Assembly (NCBI GenBank): GCA_947088865.1 | Contig: CAMUHY010000001.1 | Location: 62,001 to 126,000, forward strand | Direction of reading: 5' to 3' | Origin: an uncultured Eubacterium sp. | Lineage (GTDB): Bacteria; Bacillota; Clostridia; Lachnospirales; Lachnospiraceae | Length of the DNA: 64,000 nucleotides | Shown here: one piece after another, positions 1-64,000 of the stretch | Layout: every line of letters starts with the position of its first letter | Numbering within the stretch: position 1 is the first letter of the stretch | The notes under the pieces: generated by a model | The model's database searches: none | What the model saw: the letters and a program-made list of their open reading frames with translations, nothing else | What the model was told of the DNA's origin: nothing | Made by a program: the position numbers and the translations under genes

Positions 1-22
1 GCTTCGCTACTGCTTAAACTAG
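1..22 (-). repeat. Family D repeat, copy D1 (partial, cut by window edge)
   Basis: The first bases (GCTTCGCTACTGCTTAAAC) match the internal part of the dispersed family D element seen at 2356, 11859, 24907, 55344 and 62288. The hairpin part would lie to the left of the window. It sits just downstream of the stop codon of the P-type ATPase gene, the same position and orientation as most other copies. Assignment rests on about 19 bases. Confidence 0.5.
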
Positions 23-43
23 CTATCTGCTATTCTATATAAT

Positions 44-1912
44 CTAGTTATCACGAATATACAACACTCGAATGGCATTTAAAACTGCAATCACCATCAC
101 GCCTACATCGGCAAAAATTGCCGCCCACATATTTGCTATGCCAACTGCGCCAAGCAACAGACAAAATACCTTTATTCCTATTGCAAAATAAATATTTTCA
201 TATACGATTCTTAAACATTTTTTAGAAATCTGGATTGCTGTTGCAATTTTTACAGGGTCATCATCCATCAAGACAATATCTGCTGCTTCTATCGCCGCAT
301 CGGAGCCTAATGCTCCCATTGCAATACCAATATCTGCACGGGACAACACGGGTGCATCGTTTATTCCATCACCGACAAATGCAAGTTTTTCTTTGCTTCG
401 TTTCTGTGAAAGAAGTTGCTCCACCTTTACAACCTTATCTGCTGGCAGCAACTCTGAACAGACTTCTTCAATCTGCAATTCTTTTGCTATCTTATCTGCC
501 ACAGCTTTGGAATCACCTGTAAGCATTACCGTTTTTGCAACACCTGTTTTCTTTAACTTTTTCACCGCTTCTTTTGCTGTTGGCTTTAATATATCAGATA
601 TTAAAATATGACCTTCATACGTTCCATCAACAGCCATATGAATAACCGTGCCTATATGATGACAATCTTTATATTCTATTCCAAGCTGGTTCATCAATTT
701 AGCATTTCCTGCTGCCACCTTTACACCATCCACCGTTGCCACAACGCCATGCCCGCTTATTTCTTCTATATTGCTTACCCTATTGGAGTCTATATCTTTT
801 CCATAAGCGCGCTTTATACTAAGACTAATCGGGTGTGATGAATAGCTTTCTGCCAATGCTGCATATTCTAATAACGTTTCATCCGCTATATGATTGTGAT
901 GGATTCCGCTTACTTCAAATACCCCCTGTGTCATTGTTCCTGTTTTATCAAACACAACATATTTTGTATCGGCAAGAATCTCTAAATAATTTGAACCTTT
1001 TACAAGTATACCCTTTTTGCTCGCTCCTCCGATTCCTGCAAAAAAACTAAGAGGAATACTGATAACCAGCGCACATGGACAGCTTATAACCAAAAATGTC
1101 AATGCTCTATATACCCATACTTGCCAATTTGCATCCGTTTTTAATATCAACATGGAAAACAAGGACGGCAAAACGGCTAGCGCTAGCGATGCATAACAGA
1201 CTGCTGGTGTGTACACTCGCGCAAATTTCGTAATAAAATTTTCCGATTTAGACTTTTTAGAGCTTGCATTTTCTACAAGGTCAAGTATCTTTGAAACCGT
1301 TGACTCGCCAAACTCTTTTGTCGTTTGAACCTTTAACACACCGTTCATATTAATACAGCCGCTAATAACCTCATCACCTACTGTTACTTCTCTTGGCATA
1401 CTCTCTCCAGTAAGCGCACTTGTATTTAATGTGGCATTCCCATCAATTACAACGCCATCAATGGGAAGTTTCTCGCCTGGTTTTACAACAATAACAGAAC
1501 CTTTTTCCACCTCATCAGGGTCTACTTTTTCCAGTTTTCCATCCACTTCAACATTGGCATAATCAGGTCTTATATCCATTAATTCACTGATATTTCTTCT
1601 GCTTTTACCGACAGCATAACTTTGAAAAAGCTCTCCAATTTGATAAAATAGCATAACGGCAACGCCTTCTGTATAGTCACCCAAAATAATAGCGCCAACC
1701 GTTGCAACTGCCATCAAAAAATTTTCATCAAATACTTGTCTTTTTAAAATCCCTTTCATTGCTTTCTTTAATATATCATATCCAATAATCAGATAGGGTA
1801 TCATAAATAGTCCAAACCGCACATACCCTTCTATTGAAAGTAACGATAATATAATAATTAATATTATTGAACAAATAATCCGAATAAGTACCTTTTTTTG
1901 TTTTTTAGTCAT
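44..1912 (-). CDS. Heavy-metal-translocating P1B-type ATPase (Zn/Cd/Pb type)
   Basis: ATP-driven metal exporter of the inner membrane, 622 residues. Visible motifs are TGES (168-171) of the actuator domain, the metal-binding membrane motif CPC (278-280), the phosphorylated Asp in DKTGT (322-326), the His-Pro pair of P1B pumps (360-361), a TGDS motif and GDGINDAP. Membrane segments lie near residues 8-48, 65-95, 237-290 and at the C terminus. The last segment carries an Asp followed by a hydrophobic ILNA-like stretch, typical of ZntA/CadA pumps for divalent Zn, Cd or Pb rather than Cu. The usual N-terminal HMA domain is absent and is supplied by the preceding gene, which overlaps by 4 bases (ATGA), so the two are probably translationally coupled. 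Exact metal is inference. Confidence 0.93.
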   Translation of the reverse strand: MTKKQKKVLIRIICSIILIIILSLLSIEGYVRFGLFMIPYLIIGYDILKKAMKGILKRQVFDENFLMAVATVGAIILGDYTEGVAVMLFYQIGELFQSYAVGKSRRNISELMDIRPDYANVEVDGKLEKVDPDEVEKGSVIVVKPGEKLPIDGVVIDGNATLNTSALTGESMPREVTVGDEVISGCINMNGVLKVQTTKEFGESTVSKILDLVENASSKKSKSENFITKFARVYTPAVCYASLALAVLPSLFSMLILKTDANWQVWVYRALTFLVISCPCALVISIPLSFFAGIGGASKKGILVKGSNYLEILADTKYVVFDKTGTMTQGVFEVSGIHHNHIADETLLEYAALAESYSSHPISLSIKRAYGKDIDSNRVSNIEEISGHGVVATVDGVKVAAGNAKLMNQLGIEYKDCHHIGTVIHMAVDGTYEGHILISDILKPTAKEAVKKLKKTGVAKTVMLTGDSKAVADKIAKELQIEEVCSELLPADKVVKVEQLLSQKRSKEKLAFVGDGINDAPVLSRADIGIAMGALGSDAAIEAADIVLMDDDPVKIATAIQISKKCLRIVYENIYFAIGIKVFCLLLGAVGIANMWAAIFADVGVMVIAVLNAIRVLYIRDN

Positions 1913-2127
1913 AAATAAATCTCACAATCATCTTCTACAATTTTACAGTTTTTAACAACTTCTTTCATAACAGCTTTGATATTGGCGCCTTCTTCAAATT
2001 CAACAGACATTTTCAATGTCATAAAATTAACCACCGCATCTTGAACGCCTGGCGTCTTCTTTGCTGCTTCCTCCATCTTATTTGCACAATTCGCACAATC
2101 CACTTCAATCTTATACGTCTTCTTCAT
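1909..2127 (-). CDS. Heavy-metal-associated (HMA) domain protein, CopZ/MerP-like
   Basis: 72-residue soluble metal-binding peptide with the ferredoxin-like HMA fold pattern. The metal site is CANC near the N terminus (residues 12-15 or so). The protein ends with acidic residues and an extra Cys (DDCEIYL). The start is the second in-frame ATG, 6-7 bases after GGAGG; the first ATG abuts the SD. It overlaps the following ATPase gene by 4 bases, so it works either as the detached N-terminal metal domain or as a chaperone delivering metal to the pump. Confidence 0.85.
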   Translation of the reverse strand: MKKTYKIEVDCANCANKMEEAAKKTPGVQDAVVNFMTLKMSVEFEEGANIKAVMKEVVKNCKIVEDDCEIYL

Positions 2128-2256
2128 AATCATCCTCCATTCTTACTAAAAATATACATTAATTAATTTTTTACAAGCTATCCTTATAAAACATTATGTA
2201 TCTATCGTACAAAACTCTTAAGTCTCTTTATGGATACCCTGTTTAACATAATTGTA

Positions 2257-2278
2257 CATATGAACAATTATTCATATG
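2257..2278. promoter_or_regulatory. Probable ArsR/SmtB-type operator for the metal export operon
   Basis: A perfect inverted repeat, CATATGAA-6 nt-TTCATATG, lies about 130 bases upstream of the HMA gene. Its centre reads TGAACA-AT-TATTCA, the arrangement of the 12-2-12 operators bound by SmtB/CadC/ZiaR metal-sensing repressors. On the minus strand a TACAAT candidate -10 lies directly downstream, so a bound repressor would block the promoter. No arsR-family gene is present in the window. Confidence 0.65.
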
Positions 2279-2355
2279 TTTGAGTATATTATATCACTAT
2301 ATAAAAATATGTCAATAAAAAATAGCAATAAAAAAATAAATAATACGTTCACTTG

Positions 2356-2476
2356 TTAAGCGGATATTCGCAATCGCTACGCTGCTTGCTTAAACCATCT
2401 AGCTACTATCACAACACAAGTCCCCACTTATGTCTTTGTAGCATTAAAGTGGGGGACTTCCTTAATAAGGTTAAAA
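2356..2476 (-). repeat. Family D repeat, copy D2, with variable hairpin
   Basis: Core hairpin region at 2356-2397 (GCGGATATTCGCAATCGC). A large hairpin follows towards the left-pointing gene: arms AAGTCCCC and AAGTGGGGACTT around 2421-2456. The element ends in TTTTAACCTTAT (minus strand), and the TAA of that end is the stop codon of the gene at 2471-3136. It is therefore the 3' UTR, probably also the terminator, of that gene. The 2134-2470 intergenic region holds this element, the operator at 2257 and AT-rich sequence only. Confidence 0.65.
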
Positions 2477-3136
2477 TAAATCCGCTAATTGATTATACTC
2501 ATAATCATACGTTCTTAAAAAAATATCATATGTTAATTTATTTTCATTTACCATATAAATATAGTAACATTTATACCACTGTCCTTCATAGTAGGTATAG
2601 CGGTAATTATATTTTAATAAACCAGACTGCCCTTCTTCTAAAATAAATGCCGTTTCATTTAATACATTCGGTTGCCCTGCAAACCTTGTTCCCTTTTTGC
2701 CAAAATCTTCATTTCCGCCTTTGCGTCTAGGCTTTCCCTGCATATTGTCATACCATTTGATGCGATAGCTGTTTTTGCCCTCTTCACTGATTGCAAGACA
2801 AGGGATATTTAACTGGTCAATTGTATAAAAAAATCCCTGCTCTTTTTTCCTTCTCTGTGACCCTAACATCGCTAAACGCATCTGCTTTTCATCAGAACCT
2901 GTAAAAGCCTCTCTTTTATGTTTTTTATAGGTCAACGCCTCTGTACTATCTTCGTTTGATGTAATCATTTCTCCATTTTGACAATAACAACAATGTTTAT
3001 AAAAAATACCTGTTCCCAAAAGATTTATATTCTTATCAATTTTTTTTGGCATATAATATTGCTGTCTTAACACTGCTCCAGCCGGCGTGCGGTCTTTTTT
3101 ATACCATTCCATCTCAATCATTAAAATTGCCAGCAT
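2471..3136 (-). CDS. Protein of unknown function, aromatic/Lys-rich
   Basis: I do not recognise the family. 221 residues; soluble, no signal peptide or membrane segment. Features are a Cys pair near the first third (CCYCQNGE), many Tyr/Lys residues, and a C-terminal half predicted to be beta-rich (repeated YxY motifs). The start is the ATG preceded by AAAGGAATAG; a longer reading frame runs back to 3205 but would overlap the greA-like gene by 44 bases. Only 25 bases separate it from that upstream gene, so they probably form one transcript ending in repeat D2. Confidence 0.7.
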   Translation of the reverse strand: MLAILMIEMEWYKKDRTPAGAVLRQQYYMPKKIDKNINLLGTGIFYKHCCYCQNGEMITSNEDSTEALTYKKHKREAFTGSDEKQMRLAMLGSQRRKKEQGFFYTIDQLNIPCLAISEEGKNSYRIKWYDNMQGKPRRKGGNEDFGKKGTRFAGQPNVLNETAFILEEGQSGLLKYNYRYTYYEGQWYKCYYIYMVNENKLTYDIFLRTYDYEYNQLADLF

Positions 3137-3161
3137 ATCTATTCCTTTCTGCTCAAACAAA

Positions 3162-3662
3162 CTAATACGATTGAATTTTATCTTCTGAATCATCTGAATT
3201 GACAATAGACTTAATTTCTACATAATACTGCACATTGGAATTAACCTCAACAAGCACTCTGTCGCCAACTTTATGTCCAAGCACTGCCTTCCCCAATGGA
3301 GACTCAATACTGACATAACCTTCAAGTGAATCACTCCTTATTGTTGTAACAATTTTATAAGTTTCTATACAGTCATCATCTTCAAAATATAAATCCACTG
3401 TATTGTTAATCCCCACTTCATCTGCTGCCGAATCATCGGATATAACCGTTGCTGTTTTTATCATTTTTTGCAGATATCTTATTCTGCTCTCATTTCTATT
3501 TTTTTCTCTTTTTGCAGCGTGATATTCAAAATTTTCACTTAAATCTCCATGCGCTCTAGCGGTCTTTACATCTTCCAATGCCTCTTTTCTTACAACATGG
3601 ATTCTATGCTCTATCTCTTCTTCCATTTTCTTTATATCATTTTTTGTTAATTCGTTATACAT
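3162..3662 (-). CDS. GreA/GreB-family transcript cleavage factor
   Basis: 166 residues with GreA architecture: an N-terminal coiled coil carrying GDLSENFEYHAAKRE (39-53), the tip motif that enters the RNA polymerase secondary channel, then a C-terminal globular domain containing SPLGKAVLGHKVGD. It stimulates cleavage of backtracked RNA. The tip acidic residues (D40, E43) are present, so it should be active. It stands apart from the housekeeping cluster and ends in an acidic/Ser tail, so it may be a paralogue rather than the main GreA. Length is normal for the family (about 158). Confidence 0.9.
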   Translation of the reverse strand: MYNELTKNDIKKMEEEIEHRIHVVRKEALEDVKTARAHGDLSENFEYHAAKREKNRNESRIRYLQKMIKTATVISDDSAADEVGINNTVDLYFEDDDCIETYKIVTTIRSDSLEGYVSIESPLGKAVLGHKVGDRVLVEVNSNVQYYVEIKSIVNSDDSEDKIQSY

Positions 3663-3778
3663 CGTTTTCCTTTCTGCTCTATCCTTATTTATACCTAATA
3701 ACTTTAATTTACTTGACTATTCTGCAAACTAAAATAATTCATGACTATGAACTTTGATTCACTTGACCATTTTACAAA

Positions 3779-4297
3779 CTAAAATGATTCACGCCGTGTG
3801 ACATAGCGATAATGCGGCATATCTACACCCCGATAATGTTTTGTCCAAGTATCTGTTATTGTCATATCATTTCTAATAGCCACATTTTGCGAGGCAATAT
3901 TTATATCTCTAATGATAGAACAAACTTCATCTGCCTTTAATGTCTCAAACGCATATTTTTTACACGCCTTTGCTGCTTCTGTTGCATAACCTTTATGCCA
4001 ATATAACCGATTGAAAAGATAACCTATCTCCAACACTTCCATATTTTTCCATGTCTGCATTGTAAGCCCGCACTGACCAATCATTTTATTCGTCTCTTTC
4101 AGCACTACTGCCCATAAACCAAAATTCCATTTTTGATAACGGGAAATCTGTCTGTCAAGCCATTCTTGTACTTCATTATCACTGAAAGCACCCTCATACG
4201 CATACATTGTATCTTCATCCTGCAAAATTTCACACAAAGAATTGAAATCGGCTTGATTCATCTCTCTAAGATACAATCGCCCTGTTTGAAGTATCAT
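3779..4297 (-). CDS. GNAT-family N-acetyltransferase (RimJ/RimL type)
   Basis: 172 residues. The N terminus (LQTGRLYLREMNQADF) and the central IGQCGL...EIGYLF...KGYATEAAKA pattern are those of the Acetyltransf_3 branch; the last segment contains the acetyl-CoA pyrophosphate-binding loop (H-K-G-Y-A-T-E-A). Substrate unknown; relatives acetylate ribosomal protein N termini or small amines. Start chosen at the ATG following GAGGAGGGAAAAT; the open frame extends 21 codons further without an SD. It stands alone. Confidence 0.85.
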   Translation of the reverse strand: MILQTGRLYLREMNQADFNSLCEILQDEDTMYAYEGAFSDNEVQEWLDRQISRYQKWNFGLWAVVLKETNKMIGQCGLTMQTWKNMEVLEIGYLFNRLYWHKGYATEAAKACKKYAFETLKADEVCSIIRDINIASQNVAIRNDMTITDTWTKHYRGVDMPHYRYVTRRESF

Positions 4298-4400
4298 ATT
4301 TTCCCTCCTCAAACGCCCATTTATATATTTGATTATAAAATATTTATAGGCTACCCTCAACGCCTATTTATAGACTGATTTTTAATAGATACACCATTCC

Positions 4401-4451
4401 AAAAAGTAAAATAAATGAAGAGCTATCGTTTTTATTCGACAGCCCTTCATT
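4401..4451 (-). terminator. Terminator of the decarboxylase operon
   Basis: Hairpin with arms AATGAAG..CT.TCG and CGATAG..CTTCATT (4414-4451), followed on the minus strand by a T-rich stretch (4401-4413), about 60 bases after the oadA stop codon. Confidence 0.7.
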
Positions 4452-4509
4452 ATGTATCTTATTTTATTTATTTGATTCCACTTATACTGCTATATCCATA
4501 TTATTTATT

Positions 4510-5928
4510 TTACACTGGATATGCCTTATTTTGTGTATCAGCCACCTTTGGGTCAACCTTTGTTGTCTGTGCTTCTCTGTATTTAAAAAACTCTGTTGCT
4601 ACTGCTGGGAACAACGCATAAGAAAGCACATCTTCTTCTTGTTTTGCATATTGCTGAACAATTGGGTCTTTCTTAAAGTTTTCAAGCTGTGGCTTGATAT
4701 TGTCGGCTGGACGGCAGGTAATTGGCTTTGTATCACCAATTGCCTTTTTCTGCACTTCCTTGTTAAATGGCTTTACAGTCTGACCAAATTCACCTGCAAG
4801 AACCTTCTTTGACTCCTTTGTAATCATCTTGTATCGCTCACCCTGCAATACATTTAATACAGCCTGCGTACCAACAATTTGTGATGAAGGTGTAACAAGT
4901 GGTGGCTCACCGTAATCTTTACGCACTCTTGGAATCTCCTCAAGCACTGCTTGATACTTATCTTCTGCACCTGCTTCTTTTAACTGTGAAACAAGGTTAG
5001 AAAGCATACCGCCTGGAACTTGGTAAAGAAGCGTCTTGATATTAACGCCAAGCACCTTTGTATTCATAAGTCCACTCTTAAGAGCCTCCTCACGCATTGG
5101 CTGGAAGTAATTAGCAATTTCAGCCAAAAGATTCTGGTCAAGACCTGTATCATAACAAGTACCCTTAAATGTTTCTACCATAACTTCCGTAGCTGGCTGT
5201 GATGTTCCCATTGAGAATGGTGACATTGCTGTATCAATCACGTCGGCACCTGCCTCAACAGCTTTCAAATATGTCATTGAAGCCACACCTGATGTATAAT
5301 GTGTATGCATCTGTATAGGGAGAGATGAACCTTCCTTTAATGCCTGTACAAGCTCTGTTGCCTTATAAGGAACTAAAAGACCTGCCATATCCTTTATACA
5401 GATTGAATCCGCACCCATATCTTCAATTTTCTTTGCTGTTTCTTTCCAATAATCCAATGTATAGGCATCACCCAATGTATAAGAAAGCGCAATCTGAGCG
5501 TGACCTTTTTCTTTCTTAGCTGCGCTGACAGCCGTTTTTAAGTTTCTTAAATCGTTAAAACAGTCAAAAATACGGATAATATCAATACCATTTGCAATGG
5601 ATTTCTGTACAAAATATTCAACAACATCATCCGAATAATGGTTGTATCCTAAAATATTTTGACCTCTAAAAAGCATTTGAAGCTTTGTGTTTTTAAAACC
5701 ATCTTTTAACTTTCTGAGGCGTTCCCATGGGTCTTCTTTTAAGAAACGAAGGGAAGCATCAAATGTTGCACCACCCCAACATTCTACGGAATGATAGCCA
5801 ACTTTATCCATCTTATCAATAATTGGCAACATCTGCTCGGTTGTCATTCTTGTAGCAATAAGTGACTGATGTGCATCTCTTAATACCGTTTCCGTTATCT
5901 TTAATGGTTTTTTAACCTGTTCTGCCAT
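4510..5928 (-). CDS. oadA: Oxaloacetate decarboxylase alpha / pyruvate carboxylase subunit B-type carboxyltransferase
   Basis: 472 residues. A TIM-barrel carboxyltransferase of the DRE-TIM family (RDAHQSLIATRM near residue 18; metal-binding HTH in QMHTHYTSG near 206; GGATFDASLRFL), followed by the conserved carboxylase domain. It moves the carboxyl group of oxaloacetate (or similar) to biotin. The C-terminal biotin domain of classical OadA is missing; biotin is carried by the separate protein at 7160-7525. Start chosen at the ATG after GGAGGAG; an upstream ATG lies inside that SD. Last gene of a five-gene operon. Confidence 0.92.
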   Translation of the reverse strand: MAEQVKKPLKITETVLRDAHQSLIATRMTTEQMLPIIDKMDKVGYHSVECWGGATFDASLRFLKEDPWERLRKLKDGFKNTKLQMLFRGQNILGYNHYSDDVVEYFVQKSIANGIDIIRIFDCFNDLRNLKTAVSAAKKEKGHAQIALSYTLGDAYTLDYWKETAKKIEDMGADSICIKDMAGLLVPYKATELVQALKEGSSLPIQMHTHYTSGVASMTYLKAVEAGADVIDTAMSPFSMGTSQPATEVMVETFKGTCYDTGLDQNLLAEIANYFQPMREEALKSGLMNTKVLGVNIKTLLYQVPGGMLSNLVSQLKEAGAEDKYQAVLEEIPRVRKDYGEPPLVTPSSQIVGTQAVLNVLQGERYKMITKESKKVLAGEFGQTVKPFNKEVQKKAIGDTKPITCRPADNIKPQLENFKKDPIVQQYAKQEEDVLSYALFPAVATEFFKYREAQTTKVDPKVADTQNKAYPV

Positions 5929-5958
5929 TTTAATCTCCTCCATAAAATCTATAAATTA

Positions 5959-7110
5959 TTACATGACCCCAAACATCGCCATAAATGTACCTGCGGCAAC
6001 TGCCGTACCAATAACGCCTGCAACGTTTGGACCCATCGCATGCATCAACAAGAAGTTTGAAGGGTCTGCTTCCTGACCAACTTTCTGAGATACACGTGCC
6101 GCCATTGGCACTGCTGATACACCTGCTGAACCAATCAGCGGATTTACCTTGCCATTCGTAACCTTGCACATTAACTTGCCAAACAAGACGCCGGCTGCTG
6201 TACCAAAAGCAAATGCAACCAATCCAAGTGCAACAATCTTTAATGTATCCCAATTCAAGAATGCCTCTGCACTTGTTGTAGCGCCAACCGATGTGCCAAG
6301 TATAATAACAACAATATACATCAGTGCATTAGAAGCAGTCTCGGTAAGCTGTTTTACAACGCCGCTTTCCTTAAATAAATTACCAAGCATAAGCATACCT
6401 ACAAGCGGAGCTGTCGTTGGCAATATCAATACAACAACGATAGTAACAATGATAGGGAACAAAATCTTTTCAAGCTTAGAAACAGGTCTTAACTGTTCCA
6501 TTTTAATTTTTCGTTCCTTATCTGTTGTAAGAAGCTTCATAATTGGTGGCTGAATAATTGGAACAAGTGACATATAGGAATATGCCGCAACCGCAATTGG
6601 TCCCATATATTTTGTCTGACCAAGCTTTCCAGCAAGGAAAATGGATGTAGGACCATCGGCTCCACCAATAATAGAAATTGCTGCTGCTGCTTTATCAGGA
6701 AATCCCATAAAGATTGCCAAGATATAAGCGGCAAATATACCAAACTGAGCGGCAGCGCCCAGAAGAAAACTCTTTGGATTGGCAATCAATGGACCAAAGT
6801 CGGTCATGGCGCCAACACCCAAGAAAATAAGTGATGGCAATATGCTCCATTCATCTAACAGATAGAAATAATGTAATAAACCACCTACTCCACTATTTGA
6901 GTCTTCAATCGTCAACATAATATCCGGATACATATTAACAAGCAGCATACCAAATGAAATAGGTACTAAAAGCAGAGGTTCGTATCCTTTTTTAATTGCC
7001 AAAAACAAGAAAAACAATGCAACACCAATCATCAAAAAATTGCCCCATGTAAGTCCAAAAAAGGCGGATTGCTGAACAAGGTTTCCCAATGTTGTTATAA
7101 TATAACTCAT
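5959..7110 (-). CDS. oadB: Sodium-translocating decarboxylase beta subunit
   Basis: 383-residue integral membrane protein with about ten hydrophobic segments. Diagnostic motifs of the OadB/MmdB/GcdB family are present: GGADGPTSIF in the middle and IGSAGVSAVPMAARVSQK with NFLLMHAMGPNVAGVIGTA near the C terminus. It decarboxylates carboxybiotin and couples this to Na+ export. Downstream of the biotin protein and 30 bases upstream of oadA, as expected for a membrane decarboxylase complex. Confidence 0.96.
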   Translation of the reverse strand: MSYIITTLGNLVQQSAFFGLTWGNFLMIGVALFFLFLAIKKGYEPLLLVPISFGMLLVNMYPDIMLTIEDSNSGVGGLLHYFYLLDEWSILPSLIFLGVGAMTDFGPLIANPKSFLLGAAAQFGIFAAYILAIFMGFPDKAAAAISIIGGADGPTSIFLAGKLGQTKYMGPIAVAAYSYMSLVPIIQPPIMKLLTTDKERKIKMEQLRPVSKLEKILFPIIVTIVVVLILPTTAPLVGMLMLGNLFKESGVVKQLTETASNALMYIVVIILGTSVGATTSAEAFLNWDTLKIVALGLVAFAFGTAAGVLFGKLMCKVTNGKVNPLIGSAGVSAVPMAARVSQKVGQEADPSNFLLMHAMGPNVAGVIGTAVAAGTFMAMFGVM

Positions 7111-7159
7111 CTTTTAACCTCCAGTTATCAACGAACATTCAAATCATTCACAGCAAATG

Positions 7160-7525
7160 TTAGTTCATAGAAACTAAAACTTTACCTGTTTCCACTGAAT
7201 CACCAACTGCACATTCAATAGTTGCTATTGTACCATCTTGTGGCGCACTAATCTCATTTTCCATCTTCATCGCCTCAAGAATAAGCAATACATCGCCTTT
7301 CTTAACAGCAGAGCCAGGTGCTACTGCAACTTTAAGAATCTTGCCCTGCATTGGTGCTGCAACCTTAACGGCGCCTTGTGCGCCTGCCTGTGCTGCCGCT
7401 TTAGGAGCTGCCTTTGGCGCTGCTTTTTTTGCTGCTGGAGCGCTTGCAGCGGCTCCGCCTGTCTGTCCCTCTTCTACAATAACATCATAAACATTACCGT
7501 TAACAGTAATTGTATAGTTTTTCAT
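7160..7525 (-). CDS. Biotin carboxyl carrier protein of the decarboxylase
   Basis: 121 residues. A short N-terminal domain, an Ala/Pro/Lys-rich flexible linker (about 25-52), then a biotinyl domain with EAMKMEN; Lys-87 is the biotinylation site. Corresponds to the gamma/delta or 1.3S subunit (MmdC/GcdC) that shuttles carboxybiotin between the carboxyltransferases and OadB. Placed between oadG and oadB. Confidence 0.95.
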   Translation of the reverse strand: MKNYTITVNGNVYDVIVEEGQTGGAAASAPAAKKAAPKAAPKAAAQAGAQGAVKVAAPMQGKILKVAVAPGSAVKKGDVLLILEAMKMENEISAPQDGTIATIECAVGDSVETGKVLVSMN

Positions 7526-7658
7526 ATTGATTATCCTGCTACCAAAATATATTATAACATTTTTTAATATATTTTTAGTAGACTCCCCTTTCTTTAAATG
7601 TTTAAAATTTGTTCCATCTTTTCATGTTCAATCTTTCTATCCTAATTCATTGAAAAGA

Positions 7659-8471
7659 CTATCTTCTTCGGATAGAACGCACAACAAGACCTTCAGGCGA
7701 TGTACCTTCTGCCTGTGCAATTGCTGCTGCAATAACAGCAATCAGCTCCAAATCATCCTCTTCGTTCTCCTCTTCCAAAACAACTGGATTGGCTGTCGTA
7801 TCTGTGCTGTTCTCTTTACTTGTCTCCTGTGTTTTATCTTCTTTCTTTCCAATAACATTCACAAATTTGAGAAGATAAATAATAAACGAAATAAATATCA
7901 ATACGATAAAGACTGTTGAAATACCAATTAAAGTATTTAAAGCAGCTTTTTGCATCTTCTCGCCTGTTGTATAGGTTGGATTAATAGCTCCGCTTGAAAG
8001 ACTATATTCCTCGTCAATCACTAACTCAAAATCACATTTTCTTTTTTCATAGGTAGCATTAATCACGATTGTACACAATGTACCTGTCTCTTTGCTAATT
8101 TCTACCTTTGCATTATCTATTGAAACTAACTTTCCTAAATCTTCACGGGTTTTCACCCATCCATTATAAAATTCTACTGTTGCAACATTCATGCCAGACA
8201 TATTAACAATATAACGATTGCCGTTAATATCGCCTATTCCTCTAGCGCTTTCCGCATCTGCTTTAATTTCATCATCAGAAGCATCGTTAAGATAACTGAT
8301 AACACCTATTGCCCATGCGGTAATATTATCTGAAACGATATTAAGATTGCTCTCTTTTACCGATTCCTTTGTCTTGCTTGAAGAAATCTGGTCTGAACAA
8401 GCTGTCAATGAAAACGCACAGACAATCGTGCAAAGCAACAATAAGAATCTCTTAATACTCTTATTTTTCAT
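7659..8471 (-). CDS. OadG-type subunit with lipoprotein N terminus
   Basis: 270 residues. The N terminus is a lipoprotein signal (hydrophobic stretch ending LTAC, Cys about residue 25), followed by an extracytoplasmic domain (about 30-165). One membrane segment (about 172-192, TLIGISTVFIVLIF) matches the OadG family, then a Lys/Glu-rich cytoplasmic tail ends in AAAIAQAEGTSPEGLVVRSI, a segment common in clostridial OadG-like proteins. It probably anchors or stabilises the complex. The extra outer domain makes it longer than ordinary OadG (about 80-120 residues). Confidence 0.82.
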   Translation of the reverse strand: MKNKSIKRFLLLLCTIVCAFSLTACSDQISSSKTKESVKESNLNIVSDNITAWAIGVISYLNDASDDEIKADAESARGIGDINGNRYIVNMSGMNVATVEFYNGWVKTREDLGKLVSIDNAKVEISKETGTLCTIVINATYEKRKCDFELVIDEEYSLSSGAINPTYTTGEKMQKAALNTLIGISTVFIVLIFISFIIYLLKFVNVIGKKEDKTQETSKENSTDTTANPVVLEEENEEDDLELIAVIAAAIAQAEGTSPEGLVVRSIRRR

Positions 8472-8489
8472 ATTGTCTATCTCCTACTA

Positions 8490-9938
8490 TTAAACTGTGC
8501 CATGCTTTTTTTCTATGCGCAATTCGCTCTTTGAATAAAGCATCTCAAGAGCTGCCGCAATATATTTTCTTGTATCTTCAGGTTCAATAATAGCATCAAC
8601 ATAACCTCTTGCGGCTGCGGACTCAACGCCAGTCTGCAAAGCTGCATATTCTGAAGCCTTTTGCGAAATTGTAGCAGACACATCTTTTGATGCGGCAATT
8701 TCATCTGCATACATAATCTTAGCTGCCAATGATGCATCCATCATTCCTATGCTTGCATTGCTCCACGCATAGGTCATATCTGCGCCAATAGACTTTGAAT
8801 TCATTGAAACATAAGCGCTGCCATAAGCTTCACCTGTTATAATATTGACTTTTGGAACATCGGCATTTGCAAACGCATAAGTCAATTTGGCAAGTGCCTT
8901 TGCAATTGTTTTCTCACTTCTTACCGTTGCTTCAAATCCCTTTACATTGGTAAGCGTCACAACTGGAATCTCAAACGCATTGCAAAACGTTACAAAATCA
9001 GCCGCTTTATATGCACCATCTGTTGAGAGGACAGCTTCAAATTCTTTTGCTTTGTCTCCCTCATCATCAAACAATGCGGTTCTGTTTGCAACAGCTCCAA
9101 CCGTCATCCCATCAATTTGAATAAATCCTGTGACCATCTCCTTTGCATATGCTGCCTTTACTTCAATAAATAAATTATCATCGGAAATATCCGCAAGCGC
9201 CAATGCTGGGTCTGCAACTTCTGCTGCCATATCAGGACAAGTACGATTTAAGTCATCCTGTGTATCTGTAATATTTTCTGTATTATTATTTGCTGGAAGG
9301 ATTGAAACAAGCTGTCTGATACCATTTGCAATGGTCTCCTCATCTCCAACAAAATCAACAACACCTGATTCTGCTTGAAATGCAGCGCTTGACGTATCCA
9401 GTTTTTCTGTATAATTGCCCTCCAGTGCATTTGGACTATTTACAAAAAATGCTGCTTTTTTTTCTTCCATAAATGTAAAATCAGATAAACCTGCAAGCAC
9501 TGCAAGTCCACCTCCACAATTCCCATAAACGGCTGTTATCTGTGGAATGACACCAGAAGCATCAGACATCATCTTATAAATCTTGCCAAATCCGTCTAAA
9601 GCATCTGTGGCTTCCTGAAGCCTTATTCCTGCACAATCAATCAATCCTAATACAGGTGCTCCCATCTTCATAGCCATATCGTAGATACCTGCTATCTTTT
9701 TTGCATGCATCTCACCGATTGTACCATTCATAATAGTGGCATCCTGACTATATATGTATACAAGACTGCCATTGATAACTCCATAACCGGTAATGACACC
9801 ATCTGATGGAGCTGCTTTTTCTGCAATGTTAAAATTAGTAGCTCTCGCTTTTACAGCAGCACCAATTTCAACAAAACTGTTGTCGTCAAGAATAGCTTCA
9901 ATTCTCATTCTTGCTGACACAGATGTTGTGTTACTCAT
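8490..9938 (-). CDS. mmdA: Acyl-CoA carboxyltransferase (MmdA / 12S type)
   Basis: 482 residues, two crotonase-fold halves as in MmdA, the propionyl-CoA carboxylase beta chain and the transcarboxylase 12S subunit. Visible are an oxyanion-hole region (CGGGLAVLAGLSDF) in the N half and the GEAYGSAYV..SKSIGADMTYAW segment in the C half. Transfers a carboxyl group between a CoA ester (methylmalonyl- or malonyl-CoA) and biotin. First gene of the operon, preceded by AGGAGG. Somewhat shorter than typical MmdA (about 510), mainly in the N half. Substrate specificity is not readable here. Confidence 0.9.
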   Translation of the reverse strand: MSNTTSVSARMRIEAILDDNSFVEIGAAVKARATNFNIAEKAAPSDGVITGYGVINGSLVYIYSQDATIMNGTIGEMHAKKIAGIYDMAMKMGAPVLGLIDCAGIRLQEATDALDGFGKIYKMMSDASGVIPQITAVYGNCGGGLAVLAGLSDFTFMEEKKAAFFVNSPNALEGNYTEKLDTSSAAFQAESGVVDFVGDEETIANGIRQLVSILPANNNTENITDTQDDLNRTCPDMAAEVADPALALADISDDNLFIEVKAAYAKEMVTGFIQIDGMTVGAVANRTALFDDEGDKAKEFEAVLSTDGAYKAADFVTFCNAFEIPVVTLTNVKGFEATVRSEKTIAKALAKLTYAFANADVPKVNIITGEAYGSAYVSMNSKSIGADMTYAWSNASIGMMDASLAAKIMYADEIAASKDVSATISQKASEYAALQTGVESAAARGYVDAIIEPEDTRKYIAAALEMLYSKSELRIEKKHGTV

Positions 9939-10187
9939 ATCCTAGACCTCCTGGTAAATTATAGCAGCAAAAAATCACTGCATATTATTATTTATTTTAT
10001 AATAAATTGTTACAAAATACAAGAATAAAGGAAAAGATTTGATAATATTTTCGTATGAATCCTATTCTTCTTTAGAAAAATAAGAATTTCTTAGAATATT
10101 AATATCTTCATAAAATCAATTGAGTTCCATAAATATCTGTGATACAATCAATCGTGTAAAAAATAAATGGTTTTACAATAAATTTAT
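9939..10187. other. Divergent intergenic region, no gene seen
   Basis: AT-rich spacer between the mmdA operon (minus) and the DUF4291 gene (plus). It must hold both promoters, but I could not single out convincing -35/-10 pairs. No ORF with a ribosome binding site. Confidence 0.5.
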
Positions 10188-10229
10188 ACCTGTGTATAAA
10201 ACAGCAAATGGTTTCTTCCATTCACAGGT
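10188..10229 (+). promoter_or_regulatory. Hairpin next to the DUF4291 ribosome binding site
   Basis: Nested inverted repeat: outer arms ACCTGTG/CACAGGT and inner arms AATGG/CCATT. It ends only two bases before the SD-like AAAGGAAAGG of the gene starting at 10242. The mRNA would form a stem abutting the SD. Confidence 0.5.
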
Positions 10230-10241
10230 TAAAGGAAAGGC

Positions 10242-10844
10242 ATGGTTCTTTATATGGAATATGTAAAAGAAGTATTCGCACAATATGACAGACAGTGTAT
10301 TCGAGTGTATCAAGCATACAATCCCACTATCGCCAAAGAGGCAATTGCACTTCAAACATTTGGTGAAAACTTCAACATAAATCGTATGACTTGGATAAAA
10401 CCATCCTTTCTCTGGATGATGTATCGCTCTAATTGGGGAACTAAAAAAAATCAAGAATGCATCTTAGCACTAGACATCTATCAGACAAAATTTAATGAAC
10501 TATTAAAAAAAGCTGTTCTAACCTCACCCGATTCTGCAAATTACACTGGTTCACAGTGGGAGAAGGCTTTTGACGAAACAACGGTGTACTGCCAATGGGA
10601 CCCTGATAGGAATATCAACGGAAATGCTATCAATCGTGCGGCAATTCAAATTGGATTAAAAGGAAGTACACTGAGAGATTTTTTAGATACCAGCATCTGC
10701 AAAATAGAAGATTTAACCCCGCTTGTACGAAAATTAAACCAACAACGAAAAAATGGAAAATTAAGTGATAAACAGTTGCCCACAGAAAAAATATACTCTA
10801 TTAAAGACAAAACAATCCGAATCCAATTGAATATGAAATCATGA
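10242..10844 (+). CDS. DUF4291 family protein
   Basis: 200 residues; the family hallmark RMTWIKPSFLWMMYRS (about 47-62) and CQWDPDRN (about 114) are clear. The family's biochemical role is not established. No signal peptide or membrane segment. Start is the ATG after AAAGGAAAGG; a second ATG five codons in has no SD. Monocistronic, divergent from the decarboxylase operon. A TTTTTTAACCTTAT sequence after the stop resembles the end of family D elements but lacks the core hairpin. Confidence 0.88.
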   Translation: MVLYMEYVKEVFAQYDRQCIRVYQAYNPTIAKEAIALQTFGENFNINRMTWIKPSFLWMMYRSNWGTKKNQECILALDIYQTKFNELLKKAVLTSPDSANYTGSQWEKAFDETTVYCQWDPDRNINGNAINRAAIQIGLKGSTLRDFLDTSICKIEDLTPLVRKLNQQRKNGKLSDKQLPTEKIYSIKDKTIRIQLNMKS

Positions 10845-10905
10845 TTTTTTAACCTTATCAAATAAGCAGCAAAACAAGTACAACTATCCTTTGACTTTCC
10901 TATTT

Positions 10906-11613
10906 TTAATCTCTTGTTTCATATATAATAATTTTTCCTTTTTCAACAATAATTTGTGCTGTCTCTTCGGCTATCTCGTTGCTTTGACATATACTAACAC
11001 CCTGTTTTAAACAAAAATGATGGAGATTATATTTCATTCCTTTCAATGTCAAAATAACCTCTTCCGTCACTGGTACAATAGAGACAAACGAACCATGCTG
11101 TTGTTTTTTTAAAATCCGCCGTTTTTTATCACAAATATATATTTTATTGTATTTATCAATCATATAACAGTCTATTCCTACCTCATAAGCCTCATTCATA
11201 CAATAAATATTGGTCATAGTATGGTCAAGGCGCGTGCCAATTGCCCCTACAATATAAATTTCAAAAGCGTCATCGTCTCTTTCTTTTATTACATGAATTG
11301 CTTTTTTAATGGCAAGATGTGTATCGGTATAATCTTTTTCTGTTGGAAATGTAAGAATATTCATATTATTTGACAAAGAATCCTGTTGTGAAGCATGATT
11401 TTCCTTATTTTTATATTTATCTAATGCTTTCTTATCCACAGAATCATAATCCCCCAGTATGCAATGAACCTTAATTCCTAATTTATCGACATACATAAGA
11501 CCCCTGTCTGCTGCAATACAGTAAGATATATCCATTTTCTTTAACCATTGTGCTGCCCATTCACAGTCAAGATACCCGCCTGCAACAATTAAAATTCTAT
11601 ATACTTTATTCAT
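10906..11613 (-). CDS. thiN: Thiamine diphosphokinase
   Basis: 235 residues. Transfers pyrophosphate from ATP to thiamine to give thiamine diphosphate, the cofactor of pyruvate-metabolising enzymes. Family motifs in order: AADRGL (about 35), ILGDYDS (about 54), PTEKDYTDTHLA (about 90) and GAIGTRLDHTMTN (about 124), all in the catalytic domain, then the thiamine-binding beta domain. A Lys/Gln/Ser-rich insertion (about 68-85) lies after the GDYDS motif. No TPP riboswitch is seen upstream. Monocistronic. Confidence 0.93.
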   Translation of the reverse strand: MNKVYRILIVAGGYLDCEWAAQWLKKMDISYCIAADRGLMYVDKLGIKVHCILGDYDSVDKKALDKYKNKENHASQQDSLSNNMNILTFPTEKDYTDTHLAIKKAIHVIKERDDDAFEIYIVGAIGTRLDHTMTNIYCMNEAYEVGIDCYMIDKYNKIYICDKKRRILKKQQHGSFVSIVPVTEEVILTLKGMKYNLHHFCLKQGVSICQSNEIAEETAQIIVEKGKIIIYETRD

Positions 11614-11858
11614 ATATTTGCCCTCATTTTTAATAGAACTCTTGATTATTGAAAGTTTTATTTATTCTATTATTTACTATATTCATATATAAAACCAATC
11701 TTATCCAAATAATCACTTTTTTAAGAATAAATTTTACAATAACCTACACCATTATGGACTTTACGTTTTAAAAAAGCAAGCAATAATTTCATATATCCAT
11801 ACAACTACAAACATTTCATCGAAATTTTATTGTAAACAAAGACCATTTTTTATATAAG

Positions 11859-11960
11859 TTAAGCGGATATTCGCAATCCGCTACGCTACTTGCTCAAACC
11901 CTCTCGCTGCTATTGCAGCTTTTCAGTTAAGCACAGAGCGTTAGAGAGCTTGTGCAGCGT
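11859..11960 (-). repeat. Family D repeat, copy D3
   Basis: Best-preserved core: AGCGGATATTCGCAATCCGC gives a 7-bp stem with 7-nt loop. It is followed by CTACGCTACTTGCTCA, a GCTGCTATTGCAGC hairpin and a GCACA/TGTGC hairpin. This copy is exceptional in lying between two divergent 5' ends (thiN and the membrane-protein gene) rather than after a stop codon. The rest of 11614-12142 is AT-rich with no recognisable gene. Confidence 0.7.
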
Positions 11961-12142
11961 TAGGATATGATAAAGGAAAACGTATATTTTATGCACCCTA
12001 TTAAACAAGTTCTTTTTATTATCAAATGTATCAACCGCTTAAAGTAACTCTACCAAAATTATGATAATAATAACTGGATTCGCTAATTTGCAGACAACAT
12101 TTACTTTATTTTTTTATAGTTATCCTTTATAATAATATTCAT

Positions 12143-12234
12143 GTCTGTGCGTTGCCAGACACTATATTCTTTTCACAAAAAACATATCAAGAAAACATTT
12201 ATTGTTTTATCAAAAGCAGCGTAGAAATGGGGGT
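12143..12234 (+). promoter_or_regulatory. Family U 5'-UTR element, copy U1 (plus strand)
   Basis: Hairpin GTCTG-TGCGTTGC-CAGAC at 12143-12160. The conserved 3' block AGCAGCGTAGAAATGGGG lies at 12215-12232, directly before the ATG at 12239. TCTGTGC of the hairpin can pair with GCGTAGA next to the SD (7 pairs with wobbles). This is the only copy on the plus strand, and it serves a plus-strand gene, so orientation follows the gene. Confidence 0.6.
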
Positions 12235-12238
12235 TTTT

Positions 12239-12784
12239 ATGAACGATACAAAACAAACAGAACATATAAAAGACGCGGAAGATGATAAGGCGATTATCCA
12301 TGACTTAACAACTGGAAATAATTACCAAACTTCATCCGCCAAATATCAGGACAACTTGTCTTCTGCCATTACATTTTTTGTATGCGGTGTTGCTGGCTTA
12401 ATTGTAATTCTTCTTAATGTTATTGATGTTTTACACTTTTTTTCCATTAAAACCGCTTCTGGAATCCTTATCTGTGTCGTATTAAGTGCGCTTTTTATAG
12501 CTTTTCTTGTAATTGGTTCTATTACATATAAAAGTGCTTCTAAAGCAAAGTCACAGATTGAATCCGAGCAAAAAATTAATGATGACGTTTCATTATGGTT
12601 AAAAGAAAACCTTACAAAAGAACATATTGACAATTCTTTCGATGATAATGGCATGTCTGAAGAAATGAAATATTTTGATAGAAACAATACCATCGTTACT
12701 GCTATCAAAAAACAATACCCTGAATTAAACGAAGATATTGTTCAATCCATTGCCGATGAATATATACAACTTTTATATAAATAA
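12239..12784 (+). CDS. Small membrane protein of unknown function
   Basis: 181 residues, not recognised. The hydrophilic N terminus (about 1-40) is rich in Asp/Lys/Thr. Two membrane segments follow at about 45-70 (TFFVCGVAGLIVILLNVIDV) and 77-102. The C-terminal cytoplasmic tail is acidic and helical. No signal peptide, so N and C termini are probably on the same side. Start chosen at the ATG 5 bases after GGGGG within a family U element; the open frame continues upstream to 12152 without an SD. Confidence 0.7.
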   Translation: MNDTKQTEHIKDAEDDKAIIHDLTTGNNYQTSSAKYQDNLSSAITFFVCGVAGLIVILLNVIDVLHFFSIKTASGILICVVLSALFIAFLVIGSITYKSASKAKSQIESEQKINDDVSLWLKENLTKEHIDNSFDDNGMSEEMKYFDRNNTIVTAIKKQYPELNEDIVQSIADEYIQLLYK

Positions 12785-12797
12785 TATTTTTACTTGT

Positions 12798-12850
12798 AAA
12801 AAAACAAGGGCTGTCACATTTTTATTCTGATTTTCTTTATGTGACAGCCC
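12798..12850 (-). terminator. Terminator of the ABC exporter operon
   Basis: Perfect 12-bp stem GGGCTGTCACAT/ATGTGACAGCCC with a 19-nt loop, followed on the minus strand by TTGTTTTTTT. It also lies just after the plus-strand gene ending at 12784 but has no T-run on that side. Confidence 0.85.
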
Positions 12851-12884
12851 ACTGGCAAATGCTATAATAGCTATTCTTTTCACC

Positions 12885-13640
12885 TTACAATTCTATTTTT
12901 TTATGAAAATACAAACCTGCAATTACAAACAATGGAATATAAACTAATGATGCCGCAAGACAAACCATAAAGCGATTGTGTTCTACTGTTAAGACGGAAA
13001 GGTCATTTATAAAAGAAGATACCCACAAATTCGCAAAAACAATTTTTTCTGATTTCAAAAAAGAATCCACCAATCCCAAAATCATATTGACAAGCAATGG
13101 TGCAACAAAAACGCCTGCAACTGATGAACCTGTTTTACGAAGAACACAACTTATTGCAAAATATAAACTCATATTTGCCATACAATTTATGTATTGTACT
13201 GCAAGAAGCCCAAAAATATTTGTTCCTTCACTTTCTCCTAAACCAAAGTATATCGTGCCAAAAAAACACGCACTGCACACAACAACAATAAACATTATGG
13301 TTACAGCAATCATACTAGAAATAAACTTTGAGCCATATACTTGAGAGCGTGAATATCCTTTTGAATAAATATTTTTGATGGTTTGCTGCTCATAATCATC
13401 ACAGACAAAAAGTGCAACAAAAATTCCTGCAATTAAAAGAAATGAACAATTCGATATAGCGCTAATCATAGCAACTATTCCAGAACCATTATATTGTGCC
13501 GCAAACTCTGCACTGGTATTACATAACGCTTTTGAAGTAATTGCTGACACAAACAATAAAACCACCATAACAATATTACATATATAAAAACTTTTTTGTT
13601 TTCTTAATTTTCTAAATTCTAATTTTAAAAGTTTTTTCAT
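12885..13640 (-). CDS. ABC-2 type transporter permease
   Basis: 251 residues, about six hydrophobic segments, starting with a basic KLEFRKLRKQKSFYICNI stretch typical of ABC-2/bacitracin-exporter permeases. It ends in HKKIEL. It lies two bases after the ATPase gene. With that ATPase it forms an exporter whose substrate is unknown; BceA-like and lantibiotic-immunity systems have this two-gene layout. Confidence 0.85.
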   Translation of the reverse strand: MKKLLKLEFRKLRKQKSFYICNIVMVVLLFVSAITSKALCNTSAEFAAQYNGSGIVAMISAISNCSFLLIAGIFVALFVCDDYEQQTIKNIYSKGYSRSQVYGSKFISSMIAVTIMFIVVVCSACFFGTIYFGLGESEGTNIFGLLAVQYINCMANMSLYFAISCVLRKTGSSVAGVFVAPLLVNMILGLVDSFLKSEKIVFANLWVSSFINDLSVLTVEHNRFMVCLAASLVYIPLFVIAGLYFHKKIEL

Positions 13641-13642
13641 AT

Positions 13643-14536
13643 TTATTTTCCTATCCTTTCAATAAAAAATTCCTCAAAGCCAATACTTTCATTTTTCATT
13701 TCATATACACGAACCCCTGAATGTACCAATATACGATTTAATTCCGAAGAATCAGTCACTGTTGAGGAAATCATAACCAATTGGTCTGCACATTCTATCT
13801 GTATTGATGGGTCTGCTGTCTTTAAAATCGCCCCTGCTTTTTTTGCATCATCGGTTGCAATAACCAAAGAAGTTCTGCATTTTCTTTGAAGCTGATGTGC
13901 TGTAATTTCTTCAACCAACTGCCCATTATTTACAATTCCATAATTGGTGGCAATCTTCCCAAGCTCATCCAGCAAATGGCTTGATATTAAAAAGGTTACA
14001 CCTTGCTTATTTAACTGCACAATGATATCTCGAATTTCTTTAATTCCAGCAGGGTCTAATCCGTTAATTGGTTCGTCCAAAATCAATATTTCTGGATTGC
14101 CTAGCAAAGCAATGGCAATGCCCAATCGCTGCCTCATTCCAAGTGAAAAAGAACCGCACTTTTTCTTTCCCGTGTTTCCTAACCCTACCAATTGCAAAAT
14201 ATGATTGATTTCTTGATTACGATTTGAACCCGCTAAAATTGAAAATCGTTTCATATTCTCAAAAGCGGTTTCATTTTTATACAGAGCAGGCGCTTCTATC
14301 AAAGAACCTATTTTTTGCCTACCCTCATTTAGATTTTCCTTGTCAAACAATCGAATCATCCCTGAATTTGGCGATGTAAGACCAAGTAATAATTTCATTA
14401 AGCTGGTCTTACCTGCGCCATTTTTACCAATTAATCCATAAATATCTCCTTTTTTTATATGCAGTGACATTTTATTAACTGCAATTTTATCTCCATAATG
14501 TTTATAGAGTTCATTTGTTTCAATGATGTAATCCAT
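13643..14536 (-). CDS. ABC transporter ATP-binding protein
   Basis: 297 residues. Walker A GLIGKNGAGKTSLMK (about 36-50), signature FSLGMRQRLGIA (about 127), Walker B LILDEPINGLDP and the H-loop SSHLL are all intact. The C-terminal about 80 residues form the extra domain seen in the antibiotic-exporter (CcmA/BcrA) group. Start is the ATG after GAGGATAA, inside the 3' end of a family U element; the open frame extends 27 codons upstream because the element is also open in this frame. Energises the permease encoded next. Confidence 0.93.
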   Translation of the reverse strand: MDYIIETNELYKHYGDKIAVNKMSLHIKKGDIYGLIGKNGAGKTSLMKLLLGLTSPNSGMIRLFDKENLNEGRQKIGSLIEAPALYKNETAFENMKRFSILAGSNRNQEINHILQLVGLGNTGKKKCGSFSLGMRQRLGIAIALLGNPEILILDEPINGLDPAGIKEIRDIIVQLNKQGVTFLISSHLLDELGKIATNYGIVNNGQLVEEITAHQLQRKCRTSLVIATDDAKKAGAILKTADPSIQIECADQLVMISSTVTDSSELNRILVHSGVRVYEMKNESIGFEEFFIERIGK

Positions 14537-14539
14537 ATT

Positions 14540-14620
14540 TATCCTCATTTCTGCGCCGCTTTTAAATAAACAATAAAAATTTCTTATAGATTTGTGGCAA
14601 ACAACGCACAGACACAAATC
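14540..14620 (-). promoter_or_regulatory. Family U 5'-UTR element, copy U2
   Basis: Read on the minus strand: hairpin GATTTGTG...CACAAATC (14620-14589) with loop TCTGTGCGTTGTTTGC, a 29-nt A/T-rich spacer, then GCGGCGCAGAAATGAGG (14559-14543), whose GAGG is the SD for the ABC ATPase ATG. Loop TCTGTGC can pair with GCGCAGA (one G-U). Confidence 0.75.
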
Positions 14621-14774
14621 CTACAATTAAAAATACTTGCTATTTATGAGAAACACGTGTATCATATCAAGTGAAACAAATGTATCATATTATCTTTAAT
14701 GAATCAATAGAACTTGAGTGTTAAGAAACAAAAGGCATGAATTGTATCATATAAAGAAAGGAGTAAACTGCACA

Positions 14775-14810
14775 ATGAAATCGGATTTTGCAGTAAATAA
14801 CGATGAATAA
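14775..14810 (+). CDS. Possible 11-codon leader ORF coupled to the tetR gene
   Basis: ATG after AAAGGAG (spacing about 11) opens an 11-codon frame (MKSDFAVNNDE) whose end overlaps the TetR start as ATGAATAA. The TetR ATG has no good SD of its own, so it may be reached by translational reinitiation. Short enough to be chance. Confidence 0.4.
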   Translation: MKSDFAVNNDE

Positions 14811-15300
14811 AAAACAAGAATTAAATATGTTTATCAAAGAATGTATTACCGACGCGCTAATAAAACAAATGAAAATAAAACCGTTCCATGACATTACAAT
14901 TACCGATTTAGTAAAAGTAGCAGGCGTTGGCAGGGTTTCTTTTTATAGAAATTTCAAAAGCAAACAGGATGTATTAGAGAAACATCTCGTTGTACTTATT
15001 GAAGAATGGGGAAAGGATTTTGAAGAACATGGAAAAATGGAATATTTTTCTGAAAGTCTGCTAAACCACTATTATAAATATAAAGATTTTTATTTACTGT
15101 TACACAATCAAGGCTTGTCTAATTTAATTTATGACAATCTGCGCTGTGCATGTAAAATAGATGAATCGTCAAATAATGTGGAACGCTATTCAAAGTCTCT
15201 CGTTGCTGGCAGTATTTATGGCTGGGTTGATGAATGGCTACGTCAAGGAATGAAAGAAACCCCACAAGAAATTATAAAATTAACAGCACCACCGCAATAA
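14803..15300 (+). CDS. TetR/AcrR-family transcriptional regulator
   Basis: 165 residues. The N-terminal helix-turn-helix (ITITDLVKVAGVGRVSFYRNFKSKQDVL, about 30-58) is a typical TetR DNA-binding domain. The C-terminal ligand domain resembles the TetR_C group seen with DhaS-like regulators. It is divergent from the ABC exporter genes, with a 266-base shared region, so it probably represses that exporter and responds to its substrate (inference from layout). Confidence 0.88.
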   Translation: MNKKQELNMFIKECITDALIKQMKIKPFHDITITDLVKVAGVGRVSFYRNFKSKQDVLEKHLVVLIEEWGKDFEEHGKMEYFSESLLNHYYKYKDFYLLLHNQGLSNLIYDNLRCACKIDESSNNVERYSKSLVAGSIYGWVDEWLRQGMKETPQEIIKLTAPPQ

Positions 15301-15309
15301 TCCACTATA

Positions 15310-15389
15310 TACTATGATAAAAAAGAGTATGCTCTAAAACTGCCACTTACAGCAATTTTATAACATACTCTTTTTTATATATCATAGTA
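15310..15389. terminator. Long bidirectional terminator hairpin
   Basis: Arms TACTATGATAAAAAAGAG and CTCTTTTTTATATATCATAGTA (15310-15331 and 15364-15389) form a stem of about 22 bp with an A/T-rich half usable in both directions, between convergent tetR and nfnB. Confidence 0.8.
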
Positions 15390-15445
15390 AAATTTTATAT
15401 ACTATATTAAAACTTCATATATTATAATTAATCTTTATATAATAG

Positions 15446-15485
15446 TTAAGCAGATATTTATAACCTGCTTTACTATTTACTAATC
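15446..15485 (-). repeat. Family D repeat, copy D4 (degenerate)
   Basis: TTAAGCAGATATTTATAACC TGCTT follows the core spacing with both arms changed (AGCAG/CTGCT instead of AGCGG/CCGCT), so pairing is partly kept by paired substitution. Lies just after the nfnB stop codon, in the usual orientation. Confidence 0.5.
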
Positions 15486-15493
15486 GAAATGTT

Positions 15494-16879
15494 TTAATTT
15501 GCACTTAAAAATTCATCAATACCCTTTGCAGCGGATTTTCCAGCTCCCATAGCAAGAATAACCGTAGCTGCTCCTGTAACGGCATCACCGCCTGCATACA
15601 CAGCTTCCTTTGTTGTCTTACCATTTGATTCCTCTGCAACAATACACTTCCATTTATTAATATCCAGTCCTTTTGTTGTTGAGCTGATAAGCGGATTTGG
15701 TGATGTTCCAAGCGACATAATAACAGCATCCAGCTCGATTACAAACTCTGAACCTGCAATTTCAACAGGGCGTCTTCTTCCTGAAGCATCTGGCTCGCCA
15801 AGCTCCATACGAATACATTTCATCCCCTTAACCCAGCCGTTATCGTCTGTAAGAATTTCTAAAGGATTGGTAAGAAGGTCAAAAATAATTCCCTCTTCCT
15901 TTGCATGATGCACTTCCTCCACTCTAGCTGGAAGCTCTGCCTCACTTCTTCTATATACAACATGAACTTCTGCGCCAAGTCTTAAAGCTGTTCTTGCAGC
16001 ATCCATTGCCACATTACCGCCGCCGACAATGGCAACTTTCTTGCATCTTGTAATTGGCGTATCGTATTCATCGTCAAACGCCTTCATCAAATTGCTTCTT
16101 GTAAGGTATTCATTGGCAGAAAATACACCATTAGCATTTTCACCTGGAATACCCATAAATTTTGGCAATCCTGCGCCAGAACCAATAAATACAGCATCAA
16201 AGCCTTCTTCTTCAAGAAGATGGTCAATAGTCATAGACTTACCAATAACAACGTTTGTCTCAATCTTAACGCCAAGACTTTTCACATTTTCGATTTCACT
16301 AGACACAACAGTCTTTTTAGGAAGACGAAATTCTGGAATACCATATACCAAAACGCCGCCTGCCTCATGCAGTGCCTCAAAAATAGTAACATCATATCCC
16401 ATCTTTGCCAAATCACCAGCACATGTAAGACCTGAAGGACCAGAACCGATAACAGCCACTTTTTTGCCCTTCTTTTCTGCCGTTACTTCTGGTTTTAACT
16501 CATGTTCTCTTGCATAATCAGCTACAAATCGCTCAAGCTTGCCAATAGAGATAGGCTCACCCTTAAATCCTCGTATACATTTTCCTTCACACTGGCTCTC
16601 CTGAGGACAGACACGCCCACAGACAGCAGGCAATGCTGAAGACTGGCTTATAATCTTATAAGCTTCTTCAATATCGCCCTCTTTTACTTGATGAATAAAT
16701 GCAGGAATATCAATAGCAACAGGACAGCCAAGAATACATTGTGCATTTTTGCAATTAATGCATCTTGCAGCTTCTTCCTGCGCTTCTTCCATATTATATC
16801 CTAGACAAACTTCCTCAAAATTTTTATTTCTTACGTCAGGAGCCTGCTCTCTGACTGGAACTTTCTTTAAAACATCCAT
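15494..16879 (-). CDS. nfnB: NfnB: NADPH-binding subunit of electron-bifurcating transhydrogenase (GltA-like)
   Basis: 461 residues, GltD/GltA-fold. An N-terminal Fe-S domain (CINCKNAQCILGCPVAIDIP and CGRVCPQESQCEGKC, about 40-105) ligates 4Fe-4S clusters. The FAD motif is GSGPSGLTCAGDLA (about 146), the NADPH motif VGGGNVAMDAARTALR (about 285). Alone it would be annotated glutamate synthase small subunit, but no large subunit is adjacent and the partner at 16901-17782 is NfnA. Together they form NADH-dependent reduced ferredoxin:NADP+ oxidoreductase. Operon with nfnA, 21-base gap. Confidence 0.85.
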   Translation of the reverse strand: MDVLKKVPVREQAPDVRNKNFEEVCLGYNMEEAQEEAARCINCKNAQCILGCPVAIDIPAFIHQVKEGDIEEAYKIISQSSALPAVCGRVCPQESQCEGKCIRGFKGEPISIGKLERFVADYAREHELKPEVTAEKKGKKVAVIGSGPSGLTCAGDLAKMGYDVTIFEALHEAGGVLVYGIPEFRLPKKTVVSSEIENVKSLGVKIETNVVIGKSMTIDHLLEEEGFDAVFIGSGAGLPKFMGIPGENANGVFSANEYLTRSNLMKAFDDEYDTPITRCKKVAIVGGGNVAMDAARTALRLGAEVHVVYRRSEAELPARVEEVHHAKEEGIIFDLLTNPLEILTDDNGWVKGMKCIRMELGEPDASGRRRPVEIAGSEFVIELDAVIMSLGTSPNPLISSTTKGLDINKWKCIVAEESNGKTTKEAVYAGGDAVTGAATVILAMGAGKSAAKGIDEFLSAN

Positions 16880-16900
16880 TTTATGTACTATCCTCCTATT

Positions 16901-17782
16901 TTAATCGCAATTACCGCAACCACCATGATGTGTATCGCCTTCAGTCAATTTCAGCATTGCTCTTCCTTCTTCTGTCTTATACATCTGCTGACGCTTCATT
17001 GCTTGGTCAAAATCAACTTTATGTCCGTCAAACTCTGGTCCATCTACACAGGCAAATTTAATTTCATCTCCGACTTGAAGTCTGCAAGCACCACACATTC
17101 CAGTTCCATCAACCATAATAGGGTTCATGCTGACAACCGTAGGAATCCCTAACTCCTTTGTGAGCAGTGAAACAAACTTCATCATAATCAATGGTCCAAT
17201 TGCAATACATAAATCATATTTCTTGCCTTCATTATTAACCAAGTCTTTTAATACATCGGTTCCCATACCTTTGCGCACATAGCTTCCATCATCCGTAGTA
17301 ACATAGAGATTACCTGCTACTTTGCGCATTTCTTCCTCAAGGATAAGCATATCTTTTGTCTTTGCACCAACAATAACATCAACATCAATCCCTTGCTCAT
17401 GGAGCCATTTTACCTGTGGATATACGGGAGCTGTACCAACGCCGCCTGCAACAAACACAATACTTTTTTTCTTGAGTTCCTCAACACTCTCTGAGATAAG
17501 CTCAGAAGCGCAGCCTAAAGGACCAACAAAGTCTGAAAATGCATCTCCTGTCTTTAATTCAGCCATTCTTGCCGTAGATACACCTACAATCTGAAATACA
17601 ATTGTCACAATGCCTTTTTCTCGGTCATAATCACAAATTGTAAGCGGAATCCTCTCTCCTTTTTCGTCCATCTTAACAATGATGAACTGTCCTGGCTGAC
17701 AGTGTCTTGCTACTCTAGGCGCTTCCACATCCATTAGATAAATCTTATCAGCTAATTTCTCAGATTTTAAAATCTTGTACAT
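16901..17782 (-). CDS. nfnA: NfnA: NAD(H)/FAD and 2Fe-2S subunit of electron-bifurcating transhydrogenase
   Basis: 293 residues, dihydroorotate dehydrogenase electron-transfer subunit fold: an FAD domain (HCQPGQFIIVKMDEKGERIPLT), an NAD domain (VAGGVGTAPVYPQ) and a 2Fe-2S site near the C terminus (CGACRLQ...FACVDG). A further Cys pair ends the protein (GGCGNCD). It receives electrons from NADH and bifurcates with NfnB. Adjacency to nfnB is the main reason to prefer NfnA over PyrK. Confidence 0.87.
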   Translation of the reverse strand: MYKILKSEKLADKIYLMDVEAPRVARHCQPGQFIIVKMDEKGERIPLTICDYDREKGIVTIVFQIVGVSTARMAELKTGDAFSDFVGPLGCASELISESVEELKKKSIVFVAGGVGTAPVYPQVKWLHEQGIDVDVIVGAKTKDMLILEEEMRKVAGNLYVTTDDGSYVRKGMGTDVLKDLVNNEGKKYDLCIAIGPLIMMKFVSLLTKELGIPTVVSMNPIMVDGTGMCGACRLQVGDEIKFACVDGPEFDGHKVDFDQAMKRQQMYKTEEGRAMLKLTEGDTHHGGCGNCD

Positions 17783-17813
17783 TTACTATACCCCTTTCAT
17801 ATTAATGAAATAA

Positions 17814-19421
17814 TTAATATACAACGGCTGATAGCAAGCCTTCGGAATCTGTCACTTTATAACACTGCCCATTGCTTACTCCAACACCGTAATATCCCTC
17901 TACTTTTGAGCCGCTTATGCCCTTTTTGTCAAGTCTTATATAGTACATCTGTATACCGCTAATTTCTTTTTTTGTCTGATACACAAAATCTGCCGTTTCT
18001 CCGCCAACTGAAAACTTGCCATTGCTGCCAATAATATTAAGCTCCTGCATACGCTTTTTTAAAAAATTTAACGCTTCATTATATGTATACTCTGTCTTAT
18101 CCTTGACTGTTATATTCTTTCTTGTCACTGTGCTTGATAGATTATGTTTGCTAATCACTATAACGGATAATACATATCTTCCTTCTTCTAACTCAATGCC
18201 ATCATTATATGGCAAAGAATATGTTGATGGCGTTGTTCCATCTATCGTATAATATGCCTTATCCCCTTCCAAAAGATTTTTAATTTTAATCTTTGTTCCC
18301 AATTCAACATTGGTATCTTCAATATCCAAAACGGGTGCTTCTGGTGCCTTTAAATCAATTGTAAACTTAAATTCCCCCACTTCAGACTTTACACCAATCT
18401 CGTTGACCGCAATTGCCTTTACTGTCACCGTATCCTTTTCAATTTTAATTGAATCGGTAAATCGAATACTATTATTCGTTGGCGTACTTCCATCCACCGT
18501 ATAATAAATTGCACAGTCATCTTGTGCAAGAAGCATCAATTCAATCGCCTCACTAAAATCGCCTGGATTTTCTGATGTTGTAGGAACAGCGACGATATAT
18601 TCACTTAATATATTTTTTATCTTAGAATCTTTGTATTCCTCTATAATTTTATTAATTTTATCACCCTTCTTATTATCATAACACAATCTAAGAAGTGATG
18701 ATAAAGTTTTATCATTTAATTTATTGTATGCTAAAGCTGTCTCCAATATCTCAATAGCTTTATCCGCATTTCCTGTATTTTTATATGCTTCTGATAAGGT
18801 ATACATCATATCAAGATTTTTTTTGCCTTCTGTCGAATCAAAAGCAACTTCAAGATGTTTGATAGCATCTACATAATTATTTTCTTTATATAAAGTCATA
18901 CCCATTTCATAATTGTAATGATAACTATTTTTTTTGTTATTATGTACCACAACTGCAACGATAATGCCAATGATTAATATCGCTGCAACAGCGCCGCCTA
19001 CCAATGCGATTATTATTTTATTTCGTTTACTCAATCCTGTTGTATGATTGTCATTATGTTTATTGCTATTATTATTCTTCTTATTATTATTTTCTCTATT
19101 TGTATTTATACTATTGCCATTTGTACTATTATTGTTTGCAATATTATTACCATTTGCACTGTTATTACTTATAATATTATTTGTATTGTCATTATTCACT
19201 GTCATTACAACTTTAGCGTTAATGGAATCTGTATCAATAAAACGAGTAGCTCCTAAATCAATACCAATCTCCGTTGTATCCCCAAACTTATCATATGCTG
19301 TATTATTTTGCTCCAAATTATTGCCAACAGAAGCTTTTGCTACATTTGTTTCTTCTTCTACAAGACGTTGTAGTGATTTCGTCATTTCTTCGTCTATATC
19401 TAAATTATCCTTTTCTTCCAC
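17814..19421 (-). CDS. TPR membrane protein with chitobiase-C-terminal-like repeats
   Basis: About 535 residues. An acidic cytoplasmic N terminus, an Asn-rich low-complexity stretch (about 75-125), one membrane segment (IIIALVGGAVAAILIIGIIV, about 138-160), then TPR-like helices (about 170-260). Two beta domains with YYTVDGSTPT and YYTIDGTTPS follow, the signature of chitobiase/Fn3-associated domains, and a C-terminal alpha/beta domain. Likely a surface-exposed binding protein. Start is uncertain: a GTG at 19421 is 5 bases after GAGGTGG, while an in-frame GTG at 19430 lies inside that SD. It precedes no obvious partner. Confidence 0.75.
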   Translation of the reverse strand: MEEKDNLDIDEEMTKSLQRLVEEETNVAKASVGNNLEQNNTAYDKFGDTTEIGIDLGATRFIDTDSINAKVVMTVNNDNTNNIISNNSANGNNIANNNSTNGNSINTNRENNNKKNNNSNKHNDNHTTGLSKRNKIIIALVGGAVAAILIIGIIVAVVVHNNKKNSYHYNYEMGMTLYKENNYVDAIKHLEVAFDSTEGKKNLDMMYTLSEAYKNTGNADKAIEILETALAYNKLNDKTLSSLLRLCYDNKKGDKINKIIEEYKDSKIKNILSEYIVAVPTTSENPGDFSEAIELMLLAQDDCAIYYTVDGSTPTNNSIRFTDSIKIEKDTVTVKAIAVNEIGVKSEVGEFKFTIDLKAPEAPVLDIEDTNVELGTKIKIKNLLEGDKAYYTIDGTTPSTYSLPYNDGIELEEGRYVLSVIVISKHNLSSTVTRKNITVKDKTEYTYNEALNFLKKRMQELNIIGSNGKFSVGGETADFVYQTKKEISGIQMYYIRLDKKGISGSKVEGYYGVGVSNGQCYKVTDSEGLLSAVVY

Positions 19422-19539
19422 TACATCCACCTCTTTAATATCATTATATAAGCTATTTTATAATAGCACATTGTTATATTATTGTCAAAACATGTTTTGA
19501 TTTTCCATATTTTCCCTAAATCCAACCAAAAATAAACCG

Positions 19540-19585
19540 ATAAAAAATGGATACCCGCTTTTACAAGCGAATATCCATTTTTATC
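19540..19585. terminator. Terminator after the BIG2 surface protein
   Basis: Stem ATAAAAAATGGATA/TATCCATTTTTAT with inner GCTT/AAGC; A/T-rich in both directions. Lies 43 bases after the stop codon of the gene at 19628. Confidence 0.8.
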
Positions 19586-19627
19586 TTACAGGCACCATCC
19601 ATTATAAACTTTGCCTATTTAAATCAT

Positions 19628-22600
19628 TTAAAAATAATTATATTTCTTAGCCGTAACTACTGTAACTGTACAAGACAATGTCTTATTATGTACAAATGCA
19701 GTAATTGTAGTTGTTCCAGCCATTCTGCCGATAACCTGACCAGACTGTGTAACCGTTGCAACACGAGGATTGTTGCTTCTCCATACAATCTTATCATTAT
19801 CTTCAGCGCCTAATACGTCAAGCCAATAAGAATCATATTGTTCTAATCGTATACTTGAACGACTCATGCCAAGTGAATGTACTTTACAGGTCGATAATGC
19901 GCCGCCTGCATTGCTCTCCACAACAACATCTGCTGTACCTGGTCCCACTGTTGTAATCACACCATGATTATCAACCGTCACAATTCCTGTATCCGTTGAA
20001 TACCATTCATATGAATCCGTATTGACTGCTGGTCTTACCCTTACACTCAACTGTCTTGATTTTCCTGTCAGCATCCAGATTTCACTTGAATTAATCTTTA
20101 CAGATGTAATATCAATTACTGGTGTAACATATACCCAACAGTTTCCTTTGATTTCATTTCCATCTTTCGATGTTGCTGTTACCTTACACTTTCCAACACC
20201 GACTGCAAAGATTTCTCCTGCCTCGTCAACAACTGCAACCGCTTCATTTGATGAAGTCCAGTCCACTTCTTTTACGGATGCATCTTCTGGTGTAATAACA
20301 GCATTAACGATATAAGAATCACCCACTAACAGTCGGACTGTATCGGGCTCTACTCGAATACCTGTCACTGGATTAACAACCCTTACAATACAAGTATCAG
20401 ACAATCCGCTTCCGTCTGCCGCCGTAGCTGTGATAATTGCTGTACCCGGAAAATTCGCAATCAAATTGCCTTCTTGGTCAACCGAACAAATACCATTATC
20501 CGATGATGACCATATGACATTTTTATTCGTCGCTGTACTGCTTCCAACAGCAACGGTAAGAGTTCCTGAAGAACCAATATTCATAAACTTATTATGTTCA
20601 CTAAGTTCTAAACTTGACACATATTCCTTTACAACAATCGTACAAGTTGCAATTAAATGTGCTTCTTCCGTTATAACTTCAATAATCGTCGTACCGCCCT
20701 TTAAAGCTGTAACAACACCATATTCATCAACAGTAGCTACATCTGGGTCACTCGACATATATGTAACGTTTTTATTGACCGCATCGATTGGTTCTACGGT
20801 TGCAATAATCGCATATTTGGAACCAACCCACATCTCTTGATATGTCGAATTTAATGTGATTCCTGATACAGGCTGCAATACGGTTACAACACAAAATGCA
20901 GTCAATCCAGAATCTGGATTTAAGGCAATAATTGAGGTTGTTCCTGTACCAACGGCTGTTACTTTTCCATCTTTGTCAACCGTACACACTTCTTCATCTC
21001 TTGAAGACCATTCAATAATCTTATTATCTGCATTTTCTGGCAAACATGTAGCATTTAACCAAAATACCTGACCTTTTCTAACCGTTGCCTCACTGGTATT
21101 AAGAATTACTTGTGTTACCGGCTGTTTAACATAGATATTACACATTGCTGTATATCCGCCGTCAGCCGACTTACAAAGAATCGTACAATGACCATTTCCT
21201 ACTGCCTCAACAAGTCCATTTGAATCAACCATACAGACATTGGTATTGGATGACTCCCAATAAACATTTTTATTCGATGCCTCAACTGGAAGAACCTCCG
21301 CTGTAATTCTTAACTTATCACCAATGGACATAATCTCATCGGTATAATCCAATTTAATCTCTGTAACTGGTATACTGATAAAGAAGTTACATGTTGCAAT
21401 ATATGCTCCATCTTCTGTCTTACATATAATTGTTCCATATCCTGGCTTTACAAAAGTAACAAGACCAGTCTCATCAACCTTTAATACCGATTCATCCGAT
21501 GATGACCATATAACATTTCTATTGACGCCTTCACCTGCTGGAGTAATCGTAGCAACAAGTTGGAATCTTCCAACTGCCATTGAAGAATGTACATTCGTCT
21601 CATTCAATACAATTCCCGTAACAGGCTCTCTTACATATACCTCACATGTAGCTGTCTTTAAACCGTCCTCAGATATAACATTAATAATAGCAGAACCGCC
21701 CTTTACACCCGTTACGGTTGCCGTATAACTGTCACCTTCAACAGTAACAACATCAGGATTGGATGTTCCCCACAAAACATTTCGATTCGTAGGGTCTGCT
21801 GGGTCAAATATCAATTGAACCGTCTCGCTGCTGCCTCTATCAATCTGGAGATGTCCCGGATTAATATACATATCCGTTACAGGTGTTGTTACATAAACCG
21901 TACAATAATCAGATTTAATAACACCATTGACATTTTGACTGATAGTAATTCTAGCAACACCCGATTTAACACCCGTCACATGAAATACTTTTCCTTCTTG
22001 CACAACGCTAATAACAGTACCCGTTGGAATTGTTCCATCTTCATTTGCCTGATTTTCTACTGTAAATGTGATTGGATTCTTTTCAAGGTCTTCCTCTGTT
22101 ACCAATGCACTGATATCAACCGTTTCTTTCATATTTACAGTAACTTTTTGAGCGCTGACACCAAAGTCGTCAATTACTGTAATTTCATATACTAACTGAT
22201 TTGAATATCCCAACTCTGTAAACAATGGATTATCTTCATAATGTGTTGCCACAACCTTTGCTTTACCTGCTTTTTTTGCTGTGACAAGACCATTGTTATC
22301 AACATCAAGAATGGTGTTATCTTCCGTAGACCAACGTACCTGACGAGGGTCGCCAGAAGTCTGCAACTGCAACTGGTCGCCAACGTTCATATCCGTCACT
22401 TGATTGCCAAGCTTTTTAAATGGAATAATAACATTGACACGGTCTTCTGTAATATTTTGAACAACACCACCCGCATAAGATGCCTCAACACCTGCTGTCA
22501 GTGTAACAACGCCTGCCTTTATAGGTGAAGCTGTACCATTGCTATATCTACAAATTCCATTATCCGTTGACCTATATCGCACGCCTGCCTTATCTGGATA

Positions 22601-23494
22601 TTTAATATTAGAAGGAATAATGGACGGAGCTAATGTCTCAAAATCCTTATCATTAAATAAAAAGGCATTTTGTGTTCCATTATAAGGCTTTGGCAATGTA
22701 ATAAAAGAACCACTGTCTGTGCTTCCGCTTGTATCATACTTTATCTCGCCAATAACCGTATATCTTTTTATAAGCTGTTCTATCTTCTCATCAACATTAT
22801 CCAGCGTAAGTACTGTGAGGTCTGTCTTGCCTCCACCTACGACCTTCAGACTGATAATATTAGAACCTGCAATGTTTTGGACTTCAACAATACCATTATT
22901 GGTAAGAAAGCCTTGTGCATTAGCACCAACACCATTGTTGGACTTAATACCAATATTGCCATTAGAAGCGTTGGAATAAAATCCAATCGTTGTATCCATC
23001 GCATGTGCATGATATGCATCAATTGCAATATTGTCCGATGAACTGTCTTGTATCGTGAGGGGTACATAAGCCACAACACTTGCCGTAGCAATAACCGATT
23101 CACTGCCCGGAACCAAATTGCCAAATTCATCATACTTCTTTGTTGTATAATCACCTCGAATAATACTCTTACCTGCATTAAAACCACGCAATGTAGGATT
23201 TAAACCCGTAGCGCCAATCACTTCCACAACATCCTCATTACTTGATGTCCACGTCACCCAATTATTTACCGGAAGCTGGTCTGCTGTATTCTCATCATTA
23301 CCAGACAAGGTAGCTGTAAGAGGCATATCTTGTGTTGGGTCAATTTGAATATCTTTTTGAGACAACTCAATCCGAACCGTAGAACTTGCTGTTGCAAACA
23401 ATGTTGCACTGCCTAGCAATACAATGGATAACAAAGCTGCCCCAAATATCTTCCACCCTTTTCTTAATTTTTTCACCTGTTTAATCTTTTCCAT
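19628..23494 (-). CDS. Large surface protein with about 12 BIG2 (Ig-like) repeats
   Basis: 1288 residues. A basic N terminus and hydrophobic segment (about 14-36) act as signal peptide or anchor. The rest is repeated BIG2 domains, each about 85 residues with a W-[ST]-S-[SD]-x-x-x-V core and a GxxxI motif. I count about twelve, from residue 60 to the end. No LPXTG motif, so attachment may be by the N-terminal segment. BIG2 proteins serve in adhesion or scaffold roles. ATG chosen after AGGCAGGA; an upstream in-frame TTG has no SD. Promoter at 23565-23593. Confidence 0.9.
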   Translation of the reverse strand: MEKIKQVKKLRKGWKIFGAALLSIVLLGSATLFATASSTVRIELSQKDIQIDPTQDMPLTATLSGNDENTADQLPVNNWVTWTSSNEDVVEVIGATGLNPTLRGFNAGKSIIRGDYTTKKYDEFGNLVPGSESVIATASVVAYVPLTIQDSSSDNIAIDAYHAHAMDTTIGFYSNASNGNIGIKSNNGVGANAQGFLTNNGIVEVQNIAGSNIISLKVVGGGKTDLTVLTLDNVDEKIEQLIKRYTVIGEIKYDTSGSTDSGSFITLPKPYNGTQNAFLFNDKDFETLAPSIIPSNIKYPDKAGVRYRSTDNGICRYSNGTASPIKAGVVTLTAGVEASYAGGVVQNITEDRVNVIIPFKKLGNQVTDMNVGDQLQLQTSGDPRQVRWSTEDNTILDVDNNGLVTAKKAGKAKVVATHYEDNPLFTELGYSNQLVYEITVIDDFGVSAQKVTVNMKETVDISALVTEEDLEKNPITFTVENQANEDGTIPTGTVISVVQEGKVFHVTGVKSGVARITISQNVNGVIKSDYCTVYVTTPVTDMYINPGHLQIDRGSSETVQLIFDPADPTNRNVLWGTSNPDVVTVEGDSYTATVTGVKGGSAIINVISEDGLKTATCEVYVREPVTGIVLNETNVHSSMAVGRFQLVATITPAGEGVNRNVIWSSSDESVLKVDETGLVTFVKPGYGTIICKTEDGAYIATCNFFISIPVTEIKLDYTDEIMSIGDKLRITAEVLPVEASNKNVYWESSNTNVCMVDSNGLVEAVGNGHCTILCKSADGGYTAMCNIYVKQPVTQVILNTSEATVRKGQVFWLNATCLPENADNKIIEWSSRDEEVCTVDKDGKVTAVGTGTTSIIALNPDSGLTAFCVVTVLQPVSGITLNSTYQEMWVGSKYAIIATVEPIDAVNKNVTYMSSDPDVATVDEYGVVTALKGGTTIIEVITEEAHLIATCTIVVKEYVSSLELSEHNKFMNIGSSGTLTVAVGSSTATNKNVIWSSSDNGICSVDQEGNLIANFPGTAIITATAADGSGLSDTCIVRVVNPVTGIRVEPDTVRLLVGDSYIVNAVITPEDASVKEVDWTSSNEAVAVVDEAGEIFAVGVGKCKVTATSKDGNEIKGNCWVYVTPVIDITSVKINSSEIWMLTGKSRQLSVRVRPAVNTDSYEWYSTDTGIVTVDNHGVITTVGPGTADVVVESNAGGALSTCKVHSLGMSRSSIRLEQYDSYWLDVLGAEDNDKIVWRSNNPRVATVTQSGQVIGRMAGTTTITAFVHNKTLSCTVTVVTAKKYNYF

Positions 23495-23564
23495 AGCAAT
23501 CCTGCCTTTCAAATATGTATACTTTCATGCTAATTTAGGTTAATTTGCATAAACACTTACATTT

Positions 23565-23593
23565 ATTATACACCCTAATATCCATATCGGCAA
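23565..23593 (-). promoter_or_regulatory. Promoter of the BIG2 surface protein gene
   Basis: Minus-strand TTGCCG (23593-23588), 17-base spacer, TATAAT (23570-23565), giving a leader of roughly 65 bases. Sigma-A type. Confidence 0.7.
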
Positions 23594-23632
23594 GTTCAAC
23601 AGATAAAATTAGCTTTTTTGTTTGAAAAATTT

Positions 23633-23734
23633 TCTTAAAAAATAGGACCATCGCAAAATAATTCGCACCATATATCAATAAAATGGATATCCAATTCATC
23701 ATACCTGGTATTGAATTTTATTTTGCAATAGTCC
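23633..23734 (-). terminator. Terminator after kdgK
   Basis: Arms GGACTATTGCAAAATAA and TTATTTTGCGATGGTCC (two mismatches) followed on the minus strand by TATTTTTTAAG; loop about 55 nt with its own smaller hairpin. Confidence 0.7.
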
Positions 23735-23764
23735 CATCAACTTACATATTGTTATTGTTATGTC

Positions 23765-24796
23765 TTATCTTTGTACTCTTCCTGAACCATCGCCGCCTGC
23801 AAGTGCTTCTACTTCCTTGCGTGAAACAAGGTTGAAGTCACCAGGAATCGTATGCTTCAATGCTGAAGCAGCCACGCCAAACTCAAGTGCATCCTTGAAA
23901 TTCTTTCCATCTACAAATCCGCAGATTGTGCCGCCTGCAAATGAATCACCGCCACCAACACGGTCTACGATTGGATGAATTGAGTATTCTTTTGAATGAT
24001 AAAATTCCTTTGTATCTCTTGAGTAGATACATGCAGACCAACCATTGTCTGAAGCGGAATGGCTAACACGAAGTGATGAAATACAATATTCAAAATTGTA
24101 ATCAGCCACCATCTGCTCAAAAATTGACTTGTATCCTGCAAGCTCAAGCTCACCGCTTGTTACATCCGTGTTGCCAGGCTTATATCCAAGTACAAGCTCT
24201 GCATCCTCTTCATTGCCGATACATACGTCTACATACTTCATAAGGTTTTTCATAACCTTTTGAGCCTTCTCTGAAGACCAAAGTTTTTTACGGAAGTTTA
24301 AGTCAACAGAAACCTTTACGCCATGTGCCTTAGCAGCCTTAAGCGCCTCTTCTGTCAACTCTGCTGCTGCATCGGAAACGGCTGGAGTGATACCTGTAAA
24401 ATGGAACCAATCAGCACCTTCAAAAATCTTGTCAAAATCAAAGTCAGCAGCTGTTGCGGTAGAAATTGATGAATGAGCTCTGTCATAAACAACCTTTGAA
24501 GGTCTCATAGAAGCACCTGTCTCAAGATAATAGATACCAAGTCTCTCGCCGCATCTTGCAATATTGTCTGTCTTTACATTGTACTTTCTCAATGCTGCAA
24601 CAGCACACTCACCGATTTCATTATTTGGCACTGCTGTGACAAACTCTGCATCATGACCATAATTTGCAAGAGAAACTGCAACATTAGCCTCTCCACCACC
24701 ATAATTAATATCAAACTCATCTGCTTGGATAAACTTTTCATTATTTGGTGTAGATAATCTTAACATAATCTCACCCATAGTTACTACTTTTGCCAT
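23765..24796 (-). CDS. kdgK: 2-dehydro-3-deoxygluconokinase
   Basis: 343 residues, PfkB/ribokinase fold. N-terminal GEIMLRLSTPNNE and NYGGGEANVAVSLA, substrate-contact region near GASMRPSKVVYDRA, and the C-terminal catalytic motif VDRVGGGDSFAGGTICG, whose Asp is the general base. Phosphorylates KDG at O6 to KDPG. The genes for the enzymes before and after it in hexuronate degradation are its neighbours. Separated from the aldolase gene by repeat D5. Confidence 0.93.
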   Translation of the reverse strand: MAKVVTMGEIMLRLSTPNNEKFIQADEFDINYGGGEANVAVSLANYGHDAEFVTAVPNNEIGECAVAALRKYNVKTDNIARCGERLGIYYLETGASMRPSKVVYDRAHSSISTATAADFDFDKIFEGADWFHFTGITPAVSDAAAELTEEALKAAKAHGVKVSVDLNFRKKLWSSEKAQKVMKNLMKYVDVCIGNEEDAELVLGYKPGNTDVTSGELELAGYKSIFEQMVADYNFEYCISSLRVSHSASDNGWSACIYSRDTKEFYHSKEYSIHPIVDRVGGGDSFAGGTICGFVDGKNFKDALEFGVAASALKHTIPGDFNLVSRKEVEALAGGDGSGRVQR

Positions 24797-24906
24797 TTGT
24801 TACTTGTTTGCTGCTAAAAATATATAAACTATACTTGATAGCAGCTTCCCCTTTCTTAATATTCTAATTATTTTAATATTTGTCCTTATAGGACTTAAAC
24901 AATAGC

Positions 24907-25015
24907 TAAACGGATATTCGCAATCCGCTACGCTACTTGCTCATAACCTCATAACTACTATCGTAGCGTTTCAGTGGGAGCTTACTGTGGTTGTCCCACA
25001 AATAACCATACTGAT
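24907..25015 (-). repeat. Family D repeat, copy D5
   Basis: Core AACGGATATTCGCAATCCGC, then CTACGCTACTTGCTCATAAC, an ACTACTATCGTAG segment and hairpins TGTGG/CCACA and GTGGGA/TCCCAC. It lies between the aldolase stop codon (25022) and the kdgK promoter region, i.e. 3' of the aldolase gene in the usual orientation, and is the probable transcript end. Confidence 0.7.
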
Positions 25016-25021
25016 TATGAT

Positions 25022-25981
25022 TTACTTTTGCACCAAGTGCATAGCAAATCCGCCAAACTCACCCTTAAAATAAATGGCTTTCAGCTTGCCTTCTTTGATA
25101 ACAGCAGACTCTTGTTCAAATTCAAAACCTCTCTTCTCAAGATGATAAACAGCTCTCTCAATATAGTTGGTTGCAATAGCAATATGTCCGTTAGCACCGC
25201 GTCCTGGCTTTTTCATAAGCTCAAAACCTGTTCCTGCAAATACAGAACTATTGCCTACCTTCTTCTCAAAACTAAACATCTTTTGAAGCGTGTCTGCCAG
25301 CTCTTCTGCTGCCTCACCGCTCTCCATATTAACACCAACATGTCTTACTTCAAAGCCAAGCATGGTGTCAACCGCTTCACGAGTAAGTTTCTCAATACCT
25401 GCAAAATCACCAGCGGCAACCATATCTTTCTTAACCATCCAAGAACCGCCGCAGCATACAATCTTGCCAAAATCAAGATAAGACTTTAAATTGCCTGCAT
25501 TGATACCGCCTGTCGGCATAAATTTCATTGATGTGTAAGGCGCTGCCATAGACTTAATCATATTTAAACCGCCTGCTGCTTCCGCAGGGAAAAATTTGAC
25601 AACATCAAGTCCCAACTCAATAGCAACTTCAACATCCGAAGGATTGCTTGTACCTGGAACAATTGGATAGCCCTTGTCCATACAATGCTTTACAACTTTT
25701 GGATTCAGACCTGGACTAACGATGAACTTTGCACCAGCCTCCATAGCCTTGTCAGCCTGTTCTGGTGTAAGTACTGTGCCAGCGCCAACAATTAATTCTG
25801 GGAATTTATCTGCCATAATCTTGATAGACTCTTGTGCAGCAGCCGTTCTAAAAGTCACCTCCGCACATGGAAGACCTCCGTCAATAAGCGCCTTTGCCAA
25901 TGGCTCTGCATCCTTTGCATCATCAAGTGCTATAACTGGAACAATACCAATTTTACCAAGTTCTTCAACAACTTTGTTCAT
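25022..25981 (-). CDS. KDPG/KHG aldolase fused to a VOC (glyoxalase-like) domain
   Basis: 319 residues. Residues 1-210 are a class I Eda-type aldolase: EVTFRT (catalytic Glu region), VGAGTVLT, a Schiff-base Lys in DVVKFFPAE, and PTGGI phosphate site. It splits KDPG into pyruvate and glyceraldehyde-3-phosphate. Residues about 215-319 form a second domain resembling the vicinal-oxygen-chelate fold (HVGVNMES..., NGHIAIATNYIERAVYHLEKRGFEF, FGGFAMHLVQK). Free-standing Eda is about 210 residues, so this is a fusion. The VOC role is unknown; it may act on a related keto-acid or be regulatory. Confidence 0.88.
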   Translation of the reverse strand: MNKVVEELGKIGIVPVIALDDAKDAEPLAKALIDGGLPCAEVTFRTAAAQESIKIMADKFPELIVGAGTVLTPEQADKAMEAGAKFIVSPGLNPKVVKHCMDKGYPIVPGTSNPSDVEVAIELGLDVVKFFPAEAAGGLNMIKSMAAPYTSMKFMPTGGINAGNLKSYLDFGKIVCCGGSWMVKKDMVAAGDFAGIEKLTREAVDTMLGFEVRHVGVNMESGEAAEELADTLQKMFSFEKKVGNSSVFAGTGFELMKKPGRGANGHIAIATNYIERAVYHLEKRGFEFEQESAVIKEGKLKAIYFKGEFGGFAMHLVQK

Positions 25982-26074
25982 TAAAACCTCTCCTTTAACT
26001 TATGATTGATAGTTTTATTATAGATTCCGTCCCAAATTTTGTCAACAACAACAAATCAAGCTTTCTAGGATTTC

Positions 26075-27562
26075 TTAGAGTGTTACACCCTGCTTAAAAA
26101 TAGCAAAATCATGGAATCCTGCAACTTCCGCTTTGACCTTTTTGCCGGAAGCCACATCAAGCACTAACTGGAATAACTCTTTTGCAGCATCCTCTAACGA
26201 CAAATCATCCGTTACAATTCGTCCAGCATTAAAATCAATCCAGTTTCCTTTACTGCCTGCCAGTCTTGAGTTGGTTGCAATCTTTACCGTTGGCACTGGC
26301 GAGGCAAACGGCGTGCCGCGTCCTGTTGTAAACAAAACCATCTGTGCGCCTGCCGCAGCACAGGCTGTCGAGGCAACCAAATCATTTCCAGGCGCGCTTA
26401 AAAGATTTAATCCCTTTGTCTGAACCTTCTCACCATACGCCATAACCCCTCTTACAAGAGAAGAACCCGACTTTTGTGTACAGCCTAAAGACTTATCTTC
26501 CAGCGTTGTAATACCACCGTCTTTATTGCCTGGTGATGGATTTTCATATATCTCCTGACCATTTTTAATAAAATATTCTTTAAAATCATTAATCAAATGA
26601 ACGGTCTTATCAAACAGTTCTTTATCGGCGCATCTGTCCATAAGAATCGTCTCTGCACCAAACATTTCTGGAACTTCTGTAAGAATCGTCGTACCGCCCT
26701 TTGACACCAGCATATCGGAGAATAATCCAACCGTTGGATTTGCTGTAATACCAGACAAACCGTCTGAACCGCCGCACTTCATACCAATAATCAACTCTTT
26801 TGCACTAACCTTTTCTCTCTTGAATGTAGCGGCATAATTCATCAACTCTTCCATCAATTCAGCAGCTTTTTCTTGTTCATTTTCCACATCTTGAACCTGC
26901 AAAAATTTGACTCTGTCTGAATTGACTTCACCAATATAATCCTTTAATACCTCAATACGGCTATTTTCACAGCCTAATCCCAACACAAGCACTGCTCCTG
27001 CATTTGGGTGATTGATTAAATCGGCAAGAACGATTCTTGTATTTTCTTGGTCTTGAGTTGTCTGCGAACAGCCATATGGATGCGTAAATGCAACAACCTC
27101 ATCCACACCTTCTGGCTTTGACATTCTAGCAGTAGCTTCAATTGCCCTTGCAATTGAATTGACACAGCCAACCGTTGGAATAATCCACACTTCATTACGT
27201 ATGCCAACCGTGCCATTCTCACGCATATATCCATCAAAAAAGGCCTCTTCTGTGGCTGTTACATCTTTATGCCCCTCTGGATTATAGGTGTATTCCAGCA
27301 ATTCTCCCAAAGCTGTTTTTAAGTTGTGTGTGTGAATCCAACCGCCAACTTCAACATCTTCTTGTGCATAACCGATTCTAAAGCCATACTTGATAACGGC
27401 ATCACCCTTTTTTACTGGTTTAATGGCAAATTTATGTCCCTGTGGGATATCTTCAATTGTTGTCACTGTTGTTCCTGCTACGTCAACAGATGTTCCTTTT
27501 GCTATTGGCTTTAATGCAACAGCAACATTATCATCTTTATTGATTTTAATAAAATCCTGCAT
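26075..27562 (-). CDS. uxaA: Altronate dehydratase
   Basis: 495 residues. An N-terminal SAF domain (about 1-90) joined to the UxaA catalytic domain. Typical segments: GYMRENGTVGIRNEVWI, HPYGCSQ, LGLGCEN, GMKCGGSDGLSGITANP and TTGRGTPFASPVPTVKIATN. Fe-dependent dehydration of D-altronate to KDG. Start is the ATG after AAAGGAGTCAAG; a longer frame begins inside that SD. It lies between the uxaB and aldolase genes, all in one direction. Confidence 0.95.
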   Translation of the reverse strand: MQDFIKINKDDNVAVALKPIAKGTSVDVAGTTVTTIEDIPQGHKFAIKPVKKGDAVIKYGFRIGYAQEDVEVGGWIHTHNLKTALGELLEYTYNPEGHKDVTATEEAFFDGYMRENGTVGIRNEVWIIPTVGCVNSIARAIEATARMSKPEGVDEVVAFTHPYGCSQTTQDQENTRIVLADLINHPNAGAVLVLGLGCENSRIEVLKDYIGEVNSDRVKFLQVQDVENEQEKAAELMEELMNYAATFKREKVSAKELIIGMKCGGSDGLSGITANPTVGLFSDMLVSKGGTTILTEVPEMFGAETILMDRCADKELFDKTVHLINDFKEYFIKNGQEIYENPSPGNKDGGITTLEDKSLGCTQKSGSSLVRGVMAYGEKVQTKGLNLLSAPGNDLVASTACAAAGAQMVLFTTGRGTPFASPVPTVKIATNSRLAGSKGNWIDFNAGRIVTDDLSLEDAAKELFQLVLDVASGKKVKAEVAGFHDFAIFKQGVTL

Positions 27563-27605
27563 CTTGACTCCTTTCATACTCTCAATTATATTCTATGCAA
27601 TATAA

Positions 27606-27690
27606 GGCTGCCACACTAAGTAAAATAACTACAAGATATTTTCCTTGATAGGACACTACATCTTATATATTTAATCTTAATGCGACAGCC
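27606..27690 (-). terminator. Possible terminator after uxaB
   Basis: Imperfect long stem GGCTGTCGCATTAAG/CTTAGTGTGGCAGCC (12 of 15 pairs) with a loop of about 55 nt; only a weak T-rich tail follows. Confidence 0.45.
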
Positions 27691-27732
27691 CCATAATTAT
27701 TTATATATTTATGTCGTTTGTACTGTCTGGTA

Positions 27733-29235
27733 TTATGCGTTTACAAGGTCATCAACAACCGCTCTCATACCTCTTTGTCTAATATCTGTTATGTATCCAG
27801 TAATAGCTTCTTCAAGACCGTCAATTGCTGATAAATCCTCACCGCCAAAGAAACTTGTATTGCTCAGATAAGCATGTGTAAACTCTGCCGGCGACTTGCC
27901 TGAATTTTCTTTGAAGAAGTCAAGAACAGCCTTATCATCACGAATATTATATGTGTTTTCACCATTGCGGCTGCCTTGCAGACAGATACCACCGTTAAAT
28001 TCCACTTCTGTCTGTGATGTATAAAAGCTCATCAACGCTGCCATTGAAAATGTAAGATACTTTGGCAGTTTGTTAAACTTCTTTACATAGCCAAGAAATG
28101 ATGGCATACATCTTGCTTCCCACTTAGAAACCGAATTGAGCGAAATATCAAGAAGCTGATGCTTTACAAATGGATTTAAAAATCTATCAATAACAGACTT
28201 TGCAAATGCTTCACAATCTTCTTTTGAAAGTGAAAGTGTTGGAATAACCTCATCAAATAAAGTCTCTTCCATATACTTTCTAATGGTTGCATCCTTCATA
28301 GACTGCTCAACAATATCATTGCCAGCAAGATATGAAGCTAATACAAATGATGTATGGGAACCATTTAAAATGCGAACTTTTCTTTCTTTATATGGGTGAT
28401 GGTCTTTTGTAAATACCACATTTAACCCTGCTTCCTTAAATGGAAGCTCTTTTTCAAGCTGTTCTAATGGAAGGTTTGAATCACTTTCCACAACCCAAAG
28501 TCCAAATGTCTCTGCTCGGTCGATAAGCTGGTCTTCATATCCCCACTCCTCACAGAGCTTATCCGCTTCATCTCTTGGATAACCTGGAACAATTCTGTCA
28601 ACAAGCGTTGGACAGAATGAACAGTTGTCATTCACCCAATTCTTAAAGCCATCTTCAAGCTTCCAAAGCTCAATAAACTTCATAATACATTTCTTTAATT
28701 CAATACCATTATCTGCAATCAACTCGCATGGCAATATGATAAGTCCCTTATCAGCAGCGCCATCAAACTTTTTATATCGCTCATATAAAAGCTTTGTCAA
28801 TTTGCCTGGATATGTTTTTGGAGGACATGCGTTAAAATCGTCTGTCTCATCGTAAACAATACCAGCCTCCGTAGTATTAGAAACGATAAATCGAAGTGTC
28901 TCTGATGTTCCATACTCCATAAATTTATCGTAATCCTCAATTGCAGCAACCGCATCGACTACCGATGTAATCTGGCGTGTAATTTCCTTAGGCTGTCCAT
29001 TTTCAAAACCTCTTAACTGAAGCGTATATTGACATTCTTGGTCATGGAATCGCTCTAATGTACCAAACTCAATTGGTTTTACAATAACCACGCCACCATT
29101 AAAATCTGTTTTTTCATTTGTGACATCAAAAATATAATCCACAAATGCTCTAAGAAAATTGCCCTCACCAAACTGCATAACCTTTACAGGTCTGTCAACT
29201 GCATGAGTAATACTCTTGTTTAATCTTTGCATCAT
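27733..29235 (-). CDS. uxaB: Tagaturonate reductase (altronate oxidoreductase)
   Basis: About 500 residues, mannitol-dehydrogenase superfamily: FGEGNFLRAFVDYIFD (Rossmann nucleotide site), the central domain, and the long-chain dehydrogenase catalytic region KVRILNGSHT (Lys and Asn-His). Reduces tagaturonate to altronate with NADH. Two adjacent ATGs follow AAAGGAGAGTA; either fits (29235 or 29232). Divergent from uxaC, sharing a 240-base regulatory region. Confidence 0.93.
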   Translation of the reverse strand: MMQRLNKSITHAVDRPVKVMQFGEGNFLRAFVDYIFDVTNEKTDFNGGVVIVKPIEFGTLERFHDQECQYTLQLRGFENGQPKEITRQITSVVDAVAAIEDYDKFMEYGTSETLRFIVSNTTEAGIVYDETDDFNACPPKTYPGKLTKLLYERYKKFDGAADKGLIILPCELIADNGIELKKCIMKFIELWKLEDGFKNWVNDNCSFCPTLVDRIVPGYPRDEADKLCEEWGYEDQLIDRAETFGLWVVESDSNLPLEQLEKELPFKEAGLNVVFTKDHHPYKERKVRILNGSHTSFVLASYLAGNDIVEQSMKDATIRKYMEETLFDEVIPTLSLSKEDCEAFAKSVIDRFLNPFVKHQLLDISLNSVSKWEARCMPSFLGYVKKFNKLPKYLTFSMAALMSFYTSQTEVEFNGGICLQGSRNGENTYNIRDDKAVLDFFKENSGKSPAEFTHAYLSNTSFFGGEDLSAIDGLEEAITGYITDIRQRGMRAVVDDLVNA

Positions 29236-29389
29236 TACTCTCCTTTTATTTATTTTTGCCAGTAAATGGCACAAAATACAAGTAGCAAATAGCACAATCT
29301 GCCCTTTAACGAGCTTCCACGTTCAAATTGTACAGTGATTTGTATACGGCTAAACTGTCATAAATTACCAGCCATAAATGAAATCGCAC

Positions 29390-29418
29390 TTGTTTTTACT
29401 ATAATACCATTGTATAAT
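29390..29418 (+). promoter_or_regulatory. Promoter of uxaC
   Basis: TTGTTT (29390-29395), 17-base spacer, TATAAT (29413-29418), followed by a short leader with the AGGAGG of uxaC. A GTGTGA...TCACAC inverted repeat just downstream (about 29434-29456) could be an operator or an early hairpin. Confidence 0.75.
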
Positions 29419-29478
29419 CGAATTATCAAGATACGTGTGAAAAAAATCTCACACAAACATTTTTTAGGAGGAATTACC

Positions 29479-30885
29479 ATGAAACAATTTATGGACAACG
29501 ATTTTTTACTTTCGACACCAACTGCTCAGCACTTATTTCATGATTATGCGGCAAAAATGCCAATTCTTGACTATCATTGCCATATTAATCCAAAAGAGAT
29601 TGCAGAGGATAGAAAGTTTGATAACATCACACAGGTATGGCTTGGCGGCGACCATTACAAATGGCGTCAGATGAGAACAAACGGTGTTGATGAAAAGTTC
29701 ATTACAGGTGATGCAAGCGACCGAGAAAAATTCCAAAAATGGGCTGAAACACTTGAGATGGCTATCGGCAATCCACTGTATCATTGGAGCCACTTAGAGT
29801 TACAGCGATACTTTGGTTACAATGGCATTCTTAACGGCGACACCGCTGAGGAAGTTTGGAATATCTGCAACGCCAAACTTGCTGAGGATGGCATGTCTGT
29901 AAGAAATCTTATCAAACAGTCTAATGTAACATTGATATGTACTACGGATGACCCTGTTGATTCTCTTGAGTGGCACAAAATCATTGCCGAAGATTCATCT
30001 TTTGACGTACAAGTTCTCCCTGCTTGGAGACCAGACAAAGCGATGAACATTGAAAAACCAGAATACCTTGACTACATAAAAAAATTATCTGAAGTAAGCG
30101 ATGTTACTGTCAATTCATTTACTACATTAAAAGAAGCCCTAAAAAATAGAATGGATTTCTTTGCTTCTATGGGTTGTTCCGTTTCAGACCATGCTCTTGA
30201 GTATGTTATGTACAAGCCTTACACCGATGAAGAAATCGAAACCATTTTTGCCAAGAGATTTAACGGTGAAGCCATCACTGTTGACGAGATGAACAAATTT
30301 AAAACGGCATTTATGGTATTTGTAGGCAAAGAATACAATCGCCTCAACTGGGTAATGCAGCTCCACTATGGAACGATTCGTGACAACAACGTTTTACGAT
30401 ACAACCAATTAGGACCAGATACGGGATATGATTGTATTAATACCTTTGACTGTTCAGCAGAAATGGCACAATTCCTCAATGCGCTCAGCAGCACAGACGA
30501 ACTTCCAAAAACGATTATCTACTCTCTGAATCCATCTGTCAATGCTGCTATTGGCACAGTTATTGGCTGTTTCCAAGACTCAAAAGCCATTGGCAAGATT
30601 CAGCAAGGCTCTGCTTGGTGGTTTAACGACCATAAAGTTGGCATGACCAATCAGATGACTAGTTTGGCAAATTTAAGTCTTCTTGGCAACTTTATTGGAA
30701 TGCTCACCGACTCAAGAAGCTTTTTATCTTATACCAGACATGAATATTTCAGAAGAATTATGTGCGACCTTATTGGCGGCTGGGTAGAAAATGGAGAATA
30801 TCCAGCAGATGAGAAAGCTTTAAAGAAAATTGTTGAAGGTATTTCTTACAACAATGCCGTTCGTTATTTTGGGTTTGATTTGTAA
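29479..30885 (+). CDS. uxaC: Glucuronate/galacturonate isomerase
   Basis: 468 residues, UxaC family (metal-dependent hydrolase barrel). PILDYHCHINPKEIAED supplies the HxH metal ligands. Other family blocks are VTLICTTDDPVDSLEWH, LPAWRPDKAMNI, and the C-terminal GWVENGEYP...ISYNNAVRYFGF. Converts D-galacturonate to tagaturonate (or glucuronate to fructuronate). ATG chosen directly after AGGAGG, although the frame is open 48 codons upstream. First enzyme of the pathway encoded leftwards by uxaB, uxaA, the aldolase and kdgK. Confidence 0.96.
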   Translation: MKQFMDNDFLLSTPTAQHLFHDYAAKMPILDYHCHINPKEIAEDRKFDNITQVWLGGDHYKWRQMRTNGVDEKFITGDASDREKFQKWAETLEMAIGNPLYHWSHLELQRYFGYNGILNGDTAEEVWNICNAKLAEDGMSVRNLIKQSNVTLICTTDDPVDSLEWHKIIAEDSSFDVQVLPAWRPDKAMNIEKPEYLDYIKKLSEVSDVTVNSFTTLKEALKNRMDFFASMGCSVSDHALEYVMYKPYTDEEIETIFAKRFNGEAITVDEMNKFKTAFMVFVGKEYNRLNWVMQLHYGTIRDNNVLRYNQLGPDTGYDCINTFDCSAEMAQFLNALSSTDELPKTIIYSLNPSVNAAIGTVIGCFQDSKAIGKIQQGSAWWFNDHKVGMTNQMTSLANLSLLGNFIGMLTDSRSFLSYTRHEYFRRIMCDLIGGWVENGEYPADEKALKKIVEGISYNNAVRYFGFDL

Positions 30886-30949
30886 AATAAACATACGATA
30901 AAATAATAAATGTTTTATATTTTGCAAGCTCAATAAGTTCACGACCCAT

Positions 30950-31061
30950 AATAAAGAGGCTGTTGCAATAATCGCTTTAGACGCAATATATATTATAATT
31001 TTTTGCTAATACACAATATATTATTGTACTTGACTACTATTTTACAACAGCCTCTTTTATT
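30950..31061. terminator. Terminator between convergent uxaC and the DUF4143 ATPase gene
   Basis: AATAAAGAGGCTGTTG (30950-30965) pairs with CAACAGCCTCTTTTATT (31045-31061); A/T-flanked on both sides, so usable in both directions. The loop is about 80 nt and AT-rich. Confidence 0.75.
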
Positions 31062-31127
31062 ATTTATATGAACATTAAACTGGATAATATAGCTGTTAAT
31101 TTTTTATAACAATATCCAATATACCCA

Positions 31128-32381
31128 TTACAAATCCAAGCTATTTTTTGTTAGTAAAAAATCATATACACTTATTACAAGAATACCATCTTCTGTATAA
31201 TGTGGTGCATAAGTATCTTTTACTACAATAACTTTCTTAAATGAATCATCAATACGCCGTAAAGAATTAGCTTCCTGCTGCATTTTATCATTATCAGGAA
31301 TAGCAAAGGCAGATTGTATATAATAACGCTTTGAGCCTTTATTGCACACAAAATCAACCTCTAATTGTTTTCGGATTATCTTATCATTTTTATCTTTTTT
31401 ACTGACAACAACTACACCAATATCCACATTAAAATCTCTTGCCAACAATTCATTAAAAATAATATTTTCCATTGTATGATTTTCTTCAATTTGACGAAAA
31501 TTAATACGAGCGTTGCGAAGCCCTACATCTGTAAAATAATATTTTTGTGGCGTATCTATATACTTTCTTCCTTTAATATCATATCTTGTCGCCTTATTTA
31601 CCACAAATGCATCACACAGATAATCAAGATAATTTTTAATTGTATTAATACTAATCTTTTTTTTCTTCTTTGTTTGAAATGTATCTGTAATCTTTTTTGG
31701 ATTTGTAAAAGAACCTATCACTGAAGAAAGAATATCAATAAGTTCTTCAAATTCATCTTTATTTTTTATATGATGTCTGCCAACAATATCATTAATATAT
31801 GTTTCTTTAAAAAGATTTTTAAGAAATTCTATTTTTTGCTCTGGAGTCGTAAGTAATACAACAGGCGGCAATCCTCCATATAAAACATACTCTTTCCATC
31901 CATCATATTTATTCCCATCATAAACAGACATAAATTCTGAAAACGAAAGAGGAAACATATGAAGTTCATCCCCACGACCGCGAAATTCTGTAATAATATC
32001 CTTTGAAAGAAATTTTGCATTGCTTCCTGTCACATAAACATCTACATTCTTTATCCGAATAAATCCATTCAAAACCGATTCAAATTCATCAAGCAACTGT
32101 ACTTCATCTAATAAAATATAATATATTTTATCATCAATAATTTTTTCCTTAATATAAGGATACAAAATATTAGGATTACGAAATTGTTTATTTTCAAAAG
32201 AATCAAAAGCAATTTCTATAATATGATTTTCCTCTATCCCCTTTCCTAAAAGATAATTTTTAAAAAGTGAAAACAACAGATAGGATTTACCACAACGACG
32301 AATACCAGTTACTACCTTGATTAAACCATTTTGTTCTTTCATCATTAACTTATTTAAATAATAATTTCTCTTAATTTCCAA
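31128..32381 (-). CDS. AAA_14/DUF4143 ATP-binding protein
   Basis: 417 residues. Walker A GIRRCGKSYLLFSL (about 25-38), Walker B YILLDEVQ, sensor region VYVTGSNAKFLS, then the C-terminal DUF4143 domain with a PD-(D/E)XK-like block (KQLEVDFVCNKGSKRYYIQ). Members are common, often in several copies per genome; their role is not settled. The start is a TTG nine bases after GGAGG giving the family-typical LEIKRNYYLNKL; no ATG fits. No clear functional neighbour. Confidence 0.85.
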   Translation of the reverse strand: MEIKRNYYLNKLMMKEQNGLIKVVTGIRRCGKSYLLFSLFKNYLLGKGIEENHIIEIAFDSFENKQFRNPNILYPYIKEKIIDDKIYYILLDEVQLLDEFESVLNGFIRIKNVDVYVTGSNAKFLSKDIITEFRGRGDELHMFPLSFSEFMSVYDGNKYDGWKEYVLYGGLPPVVLLTTPEQKIEFLKNLFKETYINDIVGRHHIKNKDEFEELIDILSSVIGSFTNPKKITDTFQTKKKKKISINTIKNYLDYLCDAFVVNKATRYDIKGRKYIDTPQKYYFTDVGLRNARINFRQIEENHTMENIIFNELLARDFNVDIGVVVVSKKDKNDKIIRKQLEVDFVCNKGSKRYYIQSAFAIPDNDKMQQEANSLRRIDDSFKKVIVVKDTYAPHYTEDGILVISVYDFLLTKNSLDL

Positions 32382-32474
32382 AAAGTTACACCTCCATTGA
32401 AAAAAAACGCATATTATGATATATAATTTCACTAAATGTAGTATAACCAATAATACTTTAAAAAACAACCTATT

Positions 32475-32522
32475 TAAAAAAACACAACGAACAATGTTTA
32501 CAGGTTGTTCGTTGTGTTTTAT
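32475..32522 (-). terminator. Strong terminator
   Basis: Perfect 16-bp stem AAAACACAACGAACAA/TTGTTCGTTGTGTTTT with a 10-nt loop and T-run on the minus strand, downstream of the zinc-ribbon gene at 32568. Confidence 0.85.
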
Positions 32523-32567
32523 TTTAATAACAAGCTCTAACTTGCCTATCTAAAAGAGCATATATTC

Positions 32568-33080
32568 TCAACTCTTTCTATTTCCTTTTTTGCGCTCTAT
32601 TTTACTTTGAATGTGCATTCTGCCTGTCATTTCTGATTTAATCGTCGGCTTTTCTCCCACATCTGGATTCCACATCGCTTTATTTAAATCATTTGACAGC
32701 TTTTTAATACAATCGGAACAATACCTTCCATATCTTATATCTGTACCACATTTTTCACACTTTATATATATACCCGAACCATCTGGAATTTCAACTCTTC
32801 CCTGTTTTAACAATGTTTCAATAACACCTAATTCAACACCTGTTCTGTCTGAAATAATTGCCGCTGAAGTCGGTCCATGTGTATCAAGATAGTCTTTAAC
32901 TTTTCCAAAATCAGTAGCCTCTTTTCTTCCACAAGTAGGACATTCAAACATTTCGCCAAAAATATACTTCATGGTACTGCCACAAGACTTGCAAGGCCTG
33001 CCTAGCTGATACGTTTCAGAAAACATTTTTTCTTTTTTAGCTTTGCTTAATTTTTCAATATTTTTGCCTAAATCGTCCAC
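32568..33080 (-). CDS. Zinc-ribbon/HTH protein resembling flagellar-operon protein YvyF
   Basis: 170 residues. A first Cys4 ribbon (CKSCG...CPTCG, about 30-53), a short winged or HTH-like stretch (GPTSAAIISDRTGVELGVIETLLKQGRVEI, about 69-98), then a second Cys4 ribbon (CEKCG...YCSDC, about 108-124) and a basic tail. This order matches the YvyF/TIGR03826 family of flagellar-operon regulators. Its neighbour encodes a PilZ protein, supporting a motility link. The assignment is by motif order only. Confidence 0.65.
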   Translation of the reverse strand: MDDLGKNIEKLSKAKKEKMFSETYQLGRPCKSCGSTMKYIFGEMFECPTCGRKEATDFGKVKDYLDTHGPTSAAIISDRTGVELGVIETLLKQGRVEIPDGSGIYIKCEKCGTDIRYGRYCSDCIKKLSNDLNKAMWNPDVGEKPTIKSEMTGRMHIQSKIERKKGNRKS

Positions 33081-33111
33081 AATTACACTCTCCTTCCAAC
33101 ATGTGAATTTT

Positions 33112-33166
33112 TGTAAGCTGCCTTTATTTTTTATAAAAGCAGCTTATATATTTTTGTGCTGCTTAT
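33112..33166 (-). terminator. Hairpin after the PilZ protein gene
   Basis: AAGCAGC/GCTGCTT stem followed by TTTATAAAAAA on the minus strand; the distal arm can alternatively pair with a further AAGCTGC copy. Confidence 0.55.
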
Positions 33167-33200
33167 TTTTTCTGTTATTTTAATATCCTTATTCCCACTG

Positions 33201-33968
33201 CTATTTTATGTCTTCCTCTTGATGAAATGCCTTTAATAACAATTCCTTCATTTCAGCAGTAGTCTCATATCGATTTTTCTTAGACTCTTTTTTCTTCTTT
33301 GTCTTTGAAACTTTTGTACCCATTCCAGGAGTTTTAGGTTTTTTGCTCGTTGATATCTCCTGTCTTTGCTTATCATTTATATATTTTAGCAATTTATTAT
33401 TTTTGACGCTAAGTTTACAGCCGTATAACACCTCTTTTTCATTTACATTCACTTTACGCACAACAATTCCCATCAAGCTAAATGTAATATCTAAGTCAAT
33501 AAAGACCAGTCGAACAGGCTCTCCAACAGCCATTGTTACATCTGTTGATGTCACAAATGAAAACCCATTTTCACTGACATCTCTCACAATAACTTCCAAT
33601 GCTTTTTTATTGATTCCTACCTGCGCCACTCCATCATTGCCAATAAATAATCGAAATGCCTCTCTTCGATTGTTCTCATACCCTTCACTATATGACGTTA
33701 TTTGATAATATGATTGTTCATTTTCCTTGATAATCTTACAAGTAACATTTTTCCATACAATTGGAACTTTACCTTCTCTGATAAGCATAAGATTTATTCG
33801 GATATTATTACTTGCAAGATTTAACATCTTTTTATCAAGATAAATAATATCAACAATTAAATTATCTCTTTTAACGCCAACAATTTTTGATGGCAAATCC
33901 ATCGTTTGTTTTCCAAATGCAATCTGTATAATCAGATTGTCTCCTGCTCGTGCCTCTGTAAACGTCAC
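33201..33968 (-). CDS. PilZ-domain protein, YcgR-like flagellar brake family
   Basis: 255 residues. An N-terminal YcgR-type beta domain (about 1-95) and a PilZ domain with RREAFR (about 101-106) and DVSENGFSF (about 130), the RxxxR and (D/N)xSxxG motifs that bind cyclic di-GMP. The C-terminal 40 residues are Lys-rich and predicted disordered. Likely adjusts flagellar or surface functions to cyclic di-GMP. Confidence 0.85.
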   Translation of the reverse strand: MTFTEARAGDNLIIQIAFGKQTMDLPSKIVGVKRDNLIVDIIYLDKKMLNLASNNIRINLMLIREGKVPIVWKNVTCKIIKENEQSYYQITSYSEGYENNRREAFRLFIGNDGVAQVGINKKALEVIVRDVSENGFSFVTSTDVTMAVGEPVRLVFIDLDITFSLMGIVVRKVNVNEKEVLYGCKLSVKNNKLLKYINDKQRQEISTSKKPKTPGMGTKVSKTKKKKESKKNRYETTAEMKELLLKAFHQEEDIK

Positions 33969-34010
33969 TTATAATATCTCCCCCATCTGCAAAAATAAAC
34001 TTACGGTTTA

Positions 34011-34745
34011 CTACTCATTTGGTTCATCCCAATTATGATATACATTTTGCACATCATCTTCATCATCAAGCAGTGATAAGATTCGATTCATTTTTTTAAT
34101 GTCGTCATCCGATGTAAGTGCAACATACGTCTGAGGTATCATTGTCACTTCTGCTGAAGCCATTGTCACATTTTCTTTTGACAGTGCATCATGAACCGTT
34201 GTAAAATCATCTGGTGAAGTCAACACTTCATAACAGTCGTCTTCCTCGTTAAAATCATCGGCGCCTGCATCAAGAGAAAGCATCATCAATTCATCGGCAT
34301 CTTTATCACATTCTTCTTTAGAAATAATTATCTGTCCCTTATTGTCAAACATAAAAGACACACAGCCAGGTGTACCAACATTTCCGCCGCCCTTTGTAAA
34401 TGCGTTTCTGATATTTGAAGCGGCTCTGTTTCTGTTATCCGTGAGTGCTTCTACAATAATTGCTATACCGTTTGGTCCATAACCTTCGTATGTAACAGAC
34501 TCATAATTTGACATATCGGTACTGGCAGCCTTTTTAATAGCTCTCTCAATGGTGTCATTTGGCATATTGGAAGCTTTTGCTTTTGCTACCACCTGTCTTA
34601 ATTTGCTGTTATTATTAATATCGGAACCACCCTCCTTGACAGCAACCATAATTTCCTTACCAAGTCTTGTAAATATCTTTCCTTTAGCAGCATCATTTGC
34701 TGCCTTTTTATGTGCTATATTAGCAAATTTTGAATGTCCTGACAT
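34011..34745 (-). CDS. yebC: YebC/PmpR-family protein
   Basis: 244 residues beginning MSGHSKFANIAHKKAANDAAKGKIF, the invariant start of the family. Members act as transcription regulators or as translation factors that help ribosomes at polyproline stretches. Start chosen at the ATG after GGAGGATTT; a longer frame adds 19 unconserved residues. Confidence 0.95.
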   Translation of the reverse strand: MSGHSKFANIAHKKAANDAAKGKIFTRLGKEIMVAVKEGGSDINNNSKLRQVVAKAKASNMPNDTIERAIKKAASTDMSNYESVTYEGYGPNGIAIIVEALTDNRNRAASNIRNAFTKGGGNVGTPGCVSFMFDNKGQIIISKEECDKDADELMMLSLDAGADDFNEEDDCYEVLTSPDDFTTVHDALSKENVTMASAEVTMIPQTYVALTSDDDIKKMNRILSLLDDEDDVQNVYHNWDEPNE

Positions 34746-34846
34746 AAATCCTCCACACTGTATTAAATTCAATTTGTTATATAACGGCTTCTCTACTTGC
34801 ACATGATTTAAAACGTTTACTAAATATACTTCATTAACTCAAAATA

Positions 34847-34875
34847 AGGGCGTTGCTTTACTTTGCAACAGCCCT
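34847..34875 (-). terminator. Terminator after the HIT gene
   Basis: AGGGCTGTTGC/GCAACGCCCT stem with one internal mismatch, followed on the minus strand by TATTTTGAG. Confidence 0.6.
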
Positions 34876-34973
34876 AAAAACGGCTATCACATTTGTGAAT
34901 TGCCCCTATCAAAAAAGCTTTCACACGTTGCGAACCACCCTTATGTTTATTAAATCCCCACAATCACTATATC

Positions 34974-35393
34974 TTACAGATTGGCTTTAATTTTTTCAAT
35001 CATTTCTTTATATTCTTTATCTGAAAGATATGTCTTATCTGGATTCATAAGAAATACGCCGCCCCACTCATATTCATCTTTATATTTTGGACAAAGATGA
35101 AAATGTAAATGATGACCCGTATCACCATATGCACCATAATTTACTTTATCGGGCTTAAAGGCTGCCATTATTGCTCTTGCCACTTTTGCAACATCTTCAA
35201 AATAAGCGGCTCGCTCCTGTGCTGTGAGTTCATTCATATCCCCCACATGCTTCTTATGTGCAACAATACATCTTCCAGGATGACTTTGTTCTTTAAAAAG
35301 ATATACCTTTGATGTAGGCAACTCACATATCTTAATACCAAACTTAGCGACTAAATCGCCTTCTACACAATAAGCACAATTATTATCTATCAT
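34974..35393 (-). CDS. HIT-family nucleotide-binding protein
   Basis: 139 residues. The histidine triad is HHLHFHLCP (about 105), with an N-terminal CAYC pair and the central GRCIVAHKKHVGDMNEL region. Likely hydrolyses adenosine-nucleotide phosphoramidates or diadenosine polyphosphates. Start is the ATG following GAGG of a family U element; the upstream 11 in-frame codons are element sequence. Confidence 0.9.
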   Translation of the reverse strand: MIDNNCAYCVEGDLVAKFGIKICELPTSKVYLFKEQSHPGRCIVAHKKHVGDMNELTAQERAAYFEDVAKVARAIMAAFKPDKVNYGAYGDTGHHLHFHLCPKYKDEYEWGGVFLMNPDKTYLSDKEYKEMIEKIKANL

Positions 35394-35396
35394 TTT

Positions 35397-35475
35397 TACC
35401 TCATTTCTGCGCCGCTTTTTATTCAAAGAATAAAATATTCCTCATCATTTGTGTCAAGCAACGCGCAGGCACAAA
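35397..35475 (-). promoter_or_regulatory. Family U 5'-UTR element, copy U3
   Basis: Minus strand: hairpin TTTGTG...CACAAA (35475-35448) with CCTGCGCGTTGC in the loop, then GCGGCGCAGAAATGAGG (35415-35399), 5 bases before the HIT ATG. Loop CTGCGC can pair with GCGCAG. The element starts one base after the pnp stop codon, so it fills the whole intergenic gap. Confidence 0.75.
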
Positions 35476-35476
35476 C

Positions 35477-37558
35477 TTAACAATCTTTAATGGAAAAACT
35501 AATTCTGCCCATCTTATCTTTTCCCATACACTTACAGCGCACTTTATCGCCTAATGTAAGGATATCTTCAACATGGTCAATTCGTTCTTTGGCAACTTTA
35601 GAAATATGAACCATTCCCTCTTTTCCTGGCGCAAATTCTATAAATGCCCCAAACTCGCGGATACTAACAACTTTACCCTCATAAATTTGACCTTCTTCAA
35701 AGTCGTTTACTATCGTCTTAATATACTTCATGGCTTTATCCATTCCAGCCTGCTCCAATCCGCATATTGACACAAATCCATCATCAGTTATATCAATCTT
35801 TACATCACATTCTTCGATAATGGCATTGATAACCTTACCGCGCTGTCCAACAACATCGCCAATCTTTGTTGGGTCAATGGTTGTCTGAATAATTTTAGGA
35901 GCATACTGTCCGACACTGCTGCGAGGCTTGTCTATCGCAGGCTTCATACAGGTGTCCATAATAAACATTCTTGCCTGTCTTGTCCTTGCAATGGCTTCCT
36001 CTACAATTGGTCTTGTCAATCCATGAATTTTAATATCCATCTGAATTGCTGTAATACCTTCTGTCGTACCAGTCACCTTAAAATCCATATCCCCAAAGAA
36101 ATCTTCTAATCCTTGAATATCGGTAAGCACGATATAATCATCGTCCGTTTCACCTGTGACAAGTCCGCAAGAGATACCTGCTACCATTCTCTTTATTGGG
36201 ACGCCTGCTGCCATCAATGCCATACAAGATGCACATGTTGAAGCCATTGAGGTTGAACCATTGGATTCAAAGGTTTCTGATACGGCACGTATTGCATAAG
36301 GAAACTCCTCCGTCGAAGGAAGCACGGGCATCAATGCCTTCTCTGCAAGCGCGCCATGTCCAATTTCTCTACGTCCCGGTCCTCTTGACGGCTTTGTCTC
36401 TCCAACCGAATAAGAAGGGAAATTATAATGATGAATATAACGTTTTTCTGTTATATTATCATCCAATCCATCTACTTTCTGTGCTTCTGATAATGGCGCT
36501 AATGTAACAACATCACATATCTGAGTTTGTCCTCTAGTAAACATAGCTGAACCATGAACTCGAGGTATAATATCCACTTCAGCGGCAAGGGTTCTAATTT
36601 GTGTAATATCGCGTCCATCTGGTCTTTTGTGGTCTTTGAGAATCATCTTTCTCACAGTCTTCTTTTGATACTGATAGACAGCCTCATCAAGAACAGCAAG
36701 CCACTCTTCATTTTCCGCAAACGCTTCCCTTAGCTTTTCAAGAATAGCATCGATATTTTTCTCTCTGGTCTGTTTGTCATCGGTAAATACAGCTACTTCC
36801 ATCTCCTGTGGCGTCACAATTTCCTTGATTGCCTCAAACATTTCATTTGGCACTGCACAGCTTACATAAGCATGTTTTTCTTTGCCTACTTCAGCTACAA
36901 TCTTCTCAATAAATTCAATAACAGTCTGATTGATGTCATGTGCTAAATAGATGGCTTCTAACATCTTGTCCTCAGGAATTTCATCAGCACCCGCCTCAAT
37001 CATAATAACCTTTTGCTTTGTGGACGCTACGGTTAATTGAAGAGAGCCTTCCTGCCACTGTGTCTGCGATGGATTGACAATAAACTCTCCCTTTACCATA
37101 CCAATCTGTGTTGTTGCACATGGTCCGTCAAAAGGAATATCGGAAATGCTTGTTGCCAAAGCGGCGCCAATCATTGCGACAAGTTCTGGTCTACATTCTG
37201 TATCGACCGACATAACCATATTATTTAGTGTTACATCATTGCGGTAATCTTTTGGAAATAAAGGTCGCATTGGTCTGTCGATAACGCGTGATGTAAGAAT
37301 CGCATTTTCACTTGCCTTGCCTTCTCTTTTATTAAATCCGCCTGGTATCTTTCCAACGGCATACATTTTCTCTTCATACTCAACGCTCAAAGGAAAAAAA
37401 TCAATTCCTTCTCTTGGCTCTTTAGAAGCTGTTGCTGTGGAAAGAACAACGGTGTCTCCATAATGCAAAAGCGCCGCGCCATTGGCTTGAGCGCATACTC
37501 TGCCAATATCCACTCTCAAAGTCCTGCCCGCTAGTTCCATTGTATATTGCTTATACAT
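35477..37558 (-). CDS. pnp: Polyribonucleotide nucleotidyltransferase (PNPase)
   Basis: 693 residues. Two RNase PH domains, an alpha-helical linker, a KH domain (IGDVVGQRGKVINAI) and an S1 domain (GQIYEGKVVSIREFGAFIEF). Phosphorolytic 3'-5' RNA degradation. Start at the ATG after GGAGGATTAATTA giving MYKQYTMELAGR, as in relatives; the frame is open a further 25 codons. Downstream of rpsO as in most bacteria. Confidence 0.97.
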   Translation of the reverse strand: MYKQYTMELAGRTLRVDIGRVCAQANGAALLHYGDTVVLSTATASKEPREGIDFFPLSVEYEEKMYAVGKIPGGFNKREGKASENAILTSRVIDRPMRPLFPKDYRNDVTLNNMVMSVDTECRPELVAMIGAALATSISDIPFDGPCATTQIGMVKGEFIVNPSQTQWQEGSLQLTVASTKQKVIMIEAGADEIPEDKMLEAIYLAHDINQTVIEFIEKIVAEVGKEKHAYVSCAVPNEMFEAIKEIVTPQEMEVAVFTDDKQTREKNIDAILEKLREAFAENEEWLAVLDEAVYQYQKKTVRKMILKDHKRPDGRDITQIRTLAAEVDIIPRVHGSAMFTRGQTQICDVVTLAPLSEAQKVDGLDDNITEKRYIHHYNFPSYSVGETKPSRGPGRREIGHGALAEKALMPVLPSTEEFPYAIRAVSETFESNGSTSMASTCASCMALMAAGVPIKRMVAGISCGLVTGETDDDYIVLTDIQGLEDFFGDMDFKVTGTTEGITAIQMDIKIHGLTRPIVEEAIARTRQARMFIMDTCMKPAIDKPRSSVGQYAPKIIQTTIDPTKIGDVVGQRGKVINAIIEECDVKIDITDDGFVSICGLEQAGMDKAMKYIKTIVNDFEEGQIYEGKVVSIREFGAFIEFAPGKEGMVHISKVAKERIDHVEDILTLGDKVRCKCMGKDKMGRISFSIKDC

Positions 37559-37612
37559 ATTAATTAATCCTCCAATTACATTGCAAATATATTTCCTATA
37601 AAGTGAAACAAG

Positions 37613-37631
37613 GCGGAGTATAAACTCCGCC
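37613..37631 (-). terminator. rpsO-pnp intercistronic hairpin
   Basis: Perfect GGCGGAGT-TTAT-ACTCCGCC directly after the rpsO stop codon, followed by TTGTTTC. It could be an attenuating terminator or an RNase III site; in other bacteria pnp is autoregulated at this junction. Confidence 0.7.
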
Positions 37632-37638
37632 ATAAATA

Positions 37639-37905
37639 TTACTTTCTAATACCTAAACGAGCAATAAGGTTTCTGTAACCTTCAATATCGTTCTTTTTAA
37701 GATACTCAAGTAAAGCTCTTCTTTTACCAACCATCTTTAAAAGTCCTCTTCTTGAATGATGGTCTTTTTTGTTGACCTTTAAATGCTCTGTCAACTCGTT
37801 AATTCTCTCTGAAAGAATAGCAATCTGAACCTCTGGAGAACCAGTGTCACCAGGTTTTCTGCTGTAAGCGGCAATAATTTCCGATTTTTTTTCTTTCGAT
37901 ATCAT
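37639..37905 (-). CDS. rpsO: 30S ribosomal protein S15
   Basis: 88 residues with the full S15 pattern: [43 protein letters not shown], and the conserved C-terminal end. Binds the 16S rRNA central domain. Good AGGAGG. Own promoter at 37991-38019, leader of about 80 bases. Confidence 0.98.
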
Positions 37906-37990
37906 CTTAAATCCTCCTTATTATAAACACCTGCCACTAAGTTTTAGGTCGGAGTGTCCTAGAACTGAGCGACGGCTCAAATACATGACA

Positions 37991-38019
37991 AGTATATCAT
38001 ACCATCAAATAATACACAA
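37991..38019 (-). promoter_or_regulatory. Promoter of rpsO
   Basis: Minus-strand TTGTGT (38019-38014), 17-base spacer, TATACT (37996-37991). The leader then contains a GAGC-CGTC-GCTC hairpin and could host S15 autoregulation. Confidence 0.75.
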
Positions 38020-38037
38020 GTACTCTATTTAAAAATT

Positions 38038-38961
38038 TTATAACATAAACATACTTTTTGCAAATTGTGCATCCTTTTCCATCTGTTTTTTTAAGGCGTC
38101 AACCGATGCAAATTTCATCTCTGGACGAATAAAATGTATTAACTGCACCTCAATATTTTTGCCATAGGCGTCGTCGGAATAATCAAATAAATTCGTCTCA
38201 ACATTCACCATAAAATCATCACTTACTGTCGGCTTTGTTCCAATATTTGTCACACCATAAAAACTTTTTTTATCAATCGTTGTCACGGAGACATAAACGC
38301 CCTTTGGCGGCAGCAATTTGCTGATTGGCGGATAGATATTCATTGTAGGAATATTCATCTGTCTGCCAAACTGTTTGCCGGGACATACCACGCCCGTTAC
38401 AGAGTAAGGTCTGCCAAGCAAAACATTGGCAGTCTCCATATGCCCTAAACTAAGCTCTTCACGAACATATGTACTACTTATATCACGGTCTTGAAAACGC
38501 TCTTTTTTTACAACAATCGTCTCATATCCATATTTTTTGCCTCGCACACGGAGCAAATCCACATTGCCGGCACGTCCCCTGCCAAAGCAAAAGTCGGGTC
38601 CAACAACGACAACTTTTGCACGGAGCTTATCCACAATAATATGTTTAATAAAATCTTCTGGTTCTGTATTCATAAAATGTTCTGTAAATGGATACTCAAT
38701 CTCAACATCAATCCCTATATTTTCAAGAAATGTTCGCCTCTCACTGTTTGTGCTGATAAAATGTTGATTTTTCTGAGGGCATATACTGAGTGGTATACTG
38801 TCAAACGTAAATGTAGTCGCAAGCAGCCCCAATTCCTTTGCCTTTTCTTTTACAATTGATATCAGTTTTTGATGACCTATATGTATGCCATCAAACTTCC
38901 CCAGTGTCACAGCTGAATTATTTTCCAGTGTAAAATCTTCAACACTATGAATATACTTCAT
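38038..38961 (-). CDS. ribF: Bifunctional riboflavin kinase / FAD synthetase
   Basis: 307 residues. The N-terminal nucleotidyltransferase half has GKFDGIHIGHQKLI and GPDFCFGRGRAGN; the C-terminal flavokinase half has GVVCPGKQFGRQMNIPTMNI. Makes FMN and FAD. ATG chosen 8 bases after AGTGAGG; a GTG overlapping the truB stop (GTGA, 38970) is an alternative coupled start. No FMN riboswitch seen. Confidence 0.96.
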   Translation of the reverse strand: MKYIHSVEDFTLENNSAVTLGKFDGIHIGHQKLISIVKEKAKELGLLATTFTFDSIPLSICPQKNQHFISTNSERRTFLENIGIDVEIEYPFTEHFMNTEPEDFIKHIIVDKLRAKVVVVGPDFCFGRGRAGNVDLLRVRGKKYGYETIVVKKERFQDRDISSTYVREELSLGHMETANVLLGRPYSVTGVVCPGKQFGRQMNIPTMNIYPPISKLLPPKGVYVSVTTIDKKSFYGVTNIGTKPTVSDDFMVNVETNLFDYSDDAYGKNIEVQLIHFIRPEMKFASVDALKKQMEKDAQFAKSMFML

Positions 38962-38966
38962 TTGCG

Positions 38967-39863
38967 TCACCTCACTTCCTCATCGCTGTTATAAAACATT
39001 TTTACAACAATGAATCTTCCTTCTACATACTCATAAATTCCTACAAATTTATCTTGTGCATCAAAAACATTATAGTTGCCGGCATATTCCCCATCTAATT
39101 GAAAGCTATTGCCATTGTACAACAGCTTTTCCAAATCTTTTGGCACTGTCAGCTTTGGATAATGAAACAACTCCCATATAGGATAAATATTGCTTTCCAG
39201 TTCTCCTTTTATCATCAGTGCTGATATCTGATTTAAGGTTAAACTGTCATCCATCATAAATTGACCGACTCTGGTTCGCACCAATTTAATCATACATGCG
39301 CCACAGCCAAGCTTACTGCCAATATCGTGACACAATGTTCTTATATAGGTGCCTTTAGAACAAGAGACGGTTATCCGTACTGTTTTTTCTTCATCTAAAA
39401 TATGAATTTCATTGATTTTTATAGCATCAATGTGTACTGTTCTTGGCTTGCGTTCTATTTCTATACCTGCCCTTGCAAGCTCATAAAGCTTTTTGCCATT
39501 ATGTTTGATTGCTGAGTACATAGGCGGTATCTGCTCGTAATCCCCAATAAACGAAGTCACCGCTTCCATAATTTGACACTCATTGACATCAACTTTATGC
39601 TCTTCTATTATTTCCCCGCTGATATCCTGTGTATCTGTAACTTTTCCAAGAAGCAGCACCGCCTCATATGTTTTTGTCCAATCCGTAAGTAAATCGCACA
39701 GCTTTGTTGCCTTTCCAAGACATACAGGCAATACGCCGACCGCATCGGGGTCAAGTGTACCTGTATGACCGATTTTTTTCATATGTAAAATACCCCTTAA
39801 TTTAGCAACCACATCGTGAGATGTATATCCATGCTCCTTATATACATTAATTACACCATCCAT
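38967..39863 (-). CDS. truB: tRNA pseudouridine-55 synthase
   Basis: 298 residues. Catalytic Asp in HTGTLDPDAVGVLPVCLGKATKL (about 34-56); KTYEA, CSKGTYIRTLCHDIG and the C-terminal PUA-like part are present. Isomerises U55 of the tRNA T-loop. Three bases after nrnA and coupled to ribF. Confidence 0.97.
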   Translation of the reverse strand: MDGVINVYKEHGYTSHDVVAKLRGILHMKKIGHTGTLDPDAVGVLPVCLGKATKLCDLLTDWTKTYEAVLLLGKVTDTQDISGEIIEEHKVDVNECQIMEAVTSFIGDYEQIPPMYSAIKHNGKKLYELARAGIEIERKPRTVHIDAIKINEIHILDEEKTVRITVSCSKGTYIRTLCHDIGSKLGCGACMIKLVRTRVGQFMMDDSLTLNQISALMIKGELESNIYPIWELFHYPKLTVPKDLEKLLYNGNSFQLDGEYAGNYNVFDAQDKFVGIYEYVEGRFIVVKMFYNSDEEVR

Positions 39864-39866
39864 GTG

Positions 39867-40820
39867 TTATGAACCCCATTTATTTTGTTTTTCAATCAAT
39901 TCTCCAATTGCATTGATAATATGATGTACTTTTCCTACACCTGTAAATCCAGCAGCCCTCACATGACCGCCTCCTCCAAAATACACTGCTATCTGCGCAA
40001 CGTCAATATCTTTTTTGGAACGCAGACTAACTTTATATTCATTTTCCCCTGTCTGATACATAAATATAGCAACATCAACGCCTTCTGTCAGCCTTAGCTG
40101 CTCGACAATACCACCCAATTCTTTTCCTGTAACGCCGTAAAAATCAAGAACTTCCTGTGATATTGCCGAAAAAATACATTTTCCATTGTAGAACATCACA
40201 CTTTCTAACAAGGCTCTTCCAAGTATCTGGTTTTGAATATATGTCTTTTTATAAAAACTTTCATCTATAATTTGCGGATAATCAATACCTTTATCCATAA
40301 GCTTGCCGGCTATCTGCATTGTCAAGGCAGAAGTGCAGCTGTATTTAAACACGCCTGTATCATGGATAATTCCTGTATAAATACATTCTGCAACAGCCTT
40401 TGATACCTTTTCTTCATCCAAAAGCTTATAAAGCACTTCGCATGTTGAACTTGCATTCTCCTCCACAATACGAACATCTGCATAATCCAAATTGCTTATA
40501 TGGTGGTCAATGCACACGGTCTTTTTGGCATTGATAAAACATGTTTCAAAGGGTTCTATCCTGTCAATAGAACTACAATCAAGAACAAAAAAAATATCAA
40601 ACTTTAAATCAAGCGGCTGATGTTGTATTTTATCTACATTACAAAGAAATTTAAATTCCTCGCCAACCTCTTCCAAAAACAGGAATACATCGACCGACGG
40701 CATATTTTCTGTAAGATAATTATAAAGTCCTAACGTAGAGCCTATACAGTCGCCATCCGGTCGGATATGTCCTGTTATTCCAATACATTTTTCATTTTCC
40801 AACAAATCAGTTAGTTTCAT
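39867..40820 (-). CDS. nrnA: DHH-family phosphoesterase, oligoribonuclease/pAp phosphatase type
   Basis: 317 residues. Metal-binding motifs HIRPDGDCIGST, DCSS and DHHISN in the DHH domain, and GGGHVRAAGF in the DHHA1 domain. Degrades nano-RNA and dephosphorylates pAp. ATG chosen after GAGGATGAGGAAATAC, overlapping the rbfA end by 14 bases, consistent with coupling. Confidence 0.93.
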   Translation of the reverse strand: MKLTDLLENEKCIGITGHIRPDGDCIGSTLGLYNYLTENMPSVDVFLFLEEVGEEFKFLCNVDKIQHQPLDLKFDIFFVLDCSSIDRIEPFETCFINAKKTVCIDHHISNLDYADVRIVEENASSTCEVLYKLLDEEKVSKAVAECIYTGIIHDTGVFKYSCTSALTMQIAGKLMDKGIDYPQIIDESFYKKTYIQNQILGRALLESVMFYNGKCIFSAISQEVLDFYGVTGKELGGIVEQLRLTEGVDVAIFMYQTGENEYKVSLRSKKDIDVAQIAVYFGGGGHVRAAGFTGVGKVHHIINAIGELIEKQNKWGS

Positions 40821-41217
40821 GTATTTCCTCATCCTCTTTTATAAATGCTTTATGACCTTTATCATCTTTTTCTATCACTTCATCAATTAAATGCGACATA
40901 TTGACACCATATTCTATGGATTGGTCTAATATAAACTTAATTTCCGGCGTATTTCTTAAATTCAAATTTTTGGCAAGCTGCCTTCTAATAAAGCCCTCTG
41001 CACTCTTTAGTCCTGCTATGGTATCTTTTTGTACCTCCTCATCGCCCAAAACACTGATATATGCCTTGCATGTCTTAAGGTCTGGAGCTACCTCAACAGA
41101 AACTACTGATGTCATAAGACCAACTCGTGGGTCTTTTAACTCTCCACGAATAATGTTACTCAGTTCCTTTAATACTTCCCCATTAATTCTAGTATTTTTA
41201 ACACTATTCTTTCTCAT
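40807..41217 (-). CDS. rbfA: Ribosome-binding factor A
   Basis: 136 residues, KH-like fold: LKDPRVGLMTSVVSVEVAPDLK and FIRRQLAKNLNLRNTPEIKFILD are characteristic. Assists 30S maturation. Acidic C-terminal tail. In the usual position after infB. Confidence 0.95.
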   Translation of the reverse strand: MRKNSVKNTRINGEVLKELSNIIRGELKDPRVGLMTSVVSVEVAPDLKTCKAYISVLGDEEVQKDTIAGLKSAEGFIRRQLAKNLNLRNTPEIKFILDQSIEYGVNMSHLIDEVIEKDDKGHKAFIKEDEEIHETN

Positions 41218-41259
41218 TATTTATTAACCATGCCTTTCCCATTCGACAATCACTTTTTA

Positions 41260-44118
41260 TTAACGTGGTACTTCTACCATAATATAAGCTTCCATCACAT
41301 CGCCTTCTGCCACATCATTAAAGCCTTCAATAACGATACCGCACTCTGTACCTGCCTTCACTTCTTTGACATCATCTTTAAAGTGTCTCAATGTTGCAAC
41401 TGGCGCATCGACCATCTGCTTGCCTTCTCTTGAAACGCGAACCTTAGAATCTTTTGTTATTCTGCCCTCTGTGACAAGACAGCCTGCAATATTACCAATG
41501 CTAGAAGCCTTAAATATTTGACGGACTTCAACCGTTCCAATAACCTTTTCTTCATAAATTGGCTCTAACATGCCCTTAAGTGCAGAATCCACATCCTCAA
41601 TAGCATTATAGATAACCGTATACAGCCTTAAATCAACCTTTTCACGTTCTGCAACAATCCTTGCCTGATTATCCGGTTTGACATTAAAGCCAATAATAAT
41701 TGCATTGGAAGCCGATGCAAGCACAACGTCGGATTCATTGATATTTCCAACACCTCCATGTATCACTTTCACGACAACTTCTTCATTAGAAAGCTTTACA
41801 AGACTTTGTTTGACAGCCTCAACCGAACCTTGAACATCTGCCTTAATAATAATGCCCAACTCTTTTACATTACCAGCCTGAATCTGCTCAAAAATATCAT
41901 CCAATGAAACTTTATGCTTTGTATCATCAAGCAATTTTTTCTTGCCTTCACTGATAAAGGTCTCTGCAACATTTCTTGCCTCTTTATCACTGTCCATAGC
42001 CATAATAATCTCGCCGGCGTTTGGCACATCATTTAAACCAAGTATTTCCACAGGCGTTGATGGTCCTGCTTCCTTTACACGTCTGCCCTTATCGTCAATC
42101 ATGGCTCTAATTTTTCCGTAGCTGCTTCCTGCGGCAACATTATCGCCTACTTTTAATATACCCTTTTGTACAAGAATTGTTGCAACCGGACCTCTTCCTC
42201 TGTCAAGCTCTGCCTCAATCACAATACCTCTTGCCTTGCGGTTTGGATTTGCCTTTAACTCATTAACTTCCGCTGTGAGCAAAATCATCTCCAGAAGTTC
42301 ATCAATACCTTCCTTTGTATGTGCAGACACAGGACAAAATGTTGTTGTGCCGCCCCAATCTTCCGCTATCAGTTCATATGCTGTAAGTTCCTTTTTTACC
42401 TTTTCAATATTGGCATTTGGCTTATCAATTTTATTGACTGCAACAATAATCTCAACACCTGCTGCTTTGGCATGATTGATAGCCTCAATCGTCTGTGGCA
42501 TCACGCCGTCATCTGCCGCAACGACAAGTATAGCAATATCTGTTGCCTGCGCGCCTCTCATTCTCATAGCAGTAAATGCTTCATGTCCTGGTGTATCAAG
42601 GAAAGTAATAGACTGCCCATCTACATCAACTGTATAGGCGCCAATTTTTTGAGTAATTCCGCCAAATTCCTTGTCGGTTACATGCGTCTGTCTTATCGCA
42701 TCCAAAAGGGAGGTTTTGCCATGGTCAACATGCCCCATAACACACACAACAGGTGGTCTTGGCATAAGCGATTCTTTTGGGTCTTCATCTTCTTTTAACA
42801 ATTCTGCAATCACATCAACCTTCACTTCATGCTCACAGATACAGTTAAATTCTAACGCTATCTCCTCCGCTACATCATAGTCAATCTCCTGATTGATTGT
42901 GACAACTTTTCCCTGTAAAAACAATTTCTTTACCACAGTAGAAGGCTGAATTTTCATCTTGTCAGCAAGTTCTTTGATTGTCAGTGTATCTGGAAGAATA
43001 AGCTGCTTAATGGTATCTTCTTCCTTCTCTTCCTTTTTGACAGGCTTTTTGGTCTGACCGCTTGCAAATTTAAGATTTTCTTTAACTTCTAAATCCTTTT
43101 TGCGCTCATTTTTCTTATCTTTATTCCAATCAGAACGTCTTGAATCTGGCTTTGACTCAAATACAAAATCATCTTTTACAGTCTCTCTTCTATCATCGCG
43201 TCGGTCATTTCTTCTATTCTGATTGTTGCGGTCATTTTTAAATCCACCCTGATTAAAATTATTGCCGCGCTCATTTCGATTGCCGTTAAATTTATCATTA
43301 CCGCCATTGTTGGTGCGTCGGTCATTGCTTCGATAGCCATTGCTGTTACTATTGTTTCCGTTATTATTATCGCTGTGATTGTTTCTATAATTATTTTTCT
43401 TATCACCATTGCGATAATTTTGACTATTGTTTTGATTGTTATTTCTATCGTTTTGATAACCGTTTTTATTATTACGGTTTCCTCTCATATTGTTGTAGCC
43501 GCCATTTTGACTGTTTTCTCTATTGGCGCCGCTGGCATTATGCTCATTGCCATGCTCACCGCCACGATTAAAATTATTATCATTGCCGCGATTTTGACGT
43601 CGGTCATTGTTTTGACTGCGGTCATTAGAGCGATTTTTATCATTAAAACGATTGCGGTCATTGTTTTGATTGCGGTCATTAGAACGATTTTTATCGCTGT
43701 TTTGATTTTTTTCACGTCCGCCTCTTGAACTATTTTGCGGAAAATATAACTGTGAAACATGTTGTTGTTTCTTTTCTTCTACTTTTTTATCAACACTCTT
43801 CTTCTCTTCCGTTTTCTTCACCTCTGTTTTAGGAGCTTGTTGCACTCCGTCTGTTTTTTTCACTTCTTTTTTATTTGCCGTTGCTGTCTTTGGCATAGAA
43901 GTTTTTTCTTTATTCGTATCAGCTTTTGCATCATTATTTTCAGCTTTTGCTGCACTGTTATCCGTTTTATTATATAGTTTGCGGACTTTACCAATTTCTT
44001 CCTCATTTAAACCGCTCATTGTCTTATATTTCTTTTCTTCAGTATCCAAAATTTTTGAAACTTCTTTGGCAGCTATGCCTAATTCCTTTGCTAATTCATG
44101 TACTCTCATACTCGCCAT
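41260..44118 (-). CDS. infB: Translation initiation factor IF-2 with Asn/Arg-rich insert
   Basis: 952 residues. IF2_N domain at the start ([21 protein letters not shown]), a Lys/Glu-rich linker, then a low-complexity region (about 126-310) of repeated N-D-R-N units. A second IF2_N region (about 380-430), the G domain (GHVDHGKTS, about 459) and domains II-IV follow. Delivers fMet-tRNA to the ribosome. Longer than the B. subtilis protein (716) because of the insert, which also makes the opposite strand look open. Confidence 0.97.
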
Positions 44119-44166
44119 TTAACCTCTTTTCTGAATAATAAAAAGTATTCATCATACCTTTTTGTA

Positions 44167-44490
44167 TTATTCCAAACCAATTCCTATATGCTTTTGTATC
44201 TGTTTTCCAAAACCTTCGTCTATAACTGCTAGTGATGCTCTAAATTGTTTTCCTATCGCGTGTCCTAATGTCTCTTTATCACTGTAATAATAAACTGGAA
44301 CTTTATAATAATCACACATATTTTTAAACATCTTTTTTGTGTTATCAGAAGAATCATCAGCTACTATCACAACCGATGCTTTACCACTTTTGATGGCTTT
44401 TTCCGTTGAAAATTCACCGCTTGCTACTTTTCCTGCCTTTTGAGCAAGACCCAACATAGATAACGTTTTATCTTGATTCAATTTCTTCAA
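44167..44490 (-). CDS. ylxQ: L7Ae/L30e-family ribosomal protein-like (YlxQ)
   Basis: 107 residues: LGLAQKAGKVASGEFSTEKAIKSGKASVVIVADD is the L7Ae/L30e fold signature. K-turn RNA-binding protein of the nusA-infB operon. TTG start just after AAGGAG (the spacing is short; a second TTG three codons later is possible). Overlaps ylxR by 23 bases. Confidence 0.9.
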   Translation of the reverse strand: MKKLNQDKTLSMLGLAQKAGKVASGEFSTEKAIKSGKASVVIVADDSSDNTKKMFKNMCDYYKVPVYYYSDKETLGHAIGKQFRASLAVIDEGFGKQIQKHIGIGLE

Positions 44491-44743
44491 AACTCCTTAT
44501 TAAACTCTCATAAACATTTTTATCTACGGACTGACCAAATGACCTGTCAAGCCCTTTTGTCTTAATAGCCTTCTCAATACATTCCCTATTAGGACATACA
44601 TAAGCTCCTCTGCCATTTTTTTTGCCTGTCACATCAATCATCATTCCTTCATCTGACTTAATTATTCGTATCAGACTTTTCTTATCCTTCATTTGCCGAC
44701 ATCCAATACATTGTCTTTGAGGTTTCTTTTTTATCTCACTCAA
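44468..44743 (-). CDS. ylxR: YlxR/RnpM family RNA-binding protein
   Basis: About 91 residues: RQCIGCRQMKDKKSLIRIIK and GRGAYVCPNRECIEKA are diagnostic. The family binds RNA and has been linked to RNase P modulation. Best start is a TTG eight bases after GGAG (44743); an in-frame GTG at 44752 lies in the SD. Confidence 0.9.
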   Translation of the reverse strand: MSEIKKKPQRQCIGCRQMKDKKSLIRIIKSDEGMMIDVTGKKNGRGAYVCPNRECIEKAIKTKGLDRSFGQSVDKNVYESLIRSFEEIESR

Positions 44744-44780
44744 AATTATCACTCCAGTCTTTTATTAGAACAACCACTCT

Positions 44781-46007
44781 TTACTCTTGTTCAGTAAATG
44801 AAAACGTTTCATCCATTTCTATATCTGCTGCATCGCTCTCCTCTGAGTTGTCAATGGCTTCTTCTATATCGGATTCACTCTTAATATCAATTCCATACCC
44901 TGTAAGCTTTGCTGCCAATCTTACATTTTGCCCTGCCTTGCCAATAGCAAGTGATAACTGCTGGTCTGAAACAACAACGGTTGCCTTTTTGTTATTTTCA
45001 TCTTCATAGGCAGAAATCGAAACAACTTTTGCTGGACTAAGCGCATTCACAATATATTGTGCTGGGTTTTCATCCCATTCTATAATATCAATCTGTTCAT
45101 TGCCCAGCTCATTTACGATTGCTCTGACACGTGAACCATTAATACCCACACATGCTCCAACAGGGTCTACATTTGGGTCATCTGCCTTGACGGCAATTTT
45201 TGTTCTTGAACCTTCTTCTCTTGCAATATTGACAATTTTTACAATGCCGTCCTTAATTTCAGATACTTCTGTCTCAAATAACCGCTTAACAAGATATGGT
45301 GTTTTTCTTGATACTCTTATAACAAGTCTTCCCGCTTTTTCTTTATCACCTTTATTTTCTTGCGGCTTATCTGAATTTTTTTCTTTATTAGAGACTTCCA
45401 AAACAAAAAGCTTAATTCGGTCTCCTCTATGATATACTTCTCCCTTTACACAATCATTTTTCTTAAGTGTTGTCTGTGTTCTTCCTATATCAACCAAAAT
45501 ATTCCCATTTTCATCAATTCTTTGTACGATACCTGTAATAATTTCATGCTCTTTAGAATGATATTCATTGTAAATTGCATTTTTTTCTTCTTCTCGAATC
45601 TTTTGAACAATCGTACCTTTTGCCGCTTTTGCCGCCCTTCTTGAAAACTCTTCTGATTTAATTTCCACTTTTAACACATCGCCAATTTCACAATTAGGCT
45701 TTATTTTGCGTGCTTCTGAAAGAACAATCTCTTTGCCATAGACAAGCTTTTCAGGCTCTCTTTTATTTTTATTCCTATTTTCTTCTATCTCGTCAATTGG
45801 GGTTAAAGTATCTACAACTGTTCTATTAGCATAGATATGAAAATCACCAGTTATTCTGTCAAGTGAAACCTCACAATTATCATTTGTATTAAACTGGTTC
45901 TTAAATTCATCTTTCAAGGATTTTTCAATCGTATCAAGCATAATTTCTTTGCTGATTCCATTCTCCTTTTCAAGTGCCTCTAATGCTAATATTAATTCCT
46001 TATTCAT
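44781..46007 (-). CDS. nusA: Transcription termination/antitermination protein NusA
   Basis: 408 residues. NusA N domain, S1 domain (about 130-200), and two KH domains (VGACVGINGSRVRAIVNEL and LAIGKAGQNVRLAAKLTGY). The C-terminal tail is acidic rather than containing extra repeats, as in Firmicutes. Binds RNA polymerase and nascent RNA. Confidence 0.97.
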   Translation of the reverse strand: MNKELILALEALEKENGISKEIMLDTIEKSLKDEFKNQFNTNDNCEVSLDRITGDFHIYANRTVVDTLTPIDEIEENRNKNKREPEKLVYGKEIVLSEARKIKPNCEIGDVLKVEIKSEEFSRRAAKAAKGTIVQKIREEEKNAIYNEYHSKEHEIITGIVQRIDENGNILVDIGRTQTTLKKNDCVKGEVYHRGDRIKLFVLEVSNKEKNSDKPQENKGDKEKAGRLVIRVSRKTPYLVKRLFETEVSEIKDGIVKIVNIAREEGSRTKIAVKADDPNVDPVGACVGINGSRVRAIVNELGNEQIDIIEWDENPAQYIVNALSPAKVVSISAYEDENNKKATVVVSDQQLSLAIGKAGQNVRLAAKLTGYGIDIKSESDIEEAIDNSEESDAADIEMDETFSFTEQE

Positions 46008-46045
46008 CGTTTACCTCCGTATATCATATTTATAAATTTGGTTCA

Positions 46046-46507
46046 TTAACAAAATGCCAACCGAATCAGTGCCAGATTTTTTCTGTCAAAGCAAATTTCT
46101 TTACCATCAATCTCAATGGTCACAGTATTATTATTATATGCCCTAAGTATGCCTGTAAATTCCTTACAATTATCCACTGGCTTAAAAACTTTAATATCAA
46201 TCAATTTGCCGATGCTTCGCTCATAGTCTTTCTCTTTTTTTAACGGTCTTGTTAATCCAGGTGAACTAACTTCAAAAATATAGGGGTCATCAATATAATT
46301 TTCTTTGTCAAGAATTTCATTAAAAGCTCTGCTTACAAGCTCACAGTCATCCACTGTAATTCCCCCTTCTTTGTCAATATAAACACGAAGGTACCAGTCA
46401 CTGCCTTCTTTTACAAATTCCACATCAACCAGCTCAAAATGATTTTTGTCAATAATTGATTGAATCAATTCGGAAGTCTTTGCTTCATATTTTTCACTTC
46501 TATTCAT
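46046..46507 (-). CDS. rimP: Ribosome maturation factor RimP
   Basis: 153 residues: LVDVEFVKEGSDWYLRVYIDKEGGITVDDCELVSRAF and VSSPGLTRPLK are diagnostic. 30S assembly factor, first gene of the nusA operon. Start is the ATG after AGAGGG in a degenerate family U element; the frame starts upstream at a GTG in that element. Confidence 0.95.
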   Translation of the reverse strand: MNRSEKYEAKTSELIQSIIDKNHFELVDVEFVKEGSDWYLRVYIDKEGGITVDDCELVSRAFNEILDKENYIDDPYIFEVSSPGLTRPLKKEKDYERSIGKLIDIKVFKPVDNCKEFTGILRAYNNNTVTIEIDGKEICFDRKNLALIRLAFC

Positions 46508-46510
46508 AAT

Positions 46511-46560
46511 CCCTCTATTCTGCACTGCTTTTATATCGTAAAAATATAGCAGCGCAACGT
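46511..46560 (-). promoter_or_regulatory. Family U 5'-UTR element, copy U4 (degenerate)
   Basis: Minus strand: GCAGTGCAGAATAGAGG (46528-46512) directly before the rimP ATG. Upstream TTGCGCTGC (46557-46549) can pair with GCAGTGCAG over 9 positions (two G-U). The outer TTTGTG/CACAAA arms are not recognisable here. Confidence 0.5.
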
Positions 46561-46578
46561 TATTTTCTTATGCAAACG

Positions 46579-46606
46579 AAAGAGTGGACATCTCTGTCCA
46601 CTCTTT
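46579..46606 (-). terminator. Terminator after tRNA-Glu
   Basis: Perfect 12-bp stem AAAGAGTGGACA/TGTCCACTCTTT with a 4-nt loop, about 23 bases downstream of the tRNA. Confidence 0.85.
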
Positions 46607-46628
46607 CAAGATACATATTGCATTGCAA

Positions 46629-46700
46629 TAGCTAATAGGGGAATCGAACCCCTGTTTCCGCCGTGAGAGGGCGGCGTCTTAACCGCTTGACCAATTAGCC
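46629..46700 (-). tRNA. tRNA-Glu (anticodon CTC)
   Basis: Folds as a cloverleaf on the minus strand: acceptor GGCTAAT/ATTAGCT (one G-U), anticodon stem CCGCC/GGCGG with loop CTCTCAC giving anticodon CTC, T arm GGGGTTCGATTCCCC. The 3' CCA is not encoded. Isolated single tRNA gene. Confidence 0.95.
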
Positions 46701-46702
46701 AC

Positions 46703-46747
46703 AACCAAGTACTTGGTTATATTATCATATTAAAATATAAAATGCAA
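46703..46747 (-). promoter_or_regulatory. tRNA-Glu promoter and palindromic leader
   Basis: TTGCAT (46747-46742), 17-base spacer, TAATAT (46724-46719) on the minus strand. Between promoter and tRNA lies a 16-base perfect palindrome AACCAAGTACTTGGTT (46703-46718). Confidence 0.7.
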
Positions 46748-46833
46748 GTGTTTTTTTACTTTTTTTATTGTAACCACAAATATTTTTCTTTTACAAGCAA
46801 AATCCAATCACAACAAAAACATCTATGCTATAC

Positions 46834-46866
46834 AAAAAACCGAGTATGCTGTGCATACCCGGCTTT
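46834..46866 (-). terminator. Terminator after the 36-residue peptide gene
   Basis: CCGGGTATGC/GCATACTCGG stem with 3-nt loop, then TTTTTTG on the minus strand, 20 bases after the stop codon at 46886. Confidence 0.9.
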
Positions 46867-46885
46867 TCATTGAAATGTGATTCTA

Positions 46886-46996
46886 TTAATCCTCTAAGTC
46901 GCCACTGCCAAAGCCTGGTTCTGATGAATCCGTCATCACATCTTCTGTATTAAAATGAATCACTTCAACCAATGGTTCCTCATAATATTCTTTCAA
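46886..46996 (-). CDS. Small acidic peptide (36 residues), TTG start
   Basis: TTG start 7 bases after GGGGAG encodes MKEYYEEPLVEVIHFNTEDV followed by MTDSSEPGFGSGDLED, then TAA and a strong terminator. The opening (K-x-Y-x-x-P-x-V-E-V-I-x-F-x-T-E-D-V) and Gly/Ser/Asp tail match a pattern I know from short orphan peptides in clostridia near surface-protein genes; their function is unknown to me. It follows the giant surface-protein gene by 64 bases, likely in one transcript. Confidence 0.75.
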   Translation of the reverse strand: MKEYYEEPLVEVIHFNTEDVMTDSSEPGFGSGDLED

Positions 46997-47060
46997 TTCT
47001 ATACTCCCCTTTCATCATCATAATTTAATTAATAAATAGTATTGCCCTTTATCAATTATC

Positions 47061-50000
47061 TTATGAATTACTTGCTAAGCTAGACATCAAACTTGTATAC
47101 ATAACTTGTTCTTGACCGTTAGCATCCTTATATTTTATATAACCTATAAAATACATGTCTTTTACTTTTGTTGTAGCGCTCAATGTTAAGTTAAATTCAT
47201 AAGTACCTTCCTTTGTTTGAAGATTTGCTACTGCATTCTTAACATCACCACTTACAGTCTTTAAAGTTTCTCCTAAATTTGAACTATCAGTGCCTGCTGT
47301 CACATAAATTCTATTAAATCCAGCTTCAACAAATTCAAATCCTTCTGGAAGAGACCATTCAATCGTTACTGTTACTTTTTGCTTTCCTGTTGCCGCATCA
47401 TCTACACGTTCTGTCACAGTTGCATTTACTATTGCTGTTGCCTCTGGCGCTGTTTTATCAAACTTAGCAGTTACAGTAACATTCTTTGTAACATGGAATG
47501 AATATGAATCTTTTTGGCTAACTAATTCCTCGCCAACATACCAACCTACAAAATACTCGCCATATTCTGCTGCAATATGCTCTAATGTAACCAATGTTCC
47601 ATAAGCGATTTCTTGTGATGTTGCACCGTCTGCAAATGAACCATTTACAACAGTTACTGTATATTTGAGATCTTCTGCAATTTCTTTTGTCTTTGTAGCA
47701 ATTACATAATCACCTACTTGAACTTTAGCTGTGTAAATTGTCTTAATAAGAACACCCTCTTCGTTGCGTTCTTCACTCTTAACACCTTGTGCCACCAATC
47801 TTAATGTGCCATCTACTTGTGTCTTACCGGCTATAATAGCAACAAGCTCATATCCATCGCCTGCCTTTGACCATGAATAACTAATATTACTCATATCAAA
47901 TACGCGTGTTGTCGTAAATGTTACACCATTTACAGTTGTTGTTGCTGTATAAGTAATTGTATTGCTTGTTTCAGAAACAACACTTGTTGCAGTGCTTGTT
48001 TTTGTAAAGCTTATGGCTTCTGCACCGTCTGCAACATCTGTCTGTGTAAATGTATAAACAACATCAATACCTGTATTTGTCTGTTTTACTTCTTCTGTTA
48101 CACTAAATGTTAAAGTCTTTGTCACTGAAGTACCAAGATAACCAAACTTACCTGTTGCTACTAATGTACTATTTTCACCTTTTGCAACCGTTACTGTACA
48201 ATTAATCTTATCAAAGATTTCTTCACAATCACCATTTGAACAATGAAGAACTACTTTTGATGTAATTCCGTTTGTCTCATCATAAGCCCAGCCCATATCT
48301 GGATTTTGTGCATCAAAGGTATGTCCTGTTGCTGGTGTTTCTGTATATGTTACATGGTCGCAATTCTTACATGCCTGACCTGCTGTATGTCCTGGTGTTG
48401 TACATGTTGCTGGCACTTCTGCTACTTCTTCCAAATCATGCTCAGTCTTAGACACTTCTTCCTGCTCTTGTGTAATCGTTCCACAAACTGAACAACGCTT
48501 ACCCGCAGTAAGACCTGTACTTGTACATGTTGCTTCTACTGCTGGAATTTCTTCCTCTACATGATGTGCTTCAAGCTTGCGCTCGTCTTCTGTCATAGAA
48601 TCGTCGCCGCATCGTGTACAATGCTGATATGCTTTATGTCCATCTGTTGTACATGTTGGTTCTAATCTTGCAACATCTTCCCAAGCATGACCTAATGCTG
48701 CTATTATAACATTTTCTGCTGTATCATTTTCATCTTGGAATGCACCACATTCTGAACAAGAAAGATAATCTCTGTTACCATCTGTTGTACATGTTGCTGC
48801 TACTGCTGCATGATATGCCCAAGTATGACCTGTTGCTGGTATAACAACATTTTCTTCTGTGTAACCTTCCTCTTGGAAAGCGCCACATACGGAACATTTA
48901 TGATATTCTTTGTTACCTGCTTCTGCACATGTTGCATCTTTTGCTTCATAAAGCTCATAAGTATGCTCTGTCATTGCTATAATAACGTTTTCATCTGTGT
49001 AACCTTCCTCTTGGAAAGCGCCACATACGGAACATTTATGATATTCTTTGTTACCTGCTTCTGTACATGTTGCATCCTTTGCTTCATGAAGTTCCCAAGT
49101 ATGTTCTGCCACTGGTACTACTTCTTGTTCTACCGTAGCATCTTCACATCTTGAGCAATGCTGTCCTGCTGTAAGACCCGTACTTGTACATGTTGCTTCT
49201 ACTGCCTCATCAATCACAATATCATGTCCCAATGCTGCTATCGCTACCTTCTTTATCTCTGCATGACATACAGAACATTGAACTAATATACTCCAGCCGT
49301 CTTCTGTACATGTTGGATCTTGAGCTGGCAATGTTTCTGGTGTATGTGCTGCTGGAACAACTTGCTGTGCTTTTAATATAGTTTGACATACACTACATTT
49401 CTTACCTTCTGTCAAACCATCCTCTGTACATGTTGCTGCTACTGCTGCCATAACCTCTTCTGTATGTCCTTTTGCCGCTACAACTTCCTGCTTTGTTATA
49501 ACCTTATTACATACACTACAATGTTTTCCTTCTGTAAGACCTGTTGCTGTACATGTTGCTTCCACTGCCGCATCGATAACTTCCACATGTCCTAATGCTG
49601 GAATCACGCTACAACCTCTAAGAATTTCATCACAAACAGAACATTTAATACCTGCTGTACAACCAGCTTCCTCACATGTCGCATCAATTTGTGCAACTTC
49701 GACTTCTGTATGTCCTGTTGCTGCAATTTCTTCTGTGAATTTCTCACCACAAGTATAACATGTGCGTTCTTTTGAACCAGCTACTGTACATGTTGCGTCC
49801 TTAGTTGTTGTCCATTCGCTGTAATTATGTCCTGTTGCTGGAATCACCTGAGAAACTGCCATAATTCTGCCGCAAACTTCACACTCTGAACCTTCCGTAG
49901 CTCCATCCACTGTACATGTTGCATCAGAAGCTTGTGTAGTCACCTTTATTGTATGTTCTGCTTTTGCACTTGTAACAGTTTTACACTCTGAACACATTGT

Positions 50001-51506
50001 CCAGTGATAACCTTCTGTACAATATACAACTTCTGTATGAGTTCCTGTACCTGCTGTTTTAATTACTTGCTCATAACCACAATCTGCACAATAATATGTT
50101 GTTGTGATACCAAGACAAGCACCGCCTGTTTGTGTTGTAACAACAGAATCATTTGCTGATACTTCATCTGTAACTTCAGCTCCATCTTCACCTGTTACAA
50201 CTTCACCACATTTTGTACAAATAAAATGATACACATGAGTATGTGTAAACTCACTGTCGACAAGTGTCTTTGAGTTAAAAAGAAATTTTGTATACTGTTC
50301 TGTATTTGTAAGAACGTCTGCATGACCTGTTGCTGCTATTTTATAGTCTTCAGCCGTTTTTCCTTCTACTTCTACAAATATACCATTTTCATTTGCTGCA
50401 ACAATCTTACTACAAGCAGTACACTCATAGTATTCTTCGTTACCATCTGCTGCACAAGTTGCTCCTGTTGCTGCATGTTTTACAACAGTTGTATGGAAAT
50501 TAACAACAACACCATTAATATATGTATCTTGTGTTGCTGTACAACTTGCTTTGCCAGAATACACTTTGTCATCACTAAATACTGGATAACTCTTGTTTGT
50601 TGTTGCTCCAGAACCATCTGAAGCTGGAGTCAATTTTTGTCCCCAAGCTGTTGTCTCATCAATACCATCAACATCATCCAAGCCAGCGCTAAGCAAATAA
50701 GCTGCTGCACCGCTCTTAAACTCAGCATCTGTTAATGCTGCACTTCCTGTGCCATCATATGCAGCTAATCCTGAAGCGCCTGCTGTTACATAACAACTAT
50801 TTGTTACTTTAGCATTATAACTTTCTGGCGCGCATTTTACATCACCAGTATTATAACAGCTTGATATTGTAGCATCCTCCAAAAGAACTGCTGCAATACC
50901 TCCCAATGTACTAGCATCACTAGCACTTACAGTACTTTGGCTGTAACATTCTTTGATTACTGAATCTTTGCCTAATGTTCCTGCAAATGCACCAACATTG
51001 CTGCCTCCATTAAAGTATGAATTAATAATTCCAAGTTTTGATACCTTAACTGAACCTTCACATGCGCCAAAAAATCCCACATTGTTTCTTGTACCATCAT
51101 TAAAATACAAGCCACTTATGGTGTGTCCATTACCATTCAATGTAATGTTACAATCCGCATTGATTGGTATCCATAAATACACGCCAAACTCGTCTGTATC
51201 TGCATTGATTACACCATCATTTACTACAATATCTGCAGTCAGATTAATAGTAAGATTGGTGTTGCTGTTATTTTTAATCCAAGCATTTAAACCATAAAGG
51301 TCTTCTTTTGAACTAATATCACAGCTTGCTTGTGTCACATCAAGAGCAGTTGCATTGACTGTTGGCTGTTCTGTCCATTCCGTTGGCGGTGTCTTTGTCG
51401 GTGTAGTATCTTCCGCTCTACCAGTCATTGTTGGAACGAACAAAAATGTCACCATCAGCATAAACAAGCTAACGGTGACCAGAAATCGTCTTCTCAATGT
51501 TTCCAT
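47061..51506 (-). CDS. Giant secreted protein with GLUG motifs and about 17 CxxC repeats
   Basis: 1481 residues. Signal peptide at the N terminus (ending ...MTGRAEDT). Residues about 70-270 contain GLUG-type beta repeats. About 330-1090 hold roughly seventeen modules of about 35-45 residues with the pattern [AP]TCT..G....(Y/G)..CS.C, then A.GH. Each has one Cys plus a CxxC pair, possibly a zinc or disulfide knuckle. The C-terminal third is beta-rich, with an InlB/Listeria-Bacteroides-like segment (YGEYFVGWYVGEELV). No LPXTG. Two adjacent modules are nearly identical. Likely a cell-surface adhesin or matrix protein. Confidence 0.85.
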   Translation of the reverse strand: METLRRRFLVTVSLFMLMVTFLFVPTMTGRAEDTTPTKTPPTEWTEQPTVNATALDVTQASCDISSKEDLYGLNAWIKNNSNTNLTINLTADIVVNDGVINADTDEFGVYLWIPINADCNITLNGNGHTISGLYFNDGTRNNVGFFGACEGSVKVSKLGIINSYFNGGSNVGAFAGTLGKDSVIKECYSQSTVSASDASTLGGIAAVLLEDATISSCYNTGDVKCAPESYNAKVTNSCYVTAGASGLAAYDGTGSAALTDAEFKSGAAAYLLSAGLDDVDGIDETTAWGQKLTPASDGSGATTNKSYPVFSDDKVYSGKASCTATQDTYINGVVVNFHTTVVKHAATGATCAADGNEEYYECTACSKIVAANENGIFVEVEGKTAEDYKIAATGHADVLTNTEQYTKFLFNSKTLVDSEFTHTHVYHFICTKCGEVVTGEDGAEVTDEVSANDSVVTTQTGGACLGITTTYYCADCGYEQVIKTAGTGTHTEVVYCTEGYHWTMCSECKTVTSAKAEHTIKVTTQASDATCTVDGATEGSECEVCGRIMAVSQVIPATGHNYSEWTTTKDATCTVAGSKERTCYTCGEKFTEEIAATGHTEVEVAQIDATCEEAGCTAGIKCSVCDEILRGCSVIPALGHVEVIDAAVEATCTATGLTEGKHCSVCNKVITKQEVVAAKGHTEEVMAAVAATCTEDGLTEGKKCSVCQTILKAQQVVPAAHTPETLPAQDPTCTEDGWSILVQCSVCHAEIKKVAIAALGHDIVIDEAVEATCTSTGLTAGQHCSRCEDATVEQEVVPVAEHTWELHEAKDATCTEAGNKEYHKCSVCGAFQEEGYTDENVIIAMTEHTYELYEAKDATCAEAGNKEYHKCSVCGAFQEEGYTEENVVIPATGHTWAYHAAVAATCTTDGNRDYLSCSECGAFQDENDTAENVIIAALGHAWEDVARLEPTCTTDGHKAYQHCTRCGDDSMTEDERKLEAHHVEEEIPAVEATCTSTGLTAGKRCSVCGTITQEQEEVSKTEHDLEEVAEVPATCTTPGHTAGQACKNCDHVTYTETPATGHTFDAQNPDMGWAYDETNGITSKVVLHCSNGDCEEIFDKINCTVTVAKGENSTLVATGKFGYLGTSVTKTLTFSVTEEVKQTNTGIDVVYTFTQTDVADGAEAISFTKTSTATSVVSETSNTITYTATTTVNGVTFTTTRVFDMSNISYSWSKAGDGYELVAIIAGKTQVDGTLRLVAQGVKSEERNEEGVLIKTIYTAKVQVGDYVIATKTKEIAEDLKYTVTVVNGSFADGATSQEIAYGTLVTLEHIAAEYGEYFVGWYVGEELVSQKDSYSFHVTKNVTVTAKFDKTAPEATAIVNATVTERVDDAATGKQKVTVTIEWSLPEGFEFVEAGFNRIYVTAGTDSSNLGETLKTVSGDVKNAVANLQTKEGTYEFNLTLSATTKVKDMYFIGYIKYKDANGQEQVMYTSLMSSLASNS

Positions 51507-51533
51507 CCTTTTCCTCCTTTTAGATTTCGATTT

Positions 51534-51620
51534 GATGTAAAACTATCCCGTCGAACCTGTTTAGGCTGACTTGAATATTCAGTTTTCCGATTATCGTTTC
51601 TTCATCACCTCTTTTACATC
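51534..51620 (-). promoter_or_regulatory. Structured leader upstream of the giant surface-protein gene
   Basis: GATGTAAAA (51620-51612) can pair with TTTTACATC (51542-51534) over 9 bp, closing a region of about 87 nt that ends 27 bases before the start codon. An alternative AAAACT/AGTTTT helix (51586-51581 with 51544-51539) shares bases with the first, so the two are mutually exclusive. Not matched by eye to a known riboswitch. Confidence 0.45.
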
Positions 51621-51993
51621 AATAGTCCACCATTTTTTACAGATATATACTATAATTTAATCTGTAAAAAATATTTGTGTATGATTATATATAATATATA
51701 GAACTTACCTTACAACCTTTTAAAATTATAAATTTATCTACATATTATATACTGTTTTATATTATCAAACCCTATCGATTTATTATATGTTGTTGTAAAT
51801 GTTGTCATATATGTTATAAATTATGTTACAGTTATAAATATCCATATTATTACATAGAACTATCCCTTAAATACTAGTTCAAATGCAATTATCATTCTAT
51901 TTTACAAACTGCCCTTATAACAAAAACTTCCTATGAAAATTTGCTTCTATATTTATATAATTTACAAAACAAAATGGTTCTATATAACAAAAA
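51621..51993. other. AT-rich intergenic region, no gene seen
   Basis: Between the surface-protein leader and the carD terminator. Runs of TATA-like sequence but no ORF with an SD and no convincing repeat. It probably contains the surface-protein promoter. Confidence 0.5.
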
Positions 51994-52033
51994 ATGCAGA
52001 TAAACCCTATTGGACAATACGGCTTATCTGCAT
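51994..52033 (-). terminator. Terminator after carD
   Basis: ATGCAGATAA/TTATCTGCAT stem with a 20-nt loop and TTTTTTGTT on the minus strand, 16 bases after the stop. Confidence 0.85.
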
Positions 52034-52048
52034 TTTCAATCTATTTTC

Positions 52049-52543
52049 TTATCGCTCTAAATATTCATCCATCATCGTACATATATCATCATAATCACGG
52101 TTTAATACGATGGAAAGCTCTCCATATAATAACTTTCGTGCTATGATAAGGATACGGCTATCCGCCGACTTCATCTTTCTTAAATCTTTAGCACGCTCAC
52201 CTTTAACAATATATAAATATCGTATTAAATGTAGAATATCAAAAGAAATTTGTGATTTAATAATATCATCATATTCAGGAGTGCTTATTTTTTGACTGAG
52301 CCGCTCATCCTTCATACAATTCTTAGCTGCCTCAACAAGATTTCCTGCCTCCTGTTTTGTTATAATCTTTCGCATCATCTGCTTGGTACTCTTTAATGGA
52401 GAATATATGATTCCTTTATCGTCAAACACCGGCTGTAAAAAATAGTATTCCCCCTCAATACCTTTTATTGGCGGATTGCCAATATCAACAATCTCACAGA
52501 CCCCTATCACTCCATAAAATACTTTATCATGTAATTCAAACAT
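52049..52543 (-). CDS. CarD/CdnL-family transcription regulator
   Basis: 164 residues. The N-terminal RNA-polymerase-interacting Tudor-like domain (FELHDKVFYGVIGVCEIVDI...YYFLQPV...IYSPL) is followed by a helical domain with repeated RKMKSADSRILI-type DNA-backbone contacts. Such proteins stabilise open complexes at promoters. Monocistronic. Confidence 0.9.
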   Translation of the reverse strand: MFELHDKVFYGVIGVCEIVDIGNPPIKGIEGEYYFLQPVFDDKGIIYSPLKSTKQMMRKIITKQEAGNLVEAAKNCMKDERLSQKISTPEYDDIIKSQISFDILHLIRYLYIVKGERAKDLRKMKSADSRILIIARKLLYGELSIVLNRDYDDICTMMDEYLER

Positions 52544-52673
52544 ATCTTATCCTCGTTTCTAACTAACAACAAAACCTCTCGTACTTCTATATATTGCCTA
52601 TTAATTCTTCTTAATTACAATTATACACTAAATTTACAAATTTTTCAAAGTAAAAATTAAAGTATTTTTTACA

Positions 52674-52750
52674 GTCCAATACCCCCGTAGCAAGCTGTGG
52701 GTATTGGACCCTTGCGGCAGTCGCCAAATAGAAAGGTAAATATGCCGCAA
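52674..52750. repeat. Two adjacent long hairpins
   Basis: GTCCAATACCC/GGGTATTGGAC (52674-52709, 11 bp) and TTGCGGCA/TGCCGCAA (52712-52750, 8 bp) stand next to each other, followed rightwards by GAGC...GCTC and the terminator at 52782. Together they fill most of the 307-base gap between carD and the kinase-like gene. The first carries GTAGCAAGC in its loop, as in family D. Confidence 0.6.
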
Positions 52751-52781
52751 GCATGTGAGCTTGGCTTCGTTGCTCGCAGGA

Positions 52782-52834
52782 ATAAAAAAGAATGTCTCTC
52801 TATGATAGTTGCAATCATTACTTTGAGACATTCT
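52782..52834 (-). terminator. Terminator after the cytidylate-kinase-like gene
   Basis: AGAATGTCTC/GAGACATTCT stem with an ATGAT/ATCAT extension inside the loop, then TTTTTTATT on the minus strand. Confidence 0.85.
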
Positions 52835-52850
52835 CACAAATGTTATCAAT

Positions 52851-53873
52851 TTATTCGTTTTCTTTATGAATAATTCGTTTTATCAATTCAACCGATTCTT
52901 CAATTCCATAACGCGCGCTATTGATACATAAGTCGTAATTTGCCGCGCTTCCCCACTGTTTTCCTGTATAAAACCGATAAAAACGCTCTCTTGAATGGTC
53001 TCTTCTTACCATTCGCTTACTGGCATCCTTAAAGCTCATTTTTTCAAGCTCCATAATTCGTCGAATACGCTGTCCTAATGGAGCTGTGATAAATACGCTG
53101 ATATGTGGAATGTGATTATTGGTAAGAACCACATCGGCACATCGACCTATAACAATAAAATCCTGCTCTTTTGCCAATTGACAGAGCAGCTCACTCTCAT
53201 TAAAAAACATCGCATCCTTTTTTGATAAACCATGATATCGGCTAAATTCCCGCACCTTTGCATTGACTTTAGCATTGTGAAGGGCAACCTTTTTACTCAC
53301 CCATTTTTCATCTTTTTCTTTATCCATATGTTCCAAAACTTGCCCAAAAACTTCTGCATCATAATAATTAATTCTTAATTCATCTGCCAGTGCAAATCCA
53401 ATATCGGTGCCAGCGCTTCCTTCTGTTCTGCTGATACAGATAACTAAATGGTCATCTTTTGAACGTTTGCCATTATTGTTAAAATGATTCATACCTGCAA
53501 AATTTTTGTCAAGTATATCAACCGAACCAAAACTTGACGGTATCTTTTCAATCTCATGGAGAATTTCATTGTATTCTCTCATCAGCATACTTCTTTTTTC
53601 TTTGTCTTTAACGGTTCTTGCCATATTGCCTATAAGGGCAATTTCACTTCTAAGCTTATATCCTTGTGGATGTGTTGACATCAGCTCTACAAGTCCATTG
53701 ATACTTTTTTTCTCATCACCTGAAAAAGTACGCCCCAGTGAAGAACCCACAAGCTCATACACTTTTGTATCCAACGCATAAATTCGTATTGCAAGCTCCG
53801 TCAAGTTTCCATAGCTGACCTTATCTTCATTTTTATTATCTTCACTTTGAACATCCATATTTTTATTTTTCAT
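52851..53873 (-). CDS. Cytidylate kinase-like protein (Cytidylate_kin2)
   Basis: 340 residues. The N-terminal about 130 residues are helical, of unknown role. The C-terminal domain starts with a P-loop variant, ISRTEGSAGTDIGFALAD, and contains FIVIGRCADVVL and the RMVRRDHSRERFYRFYTG lid region, as in the Cytidylate_kin2 family common in clostridia. Substrate is not established. N terminus acidic and Lys-rich. Confidence 0.85.
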   Translation of the reverse strand: MKNKNMDVQSEDNKNEDKVSYGNLTELAIRIYALDTKVYELVGSSLGRTFSGDEKKSINGLVELMSTHPQGYKLRSEIALIGNMARTVKDKEKRSMLMREYNEILHEIEKIPSSFGSVDILDKNFAGMNHFNNNGKRSKDDHLVICISRTEGSAGTDIGFALADELRINYYDAEVFGQVLEHMDKEKDEKWVSKKVALHNAKVNAKVREFSRYHGLSKKDAMFFNESELLCQLAKEQDFIVIGRCADVVLTNNHIPHISVFITAPLGQRIRRIMELEKMSFKDASKRMVRRDHSRERFYRFYTGKQWGSAANYDLCINSARYGIEESVELIKRIIHKENE

Positions 53874-53912
53874 TCTATCAAAACCATGCCTTTCTATTTT
53901 GCATATATCTGC

Positions 53913-55268
53913 CTATAAGAAAAATAGTAGTGTATCAAGTAAGAATACGGGAACAAGAAAGCCTACCGACCATATGATGTAACCAAAAAACGAAGGCATC
54001 CGAATACCATTTTCATCTGAAATTGATTTTACCATAAAGTTCGGTGCATTGCCAATATAGGTGCCTGCTCCCATAAACACAGCCCCACATGAAACAGCAG
54101 TAAGCACCTTCGTTGAAATTATGCCAACTGATGTACTGACACCGCTTGTAAAGCCAAGTGTTCCAGCCGTTGTAAGAAATACTAAATAGGTCGGTGTATT
54201 ATCTAAAAAGCTTGACAGCGCACCTGTTGCCCAAAACATTTGATAAGGCTGCGTTATGCCAAGACTTGCTCCATTTGCTTTTAGAATCATAAGCGCTGGC
54301 TGCATTGTAATAAATATACCGACAAACAAAACGGCAACTTCTTGAATTGCTCCCCAAGTAAAGTGGTTTTTTGTCCGAATTTCAGATTTTGTTGTCTTAA
54401 AGGACAGAAAGGCTGCCAACAAGATAATAGCCATCTCAATAATAGAGACAAAGGAAAGCGTCACTTCCCCTATAATATGTATTCCAAGCGCGCCGCCTTC
54501 GCTATTTTGAAATGCAGGCAAGGTTGGAAGTACACCGCTTAAAACAACAGCTCCCACAATCATTATAATAAATAAAATATTATGTCCACCCTCAAATTTA
54601 ATTTCTGTTCCAGCTTTGCTGATATCTGGTCTATGTCCCTTTGCTATATCTTTTCTGTAAGCTTTTCTATCTAAAAAATAAAATATCGTTAAAAGAATCA
54701 CCATATTAAAAAGTAATATTGGAAACAAGCTTAAACTCCAAGTAAAAGGAACGCCTCTCATAAATCCCATCAACAGAGGCGGGTCGCCAATTGGTGTAAG
54801 ACAGCCGCCCATATTGGATACAAGAAAAATAAAAAATATCATAATATGATTTTTACGTTTTCTCCATGAATTCATCTTAATAATAGGGCGAACAAGCAGC
54901 ATACTTGCACCTGTTGTTCCTATACAGCTTGATAAAAGCGTGCCGATAAGCAGCAGCCCTGTATTGACACGCGGAGAACCGACTAAATCGCCCTCCAGCG
55001 TAATATTGCCTGCCACACAAAACAATCCAAACAATAATACAATAAATGTTAAATAATCATTTATAATACACTCCAACACCGTCTCAGATGCTGTATATGC
55101 TCCATATTTTACTGCAAAGGGAATAATAAATAACAATGACCAAAATAAAACGGCATATGGTCTGTTTTTTTCCCACCACTCTCCTTTAATAATAGGAAGA
55201 ACTGCAATACAAAGCAGCAATCCAGCAAATGGAATACATAACCACAACGGAATCATTTTTTTAACCAT
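53913..55268 (-). CDS. NhaD/ArsB-like ion transporter (putative Na+/H+ antiporter)
   Basis: 451 residues, about eleven hydrophobic segments. Ion-transporter superfamily features: SNMGGCLTPIGDPPLLMGF and the mirrored FMGAGTYIGNAPNFMVKSI, plus LDNTPTYLVFL. These are shared by NhaD Na+/H+ antiporters and related carboxylate or arsenite permeases (COG1055). An Na+ role would suit an organism with a decarboxylase Na+ pump, but substrate is inference. Confidence 0.82.
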   Translation of the reverse strand: MVKKMIPLWLCIPFAGLLLCIAVLPIIKGEWWEKNRPYAVLFWSLLFIIPFAVKYGAYTASETVLECIINDYLTFIVLLFGLFCVAGNITLEGDLVGSPRVNTGLLLIGTLLSSCIGTTGASMLLVRPIIKMNSWRKRKNHIMIFFIFLVSNMGGCLTPIGDPPLLMGFMRGVPFTWSLSLFPILLFNMVILLTIFYFLDRKAYRKDIAKGHRPDISKAGTEIKFEGGHNILFIIMIVGAVVLSGVLPTLPAFQNSEGGALGIHIIGEVTLSFVSIIEMAIILLAAFLSFKTTKSEIRTKNHFTWGAIQEVAVLFVGIFITMQPALMILKANGASLGITQPYQMFWATGALSSFLDNTPTYLVFLTTAGTLGFTSGVSTSVGIISTKVLTAVSCGAVFMGAGTYIGNAPNFMVKSISDENGIRMPSFFGYIIWSVGFLVPVFLLDTLLFFL

Positions 55269-55289
55269 GCCTTTCTTTTAATGATAAGT

Positions 55290-55320
55290 AAAGCCCTTTA
55301 TGCCAAATAAAAAGGGCTTT
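55290..55320. terminator. Hairpin between DUF6465 and transporter genes
   Basis: AAAGCCCTTT/AAAGGGCTTT, 10-bp stem, 11-nt loop, 21 bases before the transporter start codon. No clear T-run on the minus strand. Confidence 0.5.
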
Positions 55321-55343
55321 GCAATGCAATAGCCCCATTATAA

Positions 55344-55494
55344 TTAAGCGGATATTCGTAATCCGCTTTGCTACTTACTCATAACCTCATTCCACTTCGT
55401 GGTGTTTTGACAGAAGATTAAACTTCTGCCAAAACATGGAAGTCTAATTCTCGCTTAAAAAGCTCAAGTTAGACTTCCATAATGAGGTTAAAAT
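55344..55494 (-). repeat. Family D repeat, copy D6 (longest)
   Basis: Core AGCGGATATTCGTAATCCGC, then a CCAC/GTGG hairpin, TTTTGACAGAAG/CTTCTGCCAAAA and a 12-bp ATGGAAGTCTAA/TTAGACTTCCAT stem. It is enclosed by AACCTCATT/AATGAGGTT. The left-pointing end TTTTAACCTCAT contains the TAA stop codon of the DUF6465 gene. The most complete example of core plus variable hairpins. Confidence 0.75.
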
Positions 55495-55868
55495 AATTCA
55501 ACTTTTCCAGATATATCATCATTAGCAACATAGTAGCAAGCATTGTCCTCTGGCTTAAAATATAATGTCAGCTCCTTAATTGTCACTTCCTGTTTTTTGC
55601 ACTCTTCCTCAACTTTTTGAACAATCAATTCCTCATCAATTTGTTTACCGTCAAATTCAATAAACATCTTTCTTGTTATATCGGATTCTTTTATATCCGT
55701 ATTTTTTGCAGTTGACTCTTTTTTACTCGTTGACTTTTTTCCAGTAGTTTTCTTCTCTGTTGCCTTTTTAGCTGTTGTCTTTTTTGCAGCAGGCTTCTTT
55801 GTTTCCTTTTTTTCTTCAACAACTTCACTTACGTTCAATGTGCTATCAACAACTTCATTGTTTTCCAT
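55488..55868 (-). CDS. DUF6465 family protein, Lys-rich
   Basis: 126 residues. The N-terminal half is a Lys/Thr/Ala-rich, histone-like repeat (AAKKTTAKKATEKKTTGKK, about 28-60), probably nucleic-acid binding or disordered. The C-terminal half is a small domain (FIEFDGKQIDEELIVQKV...LYFKPEDNACYYVANDDISGKVELF) found in many Lachnospiraceae proteins. Function unknown. Start after AGGAGG. Its stop codon lies in repeat D6. Confidence 0.75.
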   Translation of the reverse strand: MENNEVVDSTLNVSEVVEEKKETKKPAAKKTTAKKATEKKTTGKKSTSKKESTAKNTDIKESDITRKMFIEFDGKQIDEELIVQKVEEECKKQEVTIKELTLYFKPEDNACYYVANDDISGKVELF

Positions 55869-55911
55869 TAAATTAATCCTCCTGAATTTAAACAATCTTT
55901 GTATCTTTTCA

Positions 55912-56163
55912 TTATGTACAAGATAAAAACTTTTGTATTGCTTCTATTGCTGCCGTCTCATCTGTACCTTCCACAGATACTTCAATTTCCATGCCTTCTC
56001 TAAGTCCAAATGCCATCATGCCCATTAAGCTTTTTGCATTGATAAATTTTCCATCTGTCTGCACTGTAATATGACTTTCAAACTTACATGCTGTCTGCAC
56101 TAATTCTGCCACAGGATTATTGTATGCTTTATCAATGTTTGCTACAACTACCGATTGTACCAT
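55912..56163 (-). CDS. HPr-family protein lacking the catalytic His (Crh-like)
   Basis: 83 residues with the HPr fold; NAKSLMGMM (42-50) keeps the regulatory serine region (Ser-45, equivalent to HPr Ser-46). The active-site GLHARP of HPr is replaced by KAYNNP (12-17), so both the phosphorylated His and the neighbouring Arg are absent. It cannot carry PTS phosphate but could be phosphorylated on Ser and act with CcpA, as Crh does. Another HPr presumably exists outside the window. Confidence 0.85.
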   Translation of the reverse strand: MVQSVVVANIDKAYNNPVAELVQTACKFESHITVQTDGKFINAKSLMGMMAFGLREGMEIEVSVEGTDETAAIEAIQKFLSCT

Positions 56164-56379
56164 GCTTACTTCACCTTAACCTTTAATTAAAATTAAACAC
56201 TTCAGCTACACTCTGCAAGTCAACTTTTGTTACTGATGTTTATAAAAGATTTATAAATTCTTTCAACGCAAGTTACTATACCCCAAAACATTTATAAAGT
56301 CAACACCATATTTTTTATTTACTTATTTTTATATAATCATCCATGTATTGCTGAGTGTAAAACATTAAGGCTTTGATAT

Positions 56380-57168
56380 TTACATCTGTTCTTTAAATTC
56401 TCTAATATACTTTTTGACAGCATCCATTGAATAGTTGCTTGAACGCAATAATTTTATAAAATGTGAACCGACAATTGCACCGTCAATAATATCTTTTACC
56501 GATTCAATATCTTTTGGTGTTTTAATGCCAAATCCCATCATAACAGGCACAGGACTTACCTCTTTAACATGGGTGAGATATTCTCTTATATTCTTATGAA
56601 AATCAGCTGTTCCTCCTGTTACACCCATCTGTGAAATACAGTAGACAAATCCTTTTGCATTGTTTACAAGCGCTGGAATCCTCTCCTTTGAAACAGGGGA
56701 TATCAGCTGTAACAATATCGTTGCATCCTTTGTTTTTTCTATATAAGACTGCAATTCACTTTGCTCTTCATATGGCAAATCCGGAATAATCACACCGTCA
56801 ACGCCGCACGCTACACACTGTTTCACAAATTCTTCTAACCCATAATGAAAAACGGTATTATAGTACATCATAAACACAACTGGCGTCTCCAAACCTTTTG
56901 AGCGAACATTTTTCATTAATTCAAAAATTTTTTCTAATGTAGCGCCATTTAAAATAGCCTCATAGGATGCATCTTGAATCACGGGACCGTCTGCCACAGG
57001 GTCTGAAAATGGCACGCCAATTTCCATTACATCAATGCCTGCTTCCTCTTGTGCAAACATAATTTTTTCTGTTGTCTCCATATCTGGCAATCCTGCTGTT
57101 GTGTAGGTAATAAAAGCCTTTTTGTCCGTATCTTTTAATACGCGCATTTTTTCGTCTATTCGATTCAT
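56380..57168 (-). CDS. trpA: Tryptophan synthase alpha chain
   Basis: 262 residues: MEIGVPFSDPVADGPVIQ holds the catalytic Glu, FMMYYN, DLPYEE (catalytic Asp) and VGSHFIKLL follow. Splits indole-3-glycerol phosphate to indole. Overlaps the trpB stop by one base (TAATG), so translationally coupled. Last gene of the trp operon. No clear terminator seen in the 216 bases before the HPr gene end. Confidence 0.97.
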   Translation of the reverse strand: MNRIDEKMRVLKDTDKKAFITYTTAGLPDMETTEKIMFAQEEAGIDVMEIGVPFSDPVADGPVIQDASYEAILNGATLEKIFELMKNVRSKGLETPVVFMMYYNTVFHYGLEEFVKQCVACGVDGVIIPDLPYEEQSELQSYIEKTKDATILLQLISPVSKERIPALVNNAKGFVYCISQMGVTGGTADFHKNIREYLTHVKEVSPVPVMMGFGIKTPKDIESVKDIIDGAIVGSHFIKLLRSSNYSMDAVKKYIREFKEQM

Positions 57169-58364
57169 TATTTATTCGTCTCCTCTCCATTCATATATTT
57201 TGCAACGGTATCAACATCTTTGTCACCGCGCCCAGAAAGACACATTACAATCGTTTTTCCTTTATATTCATTTTGTGCCATCTTAAATACATACGCCATT
57301 GCATGTGCGCTCTCAATTGCTGGAATAATGCCTTCCAGTCTGCATAATTCCATCAGTGCGTCCATACACTCCTTATCTGTAATAGACACATAGGTTGCTC
57401 TTTTTGTATCGCGAAGATAAGCGTGTTCTGGTCCGACACCTGGATAATCCAGTCCTGCTGAAATCGAATGTGCCAATTGTATATTTCCATCATCATCCTG
57501 CAAAAGATACGTTTTCATTCCATGCAGTACGCCAACCTGCCCCAATGCCATAGCCGATGCATGTTTTCCAGTCTCAATGCCAAGTCCCCCTGCCTCAACG
57601 CCAATCAAATCAACATCTTTTTCATCAATAAAATCGGCAAACATACCAATGGAATTAGAACCACCGCCCACACAGGCAACAACGGCATCTGGCAATTTTC
57701 CTTCTTTTTCTAGTATCTGCCTTTTGGTCTCGGTTGAGATAATACGCTGAAATTCTTTGACAATCTTAGGATATGGGTATGGACCAACCGCTGAACCAAG
57801 CACATAAAATGTATCTTCTGCTCGCTCTGCCCACGTTCTTATCGCCTCATTGGTGGCATCTTTTAGTGTTGCACTTCCTGTTTTTACCGGTGAAACGGTT
57901 GCGCCAAGCATCTGCATACGAAACACATTTAATTTTTGTCGTTCAATATCTTCCGTCCCCATATAAATGGTGCATTCCATATTAAACAAAGCAGCGCCTG
58001 TCGCTGTTGCAACGCCATGCTGTCCGGCTCCTGTCTCTGCAATAATCTTTGTCTTGCCCATTCTTTTTGCCAGCAAAATCTGTCCTATTACGTTGTTAAT
58101 CTTATGCGCTCCTGTATGGTTTAAATCTTCTCTTTTTAGATAAATGGTAGCGCCATATTTTTCACTCAGTCTCTTTGCATAATACAACGGTGTCTCTCTT
58201 CCCACATACTCTTTTAGATAATACATATACTCATTGATAAAATTAGGGTCGCTAATAGCCTCATCAAACGCCTTCTCTAATTCTTCCAACGTGTTCATCA
58301 GCGATTCTGCTACATATTGTCCGCCAAACTCGCCAAAATATTTGTTTTCTCTGTTCTTACTCAT
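57168..58364 (-). CDS. trpB: Tryptophan synthase beta chain
   Basis: 398 residues: PLP Lys-88 in [20 protein letters not shown], and the phosphate-binding GGGSN. TrpB1 type. Joins indole and serine. Start preceded by a family U element whose GAGG is the SD. Confidence 0.98.
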
Positions 58365-58367
58365 TTT

Positions 58368-58432
58368 TTCCTCATTTCTGCGCTGAGCTAAAAGTTTTTA
58401 TAAGTTTGTGTCAAGCAGCGCGCAAACACAAA
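58368..58432 (-). promoter_or_regulatory. Family U 5'-UTR element, copy U5 (trpB)
   Basis: Hairpin TTTGTGT...ACACAAA (58432-58405) with loop TTGCGCGCTGCTTG, then CTCAGCGCAGAAATGAGG (58387-58370), 5 bases before the ATG. Pairing can use TTTGCGC/GCGCAGA or GCGCTG/CAGCGC. Confidence 0.75.
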
Positions 58433-58456
58433 TCTTGTGGTTGAAAATTTTAATTT

Positions 58457-59179
58457 TCAACCTTTTCCCTCCATTTGAACTGTTTTTATAAAATCCTCTA
58501 TTCGCTTTTTATCTTTGCCAATTCGGTCAGGCTGATTTTCATATTCAATCCCTGAGCTTACATCAACTACATCCGGCGCGATAAGGCGAATTGCGTTTGC
58601 CACATTTTCTGCTTTTAAACCGCCTGCAAGAAAGACTTTTTTTCCTTCCTTTGCTGCCATTTGTCGCGCCTTGCAAATAATATTCCATGAAAAAGTCTCA
58701 CCGCTTCCAGACGTTCCCGAATCAAAAAGTACTCCATAAATTCTGTCAGATTTTATAATAATATCTAAATCACAATAAAACGTTTTGTTTAATTTCTCTA
58801 TATTTTCACCTTTATCTCTCATGTTAAGGAATTGTTCTGTTTCTTTGTCAAACGATTTACTGTTTATATTAACGGCCCATATGATAGGAATGGTGCTGTT
58901 TGAAATTACTTCTTTATCCCACTCGCCATGTATCTGAACATAATCAAATCCAATTGTCTCTATATCCTTTATCTGCTGTATGGTTGGGGATACCACAACC
59001 GCAACTTTCTTGATATTGCCATCTAATTGTGCAAGTATCTCTTTTGCCCAATCAAGTGATATATTTCTTTTACTTTTTGGATAATACAAAACACAGCCTA
59101 TATAATCGGGCTTATATTGATTGATAATCGTTACATCTTCCATTGATGTAATGCCGCATATTTTAATCTGTGTACCCAT
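58457..59179 (-). CDS. trpF: Phosphoribosylanthranilate isomerase
   Basis: 240 residues: KICGITSMEDV, YVQIHG, LFDSGTSGSGETFSW and FLAGGLKAENV, DVSSGIE. Converts PRA to CdRP. Longer than typical TrpF (about 205), with an extra segment around 105-150. ATG after AATGAGG of a family U element; a 32-codon extension is element sequence and should not be included. Confidence 0.95.
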   Translation of the reverse strand: MGTQIKICGITSMEDVTIINQYKPDYIGCVLYYPKSKRNISLDWAKEILAQLDGNIKKVAVVVSPTIQQIKDIETIGFDYVQIHGEWDKEVISNSTIPIIWAVNINSKSFDKETEQFLNMRDKGENIEKLNKTFYCDLDIIIKSDRIYGVLFDSGTSGSGETFSWNIICKARQMAAKEGKKVFLAGGLKAENVANAIRLIAPDVVDVSSGIEYENQPDRIGKDKKRIEDFIKTVQMEGKG

Positions 59180-59182
59180 AAT

Positions 59183-59248
59183 AAACCTCATTTCTGCGCT
59201 GCTTTTTGCGCATAAACAACTTTGTGTCAAGCAATGCGCAGACACAAA
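59183..59248 (-). promoter_or_regulatory. Family U 5'-UTR element, copy U6 (trpF)
   Basis: Hairpin TTTGTGTC...GACACAAA type (59248-59221) with loop CTGCGCATTGCTTG, then GCAGCGCAGAAATGAGG (59202-59186). TCTGCGC/GCGCAGA pairs perfectly over 7 bp. Confidence 0.78.
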
Positions 59249-59290
59249 TTGTGGTGTGAAAAATTTATTTTTCACACTAAACCTCCGCTC

Positions 59291-60064
59291 TTACCCTATC
59301 TGTTTCCATCTTAAAGCAAGCGCTTTAGGGTCGTCGGCTTCCATCAAAGCCGTTCCAATCAGCAATGCATCGACATGACTTTCTTTTAAAATTTTTATAT
59401 CCTCATCATGTAACACGCCGCTTTCCGATACAAGTACCGTATCTTTAACCATAGCTGCCAGCCTTTTTGTTGTATCTAAAGCCACCTCAAACGTCTTTAA
59501 ATTGCGGTTATTAATGCCTATAATTTTAACACCGAACTGTATCATACGATTTAATTCCCATTCGTCATGTACCTCACACAATACGTCAAGCCCTAACTGG
59601 TACGCCAAATCATATAATTTCTTAAATGTCGCATCATCTAAAATAGCTGCAATCAACAAAATAGCATCGGCTTCTATCACTTTTGCCTCATATACTTGAT
59701 ATTCTGTAAAGATAAAATCTTTTCTTATAATAGGAAGACTAGTCATTGTTCTTATCTGTTTTAGATAATCAACACTGCCATTAAAGTAATCTTCTTCCGT
59801 CAAACACGATATAGCATCAACGGCTTCATTATAGCAATCAATTCTTTTTATAAGGTCTATCTTATTTGCCATTGTTCCATGACTTGGCGATGCCTTTTTA
59901 AATTCGCCAATAATAGAAAGCCCTTTCTTTTTCAGTGCATCGTAAAAACTTACAGATACCCTATCCGACTTCAGCGCTTCCTTTTTCATATCTTCCAGAC
60001 TGATATGTTTTATCTGTTCTTCCAGTCTGATTTTTTTTGCTTTTACTATATCATCTAAAATCAT
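59291..60064 (-). CDS. trpC: Indole-3-glycerol phosphate synthase
   Basis: 257 residues: IGEFKKASPSHG, IIRKDFIFTEYQVYEA, GINNRNLKTFEVAL, LVSESG and LIGTALM cover the barrel's catalytic Lys, Glu and phosphate residues. Closes CdRP to indole-3-glycerol phosphate. ATG after AATGAGG of a family U element; ten upstream codons are element sequence. Confidence 0.97.
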   Translation of the reverse strand: MILDDIVKAKKIRLEEQIKHISLEDMKKEALKSDRVSVSFYDALKKKGLSIIGEFKKASPSHGTMANKIDLIKRIDCYNEAVDAISCLTEEDYFNGSVDYLKQIRTMTSLPIIRKDFIFTEYQVYEAKVIEADAILLIAAILDDATFKKLYDLAYQLGLDVLCEVHDEWELNRMIQFGVKIIGINNRNLKTFEVALDTTKRLAAMVKDTVLVSESGVLHDEDIKILKESHVDALLIGTALMEADDPKALALRWKQIG

Positions 60065-60067
60065 ACA

Positions 60068-60097
60068 TTTCCTCATTTCTGTGCCGCTTAGCACAAA
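60068..60097 (-). promoter_or_regulatory. Family U 5'-UTR element, copy U7 (trpC, short form)
   Basis: GCGGCACAGAAATGAGG (60087-60071) lies before the trpC ATG. GCACAGA differs by one base from the usual GCGCAGA, and its partner TTTGTGC (60097-60091) carries the matching change, so a 7-bp hairpin is kept. The outer hairpin is missing. Confidence 0.6.
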
Positions 60098-60173
60098 TTT
60101 GCAATTTTATTTTACTAAACGCCGCATTCAAATATTTGTTTATACCCTTATCTATACAAACATTGCACTTCAC

Positions 60174-60743
60174 TTACAAAATCCCATTGATAAAATTTTC
60201 TATCATTCGTTTTCCATGTTCTGTATAGATGGATTCAGGGTGAAACTGCATCCCGACAATTGGATATTCTCTATGTTTTACTGCCATAATAACCCCATCC
60301 TCTGTTGTTGCTGTAACACAAAGACAATCGGGAATACTGTCCGGCATAATAACAAGCGAATGATACCTTGCAACCTTTAATCCATCTTTTAATCCTGAAA
60401 AAATACCCGTTTTACAATGCTTTATCACCGACTGTTTTCCATGAAAAATATGTTCTGCATGACCAATCGTCGCACCAAATGCCTCACCGATACACTGATG
60501 TCCAAGACATATGCCAAGTATCGGTTTTTTTCCTGCAAAATACCGAATCACATCAAGGCAAATTCCTGCTTCTTTTGGACTTTTTGGACCTGGAGATAAA
60601 ACAATCCTATCTGGATTGAGCTGTTCTATTTCTTGAATACTGATACAGTCATTTCGCACTACTGTAATATCGTTGTGAAATACACCCAAAAATTGATATA
60701 AATTATACGTAAATGAATCATAATTATCAATCAAAAGAATCAT
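60174..60743 (-). CDS. trpG: Anthranilate synthase component II (glutamine amidotransferase)
   Basis: 189 residues: DNYDSFTYNLYQFL, SPGPKSP, catalytic Cys in GICLGHQCIGEAFG, and HxE in QFHPESI. Supplies ammonia to TrpE. Not fused to TrpD, and no trpD follows: the next gene is trpC after a 110-base gap. Overlaps trpE by 4 bases. Confidence 0.96.
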   Translation of the reverse strand: MILLIDNYDSFTYNLYQFLGVFHNDITVVRNDCISIQEIEQLNPDRIVLSPGPKSPKEAGICLDVIRYFAGKKPILGICLGHQCIGEAFGATIGHAEHIFHGKQSVIKHCKTGIFSGLKDGLKVARYHSLVIMPDSIPDCLCVTATTEDGVIMAVKHREYPIVGMQFHPESIYTEHGKRMIENFINGIL

Positions 60744-62218
60744 AAATTTTCCTCCTCCACAAGCGTTTTTGCCAATGCCATCACCTTATTGCAACATTCA
60801 TCATATTCATTTTCTGGAATAGAATCGGCTACAATTCCAGCTCCTGCCTGAAGATAGACCTTATCCTCTTTTTTTATCATTGTTCTTATTGTAATACAAA
60901 AATTCATATTGCCTCCAAACGATAAATATCCCGTAGCGCCCCCATACAAGCCACGTCTTACCGTTTCTAACTCATCAATAATTTCCATCGCTCTGATTTT
61001 AGGCGCCCCGCTTAATGTTCCTGCCGGCAAAAATGCAGAAATAATATCAAATGGCGATTTTGCTTTTTCACTCTTTCCTTCCACTAAAGAGACAATGTGC
61101 ATAACATGCGAATATTTTTGTATTTTCATCAATTCTGATACGCTCACTGTACCAATTTGACTTATCTTTCCCATATCGTTTCTTGCTAAGTCTACTAACA
61201 TCACATGTTCTGCCAATTCTTTCTCATCCGCTAAAAGCTGTCTTTCCAACAGTGCATCTTCTTCTGGTGTGATTCCGCGTTTTCTTGTTCCTGCTATCGG
61301 ACACGTATACACTCTCTGGTCGGTTTGTTTGACAATCATCTCTGGAGAACTTCCTATTATCTCAAATTCACCAAAATTATAATAATATAAATAAGGGGAT
61401 GGATTAAGCTGTCTTAATTCTTTATATAAATCAAAGCCATCACGCTTTGTCTGTATCGTCCATCGCTGTGACAAAACCGTTTGAAAAATATGCCCCTCCA
61501 CAATATAGTCTTTAATTTTATTGACTTTTTCTGAATATTGCTGTAATGTATCGGATTTTTTAATAATAACACCATCATGTTTTTGCTGTTTTCTATTTAC
61601 GCTGTCGGAATTATTTATTGTATCGTTTTTATCCATATTGTTCCATGTCGTTTGTGTATAATTATCTGCCCCACACTTTTTTAACGCTTTGTCAATCAAT
61701 TTTTCTATCTGTTTAAATGCCGCTTCTTCCCCTTCTTTATTGTCTTTTTCCAACACAACTGCCGTGAGCGTTTCTGCCATATGGTCTATTGCAATAAACT
61801 GTGTAGTCAACATAAGCTGTATGGTTTCAATGCCAATTTCATCAGGATTGCTGTCTGGCAAATATTCTGTATACCGAATAAAATCATAACCTAAACTTCC
61901 AACAAAACCACCGTTAAATTCCAACACACTTCCATCCGTTTTGATTTCAAATGTATCATAATATTCTTTTAAAAGCTTAATGGGATTGCCTTCTATAACT
62001 TTGGATGAACCATTTTTACCAGTTATAACAAGCCCATTCTCTTTTGACTGAATCAGCGCTTCTGGTTCGACCCCCATAAATGTAAAACTGCCTTTTTCTT
62101 TATCATTGCTTTCCATCAAAAATCCAATCTTTTCTGCTCCAAGATTTTCGTAGATGTCCACCCCAGACTCCTCTACTATACTGACTGTTTTTTTATACAC
62201 TTTTAAAATTTTTTTCAT
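60740..62218 (-). CDS. trpE: Anthranilate synthase component I
   Basis: 492 residues. The N-terminal Trp-binding region has LMESN in place of the usual LLES. An Asn/Asp-rich insertion (about 195-220) precedes the chorismate-binding domain ([37 protein letters not shown]). Feedback regulation by Trp is likely. First gene of the operon, under T-box control. Confidence 0.96.
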
Positions 62219-62287
62219 CTATAAAATCCTTTCTTTTTATCAAATATATTTTTAGGGTCAATATTTATTATCTATAACAAACATACG

Positions 62288-62330
62288 TTAAACGGATATT
62301 CACAATCCGCTATGCTGCTTGATGAGGTTA
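62288..62330 (-). repeat. Family D repeat, copy D7 (minimal form)
   Basis: AACGGATATTCACAATCCGC core then TATGCTGCTTGATGAGGTT. On the minus strand it directly follows the T-run of the T-box terminator, before trpE. It shows the core without the variable hairpins. Confidence 0.7.
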
Positions 62331-62645
62331 AAAAATGTCCCCAACAGCAATATACATGCTGTCAGGGACGTTTATACAACGTGGTGCCACCCATCTTTAC
62401 AAGCAAACAAAAAAGCATACCCAAACTGGATATGCCACCGTTTTTCTTGACTCTTTCAATACAATATACGCCAAATAGCCTACAACTATATCTACCCTCT
62501 ATAACGTGAGGTCTACGTCGCAGGCTACTGTCAATTCACCTTTGCATCTCCCAAACCCATTCCTAAAGGCTCTCCACACCAGCTCTCACCACCGCTGACT
62601 CTCTGTAATGTACCTGCCTGAAGTACTATTTTGTTCATCGACTTT
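62330..62645 (-). promoter_or_regulatory. T-box riboswitch (tRNA-Trp) controlling the trp operon
   Basis: Minus-strand leader with the conserved T-box GGGTGGCACCACG (about 62394-62380) and a terminator GTCCCTGACAGC/GCTGTTGGGGAC plus T-run (62370-62330). Stem I contains AGTA (about 62624), AGAGAG, the GGTGGTGAGAGCT distal loop, and the specifier side GAA-TGG-G with TGG at 62559-62557. CTTCAGGC and GCCTTTAG pair between AGTA and GAA, placing TGG in the specifier loop. So uncharged tRNA-Trp should permit read-through into trpE. Confidence 0.93.
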
Positions 62646-62731
62646 AAATGATTTAATTTTACAATAACAACAGATAGCACATTTTACGAACCATCCTTAT
62701 ATCAATAAAATACTGTAACTTTATTGCGGTT

Positions 62732-62760
62732 ATTCTATCACGTTCAACTATCCATGTCAA
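62732..62760 (-). promoter_or_regulatory. Promoter of the trp operon
   Basis: TTGACA (62760-62755), 17-base spacer, TAGAAT (62737-62732) on the minus strand; near-consensus. Leader to trpE is about 500 bases and includes the T-box. Confidence 0.85.
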
Positions 62761-62778
62761 TAAAAATATTTAAAGTAT

Positions 62779-63336
62779 TTATCTTTTATTTTTCATAACC
62801 AACACATGCGCAGGAGGAAGATTGTTCATAACGCGTAAATTTCTTCTTATATCAAAAAATTGTTCAAAAAACGCTCTCTTTACCATACTATATTGAAACG
62901 TAATAAAGATACCTTTTTTTCCAATAACTTTTTGGGTCGCTTCTAATATGCTCTCTGATTCTTTTTTTGGCAATGATGTAAATGGCAAACCCGATATCAC
63001 ACAATCCGCTCTTTTTATCTCCATCTTTTTTAAATACTTACAGACATCTGCTGCACTGCCATGTATTATGTAAACATTTTCTCTACTGCCATATTTCTTT
63101 TTTAATTCACTGCAAAAATCTTTGTTTTGTTCAATTAATACTAATTTTGTCTCTTTTGCCTTATTTGCAACGAGTCCATCTGTAAATGAGCCTGTTCCTG
63201 GACCATATTCTACGATACATTTCGCCTTCTCAAAATGAATAGGCTGTATCATCTTTTTTGCCAACGCTTTTCCACTTGGTGCAATCGCTCCTATTTTTCT
63301 TGGATTTAATAGAAATTGCTTTAGAAAGTCAAACAT
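62779..63336 (-). CDS. SAM-dependent methyltransferase, phospholipid methyltransferase-like
   Basis: 185 residues: FLLNPRKIGAIAPSGKALAKKMI, then the SAM motif IVEYGPGTGSFTDGL (about 41-55), and ISGLPFTSLPK as motif IV. This order matches the PmtA/rRNA-dimethylase-like group that methylates phosphatidylethanolamine in some bacteria. In Firmicutes the substrate is unsettled. Separate from the trp operon; it ends about 20 bases from the trp -35 region. Confidence 0.85.
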   Translation of the reverse strand: MFDFLKQFLLNPRKIGAIAPSGKALAKKMIQPIHFEKAKCIVEYGPGTGSFTDGLVANKAKETKLVLIEQNKDFCSELKKKYGSRENVYIIHGSAADVCKYLKKMEIKRADCVISGLPFTSLPKKESESILEATQKVIGKKGIFITFQYSMVKRAFFEQFFDIRRNLRVMNNLPPAHVLVMKNKR

Positions 63337-63449
63337 CTTGATTACTCCTCACTATTGTTTGTTATAATATATTATCATATATTATTCATATAAGAATCAC
63401 CTTTAACATTTCCTTATATTTCTATTATTTTATCATCAAGCCCTCTCAA

Positions 63450-64000
63450 TTACAACAATTCTTTCACTTTATTAATTTTTTTAATATAATCTTTATCATT
63501 TACTTTTCCAAACCCATATGCAACATAGATAAAATCAATACCTGCCTCTTTTGCAGACTGTGCATCACTTTGTGTATCGCCCACATAGACAGGGCGTTTC
63601 AGCCCATTTCTTTCCATCAATATCTTGTTGCTCACACCTTTACTTACCCTTGTTCTTCCCCAGCATTCTGTGTCATCAAAATATTCTTCCATCTGATGTG
63701 CTTTTATAAATGCCTGTATATACCCATCTTGACAATTACTGACTATATATAATTTAAAATTTTGATGTAATTTTTTCAGCACCTCTTTTAAGTCATCATA
63801 CAAAATACCGCCATGCTGTGACAAATATTCATTCTCATAATGACAAAGCTCGTCCATAAGCATTTTTTGTACATGTTCTGATTCATCAGGAAAAAGTTTT
63901 GAAGCAATTTTATACATTGTAAGCCCCATACACGCCCCTAATTCCTCTTCTGTTATAGGCGGTCTTTTTATCTCACGATGCCGCAGTAACACCTCATTCC
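63450..64000 (-). CDS. HAD-superfamily hydrolase (partial, 5' end outside window)
   Basis: At least 183 residues remain. The second and third HAD motifs are present: YIVSNCQDGY (Ser) and the Lys in SKG...ILMERNGLKRPVYVGDTQSDAQSAKEAG (acidic motif IV). The frame is open to the edge (NEVLLRHREIK...), so the N-terminal DxDGT catalytic Asp should lie beyond. Phosphoglycolate-phosphatase-like subgroup; substrate unknown. Confidence 0.88.
   Translation of the reverse strand, partial: NEVLLRHREIKRPPITEEELGACMGLTMYKIASKLFPDESEHVQKMLMDELCHYENEYLSQHGGILYDDLKEVLKKLHQNFKLYIVSNCQDGYIQAFIKAHQMEEYFDDTECWGRTRVSKGVSNKILMERNGLKRPVYVGDTQSDAQSAKEAGIDFIYVAYGFGKVNDKDYIKKINKVKELL

Follow-up and report, generated by a model that had tools for sequence, protein, structure and literature searches.

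A dispersed and apparently mobile leader element carrying a predicted pseudoknot and an SD sequence directly upstream of start codons in a Lachnospiraceae genome

Results

Seven copies of the element in the window

The window, the whole 64,000-nucleotide stretch of DNA that was analysed, comes from a 3.29 Mb genome of the Lachnospira group (Lachnospiraceae). All seven copies of a dispersed element (family U) that the original prediction placed directly 5' of start codons are present in the sequence. Their parts are as follows:

59180..59277, minus strand: trpF copy, full-length, running to the last base 5' of the ATG; block plus spacer 59180-59202
59254..59277, minus strand: hairpin A (5') of the trpF copy, inverted repeat GTGTGAAAAAT..ATTTTTCACAC
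59221..59248, minus strand: hairpin B of the trpF copy, with a loop predicted to pair with the pre-SD block
59186..59202, minus strand: putative pseudoknot 3' strand plus AGAAATGAGG, including the SD, of the trpF copy
59278..59291, minus strand: older SD-like GGAGG plus TTTA spacer, 5' of the trpF copy
58365..58462, minus strand: trpB copy, full-length, hairpin A of type GGTTGAAAAT; block plus spacer 58365-58386
58439..58462, minus strand: hairpin A (5') of the trpB copy
58404..58434, minus strand: hairpin B of the trpB copy
58463..58476, minus strand: older SD-like GGAGG, 5' of the trpB copy
35394..35476, minus strand: HIT-gene copy; hairpin B 35447-35476; block 35399-35415; block plus spacer 35394-35415
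14537..14620, minus strand: ABC ATPase-gene copy; hairpin B 14589-14620; block 14543-14559; block plus spacer 14537-14559
12142..12238, plus strand: copy 5' of a 181-aa gene; hairpin 12142-12161 (TGTCTG/CAGACA); block 12216-12232; block plus spacer 12216-12238
46508..46558, minus strand: rimP copy, reduced; GCGCTGC pairs with GCAGTGC as one hairpin; block plus spacer 46508-46528
60065..60097, minus strand: trpC copy, reduced; block with a local hairpin 60080-60095; block plus spacer 60065-60087

Pfam matches agree with the proposed identities of the served genes (ABC_tran, HIT, RimP, PALP for the trpB-like protein, PRAI for trpF and IGPS for trpC), except that the supposed membrane protein at 12143 is a 181-aa product with no family match at 1e-5. 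The five copies for which an upstream hairpin with a TGCGCGTTGC-like loop was described (12143, 14540, 35397, 58368 and 59183) all have it, but the TTTGTG/CACAAA stem does not extend to 12143, where TGTCTG/CAGACA takes its place; this copy is a covariance model (CM) match with an E-value of 7.9e-6. The SD is likewise shared with local differences, reading GGGG at 12143 and AATAGAGG at 46511. The hairpins of the reduced rimP and trpC copies were judged by eye, and neither copy is among the CM matches of the source genome. By eye, the 7-bp register of the trpF copy contains one A-C mismatch, and CTGCGC and GCGCAG pair. The pairing between block and loop, as well as hairpin A and the 5' SD-like stretch of both full-length copies, had no place in the original prediction.

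Position relative to start codons

The observation is confirmed, and the family is far larger than first noted. Scoring of 150 candidates from the source genome yielded 142 CM matches at E ≤ 1, 125 of them at E ≤ 0.01. At 128 of the 142 matches, an open frame has its start codon 4-10 nt downstream, compared to 498 of 8000 random window positions (6.2%), and the same spacing is still seen for 34 of the weakest 42. Widening the interval to 3-15 nt includes 132 matches, with 6 nt the commonest distance (75 matches), and a gene-like frame is missing at 10 of the 142. The pattern GGCGCAGAAATGAGG, allowing at most one mismatch, occurs 56 times in the genome versus 0 for the reversed pattern, and AGAAATGAGG occurs 149 times versus 7 for its reverse. 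The copies are neither chance SD similarities nor equally frequent away from start codons. The expectation that copies would number in the tens, lie close to start codons and covary is borne out by the 142 CM matches and by covariation in both hairpin and pseudoknot. Genes preceded by copies include recA, metK, glmS and rplT; the name pyrB for one gene was rejected, as NCBIfam identifies an ornithine carbamoyltransferase. Outside the source genome, 111 of 118 pattern matches (117 among the contig matches listed, of which there are at least 117, plus one on a viral contig) sit 3-10 nt 5' of a long or cut-off frame.

Anatomy and covariation of the predicted pseudoknot

The element is about 65-100 nt long, and members of a second family, V, are longer. 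Read from the 5' end, a full-length copy begins at an SD-like stretch belonging to the gene or to an older element, followed by the AT-rich hairpin A, hairpin B (typically TTTGTG..CACAAA) and an AU-rich linker. The strand after the linker is predicted to pair with the hairpin B loop to form an H-type pseudoknot, and towards the 3' end AGAAATGAGG or AATGGAGG contains a new SD, usually followed after 5-6 nt by the start codon. Covariation identifies the pre-SD block as the predicted 3' strand of this pseudoknot, with the loop of hairpin B as its partner. On A1, 96.6% of the pseudoknot cells are paired and two pairs are altered on both sides, and in hairpin B two-sided changes occur in 6 of 10 pairs (60 sequences).

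Hairpin B is present in 87 of the 118 matches from other genomes, and in these the loop pairs with the strand of the same copy over a mean of 7.48 nt, compared to 6.51 nt when partners are swapped (highest of 300: 6.84) and 4.12 nt when the loop letters are shuffled. Across genomes the loop/strand versions include CTGCGCTGC/GCAGCGCAG, CTGCGCGGC/GCCGCGCAG, CTGCGCAGC/GCTGCGCAG and TGCGCAC/GTGCGCA, and family V has CCGAAGCGT/ACGCTTCGG, with both sides altered together. For the 44 best G000 copies, own pairing (7.09) is close to swapped pairing (6.95, maximum 7.09) because these copies are nearly identical. A set of 55 diverged copies, mostly lacking a recognised hairpin A, gives 5.71 for own, 5.24 for swapped and 4.19 for shuffled loops, with the best of 500 shuffles also reaching 5.71; a pseudoknot of at least 6 bp is possible in 29 of the 55.

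Evidence for mobility

Fifteen element bodies have a mean identity of 96.8%, with five identical, compared to 29.6% in the 40 nt further upstream, and near-identical bodies are found in unrelated flanks. Copies are also nested, with U after the 3' end of V, V after U, V after V and U with U, and in such nests the newest copy adjoins the start codon. A cytidylate-kinase-like locus was compared in four close relatives: the element is absent from the gene start in G002 and G012 and present in G017 and G019, and the proteins of these relatives are 96% identical to the G019 query. In 18 relatives from the genus, the trp loci did not show the element pattern (start region read in 17), nor was an element seen at trpF in the 16 genus relatives read. 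Presence and absence at orthologous sites together with near-identical copies, which are among the features by which MITEs are recognised, are both found. Mobility of the element is well supported by these sequence comparisons. Only 27 of the 142 CM matches have a recognisable left end within 65 nt, so most matches are not full-length and we infer their mobility from the family.

Ends, target and candidate mover

No terminal inverted repeats were seen by eye, as the left end GTGTGAAAAAT.. and the right end ..GCGCAGAAATGAGG(ATTTTT) do not form an inverted pair. Left and right spacers agree over at least 4 nt in 11 of 54 copies versus 2.5 after shuffling, for example TTTA/TTTATT in the trpF copy and in a V copy. 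Most copies disagree, and a clean target duplication is hinted at statistically without being general. An SD-like stretch precedes 50 of 62 full-length candidates, a raw count made without a random control. PF01797 (Y1 transposase) has four matches in the genome, two with an internal stop, and U or V ends were absent from the two of these loci that were inspected; G004, a genome that is 72% complete, has 25 copies and no Y1 match. The sequence GTGTGAAAAATAA occurs at 44 sites, 30 of which made loci that were examined, and no autonomous copy enclosing a transposase was found in these 30 loci plus four further stretches (mostly about 200 nt each); sites outside them appeared solely as U or V copies. 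The analysis turned up no mobilising gene, and none of the copies read encloses a transposase.

Predicted SD exposure

Folding predicts an SD exposure of 0.533, compared to 0.465 with shuffled upstream sequence, with the higher value for the element in 35 of 52 copies; exposure is 0.491 when the pseudoknot strand is kept from local pairing. The gain is slight, so folding does not support a strong SD-presenting effect. We infer that ribosomes use the new SD and that the pseudoknot may serve translation.

Distribution

Element matches occur in 20 of 160 sampled genomes of the family and in at least 3 of 291 genomes of a class-wide scan (17 candidates scored per genome), the source genome included in both. 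In G471, one of the high-copy genomes, at least 20 matches lie on 9 contigs. The plasmids searched gave no match. Twelve gut-virome contigs match at about 78-83% identity; on the three examined the genes look bacterial and the element again stands 5' of an ATG, and the element is therefore not called phage-borne. A search of the window against Rfam at the gathering score returned only a T-box and tRNA, leaving the element unmatched, and a permissive search of one window stretch and four loci returned only three sub-threshold matches. At the level of literature listings and abstracts, no earlier description of such an element was found.

Discussion

We consider it probable that small non-autonomous mobile elements enter between the SD and the start codon and supply a new translation start composed of pseudoknot and SD. 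This reading builds on anatomy, position, pseudoknot covariation, spread, nesting and empty sites, all established at the level of sequence. Insertion would occur in the direction of the gene and replace its translation start, with movement by an enzyme proposed to act in trans and the SD-spacer itself as the apparent target. The pseudoknot would be kept because the leader folds compactly beside the SD and initiation keeps working, which would make insertion tolerable even 5' of recA, metK, glmS and rplT. The original prediction had offered either a mobile element exporting a translation start or a shared control RNA. This prediction is supported, and mobility is the better of the two readings.

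A purely selfish MITE- or PATE-like repeat is a possible but less probable reading. Here the fold would be DNA read by a transposase, the 3' SD would be a target copy or duplication, and translation would merely be left unspoilt. Nesting, identical bodies and the patchy distribution are all consistent with such a repeat, as is spacer agreement beyond chance of the TTTA/TTTATT kind. Also in line with it is hairpin A, which sits precisely at the left end and which most matches lack. The diverged copies argue against it in that many of them can still form the pseudoknot, which would suggest a benefit once the element is inserted, although these copies may come from other subfamilies rather than reflect selection in place.

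We regard leader-peptide coupling as improbable. In that scheme the old SD would drive a GTG or TTG codon at the left edge of hairpin A, and a short peptide would open the pseudoknot and couple the new SD, some frames entering the gene. The SD-like stretch indeed lies 4-9 nt 5' of such a codon in the 50 of 62 candidates, but GTG/TTG was fixed in the search pattern and its frequency is therefore not evidence for a peptide. Most 101-nt G000 copies have a frame that stays open across the element and on into the gene, while other hairpin-A types (L092, L094) have no GTG or TTG and frames and lengths vary between subfamilies.

A shared translational control RNA, comparable to a riboswitch or ribosomal-protein-leader regulon and inherited with its genes rather than mobile, is more doubtful still. 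The preserved pseudoknot beside the SD is the layout of several translational riboswitches, such as preQ1 and SAM-V, and by eye a local hairpin, ATGCGC/GCGCAG, could claim the strand that the pseudoknot needs. The genes come from unlike pathways, however, with no conserved link to one pathway among those named and no ligand or protein indicated. The trp loci without the element in relatives, the nesting, the near-identical copies in unrelated places and the lack of an Rfam match also argue against it. The empty sites largely refute it as the only explanation; control may be an addition. Chance likeness of strong SD regions has a negligible probability, for although AGAAATGAGG is near the canonical extended SD, this reading is refuted by the two pattern controls, and hairpins are shared and bodies identical.

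The reading of small mobile elements that supply a pseudoknot-plus-SD start would matter because small repeats are expected where they are least harmful, whereas these occupy the highly sensitive stretch between SD and start codon and bring along a start that looks functional. Translation of many unrelated genes appears to begin from a module that they have borrowed. If this is true, a mobile RNA module has repeatedly replaced the translation starts of genes in a major gut family, and natural modular pseudoknot-SD parts are provided; it also raises the question of what enzyme could direct insertion to ribosome binding sites. We see about an even chance that these are a new kind of mobile element that targets the ribosome binding site, bringing a copy of the SD, keeping the SD-to-start spacing and supplying a portable pseudoknot-controlled start. 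Stacking elements would then have rewritten more than 100 translation starts in one genome, and the type of element could tune or couple translation across the genome.

Comparison with known systems

In the preQ1 and SAM-V translational riboswitches, which are H-type pseudoknots, a 5' hairpin loop is paired with a strand that lies at the SD or close to it. The paired strand of the present element ends about 4-6 nt 5' of the SD, the genes are unrelated, the copies appear mobile and no ligand core was recognised. Non-autonomous IS200/IS605 elements (PATEs, REPINs) have hairpin ends, no terminal inverted repeats and oriented insertion at a short target; the present elements differ in carrying an SD, and no Y1 partner with their ends stood at the two loci inspected. 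HEARO RNAs are located just 5' of ATGA/GTGA, and the present element is far shorter.

The BOX, RUP and SPRITE repeats of Streptococcus pneumoniae (125, 110 and 30 copies in one genome) are similarly short, dispersed and strong in predicted RNA structure, and transcription of BOX copies has been demonstrated (PMC3049150). Both BOX and RUP possess terminal inverted repeats as well as target duplications, and regions between convergent genes are enriched in all three (PMC3049150), whereas the present elements have no visible terminal inverted repeat, lie directly 5' of start codons in the orientation of the gene and carry an SD and a covarying pseudoknot. Most TAACTGA repeats of marine Beggiatoaceae are described within several nucleotides 5' of putative start codons, before genes with no functional pattern, some presumably essential; a translational role was suggested, and their distribution suggests horizontal transfer (PMC4679880). 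These are heptamer direct repeats, none of which was seen by eye in 46 copies of the present element, and canonical ribosome binding sites are described as rare there (PMC4679880), whereas the present element itself supplies an SD and a predicted pseudoknot.

Family U in its own genome

All seven copies of family U that the original prediction placed in the window (bases 62001–126000 of contig C1; the whole genome is 3,294,346 bases) are present in the sequence, each ending before a start codon. The gene assignments hold for six of them, for which Pfam names an ABC ATPase, HIT, RimP, a PALP enzyme (trpB), PRAI (trpF) and IGPS (trpC); for the seventh, taken for a membrane protein, the Pfam search names no family. 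NCBIfam names recA, metK, glmS, rplT, coaD, radA, yajC, hisC and ornithine carbamoyltransferase behind copies, and all nine of the own-genome proteins submitted exceed their cut-off. A T-box leader (RF00230, 104.7 bits) at 62361–62647 (-) of the window lies on the same strand as, and upstream of, the trp genes bearing three copies.

Chance similarity between Shine-Dalgarno (SD) sequences is contradicted by the pattern controls: GGCGCAGAAATGAGG with at most one mismatch matches the genome 56 times and its reversed control 0 times, and AGAAATGAGG matches 149 times against 7 for the control. We read 46 copies, aligned 32 (alignment A1) and built a model, R1, with which a genome search returns at least 142 hits at E ≤ 1 (125 at E ≤ 0.01), a lower bound since 150 were scored among 7166 first-look candidates. 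The reduced window copies before rimP and trpC are absent from these hits. All 142 were examined for an open frame of at least 60 aa, or at least 40 aa when running off the stretch. Its start codon lies 3–15 nt downstream in 132 hits and 4–10 nt downstream in 128 (49/50, 45/50 and 34/42 by hit rank), most commonly at 6 nt (75) or 5 nt (25); among 8000 random window positions, 882 and 498 (6.2%) pass the respective tests. At one hit, L434, the counted "frame" begins within an element of a second family, V, inserted behind it. The predicted dispersed 5'-UTR element carrying a ribosome binding site is confirmed and extended.

RNA fold

The loop of the upstream hairpin (hairpin B) is complementary to the block before the SD, and the sequences predict an H-type pseudoknot; its 3' strand stops roughly 4–6 nt short of the SD. 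In A1, the proposed 7-bp helix is paired in 96.6% of cells and both sides have changed in two pairs, one of these changes being GCGCAG to GCGTAG with loop G to A in the copy at C1:220490. Hairpin B, across 60 sequences, is paired in 83.3% of cells, with double-sided changes in 6 of 10 pairs.

In other genomes, hairpin B is found in 87 of 118 matches. Loop and block of these 87 copies pair over a mean of 7.48 nt, compared to 6.51 nt with blocks swapped (maximum of 300 shuffles, 6.84) and 4.12 nt with loop letters shuffled; pairing is below 6 nt in 14. The versions include CTGCGCTGC/GCAGCGCAG (exact in 12 copies), CTGCGCGGC/GCCGCGCAG (6), CTGCGCAGC/GCTGCGCAG (2) and TGCGCAC/GTGCGCA (2). The own-genome test took 119 of the 142 hits, 114 with the hairpin. 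Here 55 diverged copies have a mean of 5.71 compared to 5.24 when swapped (maximum of 500 shuffles likewise 5.71) and 4.19 with shuffled loops, and 29 reach at least 6 bp, with pairings like TACACTGC/GTAGTGTA and GCGATGT/GCATCGC; for the 44 best copies, swapping the partners changes the mean little (7.09 own, 6.95 swapped). Read by eye, ATGCGC/GCGCAG could also form a local hairpin, in competition for the pseudoknot strand.

Family V and further types

Some U copies come after a stretch ending GCTTCGGAATGGAGG, a 14-mer that with at most one mismatch matches the genome 34 times against 2 for the control. Full copies of family V, defined by this 3' end, have the left end GTGTGAAAAATAA as in U, a hairpin whose loop reads CCGAAGCGT, a longer linker and a 3' part reading ACGCTTCGG, then AATGGAGG, then the start codon. 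We read 29 of the 34 matches: an open frame follows 27, counted from the nested element where one lies behind, and a strict hairpin pattern recognises 13, whose loop pairing reaches at least 7 nt in 12 and at least 9 nt in 10. U and V have a common architecture and left end and different pseudoknot sequences. The left end GTGTGAAAAATAA also occurs with other 3' ends, either AAGAATGGRG (L231, L245, L448) or another (L447), before genes that we take to resemble ilvN, murG and a P-type ATPase.

Mobility and possible insertion target

Bodies of 65 nt are identical in five copies and average 96.8% identity over 15, with only 29.6% in the 40 nt further upstream. Elements also nest: U behind the V 3' end (L203, L206, L211, L215, L222), V behind U (L212, L213, L434), V behind V (L214/L227) and, in genome G018, U behind or inside U (L115, L093). 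In every case but L093 the later element adjoins the start codon; at L093 one element interrupts another's linker and precedes an internal ATG.

A cytidylate-kinase-like gene (PF13189) provides the clearest empty site: its start reads ..AAAATTAGGAGGYGTTAAAC-ATG in genomes G002 and G012, and in G017 and G019 the element separates GGAGG from ATG (proteins 96% identical); the native spacer is preserved on neither side, and the comparison is unpolarised. In 18 relatives from the genus (17 starts read at trpB, 16 at trpF), the trp loci have no element pattern. An SD-like stretch precedes the left end by at most 16 nt in 50 of 62 full-length candidates, a raw count on pattern-picked candidates with at least two doubtful calls. 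Left and right spacers agree over at least 4 nt in 11 of the 54 copies that could be tested, compared to 2.5 when shuffled (none of 10000 shuffles reached 11), with 6/24 vs 2.2 in the own genome and 5/30 vs 1.2 in others; they disagree in most copies, young ones included. The agreement is a hint that the element may target the SD together with its spacer and that this stretch is duplicated. Among copies read, none were seen enclosing a gene. Y1 transposase has four matches in the genome, and element ends were not found at the two loci inspected.

These results demonstrate the position, fold and spread of the elements and lend good support to a mobile element bearing a pseudoknot next to the SD. 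The ribosome would now initiate from the element's SD, because its distance to the start is mostly 5–6 nt and the old SD is ~100 nt upstream in full-length copies, and the pseudoknot would keep the leader from interfering with this SD. Folding lends only modest support to such protection: the SD is unpaired at 0.533, compared to 0.465 with upstream sequence shuffled (higher in 35/52 copies), and at 0.491 when the pseudoknot strand is barred from local pairing. We regard this putative service to translation as the likeliest step. That a mobile element replaces the translation start is, overall, probable, a judgement slightly lowered because the left end is recognised in only 27 of the 142 hits. 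In many full-length copies (59180–59277 of the window, L066, L067, L434) a GTG after the old SD opens a frame that crosses the element and continues into the gene; the protein would then be extended at its N-terminus.

Distribution

The genus comparison covers 22 genomes including the own one; at E ≤ 0.01, 12 of them have no match and the highest count is 125. Model R2 finds matches at E ≤ 1e-4 in 20 of the 160 family genomes sampled, the own genome included (32 candidates scored per genome, strict filters); in the class, 3 of 291 match. A contig scan gives at least 117 stretches outside the own genome; the 80 record titles among the matches listed include Lachnospiraceae, Lachnospira, Roseburia, Acetatifactor, Lachnoclostridium, Parablautia and others. 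Three gut-virome "phage" contigs (L450–L452; MT836618, MT836374, MT838294) have the element before bacterial-looking genes and are probably bacterial DNA among phage records. GCGCAGAAATGAGG precedes start codons with no visible hairpin B at L058, L060 and L057 (G042, G029 and G066, from other genera and, in one case, another family); these sites are perhaps remnants or general SD context.

Comparison with known systems

Rfam 15 has no match to the element, and a literature search covering few subscription papers returned no description of it, so that an earlier mention is possible. BOX, RUP and SPRITE of pneumococcus (PMC3049150) are comparable in size to U and V and, unlike them, overrepresented between convergent genes; BOX and RUP also differ in having terminal inverted repeats. 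The TAACTGA repeats of Beggiatoaceae (PMC4679880) share with U and V a location directly upstream of start codons in unrelated genes and differ in being heptamer repeats.
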